Assembly: GCF_002157855.1 (NCBI RefSeq)
Contig: NZ_CP020880.1
Coordinates: forward strand, 1,054,001 to 1,118,000
Reading direction: 5' to 3'
Origin: Sutcliffiella horikoshii
GTDB lineage: Bacteria > Bacillota > Bacilli > Bacillales > Bacillaceae_I
DNA: 64,000 bases
Part shown: piece by piece, positions 1 through 64,000 of the stretch
How the letters are laid out: each line of letters opens with the position of its first letter
Position numbering within the stretch: position 1 is the first letter of the stretch
The notes under the pieces: model-generated
Databases searched by the model: none
What the model saw: the letters and a program-made list of their open reading frames with translations, nothing else
What the model was told of the DNA's origin: nothing
Position numbers and translations under genes: made by a program

Positions 1-504
1 CATCACTTCATTCAACAAAGCGATCAACCATCAATTAAGCTGGAAGTTGAAGTGTTAGAGAGACTCAAACATTACAACTGGTACGGAAATATCCGTGAAC
101 TAAAAAACACCCTCGATTATATGCTCGCAGTATGCGAAGAAAATACGATCAAGGTAGAAGATATTCCGAATGAAGGGTTTTTCCAGCAGGCAAGAAAGAG
201 CATGAAAGAAGTGGCCGTTACGCTAGAGTCCGCCGAACTTCCGTACATTCAACAAGATTTGAATGAAGAATTGAGCAACCTAGTAGAAATCATCTATCAG
301 TTACAGCGGACGGGAGAAACGGTCAGCCGAGTGAAAATTTCAGAAGTAACAAGAAGTGGTGGGAGGTTCTTAACTGAGCAGCAAGTACGGTCAAGGCTTG
401 AAACGTTAGAAAAGATGGGGTTGGTTGAGAAAAAGCGGGGGAGGCAAGGGACGAAGTTGACTGTTTTCGGTGAAAAAACCTTCCATATGAAAAAGAGGCA
501 GTAA
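1..504 (+). CDS. Sigma-54-interacting transcriptional regulator, C-terminal part (5' end outside window)
   Basis: The reading frame is open from base 1 and ends at TAA 502-504. The segment W-x-G-N-I-R-E-L-K-N near residues 24-33 is the conserved end of the AAA+ sigma-54 activation domain of NtrC-type regulators. The C-terminal 75 residues do not look like the usual Fis-type helix-turn-helix. They resemble a winged helix, with a run of short helices followed by GLVEKKRGRQGTKL. The protein would activate RpoN-dependent promoters. Its target cannot be assigned. The next co-directional gene is an AGCS amino-acid symporter at 1228, but I found no clear -24/-12 sequence before it. Confidence 0.8.
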   Translation, partial: HHFIQQSDQPSIKLEVEVLERLKHYNWYGNIRELKNTLDYMLAVCEENTIKVEDIPNEGFFQQARKSMKEVAVTLESAELPYIQQDLNEELSNLVEIIYQLQRTGETVSRVKISEVTRSGGRFLTEQQVRSRLETLEKMGLVEKKRGRQGTKLTVFGEKTFHMKKRQ

Positions 505-533
505 GTGGAATCATTCATCCACTTACTGCCTTT
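496..533 (+). terminator. Rho-independent terminator of the sigma-54 regulator gene
   Basis: Stem of about 14 bp, AGGCAGTAAGTGGA paired with TCCACTTACTGCCT, followed by a short T run. It overlaps the stop codon of the upstream gene. Confidence 0.75.
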
Positions 534-536
534 CCT

Positions 537-660
537 GTTGATTTCCGTTTCAGGCGCTTCGCTTGCCTGCGGGCGGTCCGTGAGCCTCCTCACAACGCTT
601 CAGGGGTCTCACCTGTCCCTTCCTCCCGCGGGCGTCTGCGCGCCTTCGACTTCAATCAAC
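537..660 (-). repeat. GC-rich palindromic intergenic repeat arm, solo copy 1
   Basis: About 124 bp bounded by GTTGATTTCCG and CTTCAATCAAC, with inner blocks GTGAGCCTCCTC and GGGGTCTCACCTG that form a long imperfect hairpin. The same family recurs at 11120, 11332, 19569, 19784, 21317, 21524, 39773, 44028, 44225 and 55009. By the orientation of the GAGACCCC block this copy is on the minus strand. No protein is encoded. Confidence 0.85.
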
Positions 661-688
661 TTAAGATATGCTTTTCCTATAAACTACG

Positions 689-871
689 TTAAACGCCCAT
701 CTTTCTTCTGGTGTTGCTTGGTTTTTTTGTTTGCTGGCTTTTCATTTTTTGTGTTCCTTGTGCTCCGTTGAAGTTTCCTTTGCCGCCTGCTGCCTGCTTC
801 TTTTTGTTTTCTAATTGCTTTTTCATCGCTTCTTGCAGACTGATTTTCTTTGGTTCATTGCTTTCTGACAT
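689..871 (-). CDS. Small basic conserved protein of unknown function (60 aa)
   Basis: The ribosome site TAGGAGG lies 7 bases before the ATG, which makes this short ORF credible. The product is very polar. It has a Lys/Gln-rich N-terminal helix (SLQEAMKKQLENKKKQ), a glycine-rich linker, and a C-terminal tail QQTKKPSNTRRKMGV. Small proteins of this composition occur in Bacillaceae, but I do not recognise a function. There are no cysteines or membrane segments. It lies alone between a repeat arm and the upstream region of the AGCS symporter. Confidence 0.6.
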   Translation of the reverse strand: MSESNEPKKISLQEAMKKQLENKKKQAAGGKGNFNGAQGTQKMKSQQTKKPSNTRRKMGV

Positions 872-1227
872 ATAGCTTCCTCCTAATGGTCCATATTAGT
901 AAATTTAGTATAAACCATTTCTGCAAAGAAAGGTAATAAGAATTTACTGGGTATCTATAGAAAGATTAATTTTTTGAAAATAGAGAAAGTATGTAATTCA
1001 ATAATTATTGTTGAAACTATCTTAGTATAGTGATAAAGTTATAAAAGTATTATATAACACTTGTGGATTTTACAAACTGGTCTGTAATAATAACAGATTT
1101 AGTGATAAAAGTATTTAATAGGAAAACTTTAAAGCTTTTCTATTAAATATTTTTATAGGAAACAAATATTGGAAGCGTTACCAAAAATACAAATGTGTAA
1201 GAATCTTAAAGAAAAGGTGTGAACAGC
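872..1227. other. AT-rich intergenic region without a gene
   Basis: About 350 bp of AT-rich sequence between the divergent small gene and the AGCS symporter. Apart from the cre-like site at 1169-1184 I see no ORF with a ribosome site, no strong hairpin with a T run, and no convincing -24/-12 promoter. Confidence 0.5.
1169..1184 (+). promoter_or_regulatory. cre-like CcpA site before the AGCS symporter
   Basis: TTGGAAGCGTTACCAA fits the relaxed cre pattern WTGNAANCGNWNNCAW at every fixed position. It lies about 45 bp before the start codon, a plausible position for repression by CcpA. Confidence 0.4.
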
Positions 1228-2649
1228 ATGATAGACACAATTATTGAATGGAGTAATGAAATTCTTTGGTCATATGTTCTTATTGCACTATTGGTTGGCC
1301 TTGGAATTTATTTTTCTTTGAAATCAAAATTTGTTCAATTTACACAGTTGGGCGAGATGTTTCGGTTATTAAAAGAAAGCCCAACATCAAATGAAGCTAA
1401 AAAGAGAGTGTCCTCTTTTGGTGCATTCTGTATCAGTGCGGCAACTAGAATTGGTACAGGTAACCTTGCCGGTGTGGCGATCGCCATCTCGCTTGGAGGA
1501 CCTGGTGCCGTATTTTGGATGTGGGTGGTTGCTCTATTTGGCGCTTCCTTAAGTTTTATTGAAAGTACACTTGCACAGGTGTATAAAGTAAGGGATAAGA
1601 GTGGCTTTAAAGGTGGTCCTGCTTACTATATGCAAAAGGCAATGGGAGCCCGTTGGATGGGTATTCTATTCGCTGTCTTGATCACTTTTTGCTTTGGATT
1701 GGCATTTACATCTGTCCAAGCAAACACCATTACCGTTGCATTTAATGAAGCATTTGGAGTGAATCGTTTAGTGCTCGGGTTAGTTCTCACAGCAATCGTA
1801 GCAATGGTTATCTTTGGAGGAGTAAAAAGAATTGCCAAGGTATCGCAAGTTGTTGTACCAGTTATGGCTGTTTCTTATTTATTGCTTGCGCTATATGTTA
1901 TTGCAATTAACATTGGAGAAGTACCAGGATTGATCGGCGTCATCGTTTCAAGTGCCTTCGGTCTGAACGAAGCCGTAGCCGGCGGTATTGGTGCTGCCAT
2001 TATGAATGGTGTGAAACGCGGCCTGTTCTCCAATGAAGCTGGTATGGGTAGTGCTCCGGTTGCAGCGGCAACTGCGGATGTAAGTCACCCAGCCAAACAA
2101 GGGTTCATTCAGACGCTTGGAGTATTTGTGGATACTATCTTAATTTGTAGTGCAACAGCCTTCATCATCTTGCTTGCAGGTATTCCTGGCGGAGAAGAGA
2201 TGGAAGGTATTCAATTGACTCAAGTGGCGCTGGCGGAACATGTTGGGCCTTGGGCAAGTATCTTTATCGCTATCGCAATTTTGTTATTCTGCTTTAGTTC
2301 GATCATTGGAAATTATTATTATGGAGAATCCAATATTGAGTTTATTAAAGAAAGCAAAACAGCCATCATGATTTTCCGCTTAGCGGTACTTGGAATGACC
2401 GTTTTTGGTTCTGTTGCCAGCCTGAGCATGGTGTGGAATATTGCGGATTTATTCATGGCATTGATGGCGATCACCAACCTTGTAGCATTGGCCTTTATCG
2501 GAAAAATTGCTCTTGCTGTTTTGAAAGATTACATGAAGCAGCGTAAGGAAGGAAAAGAACCAGTATTCTATGCAAGTAACATTAAGGGATTAGAGAATAC
2601 GGAATGCTGGGAAGATGAGCCGAAAAGTGTGGAGGAAAAAGGGGCTTAA
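1228..2649 (+). CDS. Sodium:alanine/glycine symporter (AGCS family)
   Basis: A 473-residue integral membrane protein with about ten hydrophobic segments. The family signature G-T-G-N-L-A-G-V lies near residue 75, followed by GGPGAVFWMW and FKGGPAYYMQ. AGCS carriers take up alanine or glycine with Na+. A GTG at 1219 is in frame, but the ribosome site AAGGTG sits over it, so I choose the ATG at 1228. The gene is monocistronic, with a terminator immediately after it. The neighbouring sigma-54 regulator may or may not control it. Substrate assignment rests on family membership only. Confidence 0.88.
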   Translation: MIDTIIEWSNEILWSYVLIALLVGLGIYFSLKSKFVQFTQLGEMFRLLKESPTSNEAKKRVSSFGAFCISAATRIGTGNLAGVAIAISLGGPGAVFWMWVVALFGASLSFIESTLAQVYKVRDKSGFKGGPAYYMQKAMGARWMGILFAVLITFCFGLAFTSVQANTITVAFNEAFGVNRLVLGLVLTAIVAMVIFGGVKRIAKVSQVVVPVMAVSYLLLALYVIAINIGEVPGLIGVIVSSAFGLNEAVAGGIGAAIMNGVKRGLFSNEAGMGSAPVAAATADVSHPAKQGFIQTLGVFVDTILICSATAFIILLAGIPGGEEMEGIQLTQVALAEHVGPWASIFIAIAILLFCFSSIIGNYYYGESNIEFIKESKTAIMIFRLAVLGMTVFGSVASLSMVWNIADLFMALMAITNLVALAFIGKIALAVLKDYMKQRKEGKEPVFYASNIKGLENTECWEDEPKSVEEKGA

Positions 2650-2666
2650 AATTTGATAAAAGATAG

Positions 2667-2700
2667 AGCTACGGGATCCTGGTGGTCCTGTAGCTTTTTT
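2667..2700 (+). terminator. Terminator of the AGCS symporter gene
   Basis: Stem AGCTACGGGATCC / GGTCCTGTAGCT, then six T residues. Confidence 0.8.
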
Positions 2701-2748
2701 GTTATATAGTAAAATAAACATTAACAAGTAATAATTAATGTGGTAAAA

Positions 2749-2766
2749 TATCTTTAATTCAAGATA
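2749..2766 (+). promoter_or_regulatory. MhqR-like operator palindrome
   Basis: TATCTTTAATTCAAGATA is an 18-bp near-perfect palindrome, very close to the B. subtilis MhqR box (TATCTCGAATTCGAGATA from memory). It lies 43 bp before a VOC dioxygenase start. A second copy is at 8587-8604, before another ring-cleavage enzyme. Confidence 0.6.
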
Positions 2767-2808
2767 TTGAATTTCAAAGTAAAATCAAACGCAAGGAGGT
2801 ACTTATAT

Positions 2809-3660
2809 ATGAAACACTTCCATCAAAGTCCTACCACATATGTGAAGGATGTCATGATAAATGTAGAAAATCTTCAACGTTCCATTGAGTTTTATACAAC
2901 AATAATTGGTTTTAAACTATTAGAACAAACAGAATCGCAAGCGGTATTCTCCGCAAATGGGCATACGCCGTTGTTGACTATCGTACAACCTAATGATATA
3001 AAACCAAAACAGCAACGTACCACCGGCCTATATCATTTTGCGCTTCTTTTGCCAACACGGTCAGATCTTGGTAGCATTATACACCATTTCATTGCCAAAG
3101 GAGTCCGCCTCCAAGGGGCTTCAGATCACCTTGTAAGTGAGGCATTGTATTTGGCGGATCCAGATGGAAACGGGATTGAAATTTATAGGGACCGTCCAGC
3201 AGAGGAATGGAATTGGAACGGATCAGAAGTGGAGATGGCATCGATAGCACTTGATGTGGAAGACTTGTTAAAAGAGGGGCAAGATACCTTATGGGATGGT
3301 CTTCCTAAAGAAACAGTCATGGGACATATACACCTTCATGTTTCGGAATTAAAAGATACCGAGCAATTTTACACAAAAGGGCTCGGATTTGAAGTCGTCA
3401 CTCGTTATGGGGCCCAGGCTTTGTTTATTTCAACGGAACGTTATCATCATCATATCGGTCTGAATACTTGGAATGGAGTCGGAGCACCTGCACCTGCCGC
3501 CAATTCAGTAGGTCTTGTATGGTTCTCATTGGTGTTTTCAAGTGAAGAAAAGAAGCTCGCTGCTGTTGAAAGGCTAACATCTTTAGGTTATAAAGTAGAG
3601 GTATTAGATGGCCAATATTTTGCAAAGGATCCATCAGGAAATAGAATTAAATTGAATTAA
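2809..3660 (+). CDS. VOC-family ring-cleaving dioxygenase (CatE/YfiE-like)
   Basis: A 283-residue protein built of two vicinal-oxygen-chelate modules, about residues 8-125 and 165-280. Metal-ligand candidates are the His in GLYHFALL, the His in HIHLHVSE and the Glu in GNGIEIYRDRP. Such enzymes cleave catechol-type rings using Fe(II). An in-frame TTG occurs at 2767, but GGAGG at 2795-2799 points to the ATG at 2809. The MhqR-like palindrome upstream suggests induction by quinones or catechols, consistent with detoxification. The exact substrate is not visible. A glyoxalase-like function is the alternative. Confidence 0.8.
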   Translation: MKHFHQSPTTYVKDVMINVENLQRSIEFYTTIIGFKLLEQTESQAVFSANGHTPLLTIVQPNDIKPKQQRTTGLYHFALLLPTRSDLGSIIHHFIAKGVRLQGASDHLVSEALYLADPDGNGIEIYRDRPAEEWNWNGSEVEMASIALDVEDLLKEGQDTLWDGLPKETVMGHIHLHVSELKDTEQFYTKGLGFEVVTRYGAQALFISTERYHHHIGLNTWNGVGAPAPAANSVGLVWFSLVFSSEEKKLAAVERLTSLGYKVEVLDGQYFAKDPSGNRIKLN

Positions 3661-3667
3661 TTAACAC

Positions 3668-3703
3668 AACAGACTTCTATTCTAAAAAGGGGTCTGTTTT
3701 TTT
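3668..3703 (+). terminator. Weak terminator after the VOC dioxygenase
   Basis: Short stem ACAGAC / GTCTGT followed by eight T residues. Confidence 0.5.
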
Positions 3704-3769
3704 ACGTCGTATAAATATTGGAAGCACAACACATCTTAAAGACAACTACGCGTACAATGGGAGCTTTCT

Positions 3770-4771
3770 ATGAAGAAACATAACATACAACTGACAACGC
3801 CGGAGATTGCGGCATTATGGACAACATACATACAGAACAGCGCAACGATTTGCTTTTATAAGCATTTTCTTCAGCAGGTGGAAGACACGGAGATTGAGCG
3901 AATTGTAAAGGAGTCATTGTTCTTAGAAGAAAGATATAATGAGGAAATTCAGAAAATCTTTATTAAAGAAGACTTTCCAGTGCCAGATGGATTTTCCGAT
4001 AAAGATGTCAATCTTGCGGCTCCTCCCTTATATACAGATCTCTTTGCACTGAGTTTTGCCTATAGGGTGGGGCAGATGACAGTACCCTATTATGCCTCGG
4101 TTTTGACGAAGGTAGCAAGAGGCGATGTGGTTGCTTTTTTTAGTGAATGTTTAAAAACTTCAACCAAACATTACAGAAATGCACTTGACTTGATGCTTGC
4201 GAAGGGGATTTATGACAGACCACCCAAAGTCCCTTATCCGAAAAATGTACAATACATTAAAGAGCAGCAAACAATCCTTGGTGCTTGGTTTGGTGACAAA
4301 AGGCCCCTGAATGTGATGGAACTCGGGGAAATATTTTATGTGATTGAACGTAACTATATTGGGATGGTCATGCTATTGGGATTAATTCAAGTCATGAGGG
4401 ACCAGGAGATAAAGGAATATTTAAAAAAAGGGAAGATACTTGCGCAAAAACAGGTGGAAGTCTTTAATAATGTCTTAAAAGATGAGGACCACTTAGGAAA
4501 TGTTCCTGTCAGTCTTGAGGTAACAGATTCAATCGTTTCCCCCTTTTCTGACAAGCTAATCTTATTTTTGATTACAACCACAAGTTCTGCCGGATTATAC
4601 TTGCTTGCATATGCCATGTCCACTGCGATGCGGAAAGACCTTGCGATGCACTATTCCACGATTATGTTGGATATAGCCAAATATGGGGAGGATGGATTGG
4701 AGATGCTGATTAGAAGAGGATGGATGGAACAGCCTCCGCAATCAGTGGACCGAGAGAAGCTGCAAGAATAA
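3770..4771 (+). CDS. DUF3231 family protein (333 aa)
   Basis: Two repeated helical halves, beginning near residues 1 and 170, each opening with a conserved T(T/P)xEIxxLWxxY-like or LGxxFYVIExNY-like pattern. This matches the Bacillaceae DUF3231 family, which folds as ferritin-like helical bundles. There is no signal peptide. Function is unknown; members are often found near sporulation or stress genes. The ribosome site GGGAG precedes the ATG. The gene is monocistronic and convergent with the GNAT gene. Confidence 0.75.
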   Translation: MKKHNIQLTTPEIAALWTTYIQNSATICFYKHFLQQVEDTEIERIVKESLFLEERYNEEIQKIFIKEDFPVPDGFSDKDVNLAAPPLYTDLFALSFAYRVGQMTVPYYASVLTKVARGDVVAFFSECLKTSTKHYRNALDLMLAKGIYDRPPKVPYPKNVQYIKEQQTILGAWFGDKRPLNVMELGEIFYVIERNYIGMVMLLGLIQVMRDQEIKEYLKKGKILAQKQVEVFNNVLKDEDHLGNVPVSLEVTDSIVSPFSDKLILFLITTTSSAGLYLLAYAMSTAMRKDLAMHYSTIMLDIAKYGEDGLEMLIRRGWMEQPPQSVDREKLQE

Positions 4772-4783
4772 AGTGGCTGAAGG

Positions 4784-5677
4784 TCATACTGGAACCTTCA
4801 GCTCCTTCTGGAAAAAATAAAGCTCATCAGAAAGCTTGAAACCTGCCTTTTGGTAAAGACGTATTGCATGATTATTGGTTGAATTCACACACAGTTGAAG
4901 TTCATCAATTTCTTTAAATGAAAAAATCCAAGAAACCGCACCTTTCAAAAGTTCCGTACCGATGCTTTGTCCGCGAAAACGATCATCCACTGCAAAAAAC
5001 TCTATGCTTGCTTCCGAAAACTCAGGTTCTACTTCCACGTAAATGTACCCTGCTAATTTGTCTTCTCTCAGATAATAAAATACTTTCCGGTGTTCATTAA
5101 TCCGTTTAATGATTTCTTCTCCAGTATAATATGTATCTGGAAAGGCCAGGTTGTGCAGGCGGATCATCTCTCCGTTGCGTTGCTCTGTAAGAAAGGGTAG
5201 CTTAGAAACTTGAGAGGCAGAATAGTCGTTTCTTCTCATAATTAAAATAGCCTGTTCACTTTGTTTTGAGAAGTTGAAATTTGTTGCGGTTATGACTGCT
5301 GTTTCATTTACCTTGTTTGGAAACATGCTAAGTCTTTCAACCTCTGATGGCAGAAGTGGCAACATTTCCTTGAATAGGTATATTGCTTGATCTTGGTGAT
5401 TAGCCTCTACAAACGGCCCCCATACTTCTGCAGACTTTTGCTCGAAGTCAGCATCAAACCCAACTACTCCTATCAATGTTTCATTCTTATAGGCTAGAAC
5501 GAAGGCTTTTTCAAACGGTACATCTGTCAGTTCATTTTGCAAGTAACTAGAGATCTCCTGTTGTTTTTTGCCACAATATCCGATATGACTGCGGGACTGA
5601 CCATTGAGTCTTGCAATAAAAGATGCAACTTCTTCAAGTAAATCACTTGAAGAAAAAAAGATTACAGGTTCTTTCAT
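4784..5677 (-). CDS. GNAT-family N-acetyltransferase
   Basis: About 297 residues. The C-terminal half (about 150-290) is a GNAT acetyl-CoA fold with the motif-A loop DDRFRGQSIGTELL and a terminal VNSTNNHAIRLYQKAGF block typical of RimI-like enzymes. The N-terminal half looks like a second, degenerate acetyltransferase-like domain. An upstream in-frame ATG at 5692 exists, but GGGGAG lies between the two ATGs and fits the ATG at 5677 better. The acceptor substrate is unknown. The gene is convergent with the DUF3231 gene. Confidence 0.8.
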   Translation of the reverse strand: MKEPVIFFSSSDLLEEVASFIARLNGQSRSHIGYCGKKQQEISSYLQNELTDVPFEKAFVLAYKNETLIGVVGFDADFEQKSAEVWGPFVEANHQDQAIYLFKEMLPLLPSEVERLSMFPNKVNETAVITATNFNFSKQSEQAILIMRRNDYSASQVSKLPFLTEQRNGEMIRLHNLAFPDTYYTGEEIIKRINEHRKVFYYLREDKLAGYIYVEVEPEFSEASIEFFAVDDRFRGQSIGTELLKGAVSWIFSFKEIDELQLCVNSTNNHAIRLYQKAGFKLSDELYFFQKELKVPV

Positions 5678-5696
5678 TTCACCACTCCCCATTAAA

Positions 5697-5727
5697 AAAT
5701 CCCAGAGTGTGCACGCCTCTGGGATTT
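5697..5727 (-). terminator. Terminator after the small membrane protein gene
   Basis: Stem AATCCCAGAG / CTCTGGGATT. On the minus strand it is followed by six T residues. Confidence 0.75.
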
Positions 5728-5758
5728 ATTAGATTATTAAAAATTATAACACAAAAAA

Positions 5759-5938
5759 TTAACGATTTATGAGGTTTCGTACCCCTCTATAGATTAAGGC
5801 AAGTGAGAATACTAGAACAGTCACGACGCCAAGAATACTAGTGATCGGCTCAAGAGCAGCAAACGTTCCAGTCATTGGTACTCTAAGAAGCGCAAAACCT
5901 GCTAGCATGGCAGCGAAAAACAGAATAATTCTTTCCAT
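5759..5938 (-). CDS. Small two-helix membrane protein (59 aa)
   Basis: AAAGGAGGG stands 7 bases before the ATG at 5938, so I prefer this start to the longer in-frame one at 6007. The product has two hydrophobic helices (about residues 4-18 and 33-52) separated by a short polar turn, and a basic tail RGVRNLINR. This suggests an inner-membrane hairpin with both ends in the cytoplasm. The family is not recognised. It is divergent from the DUF1538 pair. Confidence 0.6.
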   Translation of the reverse strand: MERIILFFAAMLAGFALLRVPMTGTFAALEPITSILGVVTVLVFSLALIYRGVRNLINR

Positions 5939-6097
5939 ATAACACCCTCCTTTCCCTTTGATAACACTATATGTGTATAGGCTTAGACTTGTCAGCGCTT
6001 TCAGCAATTTTTCTATTCTTTGAACATTGTTCAGTTATGTAATAGGAATAATAGGGTAAAAAGATAAAAAGAGATATAGATGAGTGGGAGTGAGGAA

Positions 6098-6790
6098 ATG
6101 GAGGATATTAAAGATTCAGTCAAAGAATCTTTTCTGGCAATTTTACCAGTATCAGCGGTAATCATTTTACTTCAGATTTTTTTAATAGGACTTCCTCTTG
6201 AGAAGTTCCTTTTATTCTTAATAGGACTATTAATGGTGACATTTGGATTGATGTTCTTCCTTATGGGTGTCAACATAGGACTTTTACCTGTTGGGGACAT
6301 GATTGGAAGGGCGCTCCCAAAACCAAAAAAGAAGTGGTTAATCATTATTGTCGGGCTGTTGTTGGGTATCGCGGTCACTGTGGCAGAACCAGATGTAAGG
6401 GTGTTGGCAACGCAAGTGGATGAAGTATCGGATGGGAAAATCACGTCGACTGTATTGATCCTTTCCGTTGCGCTTGGAGTTGGGATATTTGTGGCGCTGG
6501 CGATGGTAAGAACCATTTATAAGATTAAATTGCCTTACCTTATAATGCCTGCATATTTACTTGTTTTTCTCCTAGGATTTTTTACTCCTGAGACATTCGT
6601 TCCAATTTCATTTGATGCTGGAGGTGTGACCACAGGTCCGCTGACCGTCCCGTTTATTCTGGCTTTGGGAGTCGGTGTCGCGTCTGTATTGAGAAAGGAT
6701 GAATCATCGAGTGAAGGATTTGGATTGGTTGCACTGGCTTCCATTGGACCTATACTTGCAGTTCTGCTATTGGGGGTGATTTATCAATGA
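6098..6790 (+). CDS. DUF1538 membrane protein, first of a pair
   Basis: About 230 residues and six to seven hydrophobic segments. DUF1538 landmarks are G-x-N-x-G-L-L-P-V-G near residue 68, VAEPDVRVLATQV, and FDAGGVTTGPLTVPF near the end. I choose ATG 6098 because GGGAG lies 7 bases before it; ATG 6080 has a poor ribosome site. It overlaps the next gene by ATGA, so the two are translationally coupled. Function is unknown; the paired, internally similar proteins suggest a heteromeric transporter. Confidence 0.8.
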   Translation: MEDIKDSVKESFLAILPVSAVIILLQIFLIGLPLEKFLLFLIGLLMVTFGLMFFLMGVNIGLLPVGDMIGRALPKPKKKWLIIIVGLLLGIAVTVAEPDVRVLATQVDEVSDGKITSTVLILSVALGVGIFVALAMVRTIYKIKLPYLIMPAYLLVFLLGFFTPETFVPISFDAGGVTTGPLTVPFILALGVGVASVLRKDESSSEGFGLVALASIGPILAVLLLGVIYQ

Positions 6791-7515
6791 TTCACGACAT
6801 CTTTAAGGGATTTGGAGGACTGCTTCTTGAGGTAACCTTCGCGTTAGTGCCGTTATTAGTTTTTTTCCTCGTTTTTCAATTTATATTTTTGAAGCTAGAT
6901 TGGGATAAACTAAAGAAAATATTGCTTGGTTTCGGGTTTTCCTACATAGGACTGGTGTTATTCCTCCAAGGGGTGCATATCGGATTTATGCCAGTAGGAG
7001 AAAAAATGGGAGAGAGTCTTGGCGAGATTACACATTCGTGGATACTGATTCCTATTGGCTTTGTTCTTGGTTTTGTCGCTACGATAGCAGAGCCTGCTGT
7101 AAGAGTACTGAATAAAGAGGTATCCGATGTGACGGAAGGATATATCTCCAAGAAAGCAATGCTTTTGACGCTGTCTGTAGGAGTAGGAGTAGCTATCGCT
7201 TTGTCCATGCTTCGTATTCAGTTCAATTTTTCCATCTGGTATTACCTCATTCCAGGCTACCTTATCGCATTTATCCTTCTGTTTTTTACCAAAAAAATCT
7301 TCGTCAGTATTGCCTTTGATTCTGGCGGAGTTGCAACTGGACCCATGACGGTTACTTTTATTCTTTCCATGGCGGTAGGAGTTGCATCTGTTACAGAGGG
7401 AAGTGATCCCCTGACGGATGGCTTTGGAATGATTGCCCTTGTAGCACTTGCCCCCATTATTTCCGTTCTTGTGTTAGGAATTATTTACAAAAAAGAAGTG
7501 GAAGAGAAGGGATAG
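6787..7515 (+). CDS. DUF1538 membrane protein, second of a pair
   Basis: A 242-residue paralogue of the preceding product, with the same landmarks: GVHIGFMPVG, IAEPAVRVLNKEV, and FDSGGVATGPMTVTF. In some bacteria a single longer DUF1538 protein carries both halves; here they are separate overlapping genes. No cation-binding site can be assigned from the sequence alone. The conserved acidic residue in the AEP motif inside a membrane region makes ion transport plausible. The gene ends before a bidirectional terminator. Confidence 0.8.
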   Translation: MIHDIFKGFGGLLLEVTFALVPLLVFFLVFQFIFLKLDWDKLKKILLGFGFSYIGLVLFLQGVHIGFMPVGEKMGESLGEITHSWILIPIGFVLGFVATIAEPAVRVLNKEVSDVTEGYISKKAMLLTLSVGVGVAIALSMLRIQFNFSIWYYLIPGYLIAFILLFFTKKIFVSIAFDSGGVATGPMTVTFILSMAVGVASVTEGSDPLTDGFGMIALVALAPIISVLVLGIIYKKEVEEKG

Positions 7516-7534
7516 AAATTGCGTGGCATAAATA

Positions 7535-7577
7535 AAACGGAGCTGAAATCAACTAGTCGATTTCAGCTCCGTTTTTT
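7535..7577. terminator. Bidirectional terminator
   Basis: Perfect 15-bp stem AACGGAGCTGAAATC / GATTTCAGCTCCGTT, with A and T runs on both sides. It serves the DUF1538 pair and the convergent dioxygenase. Confidence 0.9.
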
Positions 7578-7579
7578 AC

Positions 7580-8548
7580 TTAGTTTATTTCGAGAGGTCG
7601 TAAACTTGCTTCGATTTCTGCTCTTTTTGGCTCTAAAAACGGAGGAAGAGCAAGTTTTTCTCCCATCGTTTCTAACGGCTCGTCTGCACTGAATCCAGGA
7701 GTGTCTGTGGATAGTTCAAAAAGAATACCATTAGGCTCTCGGAAGTAAAGTGCCTTAAAATAATATCTTTCTACTTCTCCTGAGTTCGGGAGGCGGGTTT
7801 CCCTCACGCGTTGTACCCACTTTTGAAACTCTTCTTGAATTGGAACCCGGAACGCTACATGATGTACGCCGCCGCGACCTATTTTTTCAGCTGGAAGATC
7901 AGGCCTTGTTTCAATATGCACTTCAGCACCTGTTCCTCCTTCCCCAGTTGTGTATATTTCGATGTCAGGGAAATCCCCTTTAAGGGAAGGATATGACCCT
8001 TTAAATTGAAACCCAAGCACATTGGTTAAGATGCTCGTGGTCGGCAGGGAAGATTTAACCGTCAACGTTACAGGCCCAAGTCCAATAATGCTATGCTCTT
8101 TTGGGATATCACTCTTTTCCCAGGGAACCCCGGCTGAAACACCTTTTTCTCCGTTATCAGCCACTAATAACAGCTTGGTGCCTTCGTAATCTTCAAATGC
8201 CAAAGTGTCTCTGTCTGCGCGCTTTTTTATTTCTTCCTGTTTTATGTTAAATGTCTGGAATCGCTGTTGCCAAAAACGTAATGATTCGGTGGTTGCCACA
8301 CGTAAAGAAGTAGATGAAATGCTTGAAACTCCTTCATGGGTTCTGCCTAAGCCAGGAATATCGAAAAAGGTGATCTCGGTTCCTGGATTTCCCTCTGCGT
8401 CACCATAAAATAGATGATAGGAGGAGGTGTTATCTTGATTTACGGTCTTTTTTACAAGTCGCATGCCAAGAACCTCTGTGAAAAATTGAAAATTTCTTTC
8501 TGCTTTAGCTGTTAATAAAGAAACGTGGTGTAAACCCAATAATTCCAT
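7580..8548 (-). CDS. Ring-cleaving dioxygenase, MhqA/MhqO type
   Basis: A 322-residue protein with two VOC modules. It opens with ELLGLHHVSLLT (first metal His) and has GRGGVHHVAFRVP (second His) and GILFELSTDTPGF (Glu ligand). This is the pattern of B. subtilis MhqA/MhqO, hydroquinone-specific dioxygenases of the MhqR regulon. An in-frame GTG exists at 8557, but GGAG spacing favours the ATG at 8548. The 18-bp operator palindrome 39 bp upstream supports induction by quinones. I cannot decide between the MhqA and MhqO orthologues. Confidence 0.85.
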   Translation of the reverse strand: MELLGLHHVSLLTAKAERNFQFFTEVLGMRLVKKTVNQDNTSSYHLFYGDAEGNPGTEITFFDIPGLGRTHEGVSSISSTSLRVATTESLRFWQQRFQTFNIKQEEIKKRADRDTLAFEDYEGTKLLLVADNGEKGVSAGVPWEKSDIPKEHSIIGLGPVTLTVKSSLPTTSILTNVLGFQFKGSYPSLKGDFPDIEIYTTGEGGTGAEVHIETRPDLPAEKIGRGGVHHVAFRVPIQEEFQKWVQRVRETRLPNSGEVERYYFKALYFREPNGILFELSTDTPGFSADEPLETMGEKLALPPFLEPKRAEIEASLRPLEIN

Positions 8549-8586
8549 AGGTATCACTCCTACTAATTATTTAACTCAAATTAAGA

Positions 8587-8604
8587 TATCTCGAATTCAA
8601 GATA
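8587..8604 (-). promoter_or_regulatory. MhqR-like operator palindrome
   Basis: TATCTCGAATTCAAGATA differs from the remembered MhqR consensus at one base. It lies directly upstream of the MhqA/MhqO-type gene. Confidence 0.7.
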
Positions 8605-8750
8605 ATTATAACATGACTTTTTCACTTCCACAATAGCAAAGAATTATTTGAAAAGTACAAAATTTTTCTGTGTTTTTCTGCTTTTTTATTGCTAAATTCT
8701 CCATTTCAAAATATATTTATAATATATATATGTAGGAGAGTGATGAGAAC

Positions 8751-10016
8751 TTGGATAGTATACCCTATGACTCGATAATTTTATTAGGGGCATTGTTAAT
8801 ATTATCAGGATATTTTTCGGCATCTGAAACGGCTATTACGAGCGTGAACAAAGTTCGGCTTCGTAATCAGGCAGACAACAATGCAAGAGCAAAACGCTCA
8901 TTAAACATGGCAGAAAACTTTGATCAAAGTGTTTCTACAATCCTAATAGGTAATAATATTGTCAACATAGCAATGGCAGCGATAGCAACTAATATTGCTA
9001 CGCAACTATACGGCCCTGATGGCAGTACGCTAGCAATCACGACAGCGATTATTACGATAGTAGTCCTTGTTTTTGGGGAGATTTTGCCGAAATCTTTAGC
9101 TAAACAATATGCAGAAAAATATTTACTTTTAATATCTGCTTCTTTAATGACAGTCATGAAACTCTTTTATCCGATTACATGGTTGTTCGTCCAACTGAAA
9201 GTAGGAATCAAAAAACTCCTTGGAGCAGATAAGGAGGAACCTACTGTTACAGAAGAAGATGTAATTGCGATGGTCGAAATCGGAGAGGAAGAAGGGACTT
9301 TTCTCACACAAGAACGAGAACTGCTGCATAATGCCATAGCGTTTGATGATATCGTCGTGAAAGATATCCTTACTCCAAGGCCTGACGTAGTAGCAATCTC
9401 AGAGGATACGTCTATTGAAGAAATTAAAGACATTTTTATAAAAGAACAATATTCCCGCTTACCTTTATATGAAGGATCCATCGACAACATTACTGGAGTT
9501 ATTTCACATAGAGATTTCTTTGCGCAATATGTTCAGAATCCTAACTTTTCATTAAAAGAAATTGAACGCAGTCCATTTTTTGTCATCGGATCTGCCAAAA
9601 TATCTAATCTCCTTAAAGAGCTGCAGACTTCACAAAACCATTTGGCCATTGTGCTTGATGAGTATGGAGGAACGGCAGGTATTATCTCGATTGAAGATAT
9701 TATTGAAGAGATTGTCGGGGAAATCTGGGATGAGCATGATGAAAACGAAAACTTGGTGGAAGTACTAGATGAATTGAAGTTTCGTATGGATGGGCGTCTC
9801 CCTGTAGAAGAATTTACGGAGCTGCTACAACTTGAAGTATCTGAATCCACCGCTAACACGTTAGGTGGTTGGATTTCAGATATGCTCGGCTATCTTCCTA
9901 AAAAGGGAGAAAGAGTGGAGTGTGAAAGTTTCGTCATTCACATAGAAGAAGTGAAAAAGCATCGAATCCAAAAAGTAGTTGTGGAAAAAAACGTTGATTT
10001 CGTCTTTTCTGCTTAA
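8751..10016 (+). CDS. CNNM/HlyC-CorC family membrane protein
   Basis: 421 residues. The DUF21/CNNM membrane domain (about 1-190) has SGYFSASETAITS at the start and GEILPKSLAKQYAEKY. A CBS pair (about 205-325) includes the linker VLDEYGGTAGIISIEDIIEEIVGEIWDE. A CorC_HlyC transporter-associated domain (about 335-415) ends the protein. The family is linked to Mg2+ efflux or homeostasis. The start is TTG, with GGAGAG about 13 bases upstream, so the start is less certain. The gene is monocistronic. Confidence 0.85.
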   Translation: MDSIPYDSIILLGALLILSGYFSASETAITSVNKVRLRNQADNNARAKRSLNMAENFDQSVSTILIGNNIVNIAMAAIATNIATQLYGPDGSTLAITTAIITIVVLVFGEILPKSLAKQYAEKYLLLISASLMTVMKLFYPITWLFVQLKVGIKKLLGADKEEPTVTEEDVIAMVEIGEEEGTFLTQERELLHNAIAFDDIVVKDILTPRPDVVAISEDTSIEEIKDIFIKEQYSRLPLYEGSIDNITGVISHRDFFAQYVQNPNFSLKEIERSPFFVIGSAKISNLLKELQTSQNHLAIVLDEYGGTAGIISIEDIIEEIVGEIWDEHDENENLVEVLDELKFRMDGRLPVEEFTELLQLEVSESTANTLGGWISDMLGYLPKKGERVECESFVIHIEEVKKHRIQKVVVEKNVDFVFSA

Positions 10017-10026
10017 ACCTTTTCAG

Positions 10027-10055
10027 AGTCTTGGCATATTGCCAGGGCTTTTTTG
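10027..10055 (+). terminator. Terminator of the CNNM gene
   Basis: Stem AGTCTTGGC / GCCAGGGCT, then a run of six T. Confidence 0.75.
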
Positions 10056-10077
10056 TTACTTGGGAACGAGTTTAATC

Positions 10078-10190
10078 ATGTTCGAGAGTTTTGGGTTCAC
10101 CGGTAGTTATAGGGTCTCAATGAGGACAATGTTCGAGAGTTTTTGGGTTCACCGGTAGTTGTAAGGTGGCAATGGGGGCAATGTTCAGAG
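10078..10190 (+). repeat. 52-bp-period tandem repeat, short array
   Basis: Two units plus a partial third start at 10078, 10129 and 10181, a period of 51-52 bp. The core GAGGACAATGTTCGAG is almost the same as the core of the 28.7-kb array. No coding potential. Confidence 0.75.
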
Positions 10191-10260
10191 AATACAGGGG
10201 TAGCTTTCTTTAAATGGTTTTTATATAATTCAAAGCAGAACGTTTAGGAAGTGATACATA

Positions 10261-11076
10261 ATGTTAAACAAGAAAATTGGTTTTATTGGTAGCGGAAAGA
10301 TGGCTGAGGCCATAATTGGTGGACTTATAAAGTCAGAACTAGTACCTGCAAACCAGATATTCGCCAGTGCAAAAACAAGAGAAACGGTAGAGAAAATTGC
10401 AGATAAGTACGCGATTCAAACAACAATTCAAAACAGGGAAGTAGCAGCAAAAGCAGACATGCTTATCTTAGCTGTAAAACCTGATCTTCACAAAGCAGTA
10501 ATAGAAGAAATTAAGGATATAGTCAAGAGTGAGGCTGTCATTATTACCATTGCTGCGGGCATAACGCTTGATTTCCTTGAAACAACTTTCGGACATAGTA
10601 TAAAAGCAGTCCGTGTAATGCCCAATACTCCATCCCTGGTAGGGGAAGGCATGAGTGCAATTTGTTCTAACGATGAAACAAATGCACAGGAACTGCAAGA
10701 GGTCATCCGTCTTTTTGAAAGCTTCGGTAAAGCGGAGGTACTGCCTGAAAAGTTGATGGATGCTGTGCCTGCCGTTAGCGGTTCTTCTCCGGCATATGTG
10801 TATATGTTCATTGAAGCGTTGGCTGATGGGGCAGTGCAGCAGGGAATAGCCCGTAATCAGGCATATACTATGGCAGCCCAGGCTGTTCTGGGAGCAGCGA
10901 AGATGGTGTTGGAGACGGGGAAGCACCCGGGTGAATTGAAGGATAATGTGTGTACGCCAGGTGGGGCTACCATTGAAGCTGTTACGACTCTGGAAAAGCA
11001 CGGCTTCCGGTCTGCTGTGGTCTCTGCAATGGAAGCATGTACGGAAAAGTCTAAAAGACTGAAAAATAGCAAATGA
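10261..11076 (+). CDS. proC: Pyrroline-5-carboxylate reductase
   Basis: A 271-residue cytoplasmic enzyme catalysing the last step of proline synthesis: reduction of 1-pyrroline-5-carboxylate with NADPH. The N-terminal Rossmann motif is IGFIGSGKMAEAIIGG (residues 5-20). The P5CR signature MPNTPSLVGEGM lies near residue 120, and the C-terminal dimerisation helices contain SGSSPAYVYMFIEALADG and CTPGGATIEAV. Length is typical. The start has GGAAGTG about 8 bases upstream. The gene is monocistronic, followed by a composite repeat. B. subtilis has several P5CR paralogues, so it need not be the only copy. Confidence 0.93.
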   Translation: MLNKKIGFIGSGKMAEAIIGGLIKSELVPANQIFASAKTRETVEKIADKYAIQTTIQNREVAAKADMLILAVKPDLHKAVIEEIKDIVKSEAVIITIAAGITLDFLETTFGHSIKAVRVMPNTPSLVGEGMSAICSNDETNAQELQEVIRLFESFGKAEVLPEKLMDAVPAVSGSSPAYVYMFIEALADGAVQQGIARNQAYTMAAQAVLGAAKMVLETGKHPGELKDNVCTPGGATIEAVTTLEKHGFRSAVVSAMEACTEKSKRLKNSK

Positions 11077-11119
11077 GAAAAACTGTTTATAACAAAAACA
11101 ATAGTTAGTTGTTAAACGC

Positions 11120-11397
11120 CGCTGTTCCTTTCCGCAAATGGCTTCGCTTTCCTAGGGTGCTTGAGCCTCCTCGCTACGCTGCGGGGTCTCAAGCTACCGC
11201 TATCTCCCTCAGGAGTCTTCGCCTTTTGCTCCAATCCACAGCTAGAAATTAGGTGAACGAAGTGTTAGTGCATTTACAGTTAACTCAGTTAAATACCTTT
11301 TCGCAAACCCTAATGTGAACAAAGTAACCTTGTTGATTGGAGTGGAAGGCGCGCAGACGCCCGCAGGCAAGCGAAGCGCCTGGAAAGGGAAATCAAC
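11120..11397. repeat. Composite repeat A: two head-to-head palindromic arms around a spacer
   Basis: One arm is at 11120-11241 (ends CGCTGTTCC and CCAATCCACAGC). The opposed arm is at 11332-11397 (GTTGATTGGAGTGG to AAATCAAC). The spacer is about 90 bp. The second arm is only 66 bp. It joins CGCAGACGCCCGC directly to AGGCAAGCG, so the middle is lost between two CGCCCGC copies present in full arms. Confidence 0.8.
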
Positions 11398-11427
11398 AGG
11401 ATTCTATACTTTTTCTCTTAAAACTAA

Positions 11428-11452
11428 CCCACTCACCTAAAGGTAGAGTGGG
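11428..11452 (-). terminator. Terminator of msrAB
   Basis: Stem CCCACTC / GAGTGGG with loop ACCTAAAGGTA. On the minus strand a T-rich tail follows. Confidence 0.6.
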
Positions 11453-11460
11453 CTTATTGC

Positions 11461-12588
11461 TTATTCAAACAACTCCAGAAATTCTCCATATCCCTCTGCT
11501 TCGAGTTGTTCTTTTGGGACAAATCGGAGGGCGGCGGAGTTCATGCAATATCTTAGGCCGGTTGGATTAGGGCCGTCATCGAAAACATGCCCCAAGTGTG
11601 CGTTGCCTAATTTGCTGCGGATTTCAGTTCGTACAGAGAAAAAACTTCGGTCTTCCAGCTCCACTATATTTTCTGGAACCAACGGCTTTGTGAAGCTCGG
11701 CCATCCAGTACCAGAATCATATTTATCGGTAGAGCTGAACAATGCTTCTCCAGAAATTAAATCCACATAAATGCCTTCTCCTTCAAAGTCCCAATACTCA
11801 TTATTAAACGGTTCCTCTGTGCCATCTTCCTGCGTGACATAATATTGTTCAGCAGTTAAAACGGAACGCAATTCATCTTTGGATAAATGGAGAAGGGTTG
11901 TGCCATCATCTTCTACTTGTGGAGTTATATTGCGATCATCACCCCAAGCCTCATCGAGAAAATCGTCACGTCCTGAGTTATCTCGGTAAAAATCATAGCG
12001 AACCGGATTTTTAATGTAATAGTCCTGATGATAGTCTTCTGCAATATAGAAGGTTTCTGCTGGCGTAATCTCCGTCACAATTGGTTGATCAAAACGCCCA
12101 GAAGCATCAAGATCTTCTTTTGATTGTTCGGCGAGTTGCTTCTGTTCTTCACTATGATAGAAAATTCCAGATTGATAAGGCGTGCCTCTATCAACAAATT
12201 GTCCCTCGTCATCAGTAGGATCGACTTGTCTCCAGAATACATCTAATAACGTTTCATAATTTATGACATCCGGATTATAAGAAACGATGACGGCTTCCAC
12301 ATGACCTGTCTCTCCAGTTGTGACTTCGTTGTAGGCTGGGTTTTCCACATTTCCACCGGTATAGCCTGAAACAACCTCGTATACACCTGGCAGCTTTTCA
12401 AATGGCGGTTCCATGCACCAGAAGCAGCCGCCTGCGAAAGTGGCATAGGCAATATTTTCACTTTCCTCAAGCTCATAAGGCATACTGCCGACTGATTTCT
12501 GTGTTACAGTTGCATACATTTTGGGTATAAAGAAGTAGGCGGCAAGGCAAGCGATTACAAGAAGTAAACCCCAGAATTTTTTACTCAT
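11461..12588 (-). CDS. msrAB: Bifunctional peptide methionine sulfoxide reductase MsrA/MsrB, membrane-anchored
   Basis: A 375-residue fusion that reduces both S- and R-methionine sulfoxide. An N-terminal hydrophobic segment (about residues 5-20) looks like a signal anchor, so the enzyme probably works outside the membrane. The MsrA domain has the catalytic motif [17 protein letters not shown] near residue 55. The MsrB domain has [11 protein letters not shown] and [13 protein letters not shown] with the catalytic Cys; one CxxC zinc pair common in MsrB is not evident. The ATG at 12588 is chosen over GTG 12591 because AAGGAG is 6 bases upstream. Confidence 0.92.
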
Positions 12589-12757
12589 CACAGACTCCTT
12601 TAGTATGTCGTTATTCCAATTATAACGTAAGCCATTTACAGACCTCTACAAATGATATGCTTCTTCAAATTTTTCCATGTTTTGATTTCGTGTACAATAT
12701 ATATTACTATTGTAATAGATATGATTGAAAAATCATCTTCAACAATGGAGGACTTCA

Positions 12758-13822
12758 ATGAATATATTCTTAACTGGTGCTACTGGATTTTTAGGGGGAA
12801 GGCTGATTCGCAACCTCTTGGAAGGAGAGCACACAGTCTATATATTAGCTAGAAACATCAAAAAAGCGAATGCATTAAAAGAAGACTTGCCACTTTCCCT
12901 GCAAGATAGGGTTACCATTCTAAATGGGGATATTGTTAAACCGAAATTCGGTTTTTCTACTGAGCAATTAGCTGCGCTTACTAATAAAATTGATATTTTC
13001 TATCATCTTGCAGCTTTAGTAAAATTTGATCATCACTTAAGGGATACACTCATGGAAATGAATTACCAAGGAACGAAACACGCCTTAGAAGTCGCTGCCT
13101 CAATTGGAGCGGGAAAATTTATCCATGTGAGCACCGCTTATACGGTGGGAATATCCAATTCAGGTAAGGAAGAACTTTATAATCTTGAACAGGACTTCAA
13201 CAATCCATATGAGGAAAGCAAGGCCCTTGCAGAACATGAAGTAATGAAATATAAGGATGAAATGGACGTTTCCATTTTTAGACCTGCCATCATTGTTGGA
13301 GATTCTAAGACAGGTGAAGCGGACTCCAACTTTACGCTTTATGGATTTATGAGGGGCCTCGAGCTTTTTAAACGTAAACTGGAACGCAAGAGTTATGAAG
13401 AAAAAGTTCACCTGGTCGGTTCCAAAGACGGTACATCCAATCTGGTACCTGTTGATTATGTAGCCGATATTTTAACGATTGCAGCTCAACAAGCGGAAAA
13501 GAACACAATCTACAATGTTACAAATCCTGCACCGCCAACCAACAGGGAAATACTTGAGACGATAAAAGCGCATTTGGACTTCCGTTCACTTGGCATTTAT
13601 GAGAAAGGTACAAGCTTTTCCTTAACACCAGTGGAGCTGCAGTTAAATAGTTTAATAGATGTCTTTGGTCCATATCTTGATCGGAGTATCTCATTTGCGG
13701 ATCGCAATACACAAAAACTTTTAAAAGATAGTCCTATCTCTCATTTGAATATGACGAAGGAGATATTGGAAATTATAATCCGCGCCTATTTTGAACCAGA
13801 AAAGGAAAAGGTGGAAATATAA
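12758..13822 (+). CDS. NAD(P)-dependent SDR / thioester-reductase-like protein
   Basis: 354 residues. The N-terminal nucleotide motif is TGATGFLGGRL (residues 6-16), with a Tyr-x-x-x-Lys pair in NPYEESKALAE and a conserved Ser/Thr in IHVSTAY. This is the extended SDR type of the NAD_binding_4 (male-sterility/thioester-reductase) family. It would reduce or epimerise a carbonyl or acyl substrate; the substrate is not evident. The start is the ATG at 12758 with GGAGG 7 bases before it. An upstream in-frame ATG at 12725 lacks a ribosome site. Confidence 0.8.
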   Translation: MNIFLTGATGFLGGRLIRNLLEGEHTVYILARNIKKANALKEDLPLSLQDRVTILNGDIVKPKFGFSTEQLAALTNKIDIFYHLAALVKFDHHLRDTLMEMNYQGTKHALEVAASIGAGKFIHVSTAYTVGISNSGKEELYNLEQDFNNPYEESKALAEHEVMKYKDEMDVSIFRPAIIVGDSKTGEADSNFTLYGFMRGLELFKRKLERKSYEEKVHLVGSKDGTSNLVPVDYVADILTIAAQQAEKNTIYNVTNPAPPTNREILETIKAHLDFRSLGIYEKGTSFSLTPVELQLNSLIDVFGPYLDRSISFADRNTQKLLKDSPISHLNMTKEILEIIIRAYFEPEKEKVEI

Positions 13823-13837
13823 TTAAGTTGCAAAGAA

Positions 13838-13875
13838 GGAGTGGTGGCCGTTATATAGGCTTTCACTCTTTTTTT
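13838..13875 (+). terminator. Terminator of the SDR gene
   Basis: GAGTGGTGGCC / AGGCTTTCACTC stem with seven T residues after it. Confidence 0.7.
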
Positions 13876-13919
13876 GTTTATAATAAATGCAACAACTCAA
13901 TCAAGCAGGTGACAGTATA

Positions 13920-14318
13920 GTGGTGAAAAATATTTTAGCGGTTTTTATTGGTGGAGCAATCGGTACGTTGCTGAGGTATGCAATTACTGTAAGTACTGTT
14001 GAAATTGCTTTTCCGGTAGGAACACTTTTTGTTAATCTTGTGGGAAGCTTTGTCTTGGGGACTTTTACAGGATGGATGATGCGTAGAGAAGGTAAGGAAT
14101 ATATAAAGGTTGGATTTGGGACTGGCTTGTGTGGTGGTTTTACGACGATGTCTACGTTGGCTGCTGATGCATTTATGTTAGAGGCACAATCTACCATTTT
14201 TATTACTACTATCTATTTATTCTCGTCCGTTGTTGGTGGACTTTTATTCGCTTTCCTCGGGCTTTTATTAGGACATTCATTTTCTAAAAAACATTTAGCT
14301 TCTGGCTTAAAAAGATAG
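13920..14318 (+). CDS. crcB: Fluoride channel Fluc, first subunit
   Basis: 132 residues, four membrane helices. Fluc motifs: GGAIGTLLRY near residue 11, VNLVGSF with the conserved Asn near residue 40, and GFGTGLCGGFTTMSTLAADA with the Phe/Thr track. CrcB dimers export F-. The start is GTG 13920 or GTG 13923; AGGTGA at 13907 supports either. The paired gene follows after 10 bp, and such pairs usually form heterodimers. I looked for a fluoride riboswitch upstream and did not see one. Confidence 0.88.
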   Translation: MVKNILAVFIGGAIGTLLRYAITVSTVEIAFPVGTLFVNLVGSFVLGTFTGWMMRREGKEYIKVGFGTGLCGGFTTMSTLAADAFMLEAQSTIFITTIYLFSSVVGGLLFAFLGLLLGHSFSKKHLASGLKR

Positions 14319-14328
14319 GGAGGTTAGT

Positions 14329-14706
14329 ATGAGTCAAGCTGCCTTGATCTTAATACTCACAGTTGGGGGCGGGAGCGGAGCCTTGTGCAGATATTTACTT
14401 GGATTGGCTGTTATGAAAAAGTTTCCAACCCCGCGCATCCCAATAGCAATGATTATAGTTAATATCATAGGTTCATTTGGGTTAGGAATACTATATGGAA
14501 ACGTTTATACAGAAACTCTTTATAACGACGCACTTTTTGTTTTTCTGGGATTAGGTTTCTTCGGTGCATTTACGACGTTTTCCACTTTTAGTGTGGAAGC
14601 TGTACAGTTAATAATGGATAACAAATATCAACACGCCTTAATCTATCTAAGTTTAAGCATTTTTGGTTCCATTATAGGATTTCTCCTAGGTTATTTTATA
14701 AGTTAA
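14329..14706 (+). CDS. crcB: Fluoride channel Fluc, second subunit
   Basis: 125 residues and four membrane helices, a paralogue of the preceding product. It has GGGSGALCRY, IVNIIGSFGLG and GFFGAFTTFSTFSVEA. GGGAGG precedes the ATG. With the first gene it probably forms a heteromeric antiparallel dimer in the cell membrane. A strong bidirectional terminator follows. Confidence 0.9.
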   Translation: MSQAALILILTVGGGSGALCRYLLGLAVMKKFPTPRIPIAMIIVNIIGSFGLGILYGNVYTETLYNDALFVFLGLGFFGAFTTFSTFSVEAVQLIMDNKYQHALIYLSLSIFGSIIGFLLGYFIS

Positions 14707-14746
14707 AAAGGAAAACTCGTTCAGGTATCACGAGTTTTCCTTTTTT
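14705..14746. terminator. Bidirectional terminator
   Basis: Stem AAAAAGGAAAACTCG / CGAGTTTTCCTTTTT, serving the crcB pair and the convergent kinase-like gene. Confidence 0.88.
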
Positions 14747-16022
14747 AGTTTGTACGGATAACATTTCTGGTGACGAGGTTATTTTTTTTTACTTGTGCAG
14801 GTAATGTGAGAACAAGAGACTTTTTAAACCACTGATTTTTATAATGAAGATCCCCACCATGAGCCAATAAAATCGTATAAGCAGAATAAAGAGGGGTATG
14901 TTCCTCGTTTTTACGTATTTCTTGCAGGTGAAGTAATGTTTTTATAGGATCTTTCTCTGCTTTCCCATCTTTCATCACTAGCTCGAATATTACTTCTGTT
15001 CGCTGCAGGTAATGATTAAGCTGGAGACTTTTCATTGATCCGTCATTTGATTGGATACAAAATTTAATTATCGTTGAGATAGCTTCTGCAAGAAGATTCA
15101 AGTTTCCATTTATCCTTAAGTTACGCTCGCTGTTAATCTGAAAATCCAGGTGATGGTTGTTCGCATACATTTGGATATCTGCTGTGACCAAGTCAAGTAA
15201 TTCCTTCGAGGATAGTGTCTTTGAAGAAAATGCTTCTGTCTTAGCGAGTTTAATATAGGAATCAATGATCTTTTCAGCGCGGTTTAGCTCCTTCAAAATG
15301 ATGGGAACATATTCCTTATTTGCCCTGTTGTGTTCTGCTCCGAGCAATTGTGTAAATCCTTTTACCATAGTTAACGGTTGTTGAAACTCTCTTGCAACTT
15401 CATCAGCAATGGTATTGATATGGTAGAGTTTTTTCATTTTTTTGTATTGATTTTGTAATTCTTCTAATCCACAAAAATACTCAACTAAGCAGAATAAAAG
15501 CAGAGTAGTGCCGACAAACACGATACTTGTGCTAATTGTACTCGCTATCTCCAAGCCTAAAATTACAAAAGTAATGGAATGTAATACTGCTCCAATTGCA
15601 GCAATTGTTGATATCAATAAGTATTTAATAGTGTTTGGATACACCCTCCACTTCGTCTGCACCAATAAAGGCAAGACAGAAAGAAAAGGGATAAGAAAAT
15701 AAGCATGCAAATAGTTAATGGAAGACGGGGAAATCAAGGGATAGATAAATAAAGCAATGACCGTCAAACCTCCAGCCAAATATCCACCATACAATATGGA
15801 CATGATAACCGGGATGCCACTTAAGTTAAAAGGGGTGTCATCAGCTATTAGTATAGGAAATGTCGAACACATAAGTGCTGAAATGGTACAATAAAAAAAG
15901 GCTGCAAGTTGACGGACAAACTCCGAAGGCTTACTAGTTCGTTTATGTACCAAAGTGTAGTATAGAAGAAGAGGGACGACCAAAAAGAACAGTTGTAATA
16001 AGATATCTTTCAATAAGTTCAT
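14745..16022 (-). CDS. Membrane histidine-kinase homologue lacking the phospho-accepting His
   Basis: 425 residues. Five to six membrane helices (about 1-180) resemble the 5TM-LYT sensor module. A dimerisation helix follows, then a poorly conserved ATPase-like domain. Where active kinases read HExRNPLTxxxGF, this protein reads REFQQPLTMVKGF. Residue 211 is Arg (AGA), so the phospho-accepting His is missing. The N box also reads IIKFCIQSN, and I see no G1 or G2 glycine motifs. It is therefore probably a pseudokinase acting by binding, or a decaying gene. AAGGGG precedes the ATG. No response regulator is adjacent. Confidence 0.78.
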   Translation of the reverse strand: MNLLKDILLQLFFLVVPLLLYYTLVHKRTSKPSEFVRQLAAFFYCTISALMCSTFPILIADDTPFNLSGIPVIMSILYGGYLAGGLTVIALFIYPLISPSSINYLHAYFLIPFLSVLPLLVQTKWRVYPNTIKYLLISTIAAIGAVLHSITFVILGLEIASTISTSIVFVGTTLLLFCLVEYFCGLEELQNQYKKMKKLYHINTIADEVAREFQQPLTMVKGFTQLLGAEHNRANKEYVPIILKELNRAEKIIDSYIKLAKTEAFSSKTLSSKELLDLVTADIQMYANNHHLDFQINSERNLRINGNLNLLAEAISTIIKFCIQSNDGSMKSLQLNHYLQRTEVIFELVMKDGKAEKDPIKTLLHLQEIRKNEEHTPLYSAYTILLAHGGDLHYKNQWFKKSLVLTLPAQVKKNNLVTRNVIRTN

Positions 16023-16136
16023 TACGAGACCCCTTACCTAGATGCATTATGTACTATTATTCATTTACAAAGTACCATAAATTGAAAGAAAATTCTATAA
16101 AATTCAAGAAAAATGTAGAAACAAGGAGGAAAGGCA

Positions 16137-16415
16137 ATGCAAGAAGAAAGCAGATTAGTAGAGCTGTATAAGCTTCTGTGGAACAACCGCTCAATGGAGT
16201 TTATAGATGGTGGTGATCAAAAGGAAGTATTAGAACAGGCAATAAGAAGAGAATTAAAGGACGAACTGACACACCCAAGGACGAGAAAGCAACCGATGGA
16301 TAAATATTATTTAGCTGTTAAACGAATAGTAGAGTCTAAATTAAACGCAACGGAGCAAATATTACTCATAAAGGAGTTTACTCTTGTTTTGGAAGAAATA
16401 AAAAAAGAAAGCTGA
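16137..16415 (+). CDS. Small helical protein of unknown function (92 aa)
   Basis: AAGGAGG about 9 bases before the ATG supports translation. The product is predicted to be all-helical and charged, with no cysteine and no membrane segment. It contains a conserved-looking QPMDKYYLAVKRIVESKLN block. I do not recognise the family. It is convergent with the racA-like gene, with only 26 bp between the stops, where a weak AGCTGACCAT / ATGGCAGCT hairpin sits. Confidence 0.6.
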   Translation: MQEESRLVELYKLLWNNRSMEFIDGGDQKEVLEQAIRRELKDELTHPRTRKQPMDKYYLAVKRIVESKLNATEQILLIKEFTLVLEEIKKES

Positions 16416-16441
16416 CCATCCAAGTATCATGGCAGCTTCAT

Positions 16442-16960
16442 CTATAATCCAAATATGGAACGAAAAACATTGCGGCGCTTTTGTTGTGGAGGTTGGTCAA
16501 AGATAAGTGGGGGCTCTATTTTTTTAATTGGGGTTTGCATTTGATCTAACATCTTTTCTAGTCTGTCTACTTTCTTTGTAAGCTCTTCTATTTCTTTTCT
16601 TTGTTGCAGTAATTGGTAGGATACCACCTCATCCGCTTTTTGTTGGACCATTCGTTCTGTTCTGCTCACTCTCTCAGTCAAGATCTGCAGCCGATGCTCC
16701 AATGCTTTACCATCTTCATTCCGTGCACTCATGTTTTCAACTTGTACTTCTTTGATGTCTGTGCCAAAGGCAACGTCCATGGCTCCTGCTACCTCCCCGC
16801 TTGCTTTAAGTGTTTCTAGACGGGCCAGGGCCTCTTCATCGTAAACATAATGGCCATAATCATTTTTGCGACAAGGGATTTCGTATTTTTGGACCCACTT
16901 ACGTACGGTTCTAGGTGCCATACCTAGTTCTTTTGCCACTTCATGTGTTTTTAACTCCAT
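16442..16960 (-). CDS. racA: RacA-like chromosome-anchoring protein
   Basis: 172 residues. The N-terminal MerR-type helix-turn-helix (residues 3-65, KTHEVAKELGMAPRTVRKWV) binds DNA. The coiled coil (about 85-140) contains VVSYQLLQQRKEIEEL, a stretch I remember from B. subtilis RacA. A basic amphipathic tail RRNVFRSIFGL could contact membrane or DivIVA. RacA ties the origin region to the cell pole during sporulation. The start is ATG 16960 with GGGAG upstream. A KfrA/MerR-like paralogue is the alternative, but the shared coiled-coil stretch makes RacA likely. Confidence 0.78.
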   Translation of the reverse strand: MELKTHEVAKELGMAPRTVRKWVQKYEIPCRKNDYGHYVYDEEALARLETLKASGEVAGAMDVAFGTDIKEVQVENMSARNEDGKALEHRLQILTERVSRTERMVQQKADEVVSYQLLQQRKEIEELTKKVDRLEKMLDQMQTPIKKIEPPLIFDQPPQQKRRNVFRSIFGL

Positions 16961-17136
16961 TCAAACTCACTCCCTTTATTAATGTATTTCCACATCGATA
17001 AGCATCTTCCTCCAAGGTAGACAAAAGTAGTGGTTGTTCGGCAAAAATAGTTAAAATATCGCACCAACTTATCTTTTGTCTGCAAATAAAGGAAAAATTT
17101 CCTATTGAAATATGCCTAGATAACTATAAAAAGAGG

Positions 17137-17170
17137 TTACGAAAACCATAATTTCCTTTTATAATAGGAA
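17137..17170 (+). promoter_or_regulatory. Promoter of the RRNPP regulator with flanking palindrome
   Basis: TTACGA and TATAAT (17160-17165) are separated by 17 bp. The -10 box is enclosed by the inverted repeat TTCCT-N8-AGGAA (17153-17170). A related palindrome, AGGAAAAATTTCCT, is at 17090-17103. Both could be autoregulatory sites; this is inferred from position only. Confidence 0.45.
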
Positions 17171-17256
17171 GATAGGGTTCAGACGCTTTGAGCAAGTCAT
17201 TTATTTATAGTAATCTGAATATTTAAAATAGAAAACAAAGCGAAGGAATGATCCAT

Positions 17257-18555
17257 ATGATAAATCTCGAACAACCAATTGTTAAGACAACAAAAATGGA
17301 TATCGGAAGTAAGATTAAATTTTTTCGCATACAAAAAGGATTAAAACAGGATGATCTTGCAAGAGGAATTATTTCAGTATCCTACCTCTCAAAAATTGAA
17401 AATAACCTAACTTCGCCAAGTGAGGAAGTCTTAAGGCTTTTATGTGAGCGTCTTGAAGTCAGCCTGATTGAACAGCAGGATGATACGATTTTTCAAGAAC
17501 TTATGTCTTGGTACAAGTTAATGACTACAAGTGAAAGTCAAGAAATTAAGCGCAGATATGAGAGCCTCTCTAAAAAAATTCAATCCACTAATACGAAGAC
17601 TTATATGTATTTTGTACTGTTTGAATTACGTTACCACCTTTACCTTAAAAACATAGATCAATCAAGAGACCTCCTTGAAAAGTTACAACAATTCATGGAT
17701 ATTTTTGATATACACATGCATTATTATTTTCAAAAATTCTATTCTATTTACGAGTATAGACGAAACAACTTTGTTCAGGCACTTGAACACTTGAAGGTAG
17801 CAGAACAGCTATTGCAAAGGAATTCCAATCTTGAAAAATCGGAAGAGGCCGACCTCTACTATCTCTTTGGTCTTACATATAGTCAGACAATGAAGGAACC
17901 ACTGAGCATCACATATACCACCAAAGCACTCCAAGAATTCCAAGCCATCTATGATTTCAAAAGAAGCGCAGAGTGCCAAGTATTATTAGGCATCTGTTAT
18001 CGTAGAATTGGAGAATATGACCGCTCGGAAAAAAGTTATTTACTCGCCCAGAAACTTTCAGAGTCTCTTAATAATATGTATCTTCAGTCCCTGATCTATC
18101 ATAATCTTGGGAAACTTTATTCTATCAAGGGCCATCATGAAGAAGCCATTAAGGAATATGAAAAAAGTTACTTTCTAAAACAACAAGATAGACCATTAAG
18201 CAAGCTAACTTCTATATATTGTATATTGCTAGAGTATGATAAACTCCAAGATTTCACTGAATGCAGAAAATGGCTGAAACTTGGTCAGGAACTATTAACC
18301 AACCCAGAGGATGTCATGGAATACCATTATTATTTTTCGATTCACGAAAGCATTCTTGAAGGTAATTATGAGAAATTCGACCAGATATTTCAGGAGCAAG
18401 CGTTACCATATTTTCAGGAGAAGGATTTAAAAGAACCGCTTATAATTTATGCTGAACGCCTGGCTCAATATTTTGAAGCCAGTTATAAATATAAAAAAGC
18501 AAGTTATTACTATTCTCTTGGATACAAGGAACTAAAGAAACAAACTTTTCTTTAA
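17257..18555 (+). CDS. RRNPP-family peptide-responsive regulator (NprR/PlcR-like)
   Basis: About 432 residues. An XRE helix-turn-helix at about 10-65 contains SYLSKIENNLTSPSEEVL. A long all-helical C-terminal region (about 100-430) has tetratricopeptide repeats, for example LLGICYRRIGEYDRSEKSYLLA and YHNLGKLYSIKGHHEEAIKEYEKSY. This is the architecture of NprR, PlcR and Rap-type quorum sensors, which bind a re-imported oligopeptide. AAGGA spacing favours ATG 17257 over ATG 17248. A 48-codon secreted-peptide gene follows 16 bp after the stop, as with nprR-nprX. It is most similar in length to NprR. Confidence 0.85.
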   Translation: MINLEQPIVKTTKMDIGSKIKFFRIQKGLKQDDLARGIISVSYLSKIENNLTSPSEEVLRLLCERLEVSLIEQQDDTIFQELMSWYKLMTTSESQEIKRRYESLSKKIQSTNTKTYMYFVLFELRYHLYLKNIDQSRDLLEKLQQFMDIFDIHMHYYFQKFYSIYEYRRNNFVQALEHLKVAEQLLQRNSNLEKSEEADLYYLFGLTYSQTMKEPLSITYTTKALQEFQAIYDFKRSAECQVLLGICYRRIGEYDRSEKSYLLAQKLSESLNNMYLQSLIYHNLGKLYSIKGHHEEAIKEYEKSYFLKQQDRPLSKLTSIYCILLEYDKLQDFTECRKWLKLGQELLTNPEDVMEYHYYFSIHESILEGNYEKFDQIFQEQALPYFQEKDLKEPLIIYAERLAQYFEASYKYKKASYYYSLGYKELKKQTFL

Positions 18556-18571
18556 GGAGGAGATGGGCCAT

Positions 18572-18718
18572 ATGAAAAAACAATTGGTTCTATTGGTGAT
18601 GGCGGTTTTCTTAGTATGTTGTGGCGCTGTGGAGTTTCAGGAGGCAGGGGTGGATTCAAAGCAGGAAATTTTATTAGCTTCAAAGGATCAACATCCGGAC
18701 CCTATTCCGGAAGGATGA
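18572..18718 (+). CDS. Quorum-sensing pro-peptide (NprX-like), 48 aa
   Basis: AAGGAGGAG ends 9 bases before the ATG. The product starts MKKQLVLLVMAVFLVCC, a compact secretion signal. A polar middle follows, then the C-terminal segment KDQHPDPIPEG. Length, position just after an RRNPP regulator gene, and a short C-terminal peptide match Phr/PapR/NprX precursors. From memory, mature NprX is SKPDIVG, and HPDPIPEG shares its Pro-Asp core and final Gly. The mature peptide boundaries are inferred. It overlaps nothing and ends just before a terminator. Confidence 0.75.
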   Translation: MKKQLVLLVMAVFLVCCGAVEFQEAGVDSKQEILLASKDQHPDPIPEG

Positions 18719-18730
18719 TTTTACTTGATG

Positions 18731-18760
18731 GACCTTACTCAATAGAGTGGGGTCTTTTTT
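18731..18760 (+). terminator. Terminator of the regulator/pro-peptide operon
   Basis: Stem GACCTTACTC / GAGTGGGGTC (with G-U pairs) followed by six T. It closes the two-gene unit. Confidence 0.75.
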
Positions 18761-18883
18761 ATAGAAACATATTGAAAAGTTTTAATTCGAGATATATGGG
18801 TACAAGATAAGTTAGAAGGTAATAGTATCATCGAACTGCAAACATGAAGAAACCTTTAAAACTTGTAAAAGGAGTGTTTGACA

Positions 18884-19498
18884 ATGGCTACAAATGTAAA
18901 ATTGGCGATTATCTATTACAGTTCAACAGGTACAAACTATAAGTTGGCAAAAACAGCAGAAGAGGAAGCAAAGGCAAGTGGAGCTGAAGTGAAGTTGGTA
19001 AAGGTTCCAGAGCTTGCCCCACAAGAAGCAATTAATTCTAATCCAGCTTGGAAGCAACATCTAGAGGAAACAAAAGACGTCCCAGAAGCAAGTTTAGATG
19101 ACCTGACATGGGCGGATGCTTATATATTCAGTGTTCCGACAAGATATGGAACTGCTCCTGCACAGATGAAGCAATTCCTCGATACAACAGGTGGACTCTG
19201 GGCAGAAGGGAAACTTGCAAACAAGGTTGCAAGTGCCATGACATCTGCAAGCAATCCTCACGGAGGCCAAGAACAAACTATCTTGAATCTTTACACTACC
19301 TTATACCATTGGGGAGTGATTATCGCGGCACCTGGCTATACGGACAACTCCGTTTTTGAAGCAGGCGGAAATCCTTATGGAACAAGTGTGACAGCTGATC
19401 AAGACGGTAATTGGAAAGAGGACGTAGCTGCAGCGGTCAAACATCAGACAAAACGAACCCTTCAAATCGCGAGTGCCATCAAAAACGGCATGCAATAG
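18884..19498 (+). CDS. wrbA: NAD(P)H:quinone oxidoreductase, WrbA family
   Basis: 204 residues with a flavodoxin-like fold. The FMN phosphate loop is YYSSTGTNYKLAK (residues 10-22), with later motifs PTRYGTAPAQMKQFLD and HGGQEQT. The WrbA type reduces quinones by two electrons and so avoids semiquinone radicals. AAGGAG precedes ATG 18884; an in-frame TTG at 18878 is less well placed. It could cooperate with the quinone-responsive dioxygenases elsewhere in the window, but no MhqR-like palindrome was seen here. Confidence 0.9.
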   Translation: MATNVKLAIIYYSSTGTNYKLAKTAEEEAKASGAEVKLVKVPELAPQEAINSNPAWKQHLEETKDVPEASLDDLTWADAYIFSVPTRYGTAPAQMKQFLDTTGGLWAEGKLANKVASAMTSASNPHGGQEQTILNLYTTLYHWGVIIAAPGYTDNSVFEAGGNPYGTSVTADQDGNWKEDVAAAVKHQTKRTLQIASAIKNGMQ

Positions 19499-19510
19499 AA
19501 CAAAACAACA

Positions 19511-19540
19511 AATACCCGTCACTTTTGTGGTGGGTATTTT
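19511..19540 (+). terminator. Terminator of wrbA
   Basis: Stem AATACCCGTCAC / GTGGTGGGTATT with a T-rich tail. Confidence 0.75.
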
Positions 19541-19568
19541 CTTTAAGAATAAGAAAGTATATAATTCG

Positions 19569-19908
19569 GTTGATTTCCGCTCCAGGCGCTTCGCTTGCCT
19601 GCTGGCGGTCCGTGAGCCTCCTAGGCTTACAGTCTTTGGGGTCTCACCTGTCCCTTCCTCCGGCGGACGTCTGCGCGCCTTCCACTCCAATCAACAAGGT
19701 GACAGCATCCAGCGAAAGGTTGGGAAAAGGTATCTAACTGTGTTAACTGAATAAGCATCAACGTATTGTTTATCTATTTTTAAGCTGTGGATTGGAGCAA
19801 ATGGCGTAGACTCCGGCGGGGGCGTAGCGGCAATGTTGAGACCCCGCAGCTGCGAGGAGGCTCAATGCCGCCCCGCGGAAAGCGAAGCCATTTGCGGAAA
19901 GGAACAGC
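19569..19908. repeat. Composite repeat B: two head-to-head palindromic arms around a spacer
   Basis: Minus-oriented arm at 19569-19695 (GTTGATTTCCGC to CCAATCAAC). Plus-oriented arm at 19784-19908 (GCTGTGGATTGG to GGAACAGC). The 88-bp spacer shares pieces with those of composites A and C, for example AACAAGGTGAC and TATCTAAC. Total length about 340 bp; no ORF with a ribosome site. Confidence 0.85.
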
Positions 19909-19941
19909 GACAGTTAACCCAAAAAACAAAGTTTTTAAACG

Positions 19942-20283
19942 CTAATCCTTTTGAATGGTCGGTTTATTTCTTTTATATTTTCTGATGAAATAGGCCCGTT
20001 GAACGAACAAGTAAGCAAGAAATACGGTGGAACAAAAGATCGCTACCATCATATTAAAAAGCATTCCCCCGATATAAAGGAGTCCATCGACCTTAATGGT
20101 AAAAAAGTACCAAATTGTCGTAGTGACAAACCATATGAGGATGATAAAAGAAAGACTGATTGCGGTATGGAAAAAAAATGCCCCTTTACGCATCACCATT
20201 TGAGAGACATATACATAACTCACAAGTGTCGTGGAAACAATGGCCAATAAATTCAAGAGCATAATATAGTCATACATCTCCAT
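19942..20283 (-). CDS. Hypothetical membrane protein (113 aa)
   Basis: The product has three to four hydrophobic helices (about 7-28, 36-60, 68-95) and a basic C-terminal tail RAYFIRKYKRNKP, suggesting the C-terminus faces the cytoplasm. AAGGAG lies 7 bases before ATG 20283, so I prefer this to the upstream GTG and TTG codons. I do not recognise the family. It is divergent from the aldo/keto reductase gene. Confidence 0.6.
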   Translation of the reverse strand: MEMYDYIMLLNLLAIVSTTLVSYVYVSQMVMRKGAFFFHTAISLSFIILIWFVTTTIWYFFTIKVDGLLYIGGMLFNMMVAIFCSTVFLAYLFVQRAYFIRKYKRNKPTIQKD

Positions 20284-20412
20284 CACCAAACTCCTTTTTA
20301 CTATATATATAACGGGACAGATTCATCGGTGAGTACCTAGGCAAAATATTTGCATAATCAAGGTAATGGGACATAATAAAAGTATGCTTAAAAAATAGGA
20401 AGGTGGAAAAAA

Positions 20413-21240
20413 ATGAAAAGTTTAGCGTCTACAACAACCCTACATAATGGCTTAGAAATGCCTTGGTTTGGTCTTGGTGTATTTAAAGTGGAAGAAGGAC
20501 AGGAAGTAGAATCCTCTGTAAAGATGGCCATCCATGCAGGTTATAAAAGCATTGATACAGCAGCCATTTACAAAAATGAAGAAGGTGTAGGAAAAGGGAT
20601 TAGAGAGTCAGATGTACCTCGTGAAGAGCTTTTCATCACAACTAAAGTTTGGAATGCAGATCAAGGATATGAATCTACATTAAAAGCTTTTGATGAGAGC
20701 ATGGAAAAGCTAGGTTTAGAATATCTGGACTTATATCTTGTACACTGGCCTGTTAAAGGAAAATATGTAGATACGTGGAAAGCATTAGAAAAGTTGTATA
20801 AGGACGGAAGAGTCCGTGCCATTGGGGTGAGCAACTTCCAAATTCATCATCTTCAGGATATTCTGGATGTGGCGGAGGTAAAACCAATGGTTAATCAAGT
20901 AGAGTACCATCCAAAGCTTTCCCAGGTGGAGCTATTGAATTTCTGTAAAGAAAATGGCATCCAAATGGAAGCGTGGTCTCCATTGATGCAAGGACAGCTG
21001 TTGGATAATGATGTCTTAAAGGAGATTGCAGATGCTCATAATAAGTCTGTTGCACAGGTCATTCTTCGATGGGATCTTCAGAATGGTGTCGTGACCATTC
21101 CCAAATCAGTGAAAGAGCACCGTATTAAAGAAAATGCGGATATTTTCGACTTTGAGTTGTCAGCAGAGGAAATGCAGAAGATTCATGCATTGAATGAAGA
21201 CAAACGTGTAGGTCCGGATCCGGACAATTTTGATTTTTAA
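20413..21240 (+). CDS. yvgN: Aldo/keto reductase, glyoxal/methylglyoxal reductase YvgN
   Basis: 275 residues, (beta/alpha)8 barrel, NADPH-dependent. The catalytic tetrad is in [15 protein letters not shown] (Asp, Tyr), ITTKVWN (Lys) and [10 protein letters not shown] (His). Close resemblance to B. subtilis YvgN runs over the full length, including [12 protein letters not shown] and the end [10 protein letters not shown]. YvgN detoxifies methylglyoxal and related carbonyls. GGAAGGTGG precedes the ATG. The gene is monocistronic with a strong terminator. Confidence 0.9.
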
Positions 21241-21262
21241 ATTCTACCGATAAAACAATACA

Positions 21263-21297
21263 AAGGTGCAGGGCATAGTCGCCCTGCACCTTTTTTA
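21263..21297 (+). terminator. Terminator of yvgN
   Basis: Perfect 12-bp stem AAGGTGCAGGGC / GCCCTGCACCTT plus six T. Confidence 0.92.
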
Positions 21298-21316
21298 AGA
21301 GAAAGTTTAAGGTTCA

Positions 21317-21651
21317 GTTGATTTCCGTTCCAGGCGCTTCGCTTGCCTGCGGGCGGTCCGTGAGTCTCCTCACTTCGTTGCGGGGTCTCACCTGTCCCTT
21401 CCTCCCGCGGGCGTCTGCGCGCCTTCCACTCCAATCAACAAGGTGACTACATTCACGTTAGTCAATAAAGCTATCTAACCGAGTTACTGATGTATCAATA
21501 ACATTATTTTAACGTAATTTCTAGCTGTGTATTGGAGCAAATGGCGGAGACTCCTACGGGGGAGTAGCGGCAATGTTGAGACCCCGCAGGCTTGCCGAGG
21601 AGGCTCAAGGTCGCCCCGTGGAAAGCGCAGCCATTTGCGGAAAGGAACAGC
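21317..21651. repeat. Composite repeat C: two head-to-head palindromic arms around a spacer
   Basis: Minus-oriented arm 21317-21439; plus-oriented arm 21524-21651; 84-bp spacer. Nearly the same as composite B 1.7 kb away, so the two flank the yvgN region. Confidence 0.87.
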
Positions 21652-21680
21652 GGCGACTAACCACTAACTCAGGTTTTATA

Positions 21681-22484
21681 TTATTCAACTTCTATTTCTT
21701 CTTGCTGGTGTTCGTGTAATTCATCTTTTTCTACGTGTATTTGAACATAATACAGACCAGTTTCTTTCATGGTCGTTTTTGCTTCATAGACTCCATCACT
21801 GACTTCTTTTGCATCTACGAATTCGTGTTTCTCTGAATCTTCATGCCAAATTTCAAAACGAACAGTCGCATCTGTTAAAGCAGCATCTTCTTGCTTGATT
21901 TCTGTGGATAACGTAGTTTCTAGATTCGCTTTTACAGCGTCTGTCGGTTTTAATGTTATATTCAAGCTGCTCTCATGGCTGTGGTGGTCATCATGATCTG
22001 TTTTTTCATGTGTCTCATGATCGTGATTGTGACCTTCTTCTTCATGATCGTGCTCTTCTTCTTTCTCTGAAGGTTCTGGGTTTCCAACAGTTAATTCAAC
22101 ACGTGGCATTACGTGCATATCTCTGGCAGTAGTGTGAGCGACTACATAGTAAAAGCCTTCTTCTTCAAAGGTTTTTGTGATGGAATAGATTCCGGAACCG
22201 TCATTCATTGCTTCGAGCATTTCATGATCTGCTTCCTGACCTTGCTTCCATACTTCAAATTTTACTTCTTGGGCATCATCCACATTCTCTTCACCTTGAG
22301 TGACAAGTGCTTCTATTTTTACCTCTTCATTCGGTTCTACTTTTTCAGGGACCTTGATTTCTACTTCCACCATGCTAGGGACTTCATCATTGTTTCCGTT
22401 TGTATTTTCATTGTTATTGGTTGATCCGCAAGCTGCCAACATCATAATTGAAAGCAAGCTGATAAATAAGGTTAATTTTTTCAA
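21681..22484 (-). CDS. FixH/YtkA-like lipoprotein with central His-rich segment
   Basis: A 267-residue lipoprotein. The signal peptide ends in the lipobox LAAC, with Cys19 to be lipidated. Two similar beta-sandwich modules (about 40-135 and 175-265) each contain an F-E-V/I-W ... G-(I/V)-Y ... G-(F/L)-Y-Y-V pattern, as in YtkA/FixH proteins. Between them lies a stretch very rich in His, Asp and Glu (about 145-175), which should bind Zn, Cu or Ni. The TTG at 22484 has AGGAG 8 bases upstream and gives a normal signal peptide; the in-frame GTG 22493 does not. It probably acts in metal delivery outside the membrane. Confidence 0.75.
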   Translation of the reverse strand: MKKLTLFISLLSIMMLAACGSTNNNENTNGNNDEVPSMVEVEIKVPEKVEPNEEVKIEALVTQGEENVDDAQEVKFEVWKQGQEADHEMLEAMNDGSGIYSITKTFEEEGFYYVVAHTTARDMHVMPRVELTVGNPEPSEKEEEHDHEEEGHNHDHETHEKTDHDDHHSHESSLNITLKPTDAVKANLETTLSTEIKQEDAALTDATVRFEIWHEDSEKHEFVDAKEVSDGVYEAKTTMKETGLYYVQIHVEKDELHEHQQEEIEVE

Positions 22485-22579
22485 AAAGAACACTCCTCTC
22501 GTTCAATGATTTAATTATAACTAATATCCTAACGGAAAATATCATCAAAAAGATCAATCTTGTGAACATGAATAGTATT

Positions 22580-23476
22580 CTACAGTTCTTCTAATTTTAA
22601 AAAGGAAGGGCCAAAATTTCTTGGTACAGGAGCATGGACTGTTACGATTTCTCCATTAAACGGGTGTGGAACAGTTAATTTCCATGCATGTAGGCTGTGG
22701 CGATGATGTTTGTTTTTCGAACCATAAAGCTTATCGCCATAAATGGGATGACCAATGCTGCTCATATGTACTCTGATCTGATGCGTTCTTCCTGTATCTA
22801 AAGTTAACTCTACAAGTGTTAGTTGTTCTTTTGGATAAGTCTTAACAACTTTATAGTGTGTTATTGCCTTTTGTCCATTAGGGGAGACTCGTCTTCTTGA
22901 AGCGTGGTGGCGGTCTTTTCCAATTGGTTTATCTATTGTTCCTTCGGGTGTTTTCACTATGCCTTCAACAAGTGCCAAATAAGTCCGTTTAACTTTTCTT
23001 TCCTCCAGCATCCTGTCCAAGATTGCACCGCTAATAGCATGTTTTGCAAACAGGATGGCTCCGCTGGTGTCTTGATCTAAACGATGTATATGACGGACTT
23101 TAGATGAGATTCCGTTATTATTGAAATAATGCGCCACTCCGTTGGAAAGAGAGCGGAAGTCTTGATCTGAAGAGGGATGTGTGTCCATTCCTGCTTCTTT
23201 ATTGATTACCAAAAGATGTTCAGTCTCATAAATGATTTTAATATCCATTTCGGTAGCAATAGGAGTTATATCTTCTGGTAGAATAGGGACAGAAACTCGA
23301 TCGCCTTCCTTAAGTAGGTGTGTCCAGTTGGGGTTCTCCCCATTCACCATCACTTTTTTAGACATTCTCAGTTCATGAAGATGACCTTTAGGAATACCAA
23401 TTACATCTTTTAAATAACTTTGTAGTGGGAGGGACCTGTTGTTTGTTACGCAAAATGTTAGCGTTTGGTTATTCAT
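22580..23476 (-). CDS. yhcT: RluA-family pseudouridine synthase (YhcT)
   Basis: 298 residues. An S4-like N-terminal region (about 15-70, VMVNGENPNWTHLLKEGD) is followed by the catalytic domain. The RluA signature HRLDQDTSGAILFAK near residue 130 carries the catalytic Asp. GRTHQIRVHMSSIGHPIYGD follows. It isomerises specific uridines in RNA; the target is unknown. AAGGAG precedes the ATG. Its divergent neighbour is a YhcU-like gene, the same order as in B. subtilis, which supports the name. Confidence 0.88.
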   Translation of the reverse strand: MNNQTLTFCVTNNRSLPLQSYLKDVIGIPKGHLHELRMSKKVMVNGENPNWTHLLKEGDRVSVPILPEDITPIATEMDIKIIYETEHLLVINKEAGMDTHPSSDQDFRSLSNGVAHYFNNNGISSKVRHIHRLDQDTSGAILFAKHAISGAILDRMLEERKVKRTYLALVEGIVKTPEGTIDKPIGKDRHHASRRRVSPNGQKAITHYKVVKTYPKEQLTLVELTLDTGRTHQIRVHMSSIGHPIYGDKLYGSKNKHHRHSLHAWKLTVPHPFNGEIVTVHAPVPRNFGPSFLKLEEL

Positions 23477-23638
23477 TATAAGCTCCTTTTATTAATCTTT
23501 CTCTCTTGTCGATGTTTTTGTGATGATCAAATTATATTGTCGTAATGAGTCTATGGATTCCATTAACTACCTACCCAAATAAAGATGCATTTATGTTACT
23601 CTTTTGTTATAGAGAAGTTACAAGGGTGGTTTTAATTC

Positions 23639-24052
23639 GTGAAAGTAGTATACGCTTCAACTCCAGAGCAAGAGAACCATATCGGGGAATTGGTTCAACA
23701 CCTCTTAACGAACATTCTTCCTTATTATTTCACAGATAAAGAGATAGAAAACCTTGCAAAGCAATTATCCCTTCACACTGGAGAAGTCCATGATACTTTT
23801 TCCGATTATAATGGAACATTGAAAGAAGCATTTCATATCATATCATGCCTTCAAGCAATTATTGCAGTTATTGAAACAATCCAAGAAGAGGACGTACTTA
23901 CTAAGCATCGTGAAATATTTAAAAGGAATGTCAATATGTTAGGAGAGTTCGGGTTTTCCTTCCCGTTTTCGATTGATCAGTTTGTGCAAAAACCTAGCAA
24001 GTCAAATGTTTTCAGTAAGTTCATTCGACCTTCCAATCATTTTTTAATTTGA
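23639..24052 (+). CDS. yhcU: DUF5365 protein (YhcU-like)
   Basis: 137 residues, soluble, probably all-helical, starting with MKVVYASTPEQE, a beginning I remember for B. subtilis YhcU. The start is GTG with AAGGGTGG about 10 bases upstream. Function is unknown. Its position next to yhcT supports the assignment. It converges with the thioredoxin-like gene across a shared terminator. Confidence 0.7.
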   Translation: MKVVYASTPEQENHIGELVQHLLTNILPYYFTDKEIENLAKQLSLHTGEVHDTFSDYNGTLKEAFHIISCLQAIIAVIETIQEEDVLTKHREIFKRNVNMLGEFGFSFPFSIDQFVQKPSKSNVFSKFIRPSNHFLI

Positions 24053-24061
24053 AGTAACGAA

Positions 24062-24100
24062 AAGAAAACTCCTGGCGATTATTCGCTAGGAGTTTCTTTT
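24062..24100. terminator. Bidirectional terminator
   Basis: Stem AAAGAAAACTCCTGGCGA / TTCGCTAGGAGTTTCTTT. It overlaps the 3' end of the convergent thioredoxin-like gene. Confidence 0.8.
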
Positions 24101-24561
24101 ACTTTTTCAAACCATTCGGTGTAGACGCTGCTGTCTTGGTGATAGTTCTCTAAACGTTCTACTTCTTGTCCATCTACAAAATGGATGAAGGTAGGAGTGG
24201 AATTGATTCGGTAATCATCCCAGCCTTGTTCGAATTCCTGTAGATTGTAAAGCTCCATATCTATTCCCATCTCTTCGGCCATTGGAACAACAACAGGGCT
24301 TGTTTGCTTACATGCAGGGCAAGTGGAGCTGTAGAAGTAAATGGTTTTCGTTTCCCCGGAATCCAGATCTTCTTTCAATTGATCAGGTGTAATGATGTTT
24401 TGATACAGCGGATCATCTAATTGCTTTTGTGTTTCTGTATGAAGTTTGTCCTTACCGAAAGGATTGCCCTCCACGTTTTGTTTTTGCTGAATATTAGTTA
24501 CAACTACTAGTGCAATAAAGATGGCCATAATAACTGCCATTATAATGATAAGTTTTTTCAA
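24079..24561 (-). CDS. Thioredoxin-fold membrane-anchored protein, disulfide partner
   Basis: 160 residues. One N-terminal membrane anchor (about 4-24) holds an extracytoplasmic thioredoxin fold with active site STCPACKQ near residue 80 and the cis-Pro in NSTPTFIHF. It starts at TTG 24561, 2 bp after the bdbC-like stop, so the two form an operon. The pair probably oxidises thiols of exported proteins, with this protein as the soluble-side donor re-oxidised by the DsbB-like partner. It resembles BdbA or a DsbA-like partner; the precise orthologue is unclear. Confidence 0.82.
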   Translation of the reverse strand: MKKLIIIMAVIMAIFIALVVVTNIQQKQNVEGNPFGKDKLHTETQKQLDDPLYQNIITPDQLKEDLDSGETKTIYFYSSTCPACKQTSPVVVPMAEEMGIDMELYNLQEFEQGWDDYRINSTPTFIHFVDGQEVERLENYHQDSSVYTEWFEKVKETPSE

Positions 24562-24563
24562 GG

Positions 24564-24998
24564 TTAGTTACCTGCTTTCTTTGAAAGTTTTTTTACATAA
24601 AACAATATAACAGTAATAGATGTAAAACCGATGAGTGCTAAAAATGGAATGGTGATAAAGCCTAACCAATTAATATATTGACCAGTACACGGTACAACTC
24701 CACAAGAAACAGAGTTCTCGCTGAAAAATGCTACTTTTTGAACCAAGTAGTGATAGATAGATATGCTTCCTCCGATAATAGATAGAGGAAGAACGTAGGT
24801 TACAATACCAGCATCTTTTTTAACGGCTGCAATCCCGAGCAAAATAACTAAAGGGTACATTAATATCCGCTGATACCAGCATAGCTCACAAGGTACATAC
24901 AACAATACTTCTGAAAAATATAAGCTACCTAATGAAGCTACAAGGGCAATGATTGCAGAGGCAAGCAATAGGTTCTCTATTTTTTTGGAATGGTCCAC
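24564..24998 (-). CDS. bdbC: Disulfide bond formation protein, DsbB/BdbC type
   Basis: 144 residues, four membrane helices. The first extracytoplasmic loop carries CELC (residues 37-40) and the second carries SCGVVPCTG, the two cysteine pairs that pass electrons to quinone. The start is GTG 24998 with GAGGAG 7 bases before it. It is upstream of the thioredoxin-like gene in the same operon. A MhqR-like palindrome lies 12 bp before the start, which would link expression to quinone or thiol stress. Confidence 0.88.
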   Translation of the reverse strand: MDHSKKIENLLLASAIIALVASLGSLYFSEVLLYVPCELCWYQRILMYPLVILLGIAAVKKDAGIVTYVLPLSIIGGSISIYHYLVQKVAFFSENSVSCGVVPCTGQYINWLGFITIPFLALIGFTSITVILFYVKKLSKKAGN

Positions 24999-25009
24999 GG
25001 TAACGCTCC

Positions 25010-25027
25010 TCTTTTGAATTCAAGATA
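25010..25027 (-). promoter_or_regulatory. Possible MhqR-like palindrome before bdbC
   Basis: TCTTTTGAATTCAAGATA keeps the central TTGAATTCAA and one outer arm of the palindromes at 2749 and 8587; the other arm has two changes. Lower confidence than those sites. Confidence 0.35.
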
Positions 25028-25110
25028 CTTTTCCTAAAATTATAGTCGTTACTTTTCATTATTGCAAAACTAATCCCACCCTATGAATGTGAACTTTTTT
25101 TGACTTTAAG

Positions 25111-25124
25111 AAAGAAAGCGGTTT
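25111..25124 (+). promoter_or_regulatory. Possible cre site before malL
   Basis: AGAAAGCGGTTTCC resembles a cre box with mismatches at the edges and one central position. It lies about 100 bp before malL and just after a TTGACT sequence (25100-25105). Confidence 0.3.
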
Positions 25125-25226
25125 CCAATAGTGGGTTCTATCTTGTACAATGATTATGGAATCGATTTCATTAACAAGAACAGGGAATATATGATAAATA
25201 AACAAGAGATAGGGAGAGGAACAGTT

Positions 25227-26903
25227 ATGACAACAAAAAAATGGTGGAAAGAAGCAGTAGTTTATCAGATTTACCCTCGAAGCTTCAATGATTCAAATGG
25301 CGATGGGGTAGGCGATATTCAAGGAATCATTGAAAAACTTGATTACTTAAAAGAGCTAGGTGTGGATGTTGTCTGGCTTTCCCCTGTCTATAAATCTCCA
25401 AATGATGATAATGGCTATGACATAAGTGACTATCGCAACATCATGGATGAGTTCGGTACAATGGCAGATTGGGAAGAAATGCTTGCGGAGATGCATAAGA
25501 GGGGCATCAAATTGATTATGGACCTTGTGGTAAACCATAGTTCAGATGAACATGAGTGGTTTCAGGAGTCCCGAAAATCAAAGGATAACCCATATCGTGA
25601 TTATTACATCTGGAGACCAGGGAAGAATGGGACTGAGCCAAACAACTGGGAGGCTACTTTTGGCGGATCTGTTTGGGAGTATGATGAGCAGACGGATGAG
25701 TACTTCCTGCATCTTTTTTCTAAAAAGCAACCAGACTTGAATTGGGAAAACCCTAAGTTGCGTCAAGAAGTATACGATATGATGAAGTTCTGGTTGGATA
25801 AGGGTATTGACGGATTCAGAATGGATGTCATTAACTTCATATCCAAAGTGGAAGGGTTGCCAGATGGAGAAAAGGTGGAAGGCAAGAAGTATGTTTCCGG
25901 TCATCAGTATTTCATGAATGGGCCTCGTATTCATGAATTCCTTCAAGAAATGCATAAAGAAGTGTTGGAAGATTATAATGTCATGACTGTTGGAGAGATG
26001 CCAGGCGTATCACCGGAAGAAGGAAAACTTTATACAGGAGAAGAGCGTAAGGAATTAAACATGGTCTTCCAATTTGAACATATGGACCTTGATACGCAGC
26101 CTGGAAAGAATAAGTGGCACTTAAAACCTTTAGACTTGCGTGATTTAAAGAAATCTCTTGGCAAATGGCAGTCAGAGCTTGAGGATGGCGGATGGAATAG
26201 CTTATATTGGAACAACCATGATCAGCCTCGTATCGTGTCCAGATGGGGAGATGACAAGGAATACCGTGTCACTTCTGCTAAAATGTTGGCAACATGTCTG
26301 CATATGATGAAAGGAACGCCATATATTTACCAAGGGGAAGAGCTTGGGATGACTAATATCAAGTTCGACTCGATCGAGGATTACAAGGATATTGAAACGT
26401 TGAATATGTACAATGAACGGGTAGTTGGAAATGGAGAAGGTCCACAAGAAATCATGCAATCCATTTATACAAAAGGCCGTGACAATGCTAGAACTCCAGT
26501 TCAATGGGATGACTCTGAACATGCAGGCTTTACAACAGGGAACCCTTGGATCAAGGTGAATGAAAATTATCAGGAGATCAATGCAGAAAAAGCGCTTGAT
26601 GATAAGGACTCTATTTTTCATTACTACCGTAAATTAATACAACTTCGTAAGCAACATGAGGTAATTGTGTATGGTTCATTTGAAATGATGTATGAGGAAC
26701 ATGCAGAAATTTTTGCATATACTCGTACTCTAGGGGAAGAAACTCTCCTTGTTGTGACAAATTTCTCGGGAAATACTCACAAGTTCGACAGTTCTATTGA
26801 CCTAAAATATGCAGAACTACTTATTAGTAACTATGAAGTAGCCGAAAAGGAAGCAAACTCTTTTGAGTTGCGTCCTTGGGAAGCAAGAGTTTATAAAATT
26901 TGA
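25227..26903 (+). CDS. malL: Oligo-1,6-glucosidase / alpha-glucosidase (GH13)
   Basis: A 558-residue cytoplasmic enzyme. GH13 regions in order: MDLVVNHSSDEH, GFRMDVINF (nucleophile Asp), VGEMPGV (acid Glu) and WNNHDQPR (third Asp). The N-terminus KKWWKEAVVYQIYPRSFNDSNGDG is typical of the oligo-1,6-glucosidase subfamily. It hydrolyses isomaltose- and maltose-type oligosaccharides. The ATG at 25227 has GGGAGAGGA upstream; an in-frame start at 25131 lacks one. It lies alone, without transporter genes, between the disulfide pair and yhcX. Confidence 0.92.
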   Translation: MTTKKWWKEAVVYQIYPRSFNDSNGDGVGDIQGIIEKLDYLKELGVDVVWLSPVYKSPNDDNGYDISDYRNIMDEFGTMADWEEMLAEMHKRGIKLIMDLVVNHSSDEHEWFQESRKSKDNPYRDYYIWRPGKNGTEPNNWEATFGGSVWEYDEQTDEYFLHLFSKKQPDLNWENPKLRQEVYDMMKFWLDKGIDGFRMDVINFISKVEGLPDGEKVEGKKYVSGHQYFMNGPRIHEFLQEMHKEVLEDYNVMTVGEMPGVSPEEGKLYTGEERKELNMVFQFEHMDLDTQPGKNKWHLKPLDLRDLKKSLGKWQSELEDGGWNSLYWNNHDQPRIVSRWGDDKEYRVTSAKMLATCLHMMKGTPYIYQGEELGMTNIKFDSIEDYKDIETLNMYNERVVGNGEGPQEIMQSIYTKGRDNARTPVQWDDSEHAGFTTGNPWIKVNENYQEINAEKALDDKDSIFHYYRKLIQLRKQHEVIVYGSFEMMYEEHAEIFAYTRTLGEETLLVVTNFSGNTHKFDSSIDLKYAELLISNYEVAEKEANSFELRPWEARVYKI

Positions 26904-27083
26904 TAGTGTAGGGGCAGGTGCCTTGACCTACTTTTGGTGGGCAGGGTGGCTGTCCTTTATTGTTTTGTGTTTTGTTATGATAAAATTGGGGAATAAGTAA
27001 TATTGGGCAATTCTCCGTTTTCGTTTTACATTAGAAAGGGCCCGTTTTTAGTTGTTTGTACATAAGGATAGGAGATGATGGCA

Positions 27084-28619
27084 TTGTCAAAAATCGATTT
27101 ATCTAAATTTGAGAAAAAAATGATTATCAGAAACATAGAAATGAAAGACATAGATGATATTATTGCACTTCAGCACTTGTGCTTTCCAGGCATGCAGCCA
27201 TGGAAGCCGGAACATCTTGAAAGTCATTTAAATATGTTCCCAGAAGGACAGCTTTGCGCAGAATATGATGGGGAAATAATCGGTTCGTGCTCAAGTTTAT
27301 TGATTAACTTTGATGAATATGATGATCGTCATACTTGGGACGATATAACAGATGAAGGGTACATTACCAACCACAATCCAGATGGTTATAATTTATATGG
27401 CATTGAAGTAATGGTGCATCCAGGTTTCCGACGTATGAAGGTTGGGCACAGGATGTACGAAGCTCGGAAAGATCTTGCACGCAGGCTTAATTTGAAAAGT
27501 ATCATCATTGGTGGCCGTATCCCAAACTACCATAAATATGCAGAAGAGATGACTCCACGGGAGTACGTTAGACAAGTAATGCGTCATAAAATTTATGATC
27601 CTGTGCTTTCCTTCCAATTGTTGAATGAGTTTACTTTAATGCGTATTAACCCGGGTTATCTTCCAGATGATGTAGCTTCCAACAAATATGCTACTCTGAT
27701 GGAATGGAACAATGTGGAGTACATCCCGCAGACTAAGCGTCATTTCAAAACTTCTTTCCCTGTAAGGATCTGTGTGGTTCAATATATGATGAAATCGATA
27801 AGTTCCTTTGAAGAATTTGCCACTCAGGTGGAGTACTACACCGATGTCGCTTCAGATGCCGGTGCTGATTTTGCTGTGTTCCCGGAAATTTTTACAACTC
27901 AATTGATGAGCTTCCTTCATGAAAAGGTACCTAGCAAAGCGGTTCAGCGTCTAACTGAGTATACAGAACAGTATATCCAACTGTTTACAGATCTTGCGGT
28001 AAAATATAACGTGAATATCATCGGAGGTTCTCACTTCGTTGAGGAGGATGAGAAGGTATTTAACATTGCTTACCTCTTCCGACGCGATGGAACGATTGAA
28101 AAGCAGTACAAATTGCATATTACACCGAATGAGCGAAAATGGTGGGGAATAAGCCGAGGAGACAGTGTTCGTGTCTTTGATACAGATTGCGGAAAAATTG
28201 CGATACAAATCTGCTATGATATCGAATTCCCTGAGCTTGCCCGCATTGCAACAGAAAAGGGAGCAAATATCATTTTCTGTCCATTCAATACGGAAGACCG
28301 CCAAGGCTACTTGCGTGTCCGCTATTGTGCGCAGGCACGTGCGGTGGAAAACCAAATTTACACGGTTATTGCAGGAACATGCGGAAATCTTCCTCAGGTG
28401 GAGAACATGGATATCCAGTACTCCCAGTCAGCTATCTTTGCTCCTTCCGACTTTGAGTTTGCAAGGGACGGAATTGTAGGGGAGTGTAACCCGAATATTG
28501 AAATGGTAATCATCGGAGATGTAGATTTAGAGATTCTCCGACGCCAGCGCCAATCAGGAACGGTGCGTCAGTTGAAAGACCGACGCAGAGATGTTTATGA
28601 GATTAAGTATAAAAAATGA
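27084..28619 (+). CDS. yhcX: GNAT acetyltransferase fused to carbon-nitrogen hydrolase (YhcX)
   Basis: About 511 residues. The N-terminal GNAT domain (about 10-200) has VHPGFRRMKVGHRMYEARKDLARR. The C-terminal nitrilase-fold amidase (about 225-500) has the Glu-Lys-Cys triad in FAVFPEIFT, YKLHITPNERKWW and IAIQICYDIEFPE. It presumably processes an amide or acyl-amine substrate that is not known. The start is ambiguous: ATG 27075 sits right against AGGAG, and TTG 27084 is 9 bases after it and begins SKIDLSKFEKKM. I prefer the TTG. This is the left conserved flank of the sulfosugar island. Confidence 0.87.
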   Translation: MSKIDLSKFEKKMIIRNIEMKDIDDIIALQHLCFPGMQPWKPEHLESHLNMFPEGQLCAEYDGEIIGSCSSLLINFDEYDDRHTWDDITDEGYITNHNPDGYNLYGIEVMVHPGFRRMKVGHRMYEARKDLARRLNLKSIIIGGRIPNYHKYAEEMTPREYVRQVMRHKIYDPVLSFQLLNEFTLMRINPGYLPDDVASNKYATLMEWNNVEYIPQTKRHFKTSFPVRICVVQYMMKSISSFEEFATQVEYYTDVASDAGADFAVFPEIFTTQLMSFLHEKVPSKAVQRLTEYTEQYIQLFTDLAVKYNVNIIGGSHFVEEDEKVFNIAYLFRRDGTIEKQYKLHITPNERKWWGISRGDSVRVFDTDCGKIAIQICYDIEFPELARIATEKGANIIFCPFNTEDRQGYLRVRYCAQARAVENQIYTVIAGTCGNLPQVENMDIQYSQSAIFAPSDFEFARDGIVGECNPNIEMVIIGDVDLEILRRQRQSGTVRQLKDRRRDVYEIKYKK

Positions 28620-28630
28620 TGTTAGTGTGA

Positions 28631-28658
28631 AAGCGATCCTTTTTGGGATCGCTTTTTT
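28631..28658 (+). terminator. Terminator of yhcX
   Basis: Perfect stem AAGCGATCC / GGATCGCTT followed by T residues. Confidence 0.88.
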
Positions 28659-28720
28659 GAGTGTGCATTACAAGTTTTGAAGGTGAGTAGCGGGCTGTTA
28701 GTTTATGAAAGGGATGAATG

Positions 28721-28949
28721 ACGGGGGAGAGGTCGTCGTACGAGGTGAATGGGGACAATGTTTGAGGGTTTTCAGGGTAAGAGGGCGTCATACGAGGTGA
28801 ACGAGGACAACGTTTGAGGGTTTTCAGGGTAAGAGGGCGTCATACGAGGTGAACGAGGACAATGTTTGAGCGTTTTCAGGGTAGGAGGTCGTCATACGAG
28901 GTAAATGAGGACAATCTTTAAGGGTTTTCGAAGTAGGAGGTCTTCATAC
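28721..28949 (+). repeat. 52-bp tandem repeat array, four units
   Basis: Units begin at 28741, 28793, 28845 and 28897, each exactly 52 bp, with a partial unit before. Each unit has TCATACGAGGTGAA, GAGGACAATGTTTGAG and GTTTTCAGGGTA. The last unit is the most diverged. No ORF spans it. Confidence 0.9.
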
Positions 28950-28970
28950 GTTCTAGAATTAATTTCCGAC

Positions 28971-28998
28971 AAAAAAATGAACCCCTATAAGGAGTTCA
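28971..28998 (-). terminator. Terminator of the DUF4395 gene
   Basis: On the minus strand, the stem TGAACTCCTTATAGGGGTTCA is followed by seven T. Confidence 0.75.
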
Positions 28999-29022
28999 CC
29001 TCAATAATATTCATATATTTTA

Positions 29023-29439
29023 CTAGCTTGCCCGACGATATCTATACTGCTGCCACTGAAACCTGATAAAACATCCTACGCAAAAGCCCATCAAAGCCAC
29101 TCCTGACGCAACACCTACCATAATGGCGAACACATAACCAATAACAACAAATCCTGAATAAAAGCCAAAAAGCGCCAGTGCCAAGCAGGCTACGGCAATA
29201 CTTTGGTTGAATTGCAGCTGGGCAACGTCTTCTTGAAGATAAGATCCTACAGGTTTAGATAGAAATTTCTTTGCAACAATAAGAACTGGATTCCATTTAA
29301 ACAACAATCCCATCAGCCCTGCAAGCAATGGAAATGCCATTAGAAAGTATAAACCTGTAGCAAGAGAAAGAAGGACAGTCGTCAATATGAACCATTGATT
29401 AAAAGTGACCAAAGGTTTAGGTAATGTACTATTTTTCAT
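29023..29439 (-). CDS. DUF4395 membrane protein (138 aa)
   Basis: The product has four hydrophobic helices arranged as two pairs, a hydrophilic loop GSYLQEDVAQLQFNQ in the middle, and a conserved-looking GFCVGCFIRFQW near the end. This matches the DUF4395 membrane family, sometimes encoded near thiol or sulfurtransferase genes. The CxxxC-like GFCVGC pair is notable. The start is ATG 29439 (AGGTGG about 10 bases upstream) rather than TTG 29445. Function is unknown. It lies at the left edge of the sulfosugar island, on the opposite strand. Confidence 0.7.
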   Translation of the reverse strand: MKNSTLPKPLVTFNQWFILTTVLLSLATGLYFLMAFPLLAGLMGLLFKWNPVLIVAKKFLSKPVGSYLQEDVAQLQFNQSIAVACLALALFGFYSGFVVIGYVFAIMVGVASGVALMGFCVGCFIRFQWQQYRYRRAS

Positions 29440-29570
29440 ATGCAATTAATCCCACCTGTATTATCGGGTATTTGTTATTAACATCATACTCTATACCAGG
29501 AAAGAAGTGCAATGAATAAAAACTGGATATTGTTGTTATTAGAAAATTATTAAAAAATATCAAAAAACAC

Positions 29571-29621
29571 TTGCAAATTTGTATACGTTTTCTTATTATG
29601 TAGTTAAAGGTAATAACCTTT
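29571..29621 (+). promoter_or_regulatory. Promoter and GntR operator of the sulfosugar operon
   Basis: TTGCAA (29571-29576) and TATTAT (29594-29599) are separated by 17 bp. The 16-bp operator AAAGGTAATAACCTTT (29606-29621) lies over the expected transcription start. A weak cre match, TGTATACGTTTTCT (29580-29593), lies in the spacer. A half site, AAAGGTAACAA, follows at 29626. Confidence 0.7.
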
Positions 29622-29684
29622 TACAAAAGGTAACAATATTATTATCATTTTAGAAACATCCAGACATTTTAGGAGGGAATTAGA

Positions 29685-30365
29685 ATGAAATATTTTTTAG
29701 ATAGTGCAAAAATTGAAGAGATTCGTTATGCGTATAAGAACTGGGGAATTGATGGAGTTACAACAAACCCAAGACATATCATGAACAGTGGCAAGCCTTT
29801 CTTGACAGTATTGAAAGAATTAGGGGAAGAATTTAAAAACGTGGAGAATTTCCCTATCTCTGTTGAAATCAATCCACACTTAGAAGATCCTGAAGAAATG
29901 GTACGTGAAGGAAAAGAGATTGCTAGTTTATCAAGCAACTTCATCATCAAGATCCCTTGCACGGAGCCAGGCCTTATTGCTGCGAAGAGACTTGAAGAAG
30001 AAGGAATCCGTACCAACGTTACATTGGTATTCTCTCCTTCTCAAGCGTTACAACCTGCTAGAATCGGAGCGAAATTTGTTTCTCCTTTCGTTGGTTGGAA
30101 AGAAAACAGTGGAGAAGATACAGCTCCTTACATTCAAGACATTGTAGATATCTACAAAATGTACAATGCGAAAACGGAAATTATTGTTGCAGCTCTTCGC
30201 AACGGAAAACAAATTGCAGATGCAGCCAAAGCTGGTGCAGATATTGTGACATGCGGATTTGATGTATATAAAGCAAGCTTTGCACATCCATTTACAGATT
30301 ACGGACTAGGTGTTTTCCGTGATGCATGGGATAACACTGCCAAGGAATTGGAAGAAGTGAAGTAA
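29685..30365 (+). CDS. sftT: Transaldolase, probable 6-deoxy-6-sulfofructose transaldolase
   Basis: A 226-residue (beta/alpha)8 class I aldolase. Lys89 in FIIKIPCTE is the expected Schiff-base lysine. GIDGVTTNPRHI carries the family TTNP motif, and TNVTLVFSPSQALQPARIGAKFVSPFVGW follows. In the transaldolase sulfoglycolysis pathway it splits sulfofructose, giving 3-sulfolactaldehyde and passing the C3 unit to glyceraldehyde 3-phosphate to form fructose 6-phosphate. The pathway call rests on the neighbours (sulfoquinovosidase, DUF4867, aldehyde dehydrogenase). Alone it could be a fructose-6-phosphate aldolase. GGAGG precedes the ATG. Confidence 0.85.
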   Translation: MKYFLDSAKIEEIRYAYKNWGIDGVTTNPRHIMNSGKPFLTVLKELGEEFKNVENFPISVEINPHLEDPEEMVREGKEIASLSSNFIIKIPCTEPGLIAAKRLEEEGIRTNVTLVFSPSQALQPARIGAKFVSPFVGWKENSGEDTAPYIQDIVDIYKMYNAKTEIIVAALRNGKQIADAAKAGADIVTCGFDVYKASFAHPFTDYGLGVFRDAWDNTAKELEEVK

Positions 30366-30377
30366 TACTATTAGCCG

Positions 30378-30399
30378 GGCTCTCCATCAACGGAGAGCC
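30378..30399 (+). other. Intercistronic hairpin after the transaldolase gene
   Basis: GGCTCTCC / GGAGAGCC stem with a 6-base loop and no T run. It probably protects the 3' end of the sftT message and raises its level, rather than terminating. Confidence 0.5.
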
Positions 30400-30438
30400 T
30401 GCCTAATATAACACTGCTACTATATAGGAGAGTTGTAA

Positions 30439-31116
30439 ATGTCTAAGCTTGAATTGTTAAGATCACTTAATACAAATCTATCCATTTTCGATATAGATGA
30501 TGAAGAATTCTTACCTTTTGGTAGAATAGTAGAAGAATACGATTTCACAAGTTATCTTAACTATATGAATGAAACGGATATTCCAATGGAAGGCAATGTC
30601 TATATGGCATCGATTCCGGAAATGGAACAAAGAGAGCCTTCCGAATTAATCAAAGATAACTTCTATGGCGGAATGGACATTCAAGTTGGTTATTGTAATG
30701 GTGGAAACTCCACTTTAAATGGATTGGAGTATCATAAATCCAGTGAAATCAACATGGCATGTACCGATATGGTTCTCTTGCTCGGACAGGTCCAAGATAT
30801 CGTAGAGAATACTTTTAAAAGTAATAATGTAACCGGTTTCTTCGTACCGAAGGGAAAAGCGGTTGAACTTTATGCGACAACCCTTCATTTTGCTCCTTGC
30901 AAAGTGCAGGATAAAGGTTTTAAAACGATTGTTATTCTACCAAAAGGTACGAATGAACCATTAAAAGAAGGACTTGAAAGAAAGTCAAAAGAAGACCAAC
31001 TGTTATTTATGAAAAACAAGTGGCTTCTAGCACACCCGGACAGAGAGGTGCTCATGGAAAAGGGAGCACATCCAGGGATTAGTGGAGAAAATATCGAACT
31101 TTTCTATAAATTGTAA
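30439..31116 (+). CDS. DUF4867 (KduI-like cupin) protein of the sulfosugar operon
   Basis: 225 residues, soluble, beta-rich. The family block is YGGMDIQVGYCNGGNSTLNGLEYH, then SEINMACTDMVLLLG, and later YATTLHFAPC. The His and Glu residues in EYHKSSEIN and the His in TTLHFAPC could bind a metal. It is the second gene of the operon. It is a candidate for sulfoquinovose-sulfofructose isomerase or for a mutarotase-like helper. I remember DUF4867 genes in transaldolase-type sulfoquinovose clusters, but not with certainty which step they perform. GGAGAG precedes the ATG. Confidence 0.75.
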   Translation: MSKLELLRSLNTNLSIFDIDDEEFLPFGRIVEEYDFTSYLNYMNETDIPMEGNVYMASIPEMEQREPSELIKDNFYGGMDIQVGYCNGGNSTLNGLEYHKSSEINMACTDMVLLLGQVQDIVENTFKSNNVTGFFVPKGKAVELYATTLHFAPCKVQDKGFKTIVILPKGTNEPLKEGLERKSKEDQLLFMKNKWLLAHPDREVLMEKGAHPGISGENIELFYKL

Positions 31117-31154
31117 ACGCTTAAATAGTTTCTGGAATTGAAGGGGTGACAGAT

Positions 31155-32933
31155 ATGGGGATGTCTAATGTCCTTTTTACATTATTATCATGTATGTTTT
31201 TTATGGGTCTAGTAGCTTGGTTTTCTTATCTGAAAACAAGAGGAGGGGTGAACGATTCAACTGGTTACTTCTTGGCAGGTCGTGGATTAACGGGGATGTT
31301 TATCGCAGGTTCCCTGTTGCTGACAAATCTCTCTGCTGAACAATTGGTTGGTCTTAATGGGGCATCTTACGGGAAGAATATGACCAATATGGCGTGGGAA
31401 GTGACAGCCGCGTTTGCTATCACAATCATGGCTTTGTACTTGCTTCCTAAATATTTGGGAGGGGCTTTTACAACGTTACCAGAGTTTTTAAGCACCCGTT
31501 ATGATGAAGGGGTACGTCGTTACACCGTAATATTATTCATGTTAGGATATATCCTTGTAACTATACCTTCTACGCTATATTCTGGGGCTTTGGCAATATT
31601 AAAGCTTTTTGATGTGCCGGAACTTTTAGGAATTTCATACGGTCAATCTGTTTGGTTGATTATCTGGGTAGTTGGGATTATTGGAGCGATCTATGCGATT
31701 TTTGGAGGATTAAGAGCTGTCGCTGTATCGGATACGATCAATGGAGTAGGATTGCTTTTCATTGGTATGTTGATACCCATTCTTGGCTTTGTCGCTTTAG
31801 GAAACGGCAGTATGGTAGAAGGAATGAAGACCATCGCGCTTACACATCCTGAAAAATTAAATGCCATTGGCGGAAGTGATGATTCTGTACCGTTTGGAAC
31901 CATCTTTACAGGTATGATTTTTGCGAACCTCTTTTATTGGGGAACGAACCAATACGTCATTCAGCGGACGTTAGGAGCAAAAAGTTTATCAGAAGGACAA
32001 AAAGGGGTTCTATACTCTGGATTTTTCAAATTAGCCATTCCGTTATTCATGATGATACCGGGAGTCATTGCGTTTCATTTATATGGAGGAAATTTTGAAT
32101 CAGTAGATTTGGCATACCCGGCACTTGTTGCTGACTTGTTGCCAACTTATATGTCCGGCTTTTTCTTAGCGGTTTTACTTGGTGCGGTTTTCAGTTCTTT
32201 TAATTCTTTATTAAACTCAGCTGCGACGATGTTTGCACTTGATATTTATAAACCGACGATGAATCCAAATGCAACAGATGCGCAACTTATTAAGATTAGT
32301 AAAATCTTTGGTGTATTAATTGCCCTTGTATCGTTCTGTGTATCGCCGCTATTAATGGAAGCGTCTACAGGACTATGGGATTTGATTCGTCGATTTACAG
32401 GATTCTTTAACATTCCGATTATTACCATCGTAATGGTAGGGCTGCTTTCCAAACGAGTTCCAGCACTAGCTGCTAAAGTGGTAGTAATCTTCCACGTAAT
32501 TACGTATTACATGCTTGTATGGGGAACTAATCAAATGTTTGGATTCACGATCGATCTGAACTTTATTCATATTTATGCGATTCTATTCTTTGTGGAAGTT
32601 GGAATCATGTTATTAATTGGTAACGTTAAACCTCTGAAAACACCTTATGTTTACAAAAAGAATGCACAAGTGGAGCTTGCTCCTTGGAAGTACTCTTTAT
32701 TAACTACAGTTATTTTATTAACACTAGTGGTTATGACATATGTTGTCTTTTCACCTATCGGTTTAGCATATGAGACAGCGATTGTTTCACCGTATTTCTG
32801 GCCTATAATGGGTAGTGTGCTCTTGGTGTCGATCATAATGAGTTATTTATCCATGAAAGTTTGGAATAAGAAGTATGAAAACTATCTAGATAAGAAACAA
32901 GAAGAACTTATCAATAATAAAAAATCAGCGTAA
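31155..32933 (+). CDS. Sodium:solute symporter (SSS family), probable sulfosugar importer
   Basis: 592 residues with about 14 membrane helices. SSS landmarks: TGYFLAGRGLTGMFIAGSLLLTNLSAEQLVGLNG in the first helices and GAVFSSFNSLLNSAATMFALDIYKP near the middle (Na+ site Ser/Asn). Family members move sugars with Na+. Located between the transaldolase-pathway genes, it most likely imports sulfoquinovose or its glycoside. The GTG at 31146 overlaps the ribosome site, so ATG 31155 is chosen. Confidence 0.85.
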   Translation: MGMSNVLFTLLSCMFFMGLVAWFSYLKTRGGVNDSTGYFLAGRGLTGMFIAGSLLLTNLSAEQLVGLNGASYGKNMTNMAWEVTAAFAITIMALYLLPKYLGGAFTTLPEFLSTRYDEGVRRYTVILFMLGYILVTIPSTLYSGALAILKLFDVPELLGISYGQSVWLIIWVVGIIGAIYAIFGGLRAVAVSDTINGVGLLFIGMLIPILGFVALGNGSMVEGMKTIALTHPEKLNAIGGSDDSVPFGTIFTGMIFANLFYWGTNQYVIQRTLGAKSLSEGQKGVLYSGFFKLAIPLFMMIPGVIAFHLYGGNFESVDLAYPALVADLLPTYMSGFFLAVLLGAVFSSFNSLLNSAATMFALDIYKPTMNPNATDAQLIKISKIFGVLIALVSFCVSPLLMEASTGLWDLIRRFTGFFNIPIITIVMVGLLSKRVPALAAKVVVIFHVITYYMLVWGTNQMFGFTIDLNFIHIYAILFFVEVGIMLLIGNVKPLKTPYVYKKNAQVELAPWKYSLLTTVILLTLVVMTYVVFSPIGLAYETAIVSPYFWPIMGSVLLVSIIMSYLSMKVWNKKYENYLDKKQEELINNKKSA

Positions 32934-32945
32934 GGGGGATATCCC

Positions 32946-34985
32946 ATGGCAGTTTTCACAGAAAATGAAATGATGCAAGTAGTGACCGAGAATAATAGTT
33001 TTACTGTGACGTGGAAAGGGGAGGAGATTCTTCATCACTCTCCTGACGCTCCCTTCCTCTTTGTAGGTAAAGGACAAGAGAACGTTAAGATGTTTCGTGG
33101 CAATTTTGACATTAAAGACTATGTGACGGAGCGTCTAGCTCTTCCATTTATCCAAGTAAGGAACGAAAGCGATTCTATTAAAATAGATTTTGCAAGTTAC
33201 CCGAATGGACCTTCTGTTGTAACCGTTCAGTTGGTGCAAAAAGAAAATGAAGTAAAACTCGTTTTTGTCAAAGCAACGGAGAATATCAATCGCTTCTGGC
33301 TCCGTCTGAAGGCAAATAAAGAGGAGAATGTGTACGGCTGTGGAGAACAGCTGACTCACTTTAATATGAGAGGAAAGAACTTCCCTCTTTGGACTTCAGA
33401 ACCAGGTGTTGGCAGAAATAAAAGTACCTATGTAACGTGGCAATCAGATGTTACCGGGATGGCCGGCGGAGATTATTATCATACAAATTATCCTCAACCT
33501 ACTTTTGTATCAAGCAGAAAATATTATTGCCATGTGGAAACGACAGCATATGCTGATTTTGATTTCAGAAATGATTCTTTTCATGAGCTTCAAATTTGGG
33601 AAATGCCAAAAGAGGTCGTGCTTGAAGGCGCAAATGACTTTTTGGGGTTGCTCGAAAAAATCACCGATCGATTCGGTCGTCAGCCAGAATTACCAGAGTG
33701 GACTTATAACGGAATCTGGTTGGGGATACAGGGTGGTACGGAGGTAGTCGAAGAAAAACTTGAGAAGGCTCTTGCAAAAGGCGTTAAAGTTGGCGGAGTT
33801 TGGTGTCAGGATTGGCAAGGTATCCGTATGACTTCCTTTGGAAAGCGTCTTATGTGGAATTGGCAATGGAATCCCGAAGTGTATCCAAATCTGGACACTA
33901 AGATTCACGAATGGAAAGAAAAAGGAATACGTTTCTTAGGATACATCAATCCTTATGTGGCAGTGGAAGGGAATTTATTTGCAACAGCCAAAGAAAGAGG
34001 ATATTTGGCACTGAATGAGGAGAATGAAGTTTATCTAGTAGACTTTGGCGAGTTCTATTGCGGAGTGGTTGACTTTACTAATCCTGAAGCAACGGAATGG
34101 TATAAAACGGTCATTCAAGATAATCTGATTGGCTTTGGCTTAGACGGATGGATGGCTGACTTTGGCGAGTATCTTCCTACAGATGTGAAGCTGCACAGTG
34201 GAGAAGATCCAATGGAAATGCATAATGCATGGCCGACCATGTGGGCAAAAGTCAATTATGAAGCAGTTGAAGAATCAGGAAAATTAGGGGAAGTTGTCTA
34301 CTTCATGAGAGCAGGCTATACAGGTATACAAAAATACAATACATTACTATGGGGCGGTGACCAGAGTGTGGACTTCACTCTGGATGATGGTTTAGCATCC
34401 GTCATTCCTGCAGCACTTTCCGCAGGGATGCTTGGAAACGGATTGCATCATAGTGATATCGGCGGATACACCAGCTTGTTTGGCAACAAGCGAAACGAAG
34501 AGCTGTTGTTGCGTTGGACTGAACTTGGCGCTTTCACACCTGTTATGCGTTCCCATGAAGGAAATAGACCTTACGACTGCTTCCAGTTTGACGACACAGA
34601 ACGTTCTCTAGACCAGTTAGCAAAGATGACGACCGTTTATACAACATTGGCATCGTATACAAAGAGTTTGGTGAAACAAAATGCAGAAAAAGGTACACCT
34701 GTACAACGACCGCTTTTCATGCATTATGAAAATGATGAAGCAACTTATGACATACAATATCAATATTTATATGGGAAAGACCTCCTTGTAGCCCCTGTCT
34801 ATGATGAAGGAGTTACAACTTGGGACGTATACCTACCTGAAGATGAATGGATACATGTTTGGAGTGGAAAAGAATATGCAGGCGGGAATATTACTGTGGA
34901 AGCACCAATCGGTGAACCACCTGTTTTCTACCGCAAAGACTCTGAGTGGGCAGATCTATTTGGAAAATTAAAAGAAATAAAGTAA
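32946..34985 (+). CDS. sftG: Sulfoquinovosidase (GH31, YihQ type)
   Basis: A 679-residue GH31 alpha-glycosidase that releases sulfoquinovose from its glycerol or other glycosides. GWMADFGEYLP carries Asp405 (nucleophile); WGGDQSVDF carries Asp472 (acid/base). FGKRLMWNW supplies Arg301 and Trp304; HHSDIGGYTS supplies Tyr508. From memory these are the catalytic and sulfonate-binding residues of E. coli YihQ, at identical numbers. This separates it from ordinary alpha-glucosidases. No signal peptide, so it acts in the cytoplasm after import. It is 12 bp after the symporter gene, in the same operon. Confidence 0.93.
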   Translation: MAVFTENEMMQVVTENNSFTVTWKGEEILHHSPDAPFLFVGKGQENVKMFRGNFDIKDYVTERLALPFIQVRNESDSIKIDFASYPNGPSVVTVQLVQKENEVKLVFVKATENINRFWLRLKANKEENVYGCGEQLTHFNMRGKNFPLWTSEPGVGRNKSTYVTWQSDVTGMAGGDYYHTNYPQPTFVSSRKYYCHVETTAYADFDFRNDSFHELQIWEMPKEVVLEGANDFLGLLEKITDRFGRQPELPEWTYNGIWLGIQGGTEVVEEKLEKALAKGVKVGGVWCQDWQGIRMTSFGKRLMWNWQWNPEVYPNLDTKIHEWKEKGIRFLGYINPYVAVEGNLFATAKERGYLALNEENEVYLVDFGEFYCGVVDFTNPEATEWYKTVIQDNLIGFGLDGWMADFGEYLPTDVKLHSGEDPMEMHNAWPTMWAKVNYEAVEESGKLGEVVYFMRAGYTGIQKYNTLLWGGDQSVDFTLDDGLASVIPAALSAGMLGNGLHHSDIGGYTSLFGNKRNEELLLRWTELGAFTPVMRSHEGNRPYDCFQFDDTERSLDQLAKMTTVYTTLASYTKSLVKQNAEKGTPVQRPLFMHYENDEATYDIQYQYLYGKDLLVAPVYDEGVTTWDVYLPEDEWIHVWSGKEYAGGNITVEAPIGEPPVFYRKDSEWADLFGKLKEIK

Positions 34986-34992
34986 TAGAATT

Positions 34993-35026
34993 AGGGACTG
35001 ATTTTACAAGAGACAGTCCCTTTCTA
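34993..35026 (+). terminator. Possible terminator after the sulfoquinovosidase gene
   Basis: Stem AGGGACTG / CAGTCCCT with a short T tract; termination may be partial. Confidence 0.5.
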
Positions 35027-35047
35027 TTAAAAACAAAGGTTATGATA

Positions 35048-35078
35048 TTTACAAAAAGGTAGTAACCTATGTTATACT
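35048..35078 (+). promoter_or_regulatory. Promoter with embedded GntR operator before the FucI-like gene
   Basis: TTTACA (35048-35053) and TATACT (35073-35078) frame the operator AAAGGTAGTAACCTAT (35055-35070). A repressor bound here would cover the whole spacer. Confidence 0.65.
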
Positions 35079-35108
35079 CAATGTAAGCCTATTCATAAAG
35101 GGGAACTA

Positions 35109-36455
35109 ATGATGCTAACTAACAATATTTTATATGTACCTATCGGAAGAAAAACATTTGATTTAGAAGCAGGGGAAGCATATCGTCTTCAAAGTTCTGA
35201 ATGGTTGAATGCTACCTGTGCAAAGGTAATCGAGCCCAATGGTATTTTAACCTCTGTAGAAGAATTGGAAGCTTTCTTGCAAGAAGCTAAACATGAAAAA
35301 ATTGATACCATTCTATATCAAAGTGTCACATTTGCTGATGGAGAGTTCATGGTTGAGATCTTAAAGCATAGAAAAGAGCCTGTTATTGTATGGTCTGTTA
35401 GAGAACCAAGTGTAGGTGGACGCTTACGTCTAAATTCCTTAACAGGCGGAAACAGCACAAGTAATGTATTACGAAATCATAACCACACCTTTGCGTTTGT
35501 ATTTGGAAATCCAGATGAACAAAAGCTTCAAGATAAATTAACTAAACAATTGAAAGTAAGTAGAGTCCTTGCGCAATTAAATGAATTAACAATCGGTGTA
35601 GTGGGAGAACATCCCCCGGGATTTTTCTTCTCAGACACAAACGAACAAGAACTTAAAGAAGCACTTGGCGTGAACTTATATAAAATGGATTTACAAACTG
35701 CATTTAAAGAATGTGTAGAGCTACCAAAAGAGGAATGGTTACCTGCCATTGAAAGAGCAGAGCAGCAAGTAATCGGCTTAAATCGATCAGATGAAACGGT
35801 GACGAAATTCGCCCAATTCTCTACTTATGTCAAAAAGCATATCGAAGCACATGACATACAGGCAATTGCGGTTAGATGCTGGCCAGACTTTTTCAACGAT
35901 TTAGGAGCTGCGGCTTGTTCCACTCTATCTCAATTTACAGAAGACGGCGTCGTTTCATCCTGTGAGTCAGACATTCATGGCTCTGTATCCATGTTTGTTT
36001 TACAACAATTGAGCGGTGGAAAAGCACCGTATCTTGGGGACCTTGTCCATGTAAATGAAGAAAACAATTCTGTTGTATTCTGGCATTGTGGTGCAGGGGC
36101 GTATTCCTTAGCAAGAGAAGAGACGGGTGCAACAGCAGGTGTTCATCCAAACAGAAAACTTGGATTCACCATGGACTTTGGATTAAAAGCAGGTGGAGTC
36201 ACCATCTTCCGAGTGAGTCATACACCAGAAGGGTATCGTTTACTGATTATGAAAGGAGAAGCGCTTGACTCTCCGCAGCACTTCCAAGGTACTTCTGTAG
36301 AAGTTGCCCTGCAAAAAGATGTGACAGAGACATTATACGAGGTTATGAATGAAGGATTTGAGCCGCATTTTGCCTTAGTATACGATGACGTGGTGGAAGA
36401 ACTAGTTGAACTTGGTAGAATGCTAGGAATTAAAACAGAAATCTATGGCTCTTAA
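35109..36455 (+). CDS. L-fucose/L-arabinose isomerase-like protein, probable sulfosugar isomerase
   Basis: 448 residues with the two-domain fold of the FucI/AraA-like superfamily: an N-terminal region about 1-150, then IGVVGEHPPGFFFSDTNEQELK near 165, and AVRCWPDFFNDLGAAACSTLS and GVVSSCESDIHGSVSMFVLQ near 265-300. Glu and Asp in CESDIHG and His in FWHCGAG are likely metal ligands. Aldose-ketose isomerisation is the chemistry needed for sulfoquinovose to sulfofructose, so this is one of two candidates for that step. It has its own GntR-operated promoter. ATG 35112 is an alternative start. Confidence 0.8.
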   Translation: MMLTNNILYVPIGRKTFDLEAGEAYRLQSSEWLNATCAKVIEPNGILTSVEELEAFLQEAKHEKIDTILYQSVTFADGEFMVEILKHRKEPVIVWSVREPSVGGRLRLNSLTGGNSTSNVLRNHNHTFAFVFGNPDEQKLQDKLTKQLKVSRVLAQLNELTIGVVGEHPPGFFFSDTNEQELKEALGVNLYKMDLQTAFKECVELPKEEWLPAIERAEQQVIGLNRSDETVTKFAQFSTYVKKHIEAHDIQAIAVRCWPDFFNDLGAAACSTLSQFTEDGVVSSCESDIHGSVSMFVLQQLSGGKAPYLGDLVHVNEENNSVVFWHCGAGAYSLAREETGATAGVHPNRKLGFTMDFGLKAGGVTIFRVSHTPEGYRLLIMKGEALDSPQHFQGTSVEVALQKDVTETLYEVMNEGFEPHFALVYDDVVEELVELGRMLGIKTEIYGS

Positions 36456-36498
36456 AAAGAGTTTGCTTGTCTAAGGGGACAACAAAGGGGTTTTTTAT

Positions 36499-37221
36499 AT
36501 GCACCATCAAAGCAACAAACAAATAGCGCTCTATCTTCAAATAAAGGAAACTCTTATACAACGAATCCAAGAGAAGACATGGCTGCCAAACAAATTAATA
36601 CCAACAGAACAAGAGTTGATGAAAGAGTTCGAGGTTAGTAGAACGACCATCAGACAGGCAATAAGCATGATGGTGCAAGATGGATTATTGGAACGGCAGC
36701 AAGGACGGGGTACCATTGTTAAATCCCAACAGCTTGTCGGAAGTTTGGGGAGATTAAAAGGATTTGCTGAAGAAGTGTTAGAGCGGGGATTAACACCATA
36801 TTCTCAGCTAATAAGAGCAGAATTCTCCACCGACTTATATCACGAAAAAGCAATGCTTCAAACGCATGATAACTCCATTTTGGTCATTGAGCGAATTCGA
36901 TTTGCAGATAATTTGCCCATTGCCTTTGAAAGAAGTTGCTGGCCTAAATCAATTGGCGAGAAGCTCATGAAAGAAGAACTCAATCAAGCAAACTTTTACC
37001 AAATCCTTGAGCAAAACGGTATTGCCTTAAGAAAAGCCAATGAAAAAATATCTGCGATGAATGCTACGATGCATGAAGCGGATTTGCTCGGAATTAGGGC
37101 CGGGGAAGCGTTAATTGAGATGACAAGATTAAGTTATGGGATTGACGATAAACCAATCGAGTATACCAGAACGAAATTCCGAAGTGATCAATACCACTAC
37201 AATGTGGAATTAACAAGATGA
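36499..37221 (+). CDS. GntR/HutC-family repressor 1 of the sulfosugar regulon
   Basis: 240 residues. The GntR winged helix (about 10-75) contains LIPTEQELMKEFEVSRTTIRQAISMMVQDGLLERQQGRGT. The UTRA effector domain (about 95-238) ends with EYTRTKFRSDQYHYNVELTR. It is closely similar over its full length to the GntR at 43233. It is located inside the operon driven from 35048. The repeated AAAGGTNGTAACCTTW operators are the likely targets. The effector is probably a sulfosugar or its phosphate, but this is inference. Confidence 0.87.
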   Translation: MHHQSNKQIALYLQIKETLIQRIQEKTWLPNKLIPTEQELMKEFEVSRTTIRQAISMMVQDGLLERQQGRGTIVKSQQLVGSLGRLKGFAEEVLERGLTPYSQLIRAEFSTDLYHEKAMLQTHDNSILVIERIRFADNLPIAFERSCWPKSIGEKLMKEELNQANFYQILEQNGIALRKANEKISAMNATMHEADLLGIRAGEALIEMTRLSYGIDDKPIEYTRTKFRSDQYHYNVELTR

Positions 37222-37234
37222 TAAAGGGGCTGTA

Positions 37235-38668
37235 ATGATGACAACAACAACTATCACAACACACGGACTATATATCAATGGACAAACAGTAGAAACGAAA
37301 GAAACCATGGCAGTAACAAACAAATACACACAAGAAGCGGCATACCATGTTGCTGTTGCGGAACAAGCTCATGTGAAAGAAGCAGTACAAGTAGCAAAAA
37401 ATTCTTTAAAAGAAGATTTTACTCCTTATCAACGCTATCAAGTTTTACTAAAAGCTGCACAGTTATTAGTAGCCAAAAAAGAAGAATTTGCTAAAGTATT
37501 GGCAACAGAGGTAGGAAAGCCAATCAGAGAGTCCAGAGGAGAAGTGGAACGTGCCGCACAGACACTAGAGATTTCTGCAGAAGAAGCTAAAAGAATTCAT
37601 GGGGAAGGTGTCCCGGTAGAAGCTGCACCAGGTTCTGAAAATCGCATGGCATTCACATTGAAAGTGCCAGTTGGAGTTATTGCGGCCATCACACCTTTCA
37701 ACGTACCTCTAAATCTTGTTTGCCATAAAATCGGTCCGGCATTAGCGGCAGGAAACAGTGTCGTACTAAAGCCTGCTGAAGTAACACCTGTATGCGCGTA
37801 TATGCTAGCTGAAGTACTTACAGAGGCTGGTTTGCCAAAAGGGCGTTTACACGTAGTTACTGGAGACGGCCCAAGCATTGGCGACTGGTTGTTAGAAAAT
37901 GGAGATGTTAATATGTTTACCTTTACAGGAAGTCCACGTGTTGGGGAACTAATCCGTCAAAAAGCAGGGCTTAGAAAGGTAGCATTGGAGCTTGGAAACA
38001 ATTCCGCTACAGTGGTTCATTCAGATGCTGACTTAGAACTTGCCTCCTCCATGGTGGCTCAGAAGAGTTTCAATAATGCAGGTCAAGTATGTATTTCGGT
38101 ACAACGTGTGTATGTGCAGGAGGATGTTTATGAGACATTTGTCCAAAAACTTAAAGAGAAAACAGAGAAGTTTGTAGTTGGTAATCCTTTAGAAGAAACA
38201 ACCGATATCGGCCCGATGATCCGCTTAAGCGAAGCAGAGCGTGTGGAGGCTTGGGTTAATGAAGCAGTGGAACAAGGCGCAACGGTTGTAACTGGCGCTA
38301 AACGGGATGGCGCGTTCTATTATCCTACGATTCTTACAGATGTGCATGATGATATGAAGGTTTGCCGTCAGGAGTTGTTTGGACCAGTCGTTTCAGTTGC
38401 ACCTTATACGGAAAAAGAGGAAGTCATTGCGAAAGTGAATGATTCTGATTATGGACTGCAGGCTGGGTTGTTTACAAAGGATTTAGGGTTTGCGATGAAG
38501 GCTGCCAAGGAAATTGAAGTGGGTGGCTTGATTGTGAATGATGCGTCTGCTTATAGAGTGGATAGTATGCCTTATGGTGGCGTGAAGAGAAGCGGTACTG
38601 GAAAAGAAGGCCCTAGATATGCGATTGAGGAAATGACAGAAGAAAGAATCGTTGTATTTAACTTATAA
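37235..38668 (+). CDS. sftD: Aldehyde dehydrogenase, probable sulfolactaldehyde dehydrogenase
   Basis: A 477-residue NAD(P)-dependent aldehyde dehydrogenase. The general base Glu is in KVALELGNNSA and the catalytic Cys in NNAGQVCISVQR. The cofactor motif FTGSPRVGELI lies near residue 228. Lactaldehyde- and succinate-semialdehyde-type enzymes look similar. Beside the transaldolase and sulfoquinovosidase genes, the likely substrate is 3-sulfolactaldehyde, oxidised to 3-sulfolactate, so the cell would excrete sulfolactate rather than dihydroxypropanesulfonate. The ATG has AAAGGGG upstream, 13 bp after gntR. Confidence 0.85.
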   Translation: MMTTTTITTHGLYINGQTVETKETMAVTNKYTQEAAYHVAVAEQAHVKEAVQVAKNSLKEDFTPYQRYQVLLKAAQLLVAKKEEFAKVLATEVGKPIRESRGEVERAAQTLEISAEEAKRIHGEGVPVEAAPGSENRMAFTLKVPVGVIAAITPFNVPLNLVCHKIGPALAAGNSVVLKPAEVTPVCAYMLAEVLTEAGLPKGRLHVVTGDGPSIGDWLLENGDVNMFTFTGSPRVGELIRQKAGLRKVALELGNNSATVVHSDADLELASSMVAQKSFNNAGQVCISVQRVYVQEDVYETFVQKLKEKTEKFVVGNPLEETTDIGPMIRLSEAERVEAWVNEAVEQGATVVTGAKRDGAFYYPTILTDVHDDMKVCRQELFGPVVSVAPYTEKEEVIAKVNDSDYGLQAGLFTKDLGFAMKAAKEIEVGGLIVNDASAYRVDSMPYGGVKRSGTGKEGPRYAIEEMTEERIVVFNL

Positions 38669-38681
38669 ACCGGTTAACTCC

Positions 38682-38716
38682 GCTGTTGATTTCCGCACTG
38701 ATCTTCAATCAACAGC
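38682..38716. repeat. 35-bp remnant of a palindromic repeat arm
   Basis: GCTGTTGATTTCCGC at one end and CTTCAATCAACAGC at the other: only the outer ends of the roughly 125-bp arm remain. It looks like an internal deletion product. Confidence 0.7.
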
Positions 38717-38762
38717 TTATGTTTTCCAATCAACACTAGTATGGTAAAGTAATAGGATGGCC

Positions 38763-38800
38763 TGGCTCGGGTTGGTGGAGCCGGGGCTTTTCCATTTTTT
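38763..38800 (+). terminator. Probable terminator of the sulfosugar operon
   Basis: CTGGCTCGG / GAGCCGGGG hairpin followed by a T-rich tract ending in seven T residues. It argues against starting the AEC gene at 38757. Confidence 0.5.
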
Positions 38801-38822
38801 TAGAGGATTGAGGCGAAAAGGT

Positions 38823-39725
38823 TTGGCTTTTTTACAAGTGCTGCTACCTGTATTTATGATATTTGCCATAGGGTTCATCGGTCAGAAGACTTTGGGGTTT
38901 GATACCAAAACATTATCAAAGATGGCCTTGTACTTGCTTTCTCCCGTACTGGTATTTCGAACTTTTTATACAAATGCATTTAGTAGTAATCATTTATATA
39001 TCATTTTATATACGTTTCTACTTTGTTTTGCACTTATCGCTTTTGTGTATGTACTATCTTGGATTAAAAAATTCACGAGGGCGGAAACTTGCGGGATGAT
39101 TCTCGCGGCAAGTTTCATGAACAATGGTAATTACGGTACTCCGGTTGCATTATTGCTCTTTGGAGCGGCAGGATTTGAGTATGCTGTTGTATTGATGGTC
39201 GTTCAATCATTGTTGATGGGCACAGTTGGGGTGTATTATGCTGCGAAAGGCAGTCCGGAAAATGCTGGCGTAAAAACGGCTTTAAGAGCAGTTATAAAAA
39301 TGCCAATTCTTTACGGAGCTATCTTCGGTTTATCCTTTCAATTTCTATCTATCCCTGTTTCGTCTTCTATAATGGAAGCTGTCGACCTTGTAGCTAATGC
39401 GACTGTTCCTGTGATTATGGTCATTTTAGGGATGCAGTTAGCTAAGATATCTATTAGAAATGCACCAAAGGAAAAATTGGCTTATGCTATTGGCATTAAA
39501 TTATTTCTTTCTCCTTTAATTGCTTTTGGTTTAACAATGATACTTCCTGTTGATCCAATGGTGAAGCAGTTGATGATTATTATGGCTGCGATGCCTACTG
39601 CTGCGAATACGACGATGTATGCGTTGGAGTTTAATACGGAGCCGGATTTTGTTTCAAGTAGTACGTTGATTAGTACGTTGTTGACTATTGTTAGTTTACC
39701 GATTATGTTTTGGATTGTTTTATAG
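38823..39725 (+). CDS. AEC-family transporter
   Basis: About 300 residues, ten hydrophobic helices in two five-helix halves, with the family block AASFMNNGNYGTPVALLLFG near residue 95 and MAAMPTAANTTMYA near 260. AEC carriers export or import organic anions such as malate or auxin-like acids. ATG 38757 is in frame but lies in a likely terminator hairpin. TTG 38823 with GAGG 9 bases before it gives the usual length. Its place after the sulfosugar operon makes sulfolactate export a possibility, but nothing in the sequence proves it. Confidence 0.75.
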   Translation: MAFLQVLLPVFMIFAIGFIGQKTLGFDTKTLSKMALYLLSPVLVFRTFYTNAFSSNHLYIILYTFLLCFALIAFVYVLSWIKKFTRAETCGMILAASFMNNGNYGTPVALLLFGAAGFEYAVVLMVVQSLLMGTVGVYYAAKGSPENAGVKTALRAVIKMPILYGAIFGLSFQFLSIPVSSSIMEAVDLVANATVPVIMVILGMQLAKISIRNAPKEKLAYAIGIKLFLSPLIAFGLTMILPVDPMVKQLMIIMAAMPTAANTTMYALEFNTEPDFVSSSTLISTLLTIVSLPIMFWIVL

Positions 39726-39758
39726 AGTCAGTTCCTTTTTCGGGAGCTGGCTTTTTTT
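39726..39758 (+). terminator. Terminator of the AEC gene
   Basis: Stem AGTCAGTTCC / GGGAGCTGGCT followed by seven T. Confidence 0.75.
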
Positions 39759-39772
39759 GTTTTTTAAACGCC

Positions 39773-39904
39773 GCTGTTGATTTTCGTTCCAGGCGCTTCG
39801 CTTGCCTGCGGGCGGTCCGTGAGCCTCCTCGGCTTGCGCCTCCGGGGTCTCACCTGTCCCTTCCTCCCGCGGGCGTCTGCGCGCCTTTCACTCCATTCAA
39901 CAGC
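39773..39904 (-). repeat. GC-rich palindromic repeat arm, solo copy
   Basis: 132 bp from GCTGTTGATTTTCG to CTCCATTCAACAGC, the best preserved solo arm, with matched 8-bp ends GCTGTTGA / TCAACAGC. Confidence 0.88.
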
Positions 39905-40019
39905 TAGGCACTCAATGAATCAATAAGTCTCTTAAAATATGAAAAATAAATTATGGCAATTTTGAAAAATATTTATTGAATTTACTGAAAAAAGAAAGTA
40001 TTATTTTAATTAGGAGTTG

Positions 40020-40033
40020 TGAAAACGCTGCCA
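40020..40033 (+). promoter_or_regulatory. cre site before the sugar ABC importer
   Basis: TGAAAACGCTGCCA fits TGWAANCGNTNWCA at 13 of 14 positions, about 100 bp before the binding-protein start. Carbon catabolite repression by CcpA is likely. Confidence 0.65.
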
Positions 40034-40072
40034 TTTGACTTTTTCTTGTGTTAGAGGGGTTACTTTATTTTT

Positions 40073-40114
40073 AAAGGTAGTAACGTAAGTAGGTTAAGGT
40101 AGTAACGTTATAAT
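40073..40114 (+). promoter_or_regulatory. Two GntR operators and -10 box before the ABC importer
   Basis: AAAGGTAGTAACGTAA (40073-40088) and TAAGGTAGTAACGTTA (40095-40110) are 22 bp apart, about two helical turns. TATAAT (40109-40114) overlaps the second. The -35 box is poor. Confidence 0.65.
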
Positions 40115-40130
40115 AAAAGGGGGAAATGTA

Positions 40131-41378
40131 GTGAAAAAGTTTAAATTGCTTTCGATCATTTTGGCATTAATGGCGTCACTTGCTTTAGCAGGATGTTCTT
40201 CTGAAGGATCATCTGGTGATAAGGATGGAAAAACTACCATCAGTTTTATTCACTGGCGTGGGGAAGATGTTGAAGTATTTAATGAACTGATAGCTAAGTT
40301 TGAAGAGGAAAATCCAGAAATTAAAGTCGATATGACGGCATACCCGTCGGAACAATACCAATCTACTGCACAAACTTTACTTCGAGATGGTACTACTGGT
40401 GATGTTTTTGTTTCCATGCCTGGTTCACAATTTGAAATCATTCAAAAAGCTGGGTTCTTTGAGGACCTGTCTGGCGAAGAGTTCGTCTCTAATTTTAATG
40501 AAAGTCTCTTAGAAGTCGGGCAAAGTGAAGGAAAACAATATGCATTACCATATCAACTTGTGTTTAACCAACCTATCTATAATGCAGGAATTTTTGAAGA
40601 GTTAGGATTAGAACCACCAACAGATTGGGAAGGGTTCTTGGCTCTATGTGAAACGCTTAAAGAAAATGGATACACACCTATTGCTTTCCCGGGTGCTGAT
40701 ATCGGTCCTGGTCAGTTTATGAACGCTATGATGATGAACAATGCGACAGATGAAGAAGTATTTACAAAACTCGTTAACGGAGAAGTTAAATTGACGGACG
40801 AGTGGTGGGTAAAAACGTTATCTCAATTTAAGGAATTAAACGATAAAGAATATTTCCAAGACAATGCTTTAGGAACAAAGCATGATGGAGCGATTGCTTT
40901 AGTGGGCCAAGAGAAAGCTGCTATGCTTGCTACAGGTTCGTATGCGATGGCAAATATTAAGAGCCATAAAGAAGACGTTAAATTGAATTTGTTGGCACCA
41001 ATTACAGTTTCAGAGTCTGAAGCAAAATATGAAGGTATTCACACTACCACTTTCATGTTGGCAGTTAACAGTAAGTCCGAAAAACAGGAGCAAGCGAAAG
41101 CATTTATTGAGTTCTTGAGTAAACCGGAGAATGCCTCTGTGTATGCGAATAAGACTGGACAGCATTTGACAGTTAACGATGTAAACTATGAATCTGAAGT
41201 TCTAAAAGATACGGTACATTGGATGGATAAAAATACAAGATTCCAACCACGTTATTTAATTCCAAACGCTGATGTGGAAAAAGCCGTTGTTGGTTCGATC
41301 CAAGATGTACTAAGCGGTACCGATCCGGCAGAAGCGGCGAAAAAGGCACAACAAATTGTCGATCAAAATTTAAATTAA
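40131..41378 (+). CDS. ABC sugar-binding lipoprotein, possible sulfoquinovosyl-glycerol receptor
   Basis: 415 residues. The signal peptide ends in the lipobox LALAGC. The mature part is a family-1 solute-binding protein: TTISFIHWRGEDVEVFNELIAKFEEENPEI at its start, FLSKPENASVYANKTGQHLTVN near the end. It captures a sugar or glycoside outside the membrane and hands it to the two permeases downstream. Shared operators with the sulfosugar operon suggest sulfoquinovosyl glycerol. The start is GTG 40131 with AGGGGG upstream. The ligand is inferred, not read from binding residues. Confidence 0.85.
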   Translation: MKKFKLLSIILALMASLALAGCSSEGSSGDKDGKTTISFIHWRGEDVEVFNELIAKFEEENPEIKVDMTAYPSEQYQSTAQTLLRDGTTGDVFVSMPGSQFEIIQKAGFFEDLSGEEFVSNFNESLLEVGQSEGKQYALPYQLVFNQPIYNAGIFEELGLEPPTDWEGFLALCETLKENGYTPIAFPGADIGPGQFMNAMMMNNATDEEVFTKLVNGEVKLTDEWWVKTLSQFKELNDKEYFQDNALGTKHDGAIALVGQEKAAMLATGSYAMANIKSHKEDVKLNLLAPITVSESEAKYEGIHTTTFMLAVNSKSEKQEQAKAFIEFLSKPENASVYANKTGQHLTVNDVNYESEVLKDTVHWMDKNTRFQPRYLIPNADVEKAVVGSIQDVLSGTDPAEAAKKAQQIVDQNLN

Positions 41379-41385
41379 TAGGATT

Positions 41386-41419
41386 AAAGGAGAGGAGGAT
41401 GATGTTCTCCTCTTCCTTT
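41386..41419 (+). other. Intercistronic hairpin after the binding-protein gene
   Basis: AAAGGAGAGGAG / CTCCTCTTCCTTT stem without a long T run. Such hairpins commonly keep the binding-protein message more abundant than the permease part. Confidence 0.6.
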
Positions 41420-41438
41420 CATATGAAAGGGGGATACG

Positions 41439-42314
41439 ATGAAACAGAGTAAGTGGCTTTATTTATTTTTTGTACCCGGTCTTATCTTCTATAGTATTTT
41501 CTTTATCCTCCCAACGATTAGTGCCGTATTTTACTCGTTCACAGATTGGGATGGACTTACTACTAATTTTAATTTTGTAGGATTCGAGAATTATACGAAT
41601 TTAGTTACCAATGATTCTATTTTTATTAAATCAATGACAAACAACTTGAAATTCATGTTGTTTGTAGTCGTTTTTCAAACTTTGTTTTCATTGGTGTTTG
41701 CGGTTTTACTTGTTAAAAATACTAAAACAAATATTTTCCTTAGAGCTTTGTATTTCTTTCCGACCATTCTTTCCTCCATTTCAGTAGCTTTTATCTGGTC
41801 CTATATGTATGATCCTAACTTAGGAATCATCAATAACCTCTTTACTAGTGTAGGACTTGAAATGCTTGCGAACAATTGGCTCGGTGATCAAAACATTGCC
41901 ATATACTCCATCGCTTTTGTACAAGTGTGGTTCCATACAGGGCAGATGTTAATTATTTTTGTTGCTGGTTTGCAAGCAATACCTGAGGATCTATACGAAG
42001 TGGCCAAAATTGAAGGAGCCAGCCGCTGGCAAACTTTCAGCAAGGTAACATGGCCGCTGATTGCTCCGGCTGCGACTATTGTGGTTGCTTATACAACCAT
42101 CCAGTCTTTTAAAGCATTTGATCTGATATATGCCATGACAAGGGGTGGTCCGAACTATGCCACGGAGATTCTCGCAACCCATATATACACAACAGCATTC
42201 AGAAGCTTTAAATTTGGATATGCATCAGCGGAGTCCGTTATCTTTATGCTGGTCATAGCCCTTATTACATTCCTGCAATTCCGTGTACTACGGGCAAACA
42301 GAGTAGAAAATTAG
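41439..42314 (+). CDS. ABC sugar permease, MalF/UgpA type
   Basis: 291 residues, six membrane helices. The EAA loop that touches the ATPase reads YEVAKIEGASRWQTFSKVTWPLIAPA near residue 190. N-terminal FFVPGLIFYSIFFILPTISAVFYSFTDWDG is typical of the first permease of CUT1 importers. AGGGGG precedes the ATG. Second gene of the operon. Confidence 0.9.
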   Translation: MKQSKWLYLFFVPGLIFYSIFFILPTISAVFYSFTDWDGLTTNFNFVGFENYTNLVTNDSIFIKSMTNNLKFMLFVVVFQTLFSLVFAVLLVKNTKTNIFLRALYFFPTILSSISVAFIWSYMYDPNLGIINNLFTSVGLEMLANNWLGDQNIAIYSIAFVQVWFHTGQMLIIFVAGLQAIPEDLYEVAKIEGASRWQTFSKVTWPLIAPAATIVVAYTTIQSFKAFDLIYAMTRGGPNYATEILATHIYTTAFRSFKFGYASAESVIFMLVIALITFLQFRVLRANRVEN

Positions 42315-42329
42315 AAGGGGGGAAAGACG

Positions 42330-43139
42330 ATGAAATGGACAAAAAAACTACTACTGTTCATCTATGCAACTCTTATTCTAGTGCCAGTGATATCTATCAT
42401 ACTAGCAACTTTTAAAACAACATCTGAAATTTATGAAAATATATTAAGTCTGCCATCTAGCTTCAACTTTAGTAACTACTTTGGAATCTTCCAAGAGCAG
42501 GCGATGGGCACCTATTTTTTAAACAGTGTACTGGTGACATTGGTATCGGTAGTTTTTACTTTGTTTTTTGCAAGTCTTGTGGCTTTTGGCATTACAAGGC
42601 TCGGAGGCTGGATCGGTGGCGGTATATTCGTGTTCTTTACCATTGGAATGATGGTGCCGGCTCAAGTTAACATGATACCTTTGTATCAATTAGTCTACAG
42701 TTTAGGTTTGACCAATTCATTAGTAGGTTTAATGATAGTCAATCTTTCCGTTACCCTGCCTGTAGCAGTTTTCATTCTTTCCGGATTCATGAGGTCCCTG
42801 CCTAAATCCTTGTTTGAAGCATGTACAATTGACGGAGGGAACAACTGGCAGATGTACTATCGAATTGCATTGCCGCTATCCCTGCCATCCTTGTCGGCTA
42901 CCGCTATTTTTCTATTTGTGATGCATTGGAATGACCTTCTCTATCCACTTTTATTTATCACAAAAGCGGAATACAAAACCCTTCCTCTAGCACTATTAGA
43001 ATTCCAGGGTGAATATATGACGAACTATCCCATGTTATTTACAGGAGTTATTATCGCTTCTGCTCCAATGATTCTCGCGTATCTTTTCCTTCAACGTTAC
43101 TTTGTTGCCGGAATGACTGCGGGTTCGGTTAAGGGATAA
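42330..43139 (+). CDS. ABC sugar permease, MalG/UgpE type
   Basis: 269 residues, six membrane helices. EAA loop: FEACTIDGGNNWQMYYRIALPLSLPS near residue 165. It pairs with the preceding permease to form the channel. No ATP-binding subunit is encoded anywhere in this operon or window, so a shared MsmX/UgpC-type ATPase encoded elsewhere must drive transport. Ribosome site GGGGGG about 8 bases before the ATG. Confidence 0.9.
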   Translation: MKWTKKLLLFIYATLILVPVISIILATFKTTSEIYENILSLPSSFNFSNYFGIFQEQAMGTYFLNSVLVTLVSVVFTLFFASLVAFGITRLGGWIGGGIFVFFTIGMMVPAQVNMIPLYQLVYSLGLTNSLVGLMIVNLSVTLPVAVFILSGFMRSLPKSLFEACTIDGGNNWQMYYRIALPLSLPSLSATAIFLFVMHWNDLLYPLLFITKAEYKTLPLALLEFQGEYMTNYPMLFTGVIIASAPMILAYLFLQRYFVAGMTAGSVKG

Positions 43140-43232
43140 GATGTTTTGCAATAAATGGTAGTGATGATACTATCTTTTACAGGTGAAACATATTAGAATA
43201 GAGGTAGATAGGTAAAAGGAGTGTCGGCAACA

Positions 43233-43958
43233 GTGAAAATAAATCATAGCAGTCCTGTGCCACTATATCACCAAATCAAAGATATATTGGTAAAAAGGAT
43301 TGTGGATAAAGTGTGGGGACCTGGAGACTTGATTCCCACAGAACAGGAACTGATGAAAGAATTCGATGTGAGTAGAACAACTATTAGACAGGCGATTACA
43401 TCGATGGTCCATGATGGACTTTTGGAGAAAAAGCAAGGAAAAGGAACGACAGTCAAGTATCAGAAGTTAGTTGGATCCCTTGGTCGTCTCACAGGCTTTG
43501 CTGAAGAAGTGATGGAAAAAGGCTTGATGCCTCATTCCAAGTTATTAAGAACCGAATTCAGGGATGACCTTTTTATTGAAAAAGCTAAACTCAACTTAAA
43601 TGATGAGGATAAAATATTGGTAATTGACCGAATTCGCTTTGTGAACGATTTACCGATTGCGCTTGAACGTACGTGTTGGCCGGAGGAAATCGGTGAAATT
43701 TTATTAAAACATGATCTCAATAACGCTAAGTTTTATCAGATCCTAGAAGAAAACGGCGTTATGTTGAAAAAAGCAAACGAAAAAATATCAGCAGTCAATG
43801 CAACGCTTCATGACGCGGATCTTCTCGGTATAAGCGGTGGCCAAGCTTTACTGGAAATGACTCGTTTGAGCTATGGCATAAACGACAAGCCAATCGAATA
43901 TGCCAAAACGAAATACCGCTCCGACCAATATCAATACCAAGTAGAACTAACAAGATAA
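43233..43958 (+). CDS. GntR/HutC-family repressor 2, paralogue of the 36499 gene
   Basis: About 241 residues with the same winged-helix (LIPTEQELMKEFDVSRTTIRQAITSMVHDGLLEKKQGKGT) and UTRA layout as the other GntR. Recognition-helix residues SRTTIRQAI are identical, so both should bind the same operator. A degenerate operator-like AATGGTAGTGATGATA is at 43154-43169, before this gene. I choose GTG 43233 because GTG 43221 overlaps AAGGAG, although spacing to 43233 is 11 bases. It lies in line with the importer genes. Confidence 0.85.
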   Translation: MKINHSSPVPLYHQIKDILVKRIVDKVWGPGDLIPTEQELMKEFDVSRTTIRQAITSMVHDGLLEKKQGKGTTVKYQKLVGSLGRLTGFAEEVMEKGLMPHSKLLRTEFRDDLFIEKAKLNLNDEDKILVIDRIRFVNDLPIALERTCWPEEIGEILLKHDLNNAKFYQILEENGVMLKKANEKISAVNATLHDADLLGISGGQALLEMTRLSYGINDKPIEYAKTKYRSDQYQYQVELTR

Positions 43959-43960
43959 CC

Positions 43961-44004
43961 AAAAAACTGCCACAGCGCCCAAACCTAGCCTGTGGCAGTT
44001 TTTT
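43961..44004. terminator. Strong terminator closing the importer/GntR unit
   Basis: Perfect 15-bp stem AAAAAACTGCCACAG / CTGTGGCAGTTTTTT. Confidence 0.92.
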
Positions 44005-44027
44005 AATATGTAAAGTGTATAAGGACA

Positions 44028-44350
44028 GTTGATTTCCGTTCCAGGCGCTTCGCTTGCCTGCGGGCGGTCCGGAAGCCTCCTCGGGCATTCGCCCTGTGGG
44101 GTCTTCCCTGTCCCTTCCTCCCGCGGGCGTCTGCGCGCCTTCCACTCCAATCAACAAGAAATCCCATTCAATCAAAGATTTATAAAAAACGCTTGCATGG
44201 AGTCAACTGTAAAACATAATTCTAGCTGGTGATTGGAGCACGGGGCGAAGACTCCTGAGGGAGATAGCGGTAGGTTGAGACCCCGCAACGAAGTGAGGAG
44301 GCTCAAGCACCGCCCCTAGGAAAGCGAAGCCCAGTGCGGAAATCACCAGC
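44028..44350. repeat. Composite repeat D: two head-to-head palindromic arms around a spacer
   Basis: Minus-oriented arm 44028-44155; plus-oriented arm 44225-44350; 69-bp spacer. The plus arm ends in GCTGGTGATT / AATCACCAGC, while other copies end in GCTGTTGATT-like sequence: a paired change that keeps the stem. Confidence 0.85.
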
Positions 44351-44384
44351 GGTGTTCATACAACTTTCTATCATTTTCATACAA

Positions 44385-44447
44385 AAAGGTTGTAACCTTA
44401 ATACAAAACGTATTAAAATGTAGGTAAGAAAAATGTAAGCGTTACAA
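44385..44447 (+). promoter_or_regulatory. GntR operator, promoter and cre-like site before glpP
   Basis: AAAGGTTGTAACCTTA (44385-44400) is the same operator as in the sulfosugar island. TTGTAA (44390) and TAAAAT (44414) form a possible promoter with 18-bp spacing. TGTAAGCGTTACAA (44434-44447) is a cre-like palindrome one base shorter than consensus. Confidence 0.6.
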
Positions 44448-44483
44448 CTAAACTCGATTACCAGATGAATTGAGGTAAACTAT

Positions 44484-45041
44484 ATGACATTCCAAAACCA
44501 AACCATACTACCAGCAGTGAAAAACGGAAAAACACTCGAAAGGTTTTTACAAAGCAACTACGAATATGGTGTGATATTAGACAGTCAACTTTCACAAATA
44601 CCCAATTATATAAAAGCAGCAAATAAAGAGAAGAAAAAACTGTTCGTCCACGTGGACCTTATTCAAGGTATAAAAAATGACGAGCACGCAGCAGAATTCT
44701 TATGTCAAACCATAAAGCCGGCTGGGCTCGTCTCTACGAGGGCTGCAGTGATCGCAAAAGCCAAACAAAGAGGTATTTACGCTATACAGCGCCTCTTTTT
44801 ACTTGATTCCAATGCAGTGGAGAAAAGTTATCAGGTAATTGAAAAGGTTCAGCCCGACTTTATTGAAGTATTACCCGGGGTTGTCCCACATATGATTAGG
44901 GAAGTAAAAGAAAAAACAGGCATTCCTGTATTTGCAGGAGGCTTGATCCGGTCCGTGGAAGATGTCGATCGTGCGATTGAAGCAGGAGCGACAGCTGTTA
45001 CCACATCTAAACAGGATCTTTGGGAACATTATTCGAAATAA
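44484..45041 (+). CDS. glpP: Glycerol uptake operon antiterminator GlpP
   Basis: 185 residues, TIM-barrel-like RNA-binding protein. Landmarks: [38 protein letters not shown], and [18 protein letters not shown] with [12 protein letters not shown]. With bound glycerol 3-phosphate it prevents termination in leader RNAs of glycerol genes. It heads the glp cluster under a GntR-type operator. TGAGG precedes the ATG. The target leader visible here is before glpD. Confidence 0.93.
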
Positions 45042-46553
<1,512 letters not shown>

Positions 46554-46606
46554 GCGTTGCATATGATATACTAAAAACAAGTTAATATTTCGGTTGGAGA
46601 TTAGGA

Positions 46607-46665
46607 GAGACCACAGAACATGTTCAGAGCAAATGCTTTGTCTATGTTTTCTGTGGTCTCTTTTT
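46607..46665 (+). terminator. Conditional (GlpP-controlled) terminator in the glpD leader
   Basis: Stem GAGACCACAGAACAT / ATGTTTTCTGTGGTCTC with five T after it, 37 bp before the glpD start. It matches the position and type of the B. subtilis glpD leader terminator relieved by GlpP with glycerol 3-phosphate. Confidence 0.75.
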
Positions 46666-46701
46666 GTATATATACCTACTAAGAGGATGGAGGCAATTAA
46701 G

Positions 46702-48408
46702 ATGAATAAATTAAACTTTGCGAGCTTTAACAGAAGCCTTATTTTAGAAAAAATGACAGAAGAGACTTATGACGTATTAGTAATCGGTGGTGGTATTACA
46801 GGTAGTGGTATAGCCTTGGATGCTGCAACACGTGGATTAAAAACGGCTGTCGTTGAAATGCAGGACTTTGCTGCCGGTACATCCAGCCGCTCCACTAAGC
46901 TTGTACACGGAGGACTACGATACTTAAAACAACTAGAAGTAAAGATGGTGGCAGAAGTAGGGAAGGAACGTGCGGTCGTTTATGAAAATGGTCCACATGT
47001 TACGACACCTGAATGGATGTTGTTGCCGATTCAACAAGGAGGAACATTTGGGAAATTCTCGACGTCCTTAGGTTTAAGGGTGTATGACTTCCTGGCAAAT
47101 GTAAAAAGATCGGAACGCCGCAAAATGTTGAACGCACAAGAAACGCTAGCACGTGAGCCACTATTAAACAGCAAAGGGTTAAAAGGTGGAGGCGTTTATG
47201 TAGAATATCGTACAGATGACGCGCGCCTTACCATCGAAGTCATGAAGGAAGCGGTCAAGCGCGGGGCAGAAGCAGTCAACTATGCAAAAGTAGAAGAACT
47301 CTTGTATGAAGATGGAAAAGTAGTAGGAGCAAAAGTGGTCGATCAATTAACCAAAAAGACATATACGATCCGTGCTAAAAAAATCGTAAATGCTGCTGGT
47401 CCTTGGGTAGATACTCTACGTGAAATGGACGGCTCCAAAAAAGGAAAGCATTTGCAACATACAAAAGGAATTCACTTAGTTTTCGATCAGAAGAAATTCC
47501 CGTTGAAACAGGCGATCTATTTTGATACACAAGACAAAAGAATGATTTTTGCCATACCGCGAGATGGCAAAACATATGTTGGGACAACGGATACCGTATA
47601 TAAGGAAGACATGGTCCATCCACGTATGACTAAAGAGGATAAGACCTATGTACTTGAAGCGATTTCTTACATGTTTCCTTCCTTAAAGCTTAAGGAGTCT
47701 GATATTGAATCCAGTTGGACGGGGCTACGTCCGTTAATCCATGAAGAAGGAAAATCAGCCTCTGAGATTTCCAGAAAAGACGAGGTGTGGATCTCAGACT
47801 CTGGGTTGATTACCATCGCAGGAGGAAAACTGACAGGTTATCGTAAAATGGCAGAAATGGTTGTTGATTTAATTAATAAGCAGTTTGAAAAAGAAACCGG
47901 TAAAAATTATGGGAGATCCAAAACAAAGCATATGCCGATTTCAGGTGGAGATGTTGGAGGTTCTACTAACTTTCCTTCCTATATGAAAGAGAAAGTAAAC
48001 GAAGGAATGAAACTAGGGTTTACAGAAGAAGAAGCTACTAAGCTTTCCGCAATGTACGGGTCAAATGTGGATAAACTGTATGCCATTGCCAAAACAGATG
48101 CAGCTCAAGCCAAAAAAGCTGGGTTACCATTAGATGTGTATGTTAGGGTGTTGTATGCAATTAGAGAAGAAATGACGACAACTCCTTCAGATTTCTTCAT
48201 CCGCAGAACGGGAGCATTATTTTTCGACATCGCCTGGGTAGAGAACTGGAAAACAAAAGTTTTGGAACTAATGGGCAAGGAATTAGTTTGGAGCAGAGAG
48301 CAAAAAGAGCAACATCGAATCTTTTTAGAGCGTCATTTGCATGATGCAGTAAGAGCGGTGGACGAAGAGCAGGGTTTTGATCAAAAGGTTTCCAATAAAA
48401 TTAGTTAA
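46702..48408 (+). CDS. glpD: Aerobic glycerol-3-phosphate dehydrogenase
   Basis: A 568-residue FAD enzyme at the cytoplasmic membrane face. It oxidises glycerol 3-phosphate to dihydroxyacetone phosphate and feeds electrons to quinone. The FAD motif VLVIGGGITGSGIALDAATRG is near residues 22-42; later motifs are SSRSTKLVHGGLRYL and YVGTTDT. GGATGGAGG precedes ATG 46702; the earlier in-frame codons at 46594 would run through the terminator stem. It completes conversion of glycerol to glycolysis. Confidence 0.95.
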   Translation: MNKLNFASFNRSLILEKMTEETYDVLVIGGGITGSGIALDAATRGLKTAVVEMQDFAAGTSSRSTKLVHGGLRYLKQLEVKMVAEVGKERAVVYENGPHVTTPEWMLLPIQQGGTFGKFSTSLGLRVYDFLANVKRSERRKMLNAQETLAREPLLNSKGLKGGGVYVEYRTDDARLTIEVMKEAVKRGAEAVNYAKVEELLYEDGKVVGAKVVDQLTKKTYTIRAKKIVNAAGPWVDTLREMDGSKKGKHLQHTKGIHLVFDQKKFPLKQAIYFDTQDKRMIFAIPRDGKTYVGTTDTVYKEDMVHPRMTKEDKTYVLEAISYMFPSLKLKESDIESSWTGLRPLIHEEGKSASEISRKDEVWISDSGLITIAGGKLTGYRKMAEMVVDLINKQFEKETGKNYGRSKTKHMPISGGDVGGSTNFPSYMKEKVNEGMKLGFTEEEATKLSAMYGSNVDKLYAIAKTDAAQAKKAGLPLDVYVRVLYAIREEMTTTPSDFFIRRTGALFFDIAWVENWKTKVLELMGKELVWSREQKEQHRIFLERHLHDAVRAVDEEQGFDQKVSNKIS

Positions 48409-48420
48409 GTTTTTTTAAAC

Positions 48421-48452
48421 AAGGAATTGCATAAGGCAATTCCTTTTCTTTT
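48421..48452 (+). terminator. Terminator of glpD
   Basis: Stem AAGGAATTGC / GCAATTCCTT with T-rich tail. Confidence 0.8.
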
Positions 48453-48456
48453 TTAG

Positions 48457-48482
48457 TATAATAATGAGTGAAAACGTTCACG
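48457..48482 (+). promoter_or_regulatory. Promoter -10 and cre-like site before pgcA
   Basis: TATAAT (48457-48462) is followed by TGAAAACGTTCACG (48469-48482), which fits the cre consensus at 13 of 14 positions and lies at the start of transcription. Confidence 0.5.
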
Positions 48483-48585
48483 AACGCGTAATTTGTCATA
48501 ATTCGACGTATTATTTTTGCAGGAAGCATTAGTATGGAAGTAGAAGTCTTACTATATCCTGATAAACGCAAGGAGGAAAAGACAG

Positions 48586-50349
48586 ATGAAATGGATGGAG
48601 AAATTTGATCTTTGGGAGTCACACACCAAACTTGATGAAGAAATGGTGAAGCTGATACAAGAAATGAAGCACGATGACAAGGTGAAAGAAGAAAGCTTCT
48701 ATAAGGAATTGGAATTTGGTACAGGTGGAATGCGCGGGGAAATCGGCGCAGGTACAAACCGAATGAATATATATACTGTTCGAAAAGCGTCTGAAGGATT
48801 GGCACGATACATAGAATCCTTTGGTGAAGAAGCGAAAAAAGGAGGAGTGGCCATCGCATATGATTGCCGTCATAAATCTCCGGAGTTCGCAATGGAAGCA
48901 GCAAAAACGTTGGCAAGCCATGGCATCCAGACGTATGTATTTGAAAGCCTGCGTCCGACACCGGTACTATCTTTTGCTGTTCGTTACTTAGGAGCATTCT
49001 CCGGTATCGTTGTAACGGCTAGCCATAACCCACCGGAATATAACGGCTATAAAGTGTATGGTCCAGATGGAGGACAATTGCCGTTGTTTGAAGCGGATCA
49101 GGTTATCTCAAAAGTGAATGAAGTCGAAAATGAGCTTGAGATACAGGTTGCTTCAGAAGAAGAGCTGAAGAATAAAGGCCTGATTAAAATCATTGGCGAA
49201 GAATTGGACAGGGAGTACTTAAAGCAGCTTACTACTATTAGTGTACACCCTGAGTTAGGGGAAGAAATGGGTGAAGATGTGAAGGTTGTTTTCACTCCGT
49301 TACACGGAACAGCTAACCTGCCAGTTCGTGAGGGGCTTGCTGCACTTGGATATAAAAATGTGAAAGTGGTGGCAGAGCAAGAACAGCCAGATCCAAACTT
49401 CTCTACTGTATCCTCTCCAAACCCGGAGGAGCATGCAGCATTTGAATTGGCAATTCGTGATGGCAAGCAAATCGATGCCGATATTTTAATCGCAACAGAT
49501 CCGGATGCAGACCGTCTTGGAGTAGCAGTGAAAAATGCTGACGGTGAGTATGTCGTATTGACTGGTAATCAGACGGGTGCTCTTTTCCTACACTATATAT
49601 TGTCTGAAAAGAAGGCAACAGGTACGCTTCCTTCCAACGGTGTGATGTTAAAAACGATTGTAACATCAGAGTTTGGCCGTGTGATTGCCGACAGCTACGG
49701 TGTTGCAACAGTAGATACGTTAACTGGTTTCAAATTTATCGGAGAGAAAATCAAGCAGTATGAAGAGAGTGGAGAATATACTTTCTTATTCGGTTACGAA
49801 GAGAGCTATGGTTCCTTGATTGCTGATTTTGCTCGTGATAAAGATGCGGTTCAAGCATGCATCATGGCAGTGGAAATCTGCGCATTCTACAAGAGACTTG
49901 GCAAGACGATGTATGAAGGGTTAATGGAGTTGTATGAGGAATACGGCTACTACCTGGAAGGCATGAAGTCTTTGACGTTAAAAGGAAAAGAAGGAGCAGA
50001 ACAAATTGCAAACCTTCTGACAGCGTTCCGCAACACGCCGCCAGCGGAAGTGGCAGGATACGCGGTTACAGCAATCGAGGATTACTCCACGCAAGAAAGA
50101 TTGGTTGTGGAAACAAAGGCTGTAGAAAAAATGGAACTTCCAAAATCAAATGTGCTGAAGTATTTCCTTGAAGACGGCACATGGGTATGTGTAAGACCTT
50201 CCGGAACAGAGCCGAAGATTAAGTTCTACTTCGGAACGCAGTCTGAGAAAATGGAAGACAGTAAAGAGAAATTGGAAACTATCTCGACTTCGTTGATGGA
50301 GAAAGTGGATCAGTTTTTAAATAGCATGAATTCTGTAGGAAAAGCTTAA
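48586..50349 (+). CDS. pgcA: Phosphoglucomutase (alpha-D-phosphohexomutase)
   Basis: 587 residues. It interconverts glucose 1-phosphate and glucose 6-phosphate for UDP-glucose and wall synthesis. The active-site phosphoserine is in [15 protein letters not shown] near residue 147. The metal loop is DPDADRLG, substrate loop GYEESYG and phosphate-binding loop [20 protein letters not shown] precedes the ATG. The position after glpD is the same as in B. subtilis. Confidence 0.94.
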
Positions 50350-50364
50350 TTAGACAAACAAGAT

Positions 50365-50406
50365 TGCCGTTTCAAGCAGAGTATTTGTGCTTGAGGCGGT
50401 TTTTTG
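50365..50406 (+). terminator. Terminator of pgcA
   Basis: GCCGTTTCAAGCA / TGCTTGAGGCGGT stem followed by six T. Confidence 0.75.
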
Positions 50407-50415
50407 TTGTTCTGC

Positions 50416-50431
50416 TACGACCAAAGTCGTA
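50416..50431 (+). promoter_or_regulatory. Palindrome, candidate YhcZ operator before yhcY
   Basis: TACGACCAAAGTCGTA: perfect 6-bp arms with 4-bp spacer, about 100 bp before yhcY. A near copy is before yhdA at 52305-52320. Confidence 0.5.
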
Positions 50432-50533
50432 CAAAAACCCGGACTTTTTCCGAAGGCCAAAAGGGATTCCCGCTGTTACAATAGAAAGATATAGATGACA
50501 TGTAAGCTAGATGAATCAAGGGGGACATGCATA

Positions 50534-51673
50534 GTGGTCCAGGAAAATCAAAGAATTCAAGAACTGCGTGCGCTGAAAATTATTGCGGAATCGCTTAATC
50601 AAGCGAATGACTTACCGACAATGCTTGAGAGTGTGTTAAAAGAACTACTTCAAGTGACTAGCCTCCAAACAGGCTGGATTTACCTTATAGATGAAAAAGG
50701 AAACTATACATTGGCAGCGGAACATGAGCTTCCGGGTGCACTCAAAAACAACAATAAAAAACCGATGTGTGAAGGCGGGTGTTGGTGCCTTGATCGCTAT
50801 CAGGACGGCAGGCTCAAGCGTGCATCTAACATCATAGCCTGTAAAAGGTTAGAGGATGCAGTCAAATTTGAATGGGGCGAAACAAACAATATTACCCACC
50901 ATGCAACAGTCCCATTACGTGCAGGAGAAGAAAAGTTTGGTCTTCTGAATGTAGCGGCACCTTCTAAAACACATTTTTCAGATACGGAACTGGCGCTTTT
51001 AGAGTCTGTTGCCTATCAAATTGGAACTGCAATTAAGCGTATCAGGCTTTCTGAAAATGAGCAACATCTCTCCATTTTGGCGGAAAGAAACCGCTTGGCA
51101 AGGGATTTGCATGATTCGGTCAATCAACTTCTTTTTTCACTCATGCTTACGGCAAGAGGAACAAAAGAACTTACAAAAGACCAGCAAATCCTCGAAATGC
51201 TGACTTATATGCAGGAACTTTCACAAGAGGCATTAAGTGAAATGAGAGCGCTTATCTGGCAACTGAGACCTGAAGGGTTGGAAAATGGGGTCGTCAGTGC
51301 GTTGTTAAACTACGGAAAAGTTCTTGGACTCACCATCCATTCCGAAGTGAAAGGCGTGATTGACCTCCCAAACCACATGGAAGAATGCTTATGGCGCATC
51401 GGTCAGGAAGCATTGAATAATTGCAAAAAGCATGCAGGTGAAAAAAAGGCTTGTCTGCTAATAGAAGTGAAAAATCAAAAAGTCTCTATGGAGATCAAAG
51501 ATTCAGGATTAGGGTTTTCTTTTACACAAAGTAAAGAGATTCCTTCACTAGGTTTAAGAAGTATGAAGGAGAGAACGGAAGCTCAGGGTGGTACGTTCAC
51601 GTTGTTAAGTGAACTTGGAAAAGGTACGCTTGTGCGTGTGGAGATGCCAGTGACAAAGGGGGAGAAAAAATGA
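50534..51673 (+). CDS. yhcY: GAF-domain sensor histidine kinase YhcY
   Basis: 379 residues, soluble. The GAF domain (about 20-165) contains Cys79, Cys83, Cys85 and Cys103. The HisKA_3 helix has RLARDLHDSVNQLLF with the phospho-accepting His193. The ATPase domain has GQEALNNCKKHAG and DSGLGF. The type is that of NarL-family sensors. GTG 50534 is chosen (AAGGGGG 9 bases upstream). It overlaps yhcZ by ATGA, so both are made together. The cysteine group could hold a cofactor or sense redox state. Confidence 0.9.
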   Translation: MVQENQRIQELRALKIIAESLNQANDLPTMLESVLKELLQVTSLQTGWIYLIDEKGNYTLAAEHELPGALKNNNKKPMCEGGCWCLDRYQDGRLKRASNIIACKRLEDAVKFEWGETNNITHHATVPLRAGEEKFGLLNVAAPSKTHFSDTELALLESVAYQIGTAIKRIRLSENEQHLSILAERNRLARDLHDSVNQLLFSLMLTARGTKELTKDQQILEMLTYMQELSQEALSEMRALIWQLRPEGLENGVVSALLNYGKVLGLTIHSEVKGVIDLPNHMEECLWRIGQEALNNCKKHAGEKKACLLIEVKNQKVSMEIKDSGLGFSFTQSKEIPSLGLRSMKERTEAQGGTFTLLSELGKGTLVRVEMPVTKGEKK

Positions 51674-52302
51674 TTAGAATTGTAATTGCAGATGACCACC
51701 ATGTGGTAAGAAGAGGCCTGCTTTTTTTCTTAAAAACGCAGAAAGATATAGAAATTGTAGGGGAAGCGAAAAACGGGAAGGAAGCAGTGGAGCTTGCCGA
51801 AGCATTGAAACCAGATGTTATTCTAATGGATTTGGTTATGCCTGAGATGGATGGAATTGAAGCAACGAAACAGATCGTGGAAAGGAATATCCCGTCCAAG
51901 GTATTGATTTTGACCAGTTTCGCTGACCAGGATCATGTCATCCCTGCCATACGTGCCGGTGCAACTGGCTATCAACTGAAGGATGTGGAACCTGACCAAT
52001 TGATTGAATCAATACGTGCCGTTCACCGGGGAGAAAGTCAACTTCATCCTAAAGTAACGTCACATGTGATGTCCCATTTTACGAAAGGATTCGGAAGCAC
52101 AAACTTGCATGAAGAGTTGACTAAACGCGAGCTTGAAGTTTTAGCTGAGATAGCAAAAGGAAAGAGCAATAAAGAAATTGCCTCTTCTTTGTTTATCACC
52201 GAAAAGACTGTTAAAACCCATGTTTCGAATATTTTGGCTAAGCTTGAAGTAGCAGATCGGACTCAGGCAGCATTATATGCAGTAAAACATGGCATTGCTT
52301 GA
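51670..52302 (+). CDS. yhcZ: NarL/LuxR-type response regulator YhcZ
   Basis: 210 residues. The receiver domain (1-120) has phosphorylatable Asp in DVILMDLVMPEMDGIEA and Lys in GYQLKDV. The C-terminal LuxR helix-turn-helix (about 145-208) contains LTKRELEVLAEIAKGKSNKEIA and TEKTVKTHVSNILAKL. Partner of YhcY by overlap. Candidate binding palindromes are at 50416 and 52305. Confidence 0.93.
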   Translation: MIRIVIADDHHVVRRGLLFFLKTQKDIEIVGEAKNGKEAVELAEALKPDVILMDLVMPEMDGIEATKQIVERNIPSKVLILTSFADQDHVIPAIRAGATGYQLKDVEPDQLIESIRAVHRGESQLHPKVTSHVMSHFTKGFGSTNLHEELTKRELEVLAEIAKGKSNKEIASSLFITEKTVKTHVSNILAKLEVADRTQAALYAVKHGIA

Positions 52303-52303
52303 T

Positions 52304-52321
52304 CTACGACTTTAGTTGTAG
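52304..52321 (+). promoter_or_regulatory. Palindrome, candidate YhcZ operator before yhdA
   Basis: CTACGACTTTAGTTGTAG: 7-bp arms (one G-T type change) with a 4-bp spacer, 110 bp before yhdA. It shares TACGAC-N4-GTNGTA with the yhcY palindrome. Confidence 0.5.
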
Positions 52322-52424
52322 AAAAAATGAATCATTTTTCGTAGAGAAAGTTAGCTATTTCTTCCGATTTGCCAAAGAAGAATGTCGAATATACTAAAAG
52401 TATAAAGACAACTGAAGGGAGTAA

Positions 52425-52987
<563 letters not shown>

Positions 52988-53009
52988 TTGTTCTAGCATT
53001 TGTTAATAG

Positions 53010-53240
53010 GTCTTCATGGTCAGTATGGGTCAGTATGAAGACCTGTGTGGCAAGAAAATCGGGCGAGAGAAGTCTTCATGAGCGGTATGAAGACATGAGT
53101 GGCAAGAATATCGAGCGAGAGAAGTCTTCATGGTCGGTATGAAGACTTGAGTGGCAAGAATATCGAGCGAGAGAAGTCTTCATGGGCGGTATGAAGACCT
53201 GAGTGGCAAGAAAATCGGGCGAGAGAAGTCTTCATGGTCG
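53010..53240 (+). repeat. 52-bp tandem repeat array with internal palindromes
   Basis: Units begin at 53072, 53124, 53176 and 53228, exactly 52 bp apart. The first, at 53010, is 62 bp because GGTCAGTATG is duplicated. Each unit starts with GTCTTCATGNNCGGTATGAAGAC, a palindrome around a 7-base loop. Confidence 0.9.
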
Positions 53241-53324
53241 TCTCTTATCTTCTAGGGATACTTTCTTTCGTTACTTCGTCAGAAATCCGAACGTGCAAAG
53301 TCTAATTTGCCAAAATCAATAATA

Positions 53325-53366
53325 AAAACAGCAACCCAAGGCTCGTAACACCCGGGATTACTGTTT
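53325..53366 (-). terminator. Terminator of yhdB
   Basis: On the minus strand, AAACAGTAATCCC pairs with GGGTTGCTGTTT and is followed by T residues. Confidence 0.65.
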
Positions 53367-53380
53367 GTTTAAGAAATGAT

Positions 53381-53638
53381 TTACACCATATATCCGTGAC
53401 TGATTTCATCCAATTGATCTTCTGTGCTCCTTGTTACAGCGTGATCAATATATCGAAGCAATTGATAGAGGTTCTTCTCAATTTCCTTATAATCCTTAGA
53501 AAAGTTGTAGGAATGAAGGAAATGCTCGATATTTTTGGAGAGGAAATCATCTTTAGTCCGCACCATCAAAATAAGCAGGTTATCCCATTCAGAACGGTGC
53601 GTATAATATAAGGCGCGGTCATAATCAACTGTGTTCAT
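53381..53638 (-). CDS. yhdB: YhdB-like protein (85 aa)
   Basis: A small soluble helical protein starting MNTVDYDRALYYTHRSEWDNLLILMVRTKDD. The position next to yhdA matches B. subtilis yhdB. No function is known. GAGGA 6 bases before the ATG. It is transcribed opposite to yhdA, with a 52-bp repeat array between them. Confidence 0.75.
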   Translation of the reverse strand: MNTVDYDRALYYTHRSEWDNLLILMVRTKDDFLSKNIEHFLHSYNFSKDYKEIEKNLYQLLRYIDHAVTRSTEDQLDEISHGYMV

Positions 53639-53777
53639 CTGGAATCCTCGCCTCCTCTTGTTAAGGAGTGCTATTATTTTGTGTCAAAAAGTGATGTTTC
53701 CTCCGTTGAAAATGTTGGTCGTATCTCCATTCGAATACTTACACAAAATAAATGAAATGCGATTTTGAGGTGTATAA

Positions 53778-54806
53778 ATGAAGCGATGGAAAGCGATTGT
53801 TTTACTGTTTATATTTGTGCAAATTAACCCACTCATTTCAGAAGCAGAGCAAATAGTGAATGCTCAGGAATGGTATACGTATGACAGGATGAGGGAAGAT
53901 TTAAGGCTTTTGAAAAGAAAGTATAAGGAAGACATGCAAATTAAGCTAATTGGAAAATCAGAGTTTGGTCAAAATATCTGGGCTGCGAAAATAGGTGAAG
54001 GTAAAGAAAATATCATTATACTTGGTGGTCACCATGGAAGGGAATGGCTTACGACAAGTCTTGTTATGACTAAGCTGGAATATTACTTAGAGGCGTATAC
54101 GAGCGGTCAAGATATATTTGGTTACAATTCGCAAATATTGGATGATGTTTCAATATGGTTTGTCCCGATGGTCAATCCGGATGGGATACGGATTCAACAA
54201 GAAGGTATAGGTTTTTTGCCTAAACATCATCAAACACGATTAATCCACATGAATGAGAATAGTATGGATTTTGATCGATGGAAAGCTAATGGAATGGGAA
54301 TAGATTTGAACAGGCAATACCCAGCAGGGTGGGGAAATATTAAAGAAAAAACGGCAGCTCCATCCTTTCAATATTATAAGGGGAAGTACCCGCTGCAGGC
54401 GAAAGAGGTCCAGGCAGTTGTACATTTTACAAAAGAATTAGAGCCGTTAATGGCGGTCACTTATCACTCCTCGGGGAGAGTTCTATATTGGTACTTCAAA
54501 AATAATCAAGCGGTGGTAAAACGAGATAAAAAATTAGCAGATCACTTATCAAGGTTAACAGGTTATGAACTTGACCAACCGGAGGAGCATGCGGTTGGTG
54601 GAGGGTTTTCCGACTGGTTTGTTTCAGAATTCAATAGGCCATCTTTCACACCGGAGATTTCTTATTTTGTCGAAGATACAAATCCTCCAATATCGGTTTT
54701 CCAGGAAGAATGGAAGCGGAATAAAAAGGTGGGAATCTACCTTGTGGCTAAAGCGAAATATCTGTTTCTTGACAGTAATGAATCTAAAATGAATGAGGCA
54801 GAATAA
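53778..54806 (+). CDS. Secreted M14-family zinc carboxypeptidase
   Basis: 342 residues with an N-terminal signal peptide (about 1-23). Zinc ligands are in HGRE (residues 86-89) and the His of VTYHSSG near 233. The catalytic Glu is in FTPEISYF near 297. It resembles gamma-D-glutamyl-diamino-acid peptidases that trim cell-wall peptides; general carboxypeptidase activity is the alternative. Ribosome site GAGGTG. The gene is monocistronic. Confidence 0.85.
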   Translation: MKRWKAIVLLFIFVQINPLISEAEQIVNAQEWYTYDRMREDLRLLKRKYKEDMQIKLIGKSEFGQNIWAAKIGEGKENIIILGGHHGREWLTTSLVMTKLEYYLEAYTSGQDIFGYNSQILDDVSIWFVPMVNPDGIRIQQEGIGFLPKHHQTRLIHMNENSMDFDRWKANGMGIDLNRQYPAGWGNIKEKTAAPSFQYYKGKYPLQAKEVQAVVHFTKELEPLMAVTYHSSGRVLYWYFKNNQAVVKRDKKLADHLSRLTGYELDQPEEHAVGGGFSDWFVSEFNRPSFTPEISYFVEDTNPPISVFQEEWKRNKKVGIYLVAKAKYLFLDSNESKMNEAE

Positions 54807-54881
54807 CAGTATAGGTTTTTCACCAAGAAAAAAGGGGTATTAAATTTGTTAAGTGTTTTATTTAAGAGTAGCTAAAAAAGG

Positions 54882-54911
54882 TTGACACCGTCCGTTTTTC
54901 CCTTGTAAAGT
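54882..54911 (+). promoter_or_regulatory. Promoter of the mgtE leader transcript
   Basis: TTGACA (54882-54887) with GTAAAG or TAAAGT 17-18 bp downstream. It is the strongest -35 box upstream of mgtE. Confidence 0.6.
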
Positions 54912-54938
54912 AGAAATTATGAAAAATGAAATCAACTC

Positions 54939-54989
54939 AGGTGAGGCTTAATGCACCTTCATTCCTCCAAAAATGACAGGTGCTTTTTT
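54939..54989 (+). ncRNA. M-box-like fragment with terminator/antiterminator switch
   Basis: AGGTGAGGCTTAATGCACCT (54939-54958) resembles the 5' strand of the Mg2+ M-box (AGGTGAGGCT) joined directly to the TTAATGCA part of its 3' region; the middle is absent. CACCT can pair with the upstream AGGTG, or GCACCT with AGGTGC (54978-54983) to form a terminator with six T. This is an inferred remnant or minimal element, not a full riboswitch. Confidence 0.4.
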
Positions 54990-55008
54990 AATGAATAAAA
55001 ACAGATTC

Positions 55009-55141
55009 CCCTTGTTGACTGAAGTGCGAGGTGTGAGACTCCTGAGGGAGATAGCGGTAGCTTGAGACCCCGCAGCCGAAGCCGAGGAGGCTCAAACACC
55101 ACCCAGGAAAGCGAACACCTGGAACGAAAGAGAAACAGGGA
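55009..55141 (+). repeat. GC-rich palindromic repeat arm, solo copy within the mgtE leader
   Basis: About 130 bp with GTGAGACTCCTGAGGGAG, TTGAGACCCCGCAG and GAGGAGGCTCAA in plus orientation, more diverged at its ends than other copies. It lies between the M-box-like fragment and the leader ORF, so it would be part of the mgtE 5' UTR. Confidence 0.75.
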
Positions 55142-55184
55142 GTCACACAGAATCTAGACATAAATTAAGGTGGTGGTAACGAAC

Positions 55185-55280
55185 ATGGATAGTAGTCCAA
55201 GTCCAAGTCCGAGGACGAATTTTATAAGAAGTACAGGAACATACATATCATTATTAGTTACCACACAACCGGTAAAATAA
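55185..55280 (+). CDS. Leader peptide candidate before mgtE (31 aa, Pro-alternating)
   Basis: AAGGTGG lies 10 bases before the ATG. The product starts MDSSPSPSPR, with Pro at every second position, and ends QPVK, 47 bp before mgtE. Salmonella MgtL begins MEPDPTPLPR (from memory); its acidic/Pro start makes ribosomes fall off at low Mg2+. AGTACAGGAA (55230-55239) in this ORF can pair with TTCCTTGTACT (55289-55299). ACTCCT there can instead pair with AGGAG (55313-55317), the mgtE ribosome site. Confidence 0.5.
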   Translation: MDSSPSPSPRTNFIRSTGTYISLLVTTQPVK

Positions 55281-55326
55281 AGATGTGATTCCTTGTACTC
55301 CTTAGCAGGCAGAGGAGGCAAAGCTC

Positions 55327-56688
55327 ATGGTGAAAAACATGACAGAGGATCAAATCATTCTAAACATCATAACCTTTTTAAAAGACGGGAAGCGAAAAGC
55401 TTTCCAAGATATTATAGAAGAACTTCAACCTTATGATACAGGAGTCATCTACCAACAGCTTCCAGAAAAACATAAAGTAAGATTTCTCACCTACCTTACA
55501 ATTGAGCAGTTAACTGCACTAATACAAGAGCTAAACCAAGAATTGCAATTAGAAGTATTACAAAAAATCGGCGTAGAAAAATCAGCTAAAGTTATGGACC
55601 GTATGGATAATGACGATTTAGCATCTTTATTCGACGAAATGGATCCAGAGGTTAAAAGCCGATTCCTAGCAAAAATGAACAAAGAAGAATCCACCGCCGT
55701 TCAGGACTTAATGAAATATGAAGCGGAAACTGCCGGTCGATTGATGACTAACCGGTACGTGTGGATCCCTCAGGAATACACAGTCCGAGAAGTGGTCGAT
55801 AAACTCAAATCATTCGCGGAACTAGCTGAGACCATCAACTACTTATATGTGATTGACGAAGAGAAAAGGCTTGTAGGCGTTGTCTCTTATCGTGATCTTA
55901 TTTTGGCGGATGCGCACGAAAAAATTCAGGAAATAATGTTTTCCAGGGTCATTTCGGTTCATGTAGATACAGACCAAGAAGAAGTGGCAAATATCATCGA
56001 GCGTTATGACTTCTTAGCGGTCCCTGTTGTGGACGATGAAAAAACACTGATTGGAATCATTACAGTCGATGATGTCATCGACGTCGTCATTCAAGAAGCA
56101 AATGAAGATATTGAAAAACTTTCAGCATCTGGTAAAGATATTGACTTTGATACACCTGCTCTAGTGGCTTCTGCAAGACGTTTGCCGTGGTTGATCTTAT
56201 TATTATTTATTGGACTCATTTCAGGCAGTATTATAAGCGGGTTTGAAGATACATTAGGTACAGTTGTAGCGCTTGCATTCTTTATGCCGATGATTGCAGG
56301 GATGACAGGTAATACAGGTACACAGTCACTTGCAGTAATTGTTCGTGGACTAATATCACGGGATTTGGATAAAAAGCTGGTTACAAAAGTTGTTTTACGT
56401 GAACTTGGAGTGGGAATAACCATTGGAATTACATGTGCTGTTTTAATTGCCATCATTGCATTTGTTTGGCGAGGAGATTTGATTTTAGGAATGGTTGTAG
56501 GAGTTTCTTTATTTTTCACTCTGATCATCGGTACACTGGCGGGTACCATAATCCCATTAATTCTTTATAAGTTAAACATTGACCCGGCCATTGCATCCGG
56601 TCCACTTATTACAACAGTAAATGATATCCTTTCATTATTAATTTATTTTGGAATTGCGACAGCATTTCTATCATATTTAGCACCATAA
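55327..56688 (+). CDS. mgtE: Magnesium transporter MgtE
   Basis: 453 residues. The N-terminal helical MgtE_N domain (about 20-130) is followed by a CBS pair (about 135-260) that closes the pore when Mg2+ is high, then five membrane helices (from about 285) with the pore block MPMIAGMTGNTGTQSLAVIVRGL. It imports Mg2+ as a dimer. AGGAGG precedes the ATG by 8 bases and is partly complementary to an upstream ACTCCT. Control probably lies in the unusual leader described here. Confidence 0.94.
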   Translation: MVKNMTEDQIILNIITFLKDGKRKAFQDIIEELQPYDTGVIYQQLPEKHKVRFLTYLTIEQLTALIQELNQELQLEVLQKIGVEKSAKVMDRMDNDDLASLFDEMDPEVKSRFLAKMNKEESTAVQDLMKYEAETAGRLMTNRYVWIPQEYTVREVVDKLKSFAELAETINYLYVIDEEKRLVGVVSYRDLILADAHEKIQEIMFSRVISVHVDTDQEEVANIIERYDFLAVPVVDDEKTLIGIITVDDVIDVVIQEANEDIEKLSASGKDIDFDTPALVASARRLPWLILLLFIGLISGSIISGFEDTLGTVVALAFFMPMIAGMTGNTGTQSLAVIVRGLISRDLDKKLVTKVVLRELGVGITIGITCAVLIAIIAFVWRGDLILGMVVGVSLFFTLIIGTLAGTIIPLILYKLNIDPAIASGPLITTVNDILSLLIYFGIATAFLSYLAP

Positions 56689-56696
56689 AAAATATA

Positions 56697-56747
56697 AAAA
56701 AGTCCATCCTTACCAACAGATTTCTGTTAGAAAGGATGGACTTTTTT
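56697..56747. terminator. Bidirectional terminator
   Basis: Long stem AAAAAAGTCCATCCTT / AAGGATGGACTTTTTT between mgtE and the TauE/SafE gene. Confidence 0.88.
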
Positions 56748-57617
56748 CTAATGCGACGGCTGTGCTTTCTTCTTTAAAAGCCTCATCAGTAAGAAGATAT
56801 TAATAAATATGGTGTAACATCCTATAGCAACCAAGCCAACTGTAGAAAGTTCTATCATCTCTAAGATGAGGCTAAGCATGGTAACGATATAAAGGAAACC
56901 CAAAAGCTTTTGAATACTTCTGCTTTTAAAGAAAGAGGTCGCTTTTGCACCCAATTGAGAACCAAAGATGGCTCCGGCAATTAAGAATAATCCTACTTTG
57001 AAATTAATTGGATTATTGACTGCATAAGTAATGAATCCTGCACTGACAATCAAAATAACTCCTGCAAGGCTTGTTGCTACTGCCTGTTTAGATGAGAAGC
57101 CGTAGTAAGCAATCAATAACGGTACAATGATAAATCCGCCACCGACACCGAGTGTAGTAGATAGGAACCCTGCAATGAAACCGATGAAAATGAACTTCCA
57201 GAAGCTTTGTTTGTTGGAAGTGGCATCATAATCAACTCGATTATCCCCTTTATCTTTCTTCAACATTTTATAGGCAAAATAAGTGAGTAAGGCAAGGTAT
57301 AGAATTGGTACAACAGTGGTGTCGTATCCATTAGACTCAAGCCAGCTTACAACGGGGTAGGCAATTTGTGTGGCAACAACACCACTCGCTCCAATAATGA
57401 CAGCTGCTTTCCATTGGATATTTTTCATTTTAAAATGTGCATACACACCAGCCATGGATGTTCCGATGGTATAAAGAAGACTAGTGGAAATCGCCTCAAT
57501 TGGTGTGTAACCAATAAGAAGCAATACAGGAGTCAGTACAAGGCCGCCTCCTATTCCAAAAAAACCGGAAAGCATACTGATTGAAAATCCTAATAGTATA
57601 AATAATAAAAATTCCAT
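56748..57617 (-). CDS. TauE/SafE-family sulfite/organosulfonate exporter-like protein
   Basis: 289 residues, eight to nine helices. It has the duplicated family motif: SGFFGIGGGLVLTPVLLL near residue 17 and STTLGVGGGFIIVPLLIAYYG near 160. TauE/SafE carriers move sulfite, sulfoacetate and similar anions. GGAGG stands 9 bases before ATG 57617; TTG 57635 overlaps the ribosome site. With a sulfosugar pathway in the same window, sulfolactate export is conceivable, but it lies 18 kb away and no GntR operator was seen here. Confidence 0.8.
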   Translation of the reverse strand: MEFLLFILLGFSISMLSGFFGIGGGLVLTPVLLLIGYTPIEAISTSLLYTIGTSMAGVYAHFKMKNIQWKAAVIIGASGVVATQIAYPVVSWLESNGYDTTVVPILYLALLTYFAYKMLKKDKGDNRVDYDATSNKQSFWKFIFIGFIAGFLSTTLGVGGGFIIVPLLIAYYGFSSKQAVATSLAGVILIVSAGFITYAVNNPINFKVGLFLIAGAIFGSQLGAKATSFFKSRSIQKLLGFLYIVTMLSLILEMIELSTVGLVAIGCYTIFINIFLLMRLLKKKAQPSH

Positions 57618-57773
57618 AAATGTATTCTCCTCCAAAAACGCTTATCTACAGTATAACATTGTGCCAAAGTCAGGGGTTTGTATATAGAAAAAAGTCGCAA
57701 TAGAACAATCCCCTCTCATGTTATTGTCACCTTGTTCATACATTGTGATAAGAGGAAAAGGGAGGTAGTTTTG

Positions 57774-59189
57774 ATGAGAGCAAATGATGAAAAGGCCTTA
57801 TTCCATGCCATTGATGAAATTACCGAGATTGCCAAAGGGTTTGGACTGGACTTTTATCCAATGCGTTATGAAATTTGTCCTGCTGATATCATCTATACGT
57901 TTGGAGCATACGGAATGCCGACACGCTTTTCCCATTGGAGCTTCGGGAAGCAATTTCACAAGATGAAACTTCATTATGATCTGGGACTCAGTAAGATATA
58001 TGAATTGGTAATCAACTCTAATCCATGTTATGCCTTTTTGTTAGACACTAACTCACTTATCCAGAATAAGCTGATTGTGGCGCATGTACTGGCCCATTGT
58101 GACTTTTTTAAAAATAACTGCCGGTTCCAAAACACGAACAGGGATATGGTGGAAAGTATGGCGGCTACAGCGGAGAGAATTAAACAATATGAACAAGATT
58201 ATGGGAAAGGGGAAGTAGAGGACTTCCTTAATGCCGTACTTGCGATACAGGAGCATATCGATCCTTCCTTAGTCCGTTCCAAGCTTGCTTGGAGCATGGA
58301 GGATATGGAAGAAGAGGAAGAGGCACCGAAAAGGGCGAGCCAATATGATGATCTTTGGAACTTGGATGTAAGAAATAAACCTAGAGCAGTCCCAAAAAAG
58401 AGGAAAAAGAAGTTTCCTCCACAGCCGGAAAAAGATATTCTGCTATTCATTGAACAATACAGCAGCGAGCTTGAAGACTGGCAACGTGATATCCTGACCA
58501 TGATGCGCGAGGAAATGCTCTACTTCTGGCCGCAAATGGAAACAAAAATCATGAACGAAGGCTGGGCTTCCTACTGGCATCAACGTATCCTGCGTGAATT
58601 GGATCTGACAAGCGATGAGGCATTGGAGTATGCAAAATTGAACGCTGGAGTTGTGCAACCTTCCAAGACTAGCATCAATCCATATTACTTGGGTATCAAA
58701 ATTTTTGAAGATATCGAGGAACGCTACGACAATCCATCCGAGGCAATGAAACGGGATGGTGTGAAGCCTGGCTCAGGTAGGGAAAAAATGTTCGAAGTAA
58801 GGGAAGTGGAATCTGATATTTCCTTCCTGCGCAACTATTTGAATAAGGACCTCGTCATGCGGGAGGATATGTATCTGTTCCAGAAGCAAGGCAAAGACTA
58901 TAAGATAGTCGATAAAGCCTGGGAAGGGGTCCGCGATCAGCTGGTGAATATGAGGGTAAACGGTGGTTTCCCATATATTACGGTAAATGATGGAGACTAT
59001 CTAAGAGCAGGCGAGCTATACTTGAAACATTGGTATGAGGGAATTGAACTGGACCTTAAATACCTGGAGAAAGTGATGCCGTATATTTTTCAAATTTGGG
59101 GGCGTCCTGTCCACATGGAATCGATGATCGAGACGAAAAATGTGCTGTTTACCTATGACGGAAAGAGCGTTCATCGGAAGTATATATAA
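57774..59189 (+). CDS. spoVR: Stage V sporulation protein R
   Basis: 471 residues, soluble. SpoVR landmarks: [33 protein letters not shown] near residues 25-60, [17 protein letters not shown] near 260, and [13 protein letters not shown] near the C-terminus. SpoVR contributes to spore cortex formation in B. subtilis; it is made during sporulation. GGGAGG precedes ATG 57774; upstream in-frame codons from 57678 lack a ribosome site. Confidence 0.93.
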
Positions 59190-59226
59190 AAAACCTTGAG
59201 GGGTTCGGTTCCCTCAAGGTTTTTTA
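59188..59226. terminator. Bidirectional terminator
   Basis: Stem AAAAAACCTTGAGGG / CCCTCAAGGTTTTTT, overlapping the 3' end of the convergent MEDS gene. Confidence 0.9.
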
Positions 59227-59783
59227 TATAATTCCGAGGTGTAAAAATCATCATCGGTCATTACATATTTATGAACTTGTTCCAATGCCGAATGCAGGAC
59301 AGGTGACAAAGAATTGCAGGAGTATGCGCAAACTGAAAGCATGCCTTCTCTAACAACAAAGTCATCTGAAGTAATTTCGTATTCCCTAAGCTGCTCAGCA
59401 TCCGGCTCGTCTGATGCCCACTCTACATGAGCCCAGGTACGGATGGAGCGATTGTCTTTTTTCAATATAGTAACATCTTTTTCGAAATGCCCCAATATTG
59501 TCTTGGTATTAAAATCTCCACCTGAAAAATAATAATCAAAATTATTGACGATTCTTATGGCGGATTGCTGATCTTCGCTGTATCGCTGCTTTATTGTATC
59601 TTTTATTTTTGGGAGGTTTTTCATACTTTCAATAATAAGTATATTTTCTTTATTGTTAATGCCTGAGTCTATAAATGATAGTAAATGGTCTAGATAGACG
59701 TCTATCTCTTTAAAACGATAGTAGACATGCCCTTCCGTGATACTCTCTAGGTTTTGGGGGGTAAAAGCAGGAATTGGTCTCAC
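59214..59783 (-). CDS. MEDS-domain (DcmR-like sensory) protein
   Basis: 189 residues, soluble. The MEDS fold shows in HVYYRFKEIDVYLDHLLSFIDSGINNKENILIIES (about 19-53), with VREGMLSVCAYSCNSLSPVLHSALEQVHKYVMTDD near the end. MEDS proteins resemble the sensory part of DcmR, KaiC-like folds without the kinase motifs. No DNA-binding domain is attached here. The start is GTG 59783; spacing to AGAGG is poor, but an upstream in-frame stop leaves no better option. Role unknown, perhaps stress signalling. Confidence 0.7.
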   Translation of the reverse strand: MRPIPAFTPQNLESITEGHVYYRFKEIDVYLDHLLSFIDSGINNKENILIIESMKNLPKIKDTIKQRYSEDQQSAIRIVNNFDYYFSGGDFNTKTILGHFEKDVTILKKDNRSIRTWAHVEWASDEPDAEQLREYEITSDDFVVREGMLSVCAYSCNSLSPVLHSALEQVHKYVMTDDDFYTSELYKKP

Positions 59784-59954
59784 CTCTAAATACGTATTTT
59801 GATCTCAACCAAAACAAACAGAATACTTATTGCTTATTCTAGAAGATATCCAGTTCATTATAACATGAACAACAATTATAAGTATTTTAATTGACTGCTA
59901 CACCAATACCCACAGCAAAAGCGATATCGGGGTTAATCAGGATGGAGATATTGT

Positions 59955-60026
59955 TGATTGATTTTGACTGATAGTGATTATTTTTGATTGATAATGATTG
60001 ATTTTTGTAAGAGCTTACATTACAAT
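59955..60026 (+). promoter_or_regulatory. fru promoter with direct repeats and cre-like palindrome
   Basis: TTGATT (59998-60003) and TACAAT (60021-60026) are 17 bp apart. Copies of TGATTGATTTT and TGATTGATAA between 59955 and 60007 may be FruR operators. TGTAAGAGCTTACA (60006-60019) matches cre except at one central base and fills the promoter spacer. Confidence 0.6.
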
Positions 60027-60064
60027 GAAAATACATATTAACGAACCAGGAGAAGGTGATTTGC

Positions 60065-60817
60065 ATGTTAACACCAGAAAGACAGCAGAAAATACTTGAA
60101 TTAGTTCAAAAACAAGATGTAGTGAAGCTTCAGGACTTTGTGGATGCAACAGGCGCATCGGAATCAACCATACGTAGAGATCTAAGTCAGCTTGAAGAAG
60201 CGAACAAATTGAAAAGGGTGCATGGGGGAGCTGCAAAAGTTTATCAAAAGACGGAGGAGCGAAGCATACTTGAAAAGGCTTCCATAAACCTTCATGAAAA
60301 AAAACAGATAGCCAAAAAGGCTGCAGAGCTTGTGAAAGATGGAGATTGCATTTTCCTTGACGCCGGAACAACTACTTTTCAAATGATTCCATACCTTGAA
60401 AACAAGCAGGTTACCGTTGTCACCAATGGTTTTGCACATATTCAATCATTGATGGAAAGAGGAGTCACCACTTATATCGTGGGTGGATTCATGAAGAATA
60501 AGACGGGGGCCATCATCGGGAGTAAAGCTAACCAGTCTTTACTTGACTATAATTTCGATAAAGCATTTATTGGAGCTAACGGTGTCCATTTAAAAAGTGG
60601 TTATACGACTCCAGACCCAGAGGAAGCAAGTGTGAAAAGTCTGGCAATCAAGCTTGCCAACGAAGCTTTTATACTTGCCGACTCCTCCAAAATCAAAGAA
60701 GTGACTTTTGCAAAAATTGCACCGCTTCATTCGGCTGCACTTTTAATAGATCATTTGGATGAGTCGATTGCAGCTGCATATAGAGAAAGTACAATCGTGA
60801 TAGAGGTGATGTCATGA
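60065..60817 (+). CDS. fruR: Fructose operon repressor FruR (DeoR family)
   Basis: 250 residues. The DeoR helix-turn-helix (about 1-57) starts MLTPERQQKILELV and has GASESTIRRDLSQLEEANKLKRVHGGA. The C-terminal sugar-phosphate sensor domain has FLDAGTTTFQMIPYL and FIGANGVHLKSGYTTPD. Fructose 1-phosphate normally relieves repression. ATG 60065 is chosen (AAGGTGA upstream) over GTG 60056. It overlaps fruK by ATGA. Confidence 0.92.
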   Translation: MLTPERQQKILELVQKQDVVKLQDFVDATGASESTIRRDLSQLEEANKLKRVHGGAAKVYQKTEERSILEKASINLHEKKQIAKKAAELVKDGDCIFLDAGTTTFQMIPYLENKQVTVVTNGFAHIQSLMERGVTTYIVGGFMKNKTGAIIGSKANQSLLDYNFDKAFIGANGVHLKSGYTTPDPEEASVKSLAIKLANEAFILADSSKIKEVTFAKIAPLHSAALLIDHLDESIAAAYRESTIVIEVMS

Positions 60818-61725
60818 TTTATACAATTACATTGAATCCTTCCATAGATTATGTGATGGAAGTGGAGTCGTTTCAAGAAGGGACCGTAAACCGGGCAAGC
60901 GAAACAAGATATTACCCTGGAGGTAAAGGGATCAATGTTTCGAGGGTATTGAAAAGACTTGGGGCAGATACAATAGCACTCGGCTATGCGGCAGGCTTTA
61001 CCGGGAATTTTATTAAAGAAAAGCTGATAGAGGAACAAGTGGCGGTCAGGCTTCTGGAAGTTGATGGGCATTCCCGTATAAATGTGAAGCTAAAGGCGGT
61101 TAAGGAAACGGAGATCAACGGGACCGGCCCGTTGGTAGATGATGATGCGGTAAAGAGATTGCTTCAGCAGCTAAACCATCTTACCAGTGAGGATATTGTT
61201 GTGCTGGCAGGAAGCGTGCCTGGCACAGTGCCCTCCAACATTTATGAAACTCTAATTCTGAAGTGTCAGGAGCACGATGCTAAAGTGGTGCTTGATACTG
61301 GAGGATCAACGTTAAAAGCGTTACTGTCTTATAAACCTTTTTTCATTAAACCGAACCACCATGAACTTGGTGATTTGTTTAGTATCAATATCCAATCGAT
61401 AGATGATGTCATCCATTACGCAGGAAAAATTCATGAACAAGGAGTACAGAATGTTGTCGTATCCATGGCAGGAGAAGGGGCCATTCTGTACACAGAATCT
61501 GGAGTTTATTTTGCAAAAGCACCTAAAGGAGAAGTAAGGAACTCTGTTGGTGCAGGGGATTCCTTGGTCGCAGGTTTCCTGGCGGGATTTGTAAATTCAA
61601 ACAATATTGAAGAGGCTTTGCGATATGGAATCGCATCGGGCAGTGCAACAGCATTTTCTTATGACCTTTGTCAAAAGGTTGATGTAAATCACTTATTGGA
61701 GCAAGTACACTTAGAAAAACTTTGA
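60814..61725 (+). CDS. fruK: 1-Phosphofructokinase
   Basis: A 303-residue PfkB/ribokinase-fold enzyme that converts fructose 1-phosphate to fructose 1,6-bisphosphate. N-terminal TLNPSIDYVMEVE and PGGKGINVSRVLKRLG; C-terminal PfkB signature VGAGDSLVAGFLAGF with the catalytic Asp. Second gene of fruRKA, translationally coupled to fruR and 13 bp before fruA. Confidence 0.94.
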   Translation: MIYTITLNPSIDYVMEVESFQEGTVNRASETRYYPGGKGINVSRVLKRLGADTIALGYAAGFTGNFIKEKLIEEQVAVRLLEVDGHSRINVKLKAVKETEINGTGPLVDDDAVKRLLQQLNHLTSEDIVVLAGSVPGTVPSNIYETLILKCQEHDAKVVLDTGGSTLKALLSYKPFFIKPNHHELGDLFSINIQSIDDVIHYAGKIHEQGVQNVVVSMAGEGAILYTESGVYFAKAPKGEVRNSVGAGDSLVAGFLAGFVNSNNIEEALRYGIASGSATAFSYDLCQKVDVNHLLEQVHLEKL

Positions 61726-61738
61726 AGGGGAGAGAGTT

Positions 61739-63604
61739 ATGAAGATTACAGATCTCTTGACGAAAGACACGGTTACGTTGCAATTGAGATCAGGCACAAA
61801 ACCTGAGGTTATTAGGGAATTGATTGAATCACTTGATCGTGCCGGCAAGCTAGCAGACAAAAAGAAGTATGAAGAAGCCATCCTTGCAAGGGAAGCCCAG
61901 AGTACGACTGGAATTGGAGAGGGGATAGCAATTCCGCATGCGAAAACGAATGCGGTGAAGACACCTGCCATTGCCTTCGGTGTTGCAAAGGATGGAGTGG
62001 ATTACGAGTCATTGGACGGTCAGCCGAGTCAGCTGTTTTTCATGATCGCGGCTAGTGAAGGAGCCAACAATGAACACTTAGAAACCTTATCTCGTTTGTC
62101 TTCGATGCTGATGGACATGGAATTCCGTACTGCCTTGTTAAATGCATCTACAAAAGAAGAGATTATCAGTCTCATAGATAAGAAGGAAAAGGAATTATAT
62201 GAAGAGGAAAATAAGGAAGTACCTTCTTCCGATCATGCAGGCTTGATTCTCGCTGTCACTGCCTGCCCTACTGGAATCGCACACACCTATATGGCTGCAG
62301 ATGCGCTCAAGCAAAAAGCAAAAGATTTAGGTTTCACTTTAAAAGTGGAAACGAATGGTTCGAGTGGTGTGAAAAATGAACTCACTCAAGAAGACATAGA
62401 AAAAGCATCCGGGATCATCGTCGCTGCCGATAAGCAAGTGGAGATGGAACGTTTTCATGGCAAAAAGATCATTCAGGTTCCTGTTGCTCAAGCGATCCGT
62501 AAACCAGAAGAACTTTTGACTAAAGCAAGCCGAGGAGAAGGTGAAACCTTTACAGGAACTGGCGCTTCAAACTCGGAAGGAAAAAAAGGTCGTTCCGGGT
62601 TCTATAAACATCTGATGAGCGGTGTTTCCAATATGCTACCGTTTGTTGTAGGTGGTGGTATCCTGATTGCGATTTCCTTCATGTTTGGAATCAATGCATC
62701 AGACCCAAATGATCCTAGCTATCATTGGTTTGCGGAAGCTCTTATGACTATTGGAGGCGGAAATGCCTTTTACTTAATGATTCCTGTGCTTGCTGGATTC
62801 ATTGCCATGAGTATTGCGGACCGTCCTGGATTTGCTGCAGGAATGGTTGGTGGATTGATTGCATATACGGGTGAAGCTGGTTTCTTGGGTGGTCTCATTG
62901 CCGGTTTCCTTGCAGGATATCTCGTTCTAGGTTTAAAGAAAGTTTTCAGTGGGTTGCCAGCATCTCTTGAAGGGATTAAACCTGTCCTGCTGTATCCGCT
63001 ATTTGGTATCTTTTTAACAGGAATGATCATGATCCAATTGGTAATTCCCCTAAAAGCGTTTAATCAAGGATTGACGTCTTGGCTGGGTGGCTTTGGCGCA
63101 GGGAATTTGGTTATATTAGGAGTCATATTAGGTGCTATGATGGCCATAGATATGGGTGGTCCTATCAACAAAGCAGCATTCACATTCGGTATTGCGATGA
63201 TTGATGCAGGAAACTATGCACCGCATGCAGCGATCATGGCAGCAGGTATGGTGCCTCCACTTGGATTGGCACTTGCTACAACCATCTTTAAGAGTAAATT
63301 CAACAAGCAAGAGCGGGAAGCAGGAAAAACATGTTATATCATGGGAGCTTCCTTTATCACAGAGGGTGCCATCCCGTTTGCGGCAGCGGATCCGTTACGC
63401 GTCATCCCTTCTGCAGTCGTAGGTTCAGCAGTTGCCGGTGCGCTTGCCATGTTATTTGGAATAGGGCTCCCTGCGCCTCATGGTGGAATCTTTGTTATTC
63501 CGATTGTGACCGGAGGTATCTTCATGTATGTGTTGGCAATCATGATCGGAGCTGCTGTGACAGCGGTAATGGTCGGATTGCTGAAAAAAAGAGTTGCGAT
63601 GTAA
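61739..63604 (+). CDS. fruA: PTS fructose transporter, EIIABC
   Basis: 621 residues. The EIIA domain (about 1-145) has the phospho-His in GEGIAIPHAKT. The EIIB domain (about 160-260) has the phospho-Cys in TACPTGIAHTYMAADAL. The EIIC membrane domain (from about 290) has eight or more helices and GGPINKAAFTFG. It imports fructose as fructose 1-phosphate. GGGGAG precedes the ATG. Confidence 0.94.
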   Translation: MKITDLLTKDTVTLQLRSGTKPEVIRELIESLDRAGKLADKKKYEEAILAREAQSTTGIGEGIAIPHAKTNAVKTPAIAFGVAKDGVDYESLDGQPSQLFFMIAASEGANNEHLETLSRLSSMLMDMEFRTALLNASTKEEIISLIDKKEKELYEEENKEVPSSDHAGLILAVTACPTGIAHTYMAADALKQKAKDLGFTLKVETNGSSGVKNELTQEDIEKASGIIVAADKQVEMERFHGKKIIQVPVAQAIRKPEELLTKASRGEGETFTGTGASNSEGKKGRSGFYKHLMSGVSNMLPFVVGGGILIAISFMFGINASDPNDPSYHWFAEALMTIGGGNAFYLMIPVLAGFIAMSIADRPGFAAGMVGGLIAYTGEAGFLGGLIAGFLAGYLVLGLKKVFSGLPASLEGIKPVLLYPLFGIFLTGMIMIQLVIPLKAFNQGLTSWLGGFGAGNLVILGVILGAMMAIDMGGPINKAAFTFGIAMIDAGNYAPHAAIMAAGMVPPLGLALATTIFKSKFNKQEREAGKTCYIMGASFITEGAIPFAAADPLRVIPSAVVGSAVAGALAMLFGIGLPAPHGGIFVIPIVTGGIFMYVLAIMIGAAVTAVMVGLLKKRVAM

Positions 63605-63609
63605 AATGG

Positions 63610-63643
63610 ATGAAAAAGTGATGGGGTATCTCATCACTTTTTC
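63610..63643 (+). terminator. Terminator of the fru operon
   Basis: Stem AAAAAGTGATG / CATCACTTTTT with T-rich end. Confidence 0.8.
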
Positions 63644-63731
63644 TAATTAAAGTTTCAAACACATCCAACGTTAGAGACTTTGTACCCATTGTATATAATA
63701 GGAACTACCATGTAAGAAAGAAGGGAACAGC

Positions 63732-64000
63732 ATGCTTAAAGACGCAATCGTTATCGGAACTGGTTTTGGTGGAATTACTGCGGCAGCCCTCCTTGCAAAA
63801 GCAGGTTACGATGTTTTGACACTTGAAGCTGCAAGTGAGCTTGGTGGGTGTGCGGGCAAATTTGACCGTGAAGGATACCGGTTCAGTGCAGGCGCGACAG
63901 TTGGCATGGGTTTTGAAGAGGGTGGAATGTTAAAAAGACTCTTTGGAGAGCTAGAAATACCGATTCCGCTAATGAGAAAGCTTGATGAAATAATGAATGT
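63732..64000 (+). CDS. FAD-dependent oxidoreductase, phytoene desaturase-like (cut by window end)
   Basis: The first 89 codons are visible. The dinucleotide motif is IVIGTGFGGITAAALLAKAGYDVLTLEAASELGGCAGKF (residues 6-44), followed by GYRFSAGATVGMGFEEGG. This is the start of a CrtI/CrtN-type or related amine-oxidase-fold flavoprotein. AAGGGA precedes the ATG. The rest lies beyond the window, so the substrate cannot be judged. Confidence 0.8.
   Translation, partial: MLKDAIVIGTGFGGITAAALLAKAGYDVLTLEAASELGGCAGKFDREGYRFSAGATVGMGFEEGGMLKRLFGELEIPIPLMRKLDEIMN

Follow-up and report, generated by a model that had tools for sequence, protein, structure and literature searches.

Sulfoglycolysis by way of a transaldolase is already known as a pathway for degrading the plant sulfo-sugar sulfoquinovose. 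In the available descriptions, the sulfo-TAL/sulfo-SFT system of Priestia megaterium and P. aryabhattai (Bacillus) comprises the same transaldolase, DUF4867 protein, GH31 enzyme and isomerase as the locus described here, with oxidation to sulfolactate (PMC12890257, PMC9594981). The accessible portions of two papers give Lys89 as the Schiff-base residue of the sulfofructose (SF) transaldolase (PMC12890257) and a 2His-2Glu site, numbered E97, H99, E103 and H150, for DUF4867/SftX (PMC11968277). Eubacterium rectale grows on sulfoquinovose (SQ)-glycerol, and its sulfo-SFT cluster contains a glycerol kinase that, in the authors' words as far as the excerpted text goes, may help to use the freed glycerol (PMC11968277); a glycerol kinase in an SQ cluster has thus already been noted. 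The SQ cluster of Faecalicatena encodes an SQ-induced binding protein, 32% identical to the Agrobacterium one, together with a glycerol dehydrogenase and a dihydroxyacetone kinase (PMC11659671, excerpted text).

Here we describe an SQ island in the window, the whole 64-kb stretch of Sutcliffiella horikoshii DNA that was analyzed. It encodes the full transaldolase sulfoglycolysis set in the order sftT, sftX, Na+ symporter, GH31 sulfoquinovosidase, sftI, GntR and aldehyde dehydrogenase, followed on the 3' side by an AEC permease, a CUT1 importer, a second GntR and glpP-glpK-glpD. New by computation are a 14-bp operator shared by these units, a non-SmoF importer family and the distribution of the glpP operator within the genus. 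We consider it probable that the locus forms a single regulon for sulfoquinovose and its glycoside, glycerol genes included, since finding the same operators before the importer and the glycerol-kinase operon suggests that SQ and its attached glycerol are used together. All named genes are open reading frames at the coordinates below, and their profile families are TAL_FSA, DUF4867, SSF, GH31, SftI, GntR-UTRA, Aldedh, Mem_trans (AEC), SBP_bac_1 and again GntR-UTRA, plus two BPD_transp_1 permeases, G3P_antiterm (glpP), FGGY/GlpK and DAO/DAO_C (GlpD type). An Rfam scan of the whole window gave no match at the gathering score. The core comprises:

29685..30365, + strand, sftT/sqvA, 6-deoxy-6-sulfofructose transaldolase with Lys89 (best solved relative 8bc3)
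30439..31116, + strand, sftX/sqvB, DUF4867 cupin metalloprotein of unproven function (9gyy, 308 bits)
31146..32933, + strand, Na+/solute symporter, candidate SQ importer (SSF; PRK10484 719 bits, cut-off 401)
32946..34985, + strand, GH31 sulfoquinovosidase of SftG/YihQ type (PRK10426 1034 bits, cut-off 553)
35109..36455, + strand, sftI/sqvD, sulfoquinovose isomerase (NCBIfam NF048012 843.7 bits, cut-off 700)
36499..37221, + strand, GntR-UTRA regulator 1, putative repressor (GntR-UTRA profile)
37235..38668, + strand, aldehyde dehydrogenase, putative sulfolactaldehyde dehydrogenase (SlaB; Aldedh 525 bits)

SftT matches the Bacillus megaterium SF-TAL 8bc3 at 405 bits over residues 1-222 (next other transaldolase, 167 bits) and has K89 in place, as expected of an SF transaldolase with a Schiff-base lysine. 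SftX keeps all four metal ligands (E97, H99, E103, H150) of the 2His-2Glu site, and SftI exceeds the NF048012 cut-off, placing it among the SftI/SqvD isomerases. The GH31 enzyme, whose solved relatives are 8r56, E. rectale SftG 6pnr and E. coli YihQ 5aed, retains Q288, R301, W304, D405, D472 and Y508, the counterparts of sulfonate-binding and catalytic residues of YihQ. None of the 25 NCBIfam models listed of the 44 matched by the aldehyde dehydrogenase reaches its cut-off; because this enzyme is present, we infer sulfolactate as the end product. A preliminary description had proposed this core gene set, with Lys89, and a likeness of the first seven genes to the Bacillus transaldolase sulfoglycolysis set. 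Family profiles and K89 bear out the former, the sequence and cross-genus comparison support the latter, and, when set against characterized Sft proteins, the core enzymes agree with members that are solved or curated, their catalytic and ligand residues being preserved. Across 48 SQ loci (window excluded; L109 and L110 included though below the SftI cut-off), homologues occur of a GH31- or GH188-type sulfoquinovosidase in 47, of a GntR protein of the regulator 1 type in 46, of the aldehyde dehydrogenase in 45, of the AEC permease in 40 and of the symporter in 34; L033 and L036 are cut by contig ends, which makes their "symporter only" label unreliable. Downstream of the core lie:

38757..39725, + strand, AEC-type permease, candidate sulfonate exporter (Mem_trans (AEC)); the actual start is probably 3' of the one listed
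40131..41378, + strand, lipoprotein sugar-binding protein of the CUT1 importer (SBP_bac_1)
41439..42314, + strand, importer permease 1 (BPD_transp_1; UgpA-like, below cut-off)
42330..43139, + strand, importer permease 2 (BPD_transp_1; GlcU-like, below cut-off)
43221..43958, + strand, GntR-UTRA regulator 2, 67% identical to regulator 1 and of another lineage
44484..45041, + strand, glpP, glycerol-3-phosphate responsive antiterminator (Pfam G3P_antiterm 219.6 bits, cut-off 27)
45042..46553, + strand, glpK, glycerol kinase (PRK00047 885 bits, cut-off 498)
46594..48408, + strand, glpD, glycerol-3-phosphate dehydrogenase/oxidase family (Pfam DAO, DAO_C; listed start too early)
46603..46664, + strand, terminator-like hairpin before glpD (131-base fold), a likely GlpP target

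What joins these units is a 14-bp palindrome, AAGGTWRTAACSTT, found upstream of sftT, sftI, the importer (twice) and glpP:

29607..29620, unstranded, operator AAGGTAATAACCTT (21.1 bits), immediately 3' of the promoter-like -10 of sftT
35056..35069, unstranded, operator AAGGTAGTAACCTA (18.9 bits), 5' of sftI
40074..40087, unstranded, operator AAGGTAGTAACGTA (17.4 bits), 5' of the importer
40096..40109, unstranded, operator AAGGTAGTAACGTT (19.6 bits), the second 5' of the importer
44386..44399, unstranded, operator AAGGTTGTAACCTT (22.1 bits), 5' of glpP, over a promoter-like -35

The promoter-like elements are TTGCAA-17-TATTAT at 29571-29599 for sftT and TTGTAA-18-TAAAAT at 44390-44419 for glpP, a kind of match that is no commoner than in shuffled sequence (40 versus 43). 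In a matrix scan of the 64 kb the five sites score 17.4-22.1 bits and the next-best site 12.6; the AEC and regulator 2 genes have no site of their own. Sixty first-order Markov sequences of 64 kb contained no site of at least 17 bits. The exact form AGGTWRTAACST occurs at nine places genome-wide, five of which are the island sites, three lie within ORFs and one in an inter-ORF gap; the looser form AGGTNNTAACNT shows no genome-wide enrichment (38 versus 82 for a reversed control). Six Sutcliffiella sites, the five island sites among them, went into the matrix, so that the independent test is provided by other genera. In 41 SQ loci of other genera (L110 and the genus itself left out), 42 of 48 intergenic matches lie at most 350 bases 5' of a gene homologous to one in the window; the controls averaged 1.6 matches, and the most given by any of 200 permuted control motifs was 22. 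The operator precedes SQ cluster genes in 30 of these loci, and no match before a gene was found in the other 11. The five sites and the cross-genus comparison thus uphold the earlier proposal that shared operators tie the importer and glp genes to the core. The open-licence literature searched contains no description of this operator.

A predicted palindromic operator before each unit is the arrangement of a GntR/HutC regulon, and the DNA-recognition segments of the two GntR proteins are nearly the same. Regulator 2 clusters with the GntR proteins of three importer-carrying clusters; a recent within-genus duplication of regulator 1 was considered and rejected, as regulator 2 groups with other genera (support 98/96).

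In the glycerol operon, glpK is the sole strong glycerol kinase match in the genome (next matches 26% identical), GlpD falls below the cut-offs of all NCBIfam models compared, and the hairpin before glpD gives a 131-base fold of -40.3 kcal/mol (z -5.6). Of the 16 genus genomes, 14 have a glpP match; the two without one, G003 (80% complete) and G017, were omitted from the following count. The operator stands before glpP in seven of seven SQ-positive genomes and in none of the seven SQ-negative ones having that glpP. It is kept in the seven with one base change, in G013, and two columns vary between the operator and the -10, whereas the upstream flank varies widely. The AEC gene is kept next to glpP in the seven SQ-negative genomes too, and there it joins the AECs of other-genus clusters (support 88/87, not starred); absence of the island may therefore reflect its loss as well as plain insertion elsewhere. 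SQ-positive and SQ-negative genomes separate in the AEC tree but not in those of GlpK and GlpD, so that the island, the AEC gene and the glp promoter may move together. The seven-to-seven match, which may represent one or few events, is for that reason supportive, not decisive. Such block movement, and a cre-like sequence at about 44434 with one mismatch to the consensus, would suit a passenger operator, with glp expression in practice under CcpA or the leader and independent of the SQ regulators. We judge this unlikely: the glpP site scores best of the five, sits over the promoter-like -35 and is better conserved than its upstream flank, and a weak site (12.7 bits) is found between the importer gene and a G3P_antiterm gene in Alkalicoccus urumqiensis as well. 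The S. horikoshii genome yielded no glycerol channel of the MIP family. We rejected the idea that this proves SQ-glycerol to be the source of glycerol: of the 16 genomes of the genus, 13 lack the channel, SQ-negative genomes among them, and one that is SQ-positive carries it.

The cargo of the importer, whose locus lacks an ATPase gene of its own, is suggested by the company its relatives keep. Among the best 80 of 153 named relatives of the binding protein, 26 belong to SQ clusters and 15 follow an alkanesulfonate-monooxygenase-like (SsuD-like) gene, which makes a sulfonated sugar the likely cargo. (L173 and L174, contig-cut loci of Sutcliffiella relatives, count as SQ because sft genes lie on other contigs of the same genomes; L246, without a called binding-protein ORF and absent from the tree, counts among the 15.) NCBIfam comparison covered the SsuD-type genes of nine of the 15 loci: four pass the alkanesulfonate monooxygenase cut-off, and in five Paenibacillaceae loci that model is the best match, under the cut-off. 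SQ and SsuD contexts are interspersed in the binding-protein tree. Relatives (E at most 1e-80) and SftI occur together in 27 of 397 genomes against about five expected (Fisher test by hand count, kinship ignored; SftI-positive being 47 genomes over the cut-off and G096 just under it). No riboswitch was seen 5' of the SsuD-importer genes in the seven of 15 loci searched; the SAM riboswitches of L175 and L176 lie 3' of the importer genes, and the M-box of L216 is on the opposite strand.

The cargo may also be broader. Among the same 80, four relatives adjoin phosphomannose-isomerase-like genes (three of them lipase-like genes as well) and 35 have none of the sought genes nearby; among solved proteins, the binding protein is nearest to MsmE, XylA, xylo-oligosaccharide binding proteins and unnamed sugar binders rather than to SmoF. 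SmoF orthology was rejected: the homology is remote, SmoF scoring 45.8 bits in a profile search, under 39 other solved sequences. One could thus imagine an SQ-catabolic core that merely shares its regulator with an importer for another sugar. We find this rather improbable, given the SsuD-linked relatives, the importer without a symporter in 10 of 48 SQ loci (fetched stretches) and the failure of any alignment column, at the thresholds set, to set SQ- and SsuD-linked binding proteins apart from the others. A high-affinity importer for free SQ, with use of SQ-glycerol and its glycerol incidental, is a stronger contender, if still less likely than not: the 15 SsuD-linked loci show no GH31/GH188 sulfoquinovosidase at the thresholds used (flanks at most 10 kb), whereas 47 of 48 SQ loci have a sulfoquinovosidase homologue and the glpP operator ties in glycerol. 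As relatives occur behind SsuD-like genes without a sulfoquinovosidase, or without any sought gene, SQ itself or both compounds are possible ligands, and to name SQ-glycerol over SQ goes further than the evidence. Of the earlier view that the island was built for sulfoquinovosyl-glycerol, the sulfoquinovosidase and the glpP operator fit; the specificity does not follow. We hold evenly balanced the wider reading of a Bacilli-wide non-SmoF importer family for SQ or its glycosides, serving carbon via sulfoglycolysis and probably sulfur via an SsuD-like enzyme, combined with SQ regulators that captured the promoter of Sutcliffiella's only clear glycerol-kinase operon. Neither this family nor an SsuD-like gene paired with it is described in the open-licence literature searched.

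Under the single-regulon reading, which builds on the genes, key residues, operators and conservation found by sequence comparison, SQ or SQ-glycerol would enter through the Na+ symporter and the binding-protein importer, with an ATPase borrowed from elsewhere in the genome, and the GH31 enzyme would release SQ and glycerol. Flux would then run from SQ to sulfofructose (SftI), with the C3 unit of sulfofructose passed to glyceraldehyde-3-phosphate (SftT) and sulfolactaldehyde oxidized to sulfolactate (aldehyde dehydrogenase), which would leave perhaps through the AEC permease; SftX may have some role. The two GntR-UTRA proteins would repress four promoters at AAGGTWRTAACSTT until released by an SQ-derived ligand. 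The fourth would drive glpP-glpK, so that glycerol kinase would be made together with the SQ enzymes, and GlpP would then allow read-through into glpD. If so, a sulfo-sugar would switch on glycerol use in Sutcliffiella. The locus offers a testable operator for SQ clusters of Bacilli, a candidate second family of SQ importers whose relatives also adjoin desulfonating-type enzymes, and a case of a glycerol operon apparently brought under SQ control.

Set against the Priestia sulfo-TAL system as reviews describe it, the S. horikoshii locus adds a CUT1 importer, a further GntR protein from a different lineage and the glpP operator. In E. rectale, in the part of the source available, the cluster itself includes the kinase gene and DHPS is the product, whereas S. 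horikoshii has an adjoining glp operon with an SQ operator and sulfolactate is expected. Faecalicatena, according to the excerpted source, is an anaerobe with a bifurcated transketolase/transaldolase route, unlike S. horikoshii (PMC11659671). The SmoF-type SQ-glycerol importer of Agrobacterium is, in the available descriptions, likewise a sugar ABC importer for SQ use (PMC9594981, PMC11659671), to which the S. horikoshii binding protein is a distant relative and not an orthologue.

The sulfoglycolysis genes of the window, in a genome of 4.3 Mb, are followed by a set of transport, regulatory and glycerol genes.

Genes of the sulfoquinovose (SQ) island and its 3′ neighbors
29685 to 38668: sulfoglycolysis set of sftT, sftX, Na+ symporter, GH31 enzyme, sftI, GntR-UTRA regulator (GntR1) and aldehyde dehydrogenase
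3′ of the aldehyde dehydrogenase: AEC permease, binding protein and two permeases of a CUT1 ABC importer, second GntR (GntR2), glpP, glpK and glpD

The preliminary description had recognized here a transaldolase-type gene set including a transaldolase with Lys89, and comparison with characterized Sft proteins bears this out: the best solved relative of the sftT product is the Bacillus megaterium sulfofructose transaldolase (405 bits, versus 167 for the next other transaldolase) and Lys89 is present; the isomerase scores above the SftI (SQ isomerase) cut-off; the DUF4867 protein keeps all four metal ligands of its solved homologue with unchanged numbering; and the GH31 protein matches solved sulfoquinovosidases and carries Q288, R301, W304, D405, D472 and Y508, numbered as in E. 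coli YihQ. A second transaldolase-like gene (39% identical) lies elsewhere in the genome, and passages of PMC11968277 give the function of the DUF4867 protein as still unproven. The presence of the core pathway is nearly certain. From sftX to pgm, Sutcliffiella horikoshii KcN35-3, the closest among the best 80 of 153 named binding-protein relatives, shares the gene order, with protein identities of 92-99%.

The importer and glycerol genes are tied to this set by a palindromic operator, AAGGTWRTAACSTT, found five times, in the gaps 5′ of sftT, sftI, the binding-protein gene (two copies) and glpP. Its exact core pattern occurs at 9 places genome-wide, five being these sites, three lying within ORFs and one in a gap between ORFs. 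A matrix built from six sites of the genus and applied at a 12-bit threshold to 41 SQ loci outside it gave 48 intergenic matches, 42 of them at most 350 bases 5′ of a gene homologous to one in the window (25 sftI, 9 binding protein, 6 sftX, 1 aldehyde dehydrogenase and 1 glpP-like) and spread over 30 loci; the other 11 have no match within these limits. The control, 200 column-permuted palindromes, averaged 1.6 matches (sd 3.0, maximum 22). The sites fit the GGT-N4-ACC form typical of HutC-type operators, and GntR1 and GntR2, which are 67% identical, both carry SRTTIRQAI at the expected recognition-helix position. By the matrix scan of the 64-kb window, neither the AEC gene nor the GntR2 gene has an operator of its own. 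The shared operators claimed at the outset are thus real, both in the window and ahead of homologous genes in other genera, and we hold with high confidence that they define an SQ regulon.

At glpP the operator overlaps a promoter-like -35. SftI is carried by 7 of the 16 genus genomes, and the operator precedes the glpP orthologue in all 7 of these and in 0 of 7 SftI-negative genomes having that orthologue, a count that leaves out two further SftI-negative genomes without a glpP match. When the 7 promoters are aligned, two columns vary between the operator and the -10, against wide variation in the upstream flank. The SftI-negative genomes lack the stretch from ~29527 to ~38800 (left edge clear in 5 of 7), and their AEC gene lies directly 5′ of glpP, 45-123 bases away. 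SQ-positive and SQ-negative genomes are intermingled in the GlpK/GlpD tree, at starred nodes (G013 beside G011; G007 inside the G012/G014/G015 group), whereas in the AEC tree they form separate groups (support 99/92 for the positive and 92/77 for the negative genomes), so the region was probably exchanged or lost as a block; such block transfer or loss would mean that the 7:7 pattern does not amount to 14 independent trials. The only strong glycerol kinase match in the genome is glpK, and a strong hairpin 5′ of glpD (z -5.6) resembles a target of GlpP. A search of this genome for MIP-family channels gave none; since 13 of the 16 genus genomes lack one and SQ-positive G013 has one, its absence here says little. 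Control of the glp genes by the SQ regulators is, in our judgment, probable.

Homologues of the AEC permease (38757-39725) occur in 40 of 48 SQ loci, but the gene also stands beside glpP in 7 pathway-less Sutcliffiella genomes, where it may be either an exporter with a second role or a relic of a lost island. In Alkalicoccus urumqiensis (L226:9113-11302), a G3P_antiterm gene is divergent to the importer's binding-protein gene, and the gap they share contains a weak SQ-type operator (12.7 bits); another G3P_antiterm gene is present in this genome.

The importer has no ATPase gene with it in the island; a separately encoded ATPase is usual in Bacilli, and a MalK-like gene (59% to the query) lies elsewhere in the genome. 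In a drawn sample of 397 genomes of the order, the binding protein (E ≤1e-80) occurs in 43 and SftI in 48 (47 above the cut-off and one just under), and the two occur together in 27 against ~5 by chance (Fisher, genomes counted regardless of kinship). The stretches fetched for 48 SQ loci of other genomes hold the importer without the symporter in 10, both in 7, the symporter alone in 27 (2 running off a contig end) and neither in 4. Six of the 10 importer-only loci encode GH188-type sulfoquinovosidase relatives, identified through their similarity to proteins for which the top-ranking solved structures are 8qc2/8qc3, of family GH188.

Among the best 80 of 153 binding-protein relatives, 24 have sftI within reach, and a further 2 are loci of Sutcliffiella relatives truncated by contig ends. 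Another 15 (Metabacillus indicus L175:8914-12198, L176 and others) are preceded, on the same strand, by an alkanesulfonate-monooxygenase-like (SsuD-like) gene that shows 36-100% identity to the Metabacillus query and, where both ORFs were called, lies at most 262 bases from the importer. Nine of these were compared with NCBIfam: 4 exceed the alkanesulfonate monooxygenase cut-off, and for the other 5, all Paenibacillaceae, that model is the best match, below cut-off. A SAM riboswitch lies 3′ of the importer genes in L175 and L176, and methionine-synthesis-type genes come next in the matching locus L151. These SsuD-linked units possibly scavenge sulfur from sulfo-sugars. At L161:10770-11854 the monooxygenase gene of luciferase type that precedes the importer is broken into two ORFs, with a similar split in L230. 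The flanks of 35 of the 80 contain none of the genes sought (neighbors looked at singly in 8), and 26 of these 35 fall in one Planococcus/Planomicrobium clade. Another 4 of the 80, in Jeotgalibacillus (L187, L192, L193, L223), adjoin phosphomannose-isomerase-like genes, and 3 of them a GDSL-lipase-like gene as well; these loci yielded no hit to the sulfonate genes looked for, and a ROK gene is also present in L162, a copy of L187.

On the binding-protein tree, 9 changes are needed for the SQ label and 6 for the SsuD label. No alignment column sets SQ and SsuD members apart from the 35 others, which we read as one conserved ligand class, presumably a sulfonated sugar, reused by different pathways. 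From these comparisons the importer likely carries SQ or an SQ glycoside. Of the complete SQ-glycerol route proposed earlier, the operator link of importer and glp genes stands; SQ-glycerol in particular as cargo is a tentative reading, and the importer may instead carry SQ, or both.

GntR2 groups (98/96) with the GntR proteins of three clusters that also hold the importer (G069, G353, G259), not with GntR1 of the same genome, so that importer and GntR2 appear to be a second SQ module that was added to the earlier-described set. G013 lacks the importer and retains GntR2 and the glpP operator. Two copies of a ~130-base repeat (39776-39902 and 44028-44156) flank the importer-GntR2 module of the window. 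Close copies (92% or more) number 40 scored among 283 candidates in the genome, mostly on the + strand below ~2.1 Mb and the - strand beyond it, a pattern suggestive of orientation along the direction of replication; many are paired with a weaker inverted copy ~200 bases off.

Comparison with solved relatives rejects the binding protein as an orthologue of SmoF. A glycerol kinase within the E. rectale SQ cluster is already noted in passages of PMC11968277, so the glycerol-SQ idea is not new; what may be new is an SQ operator 5′ of a neighboring glp operon, of which no description turned up in the open-licence literature searched, original Priestia papers excepted, with text from PMC12890257, PMC9594981, PMC11968277, PMC11489063, PMC11659671, PMC13219744, PMC10755693 and PMC8397734. 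Overall, this is a real finding and a good regulon hypothesis built around a pathway that is itself already known.
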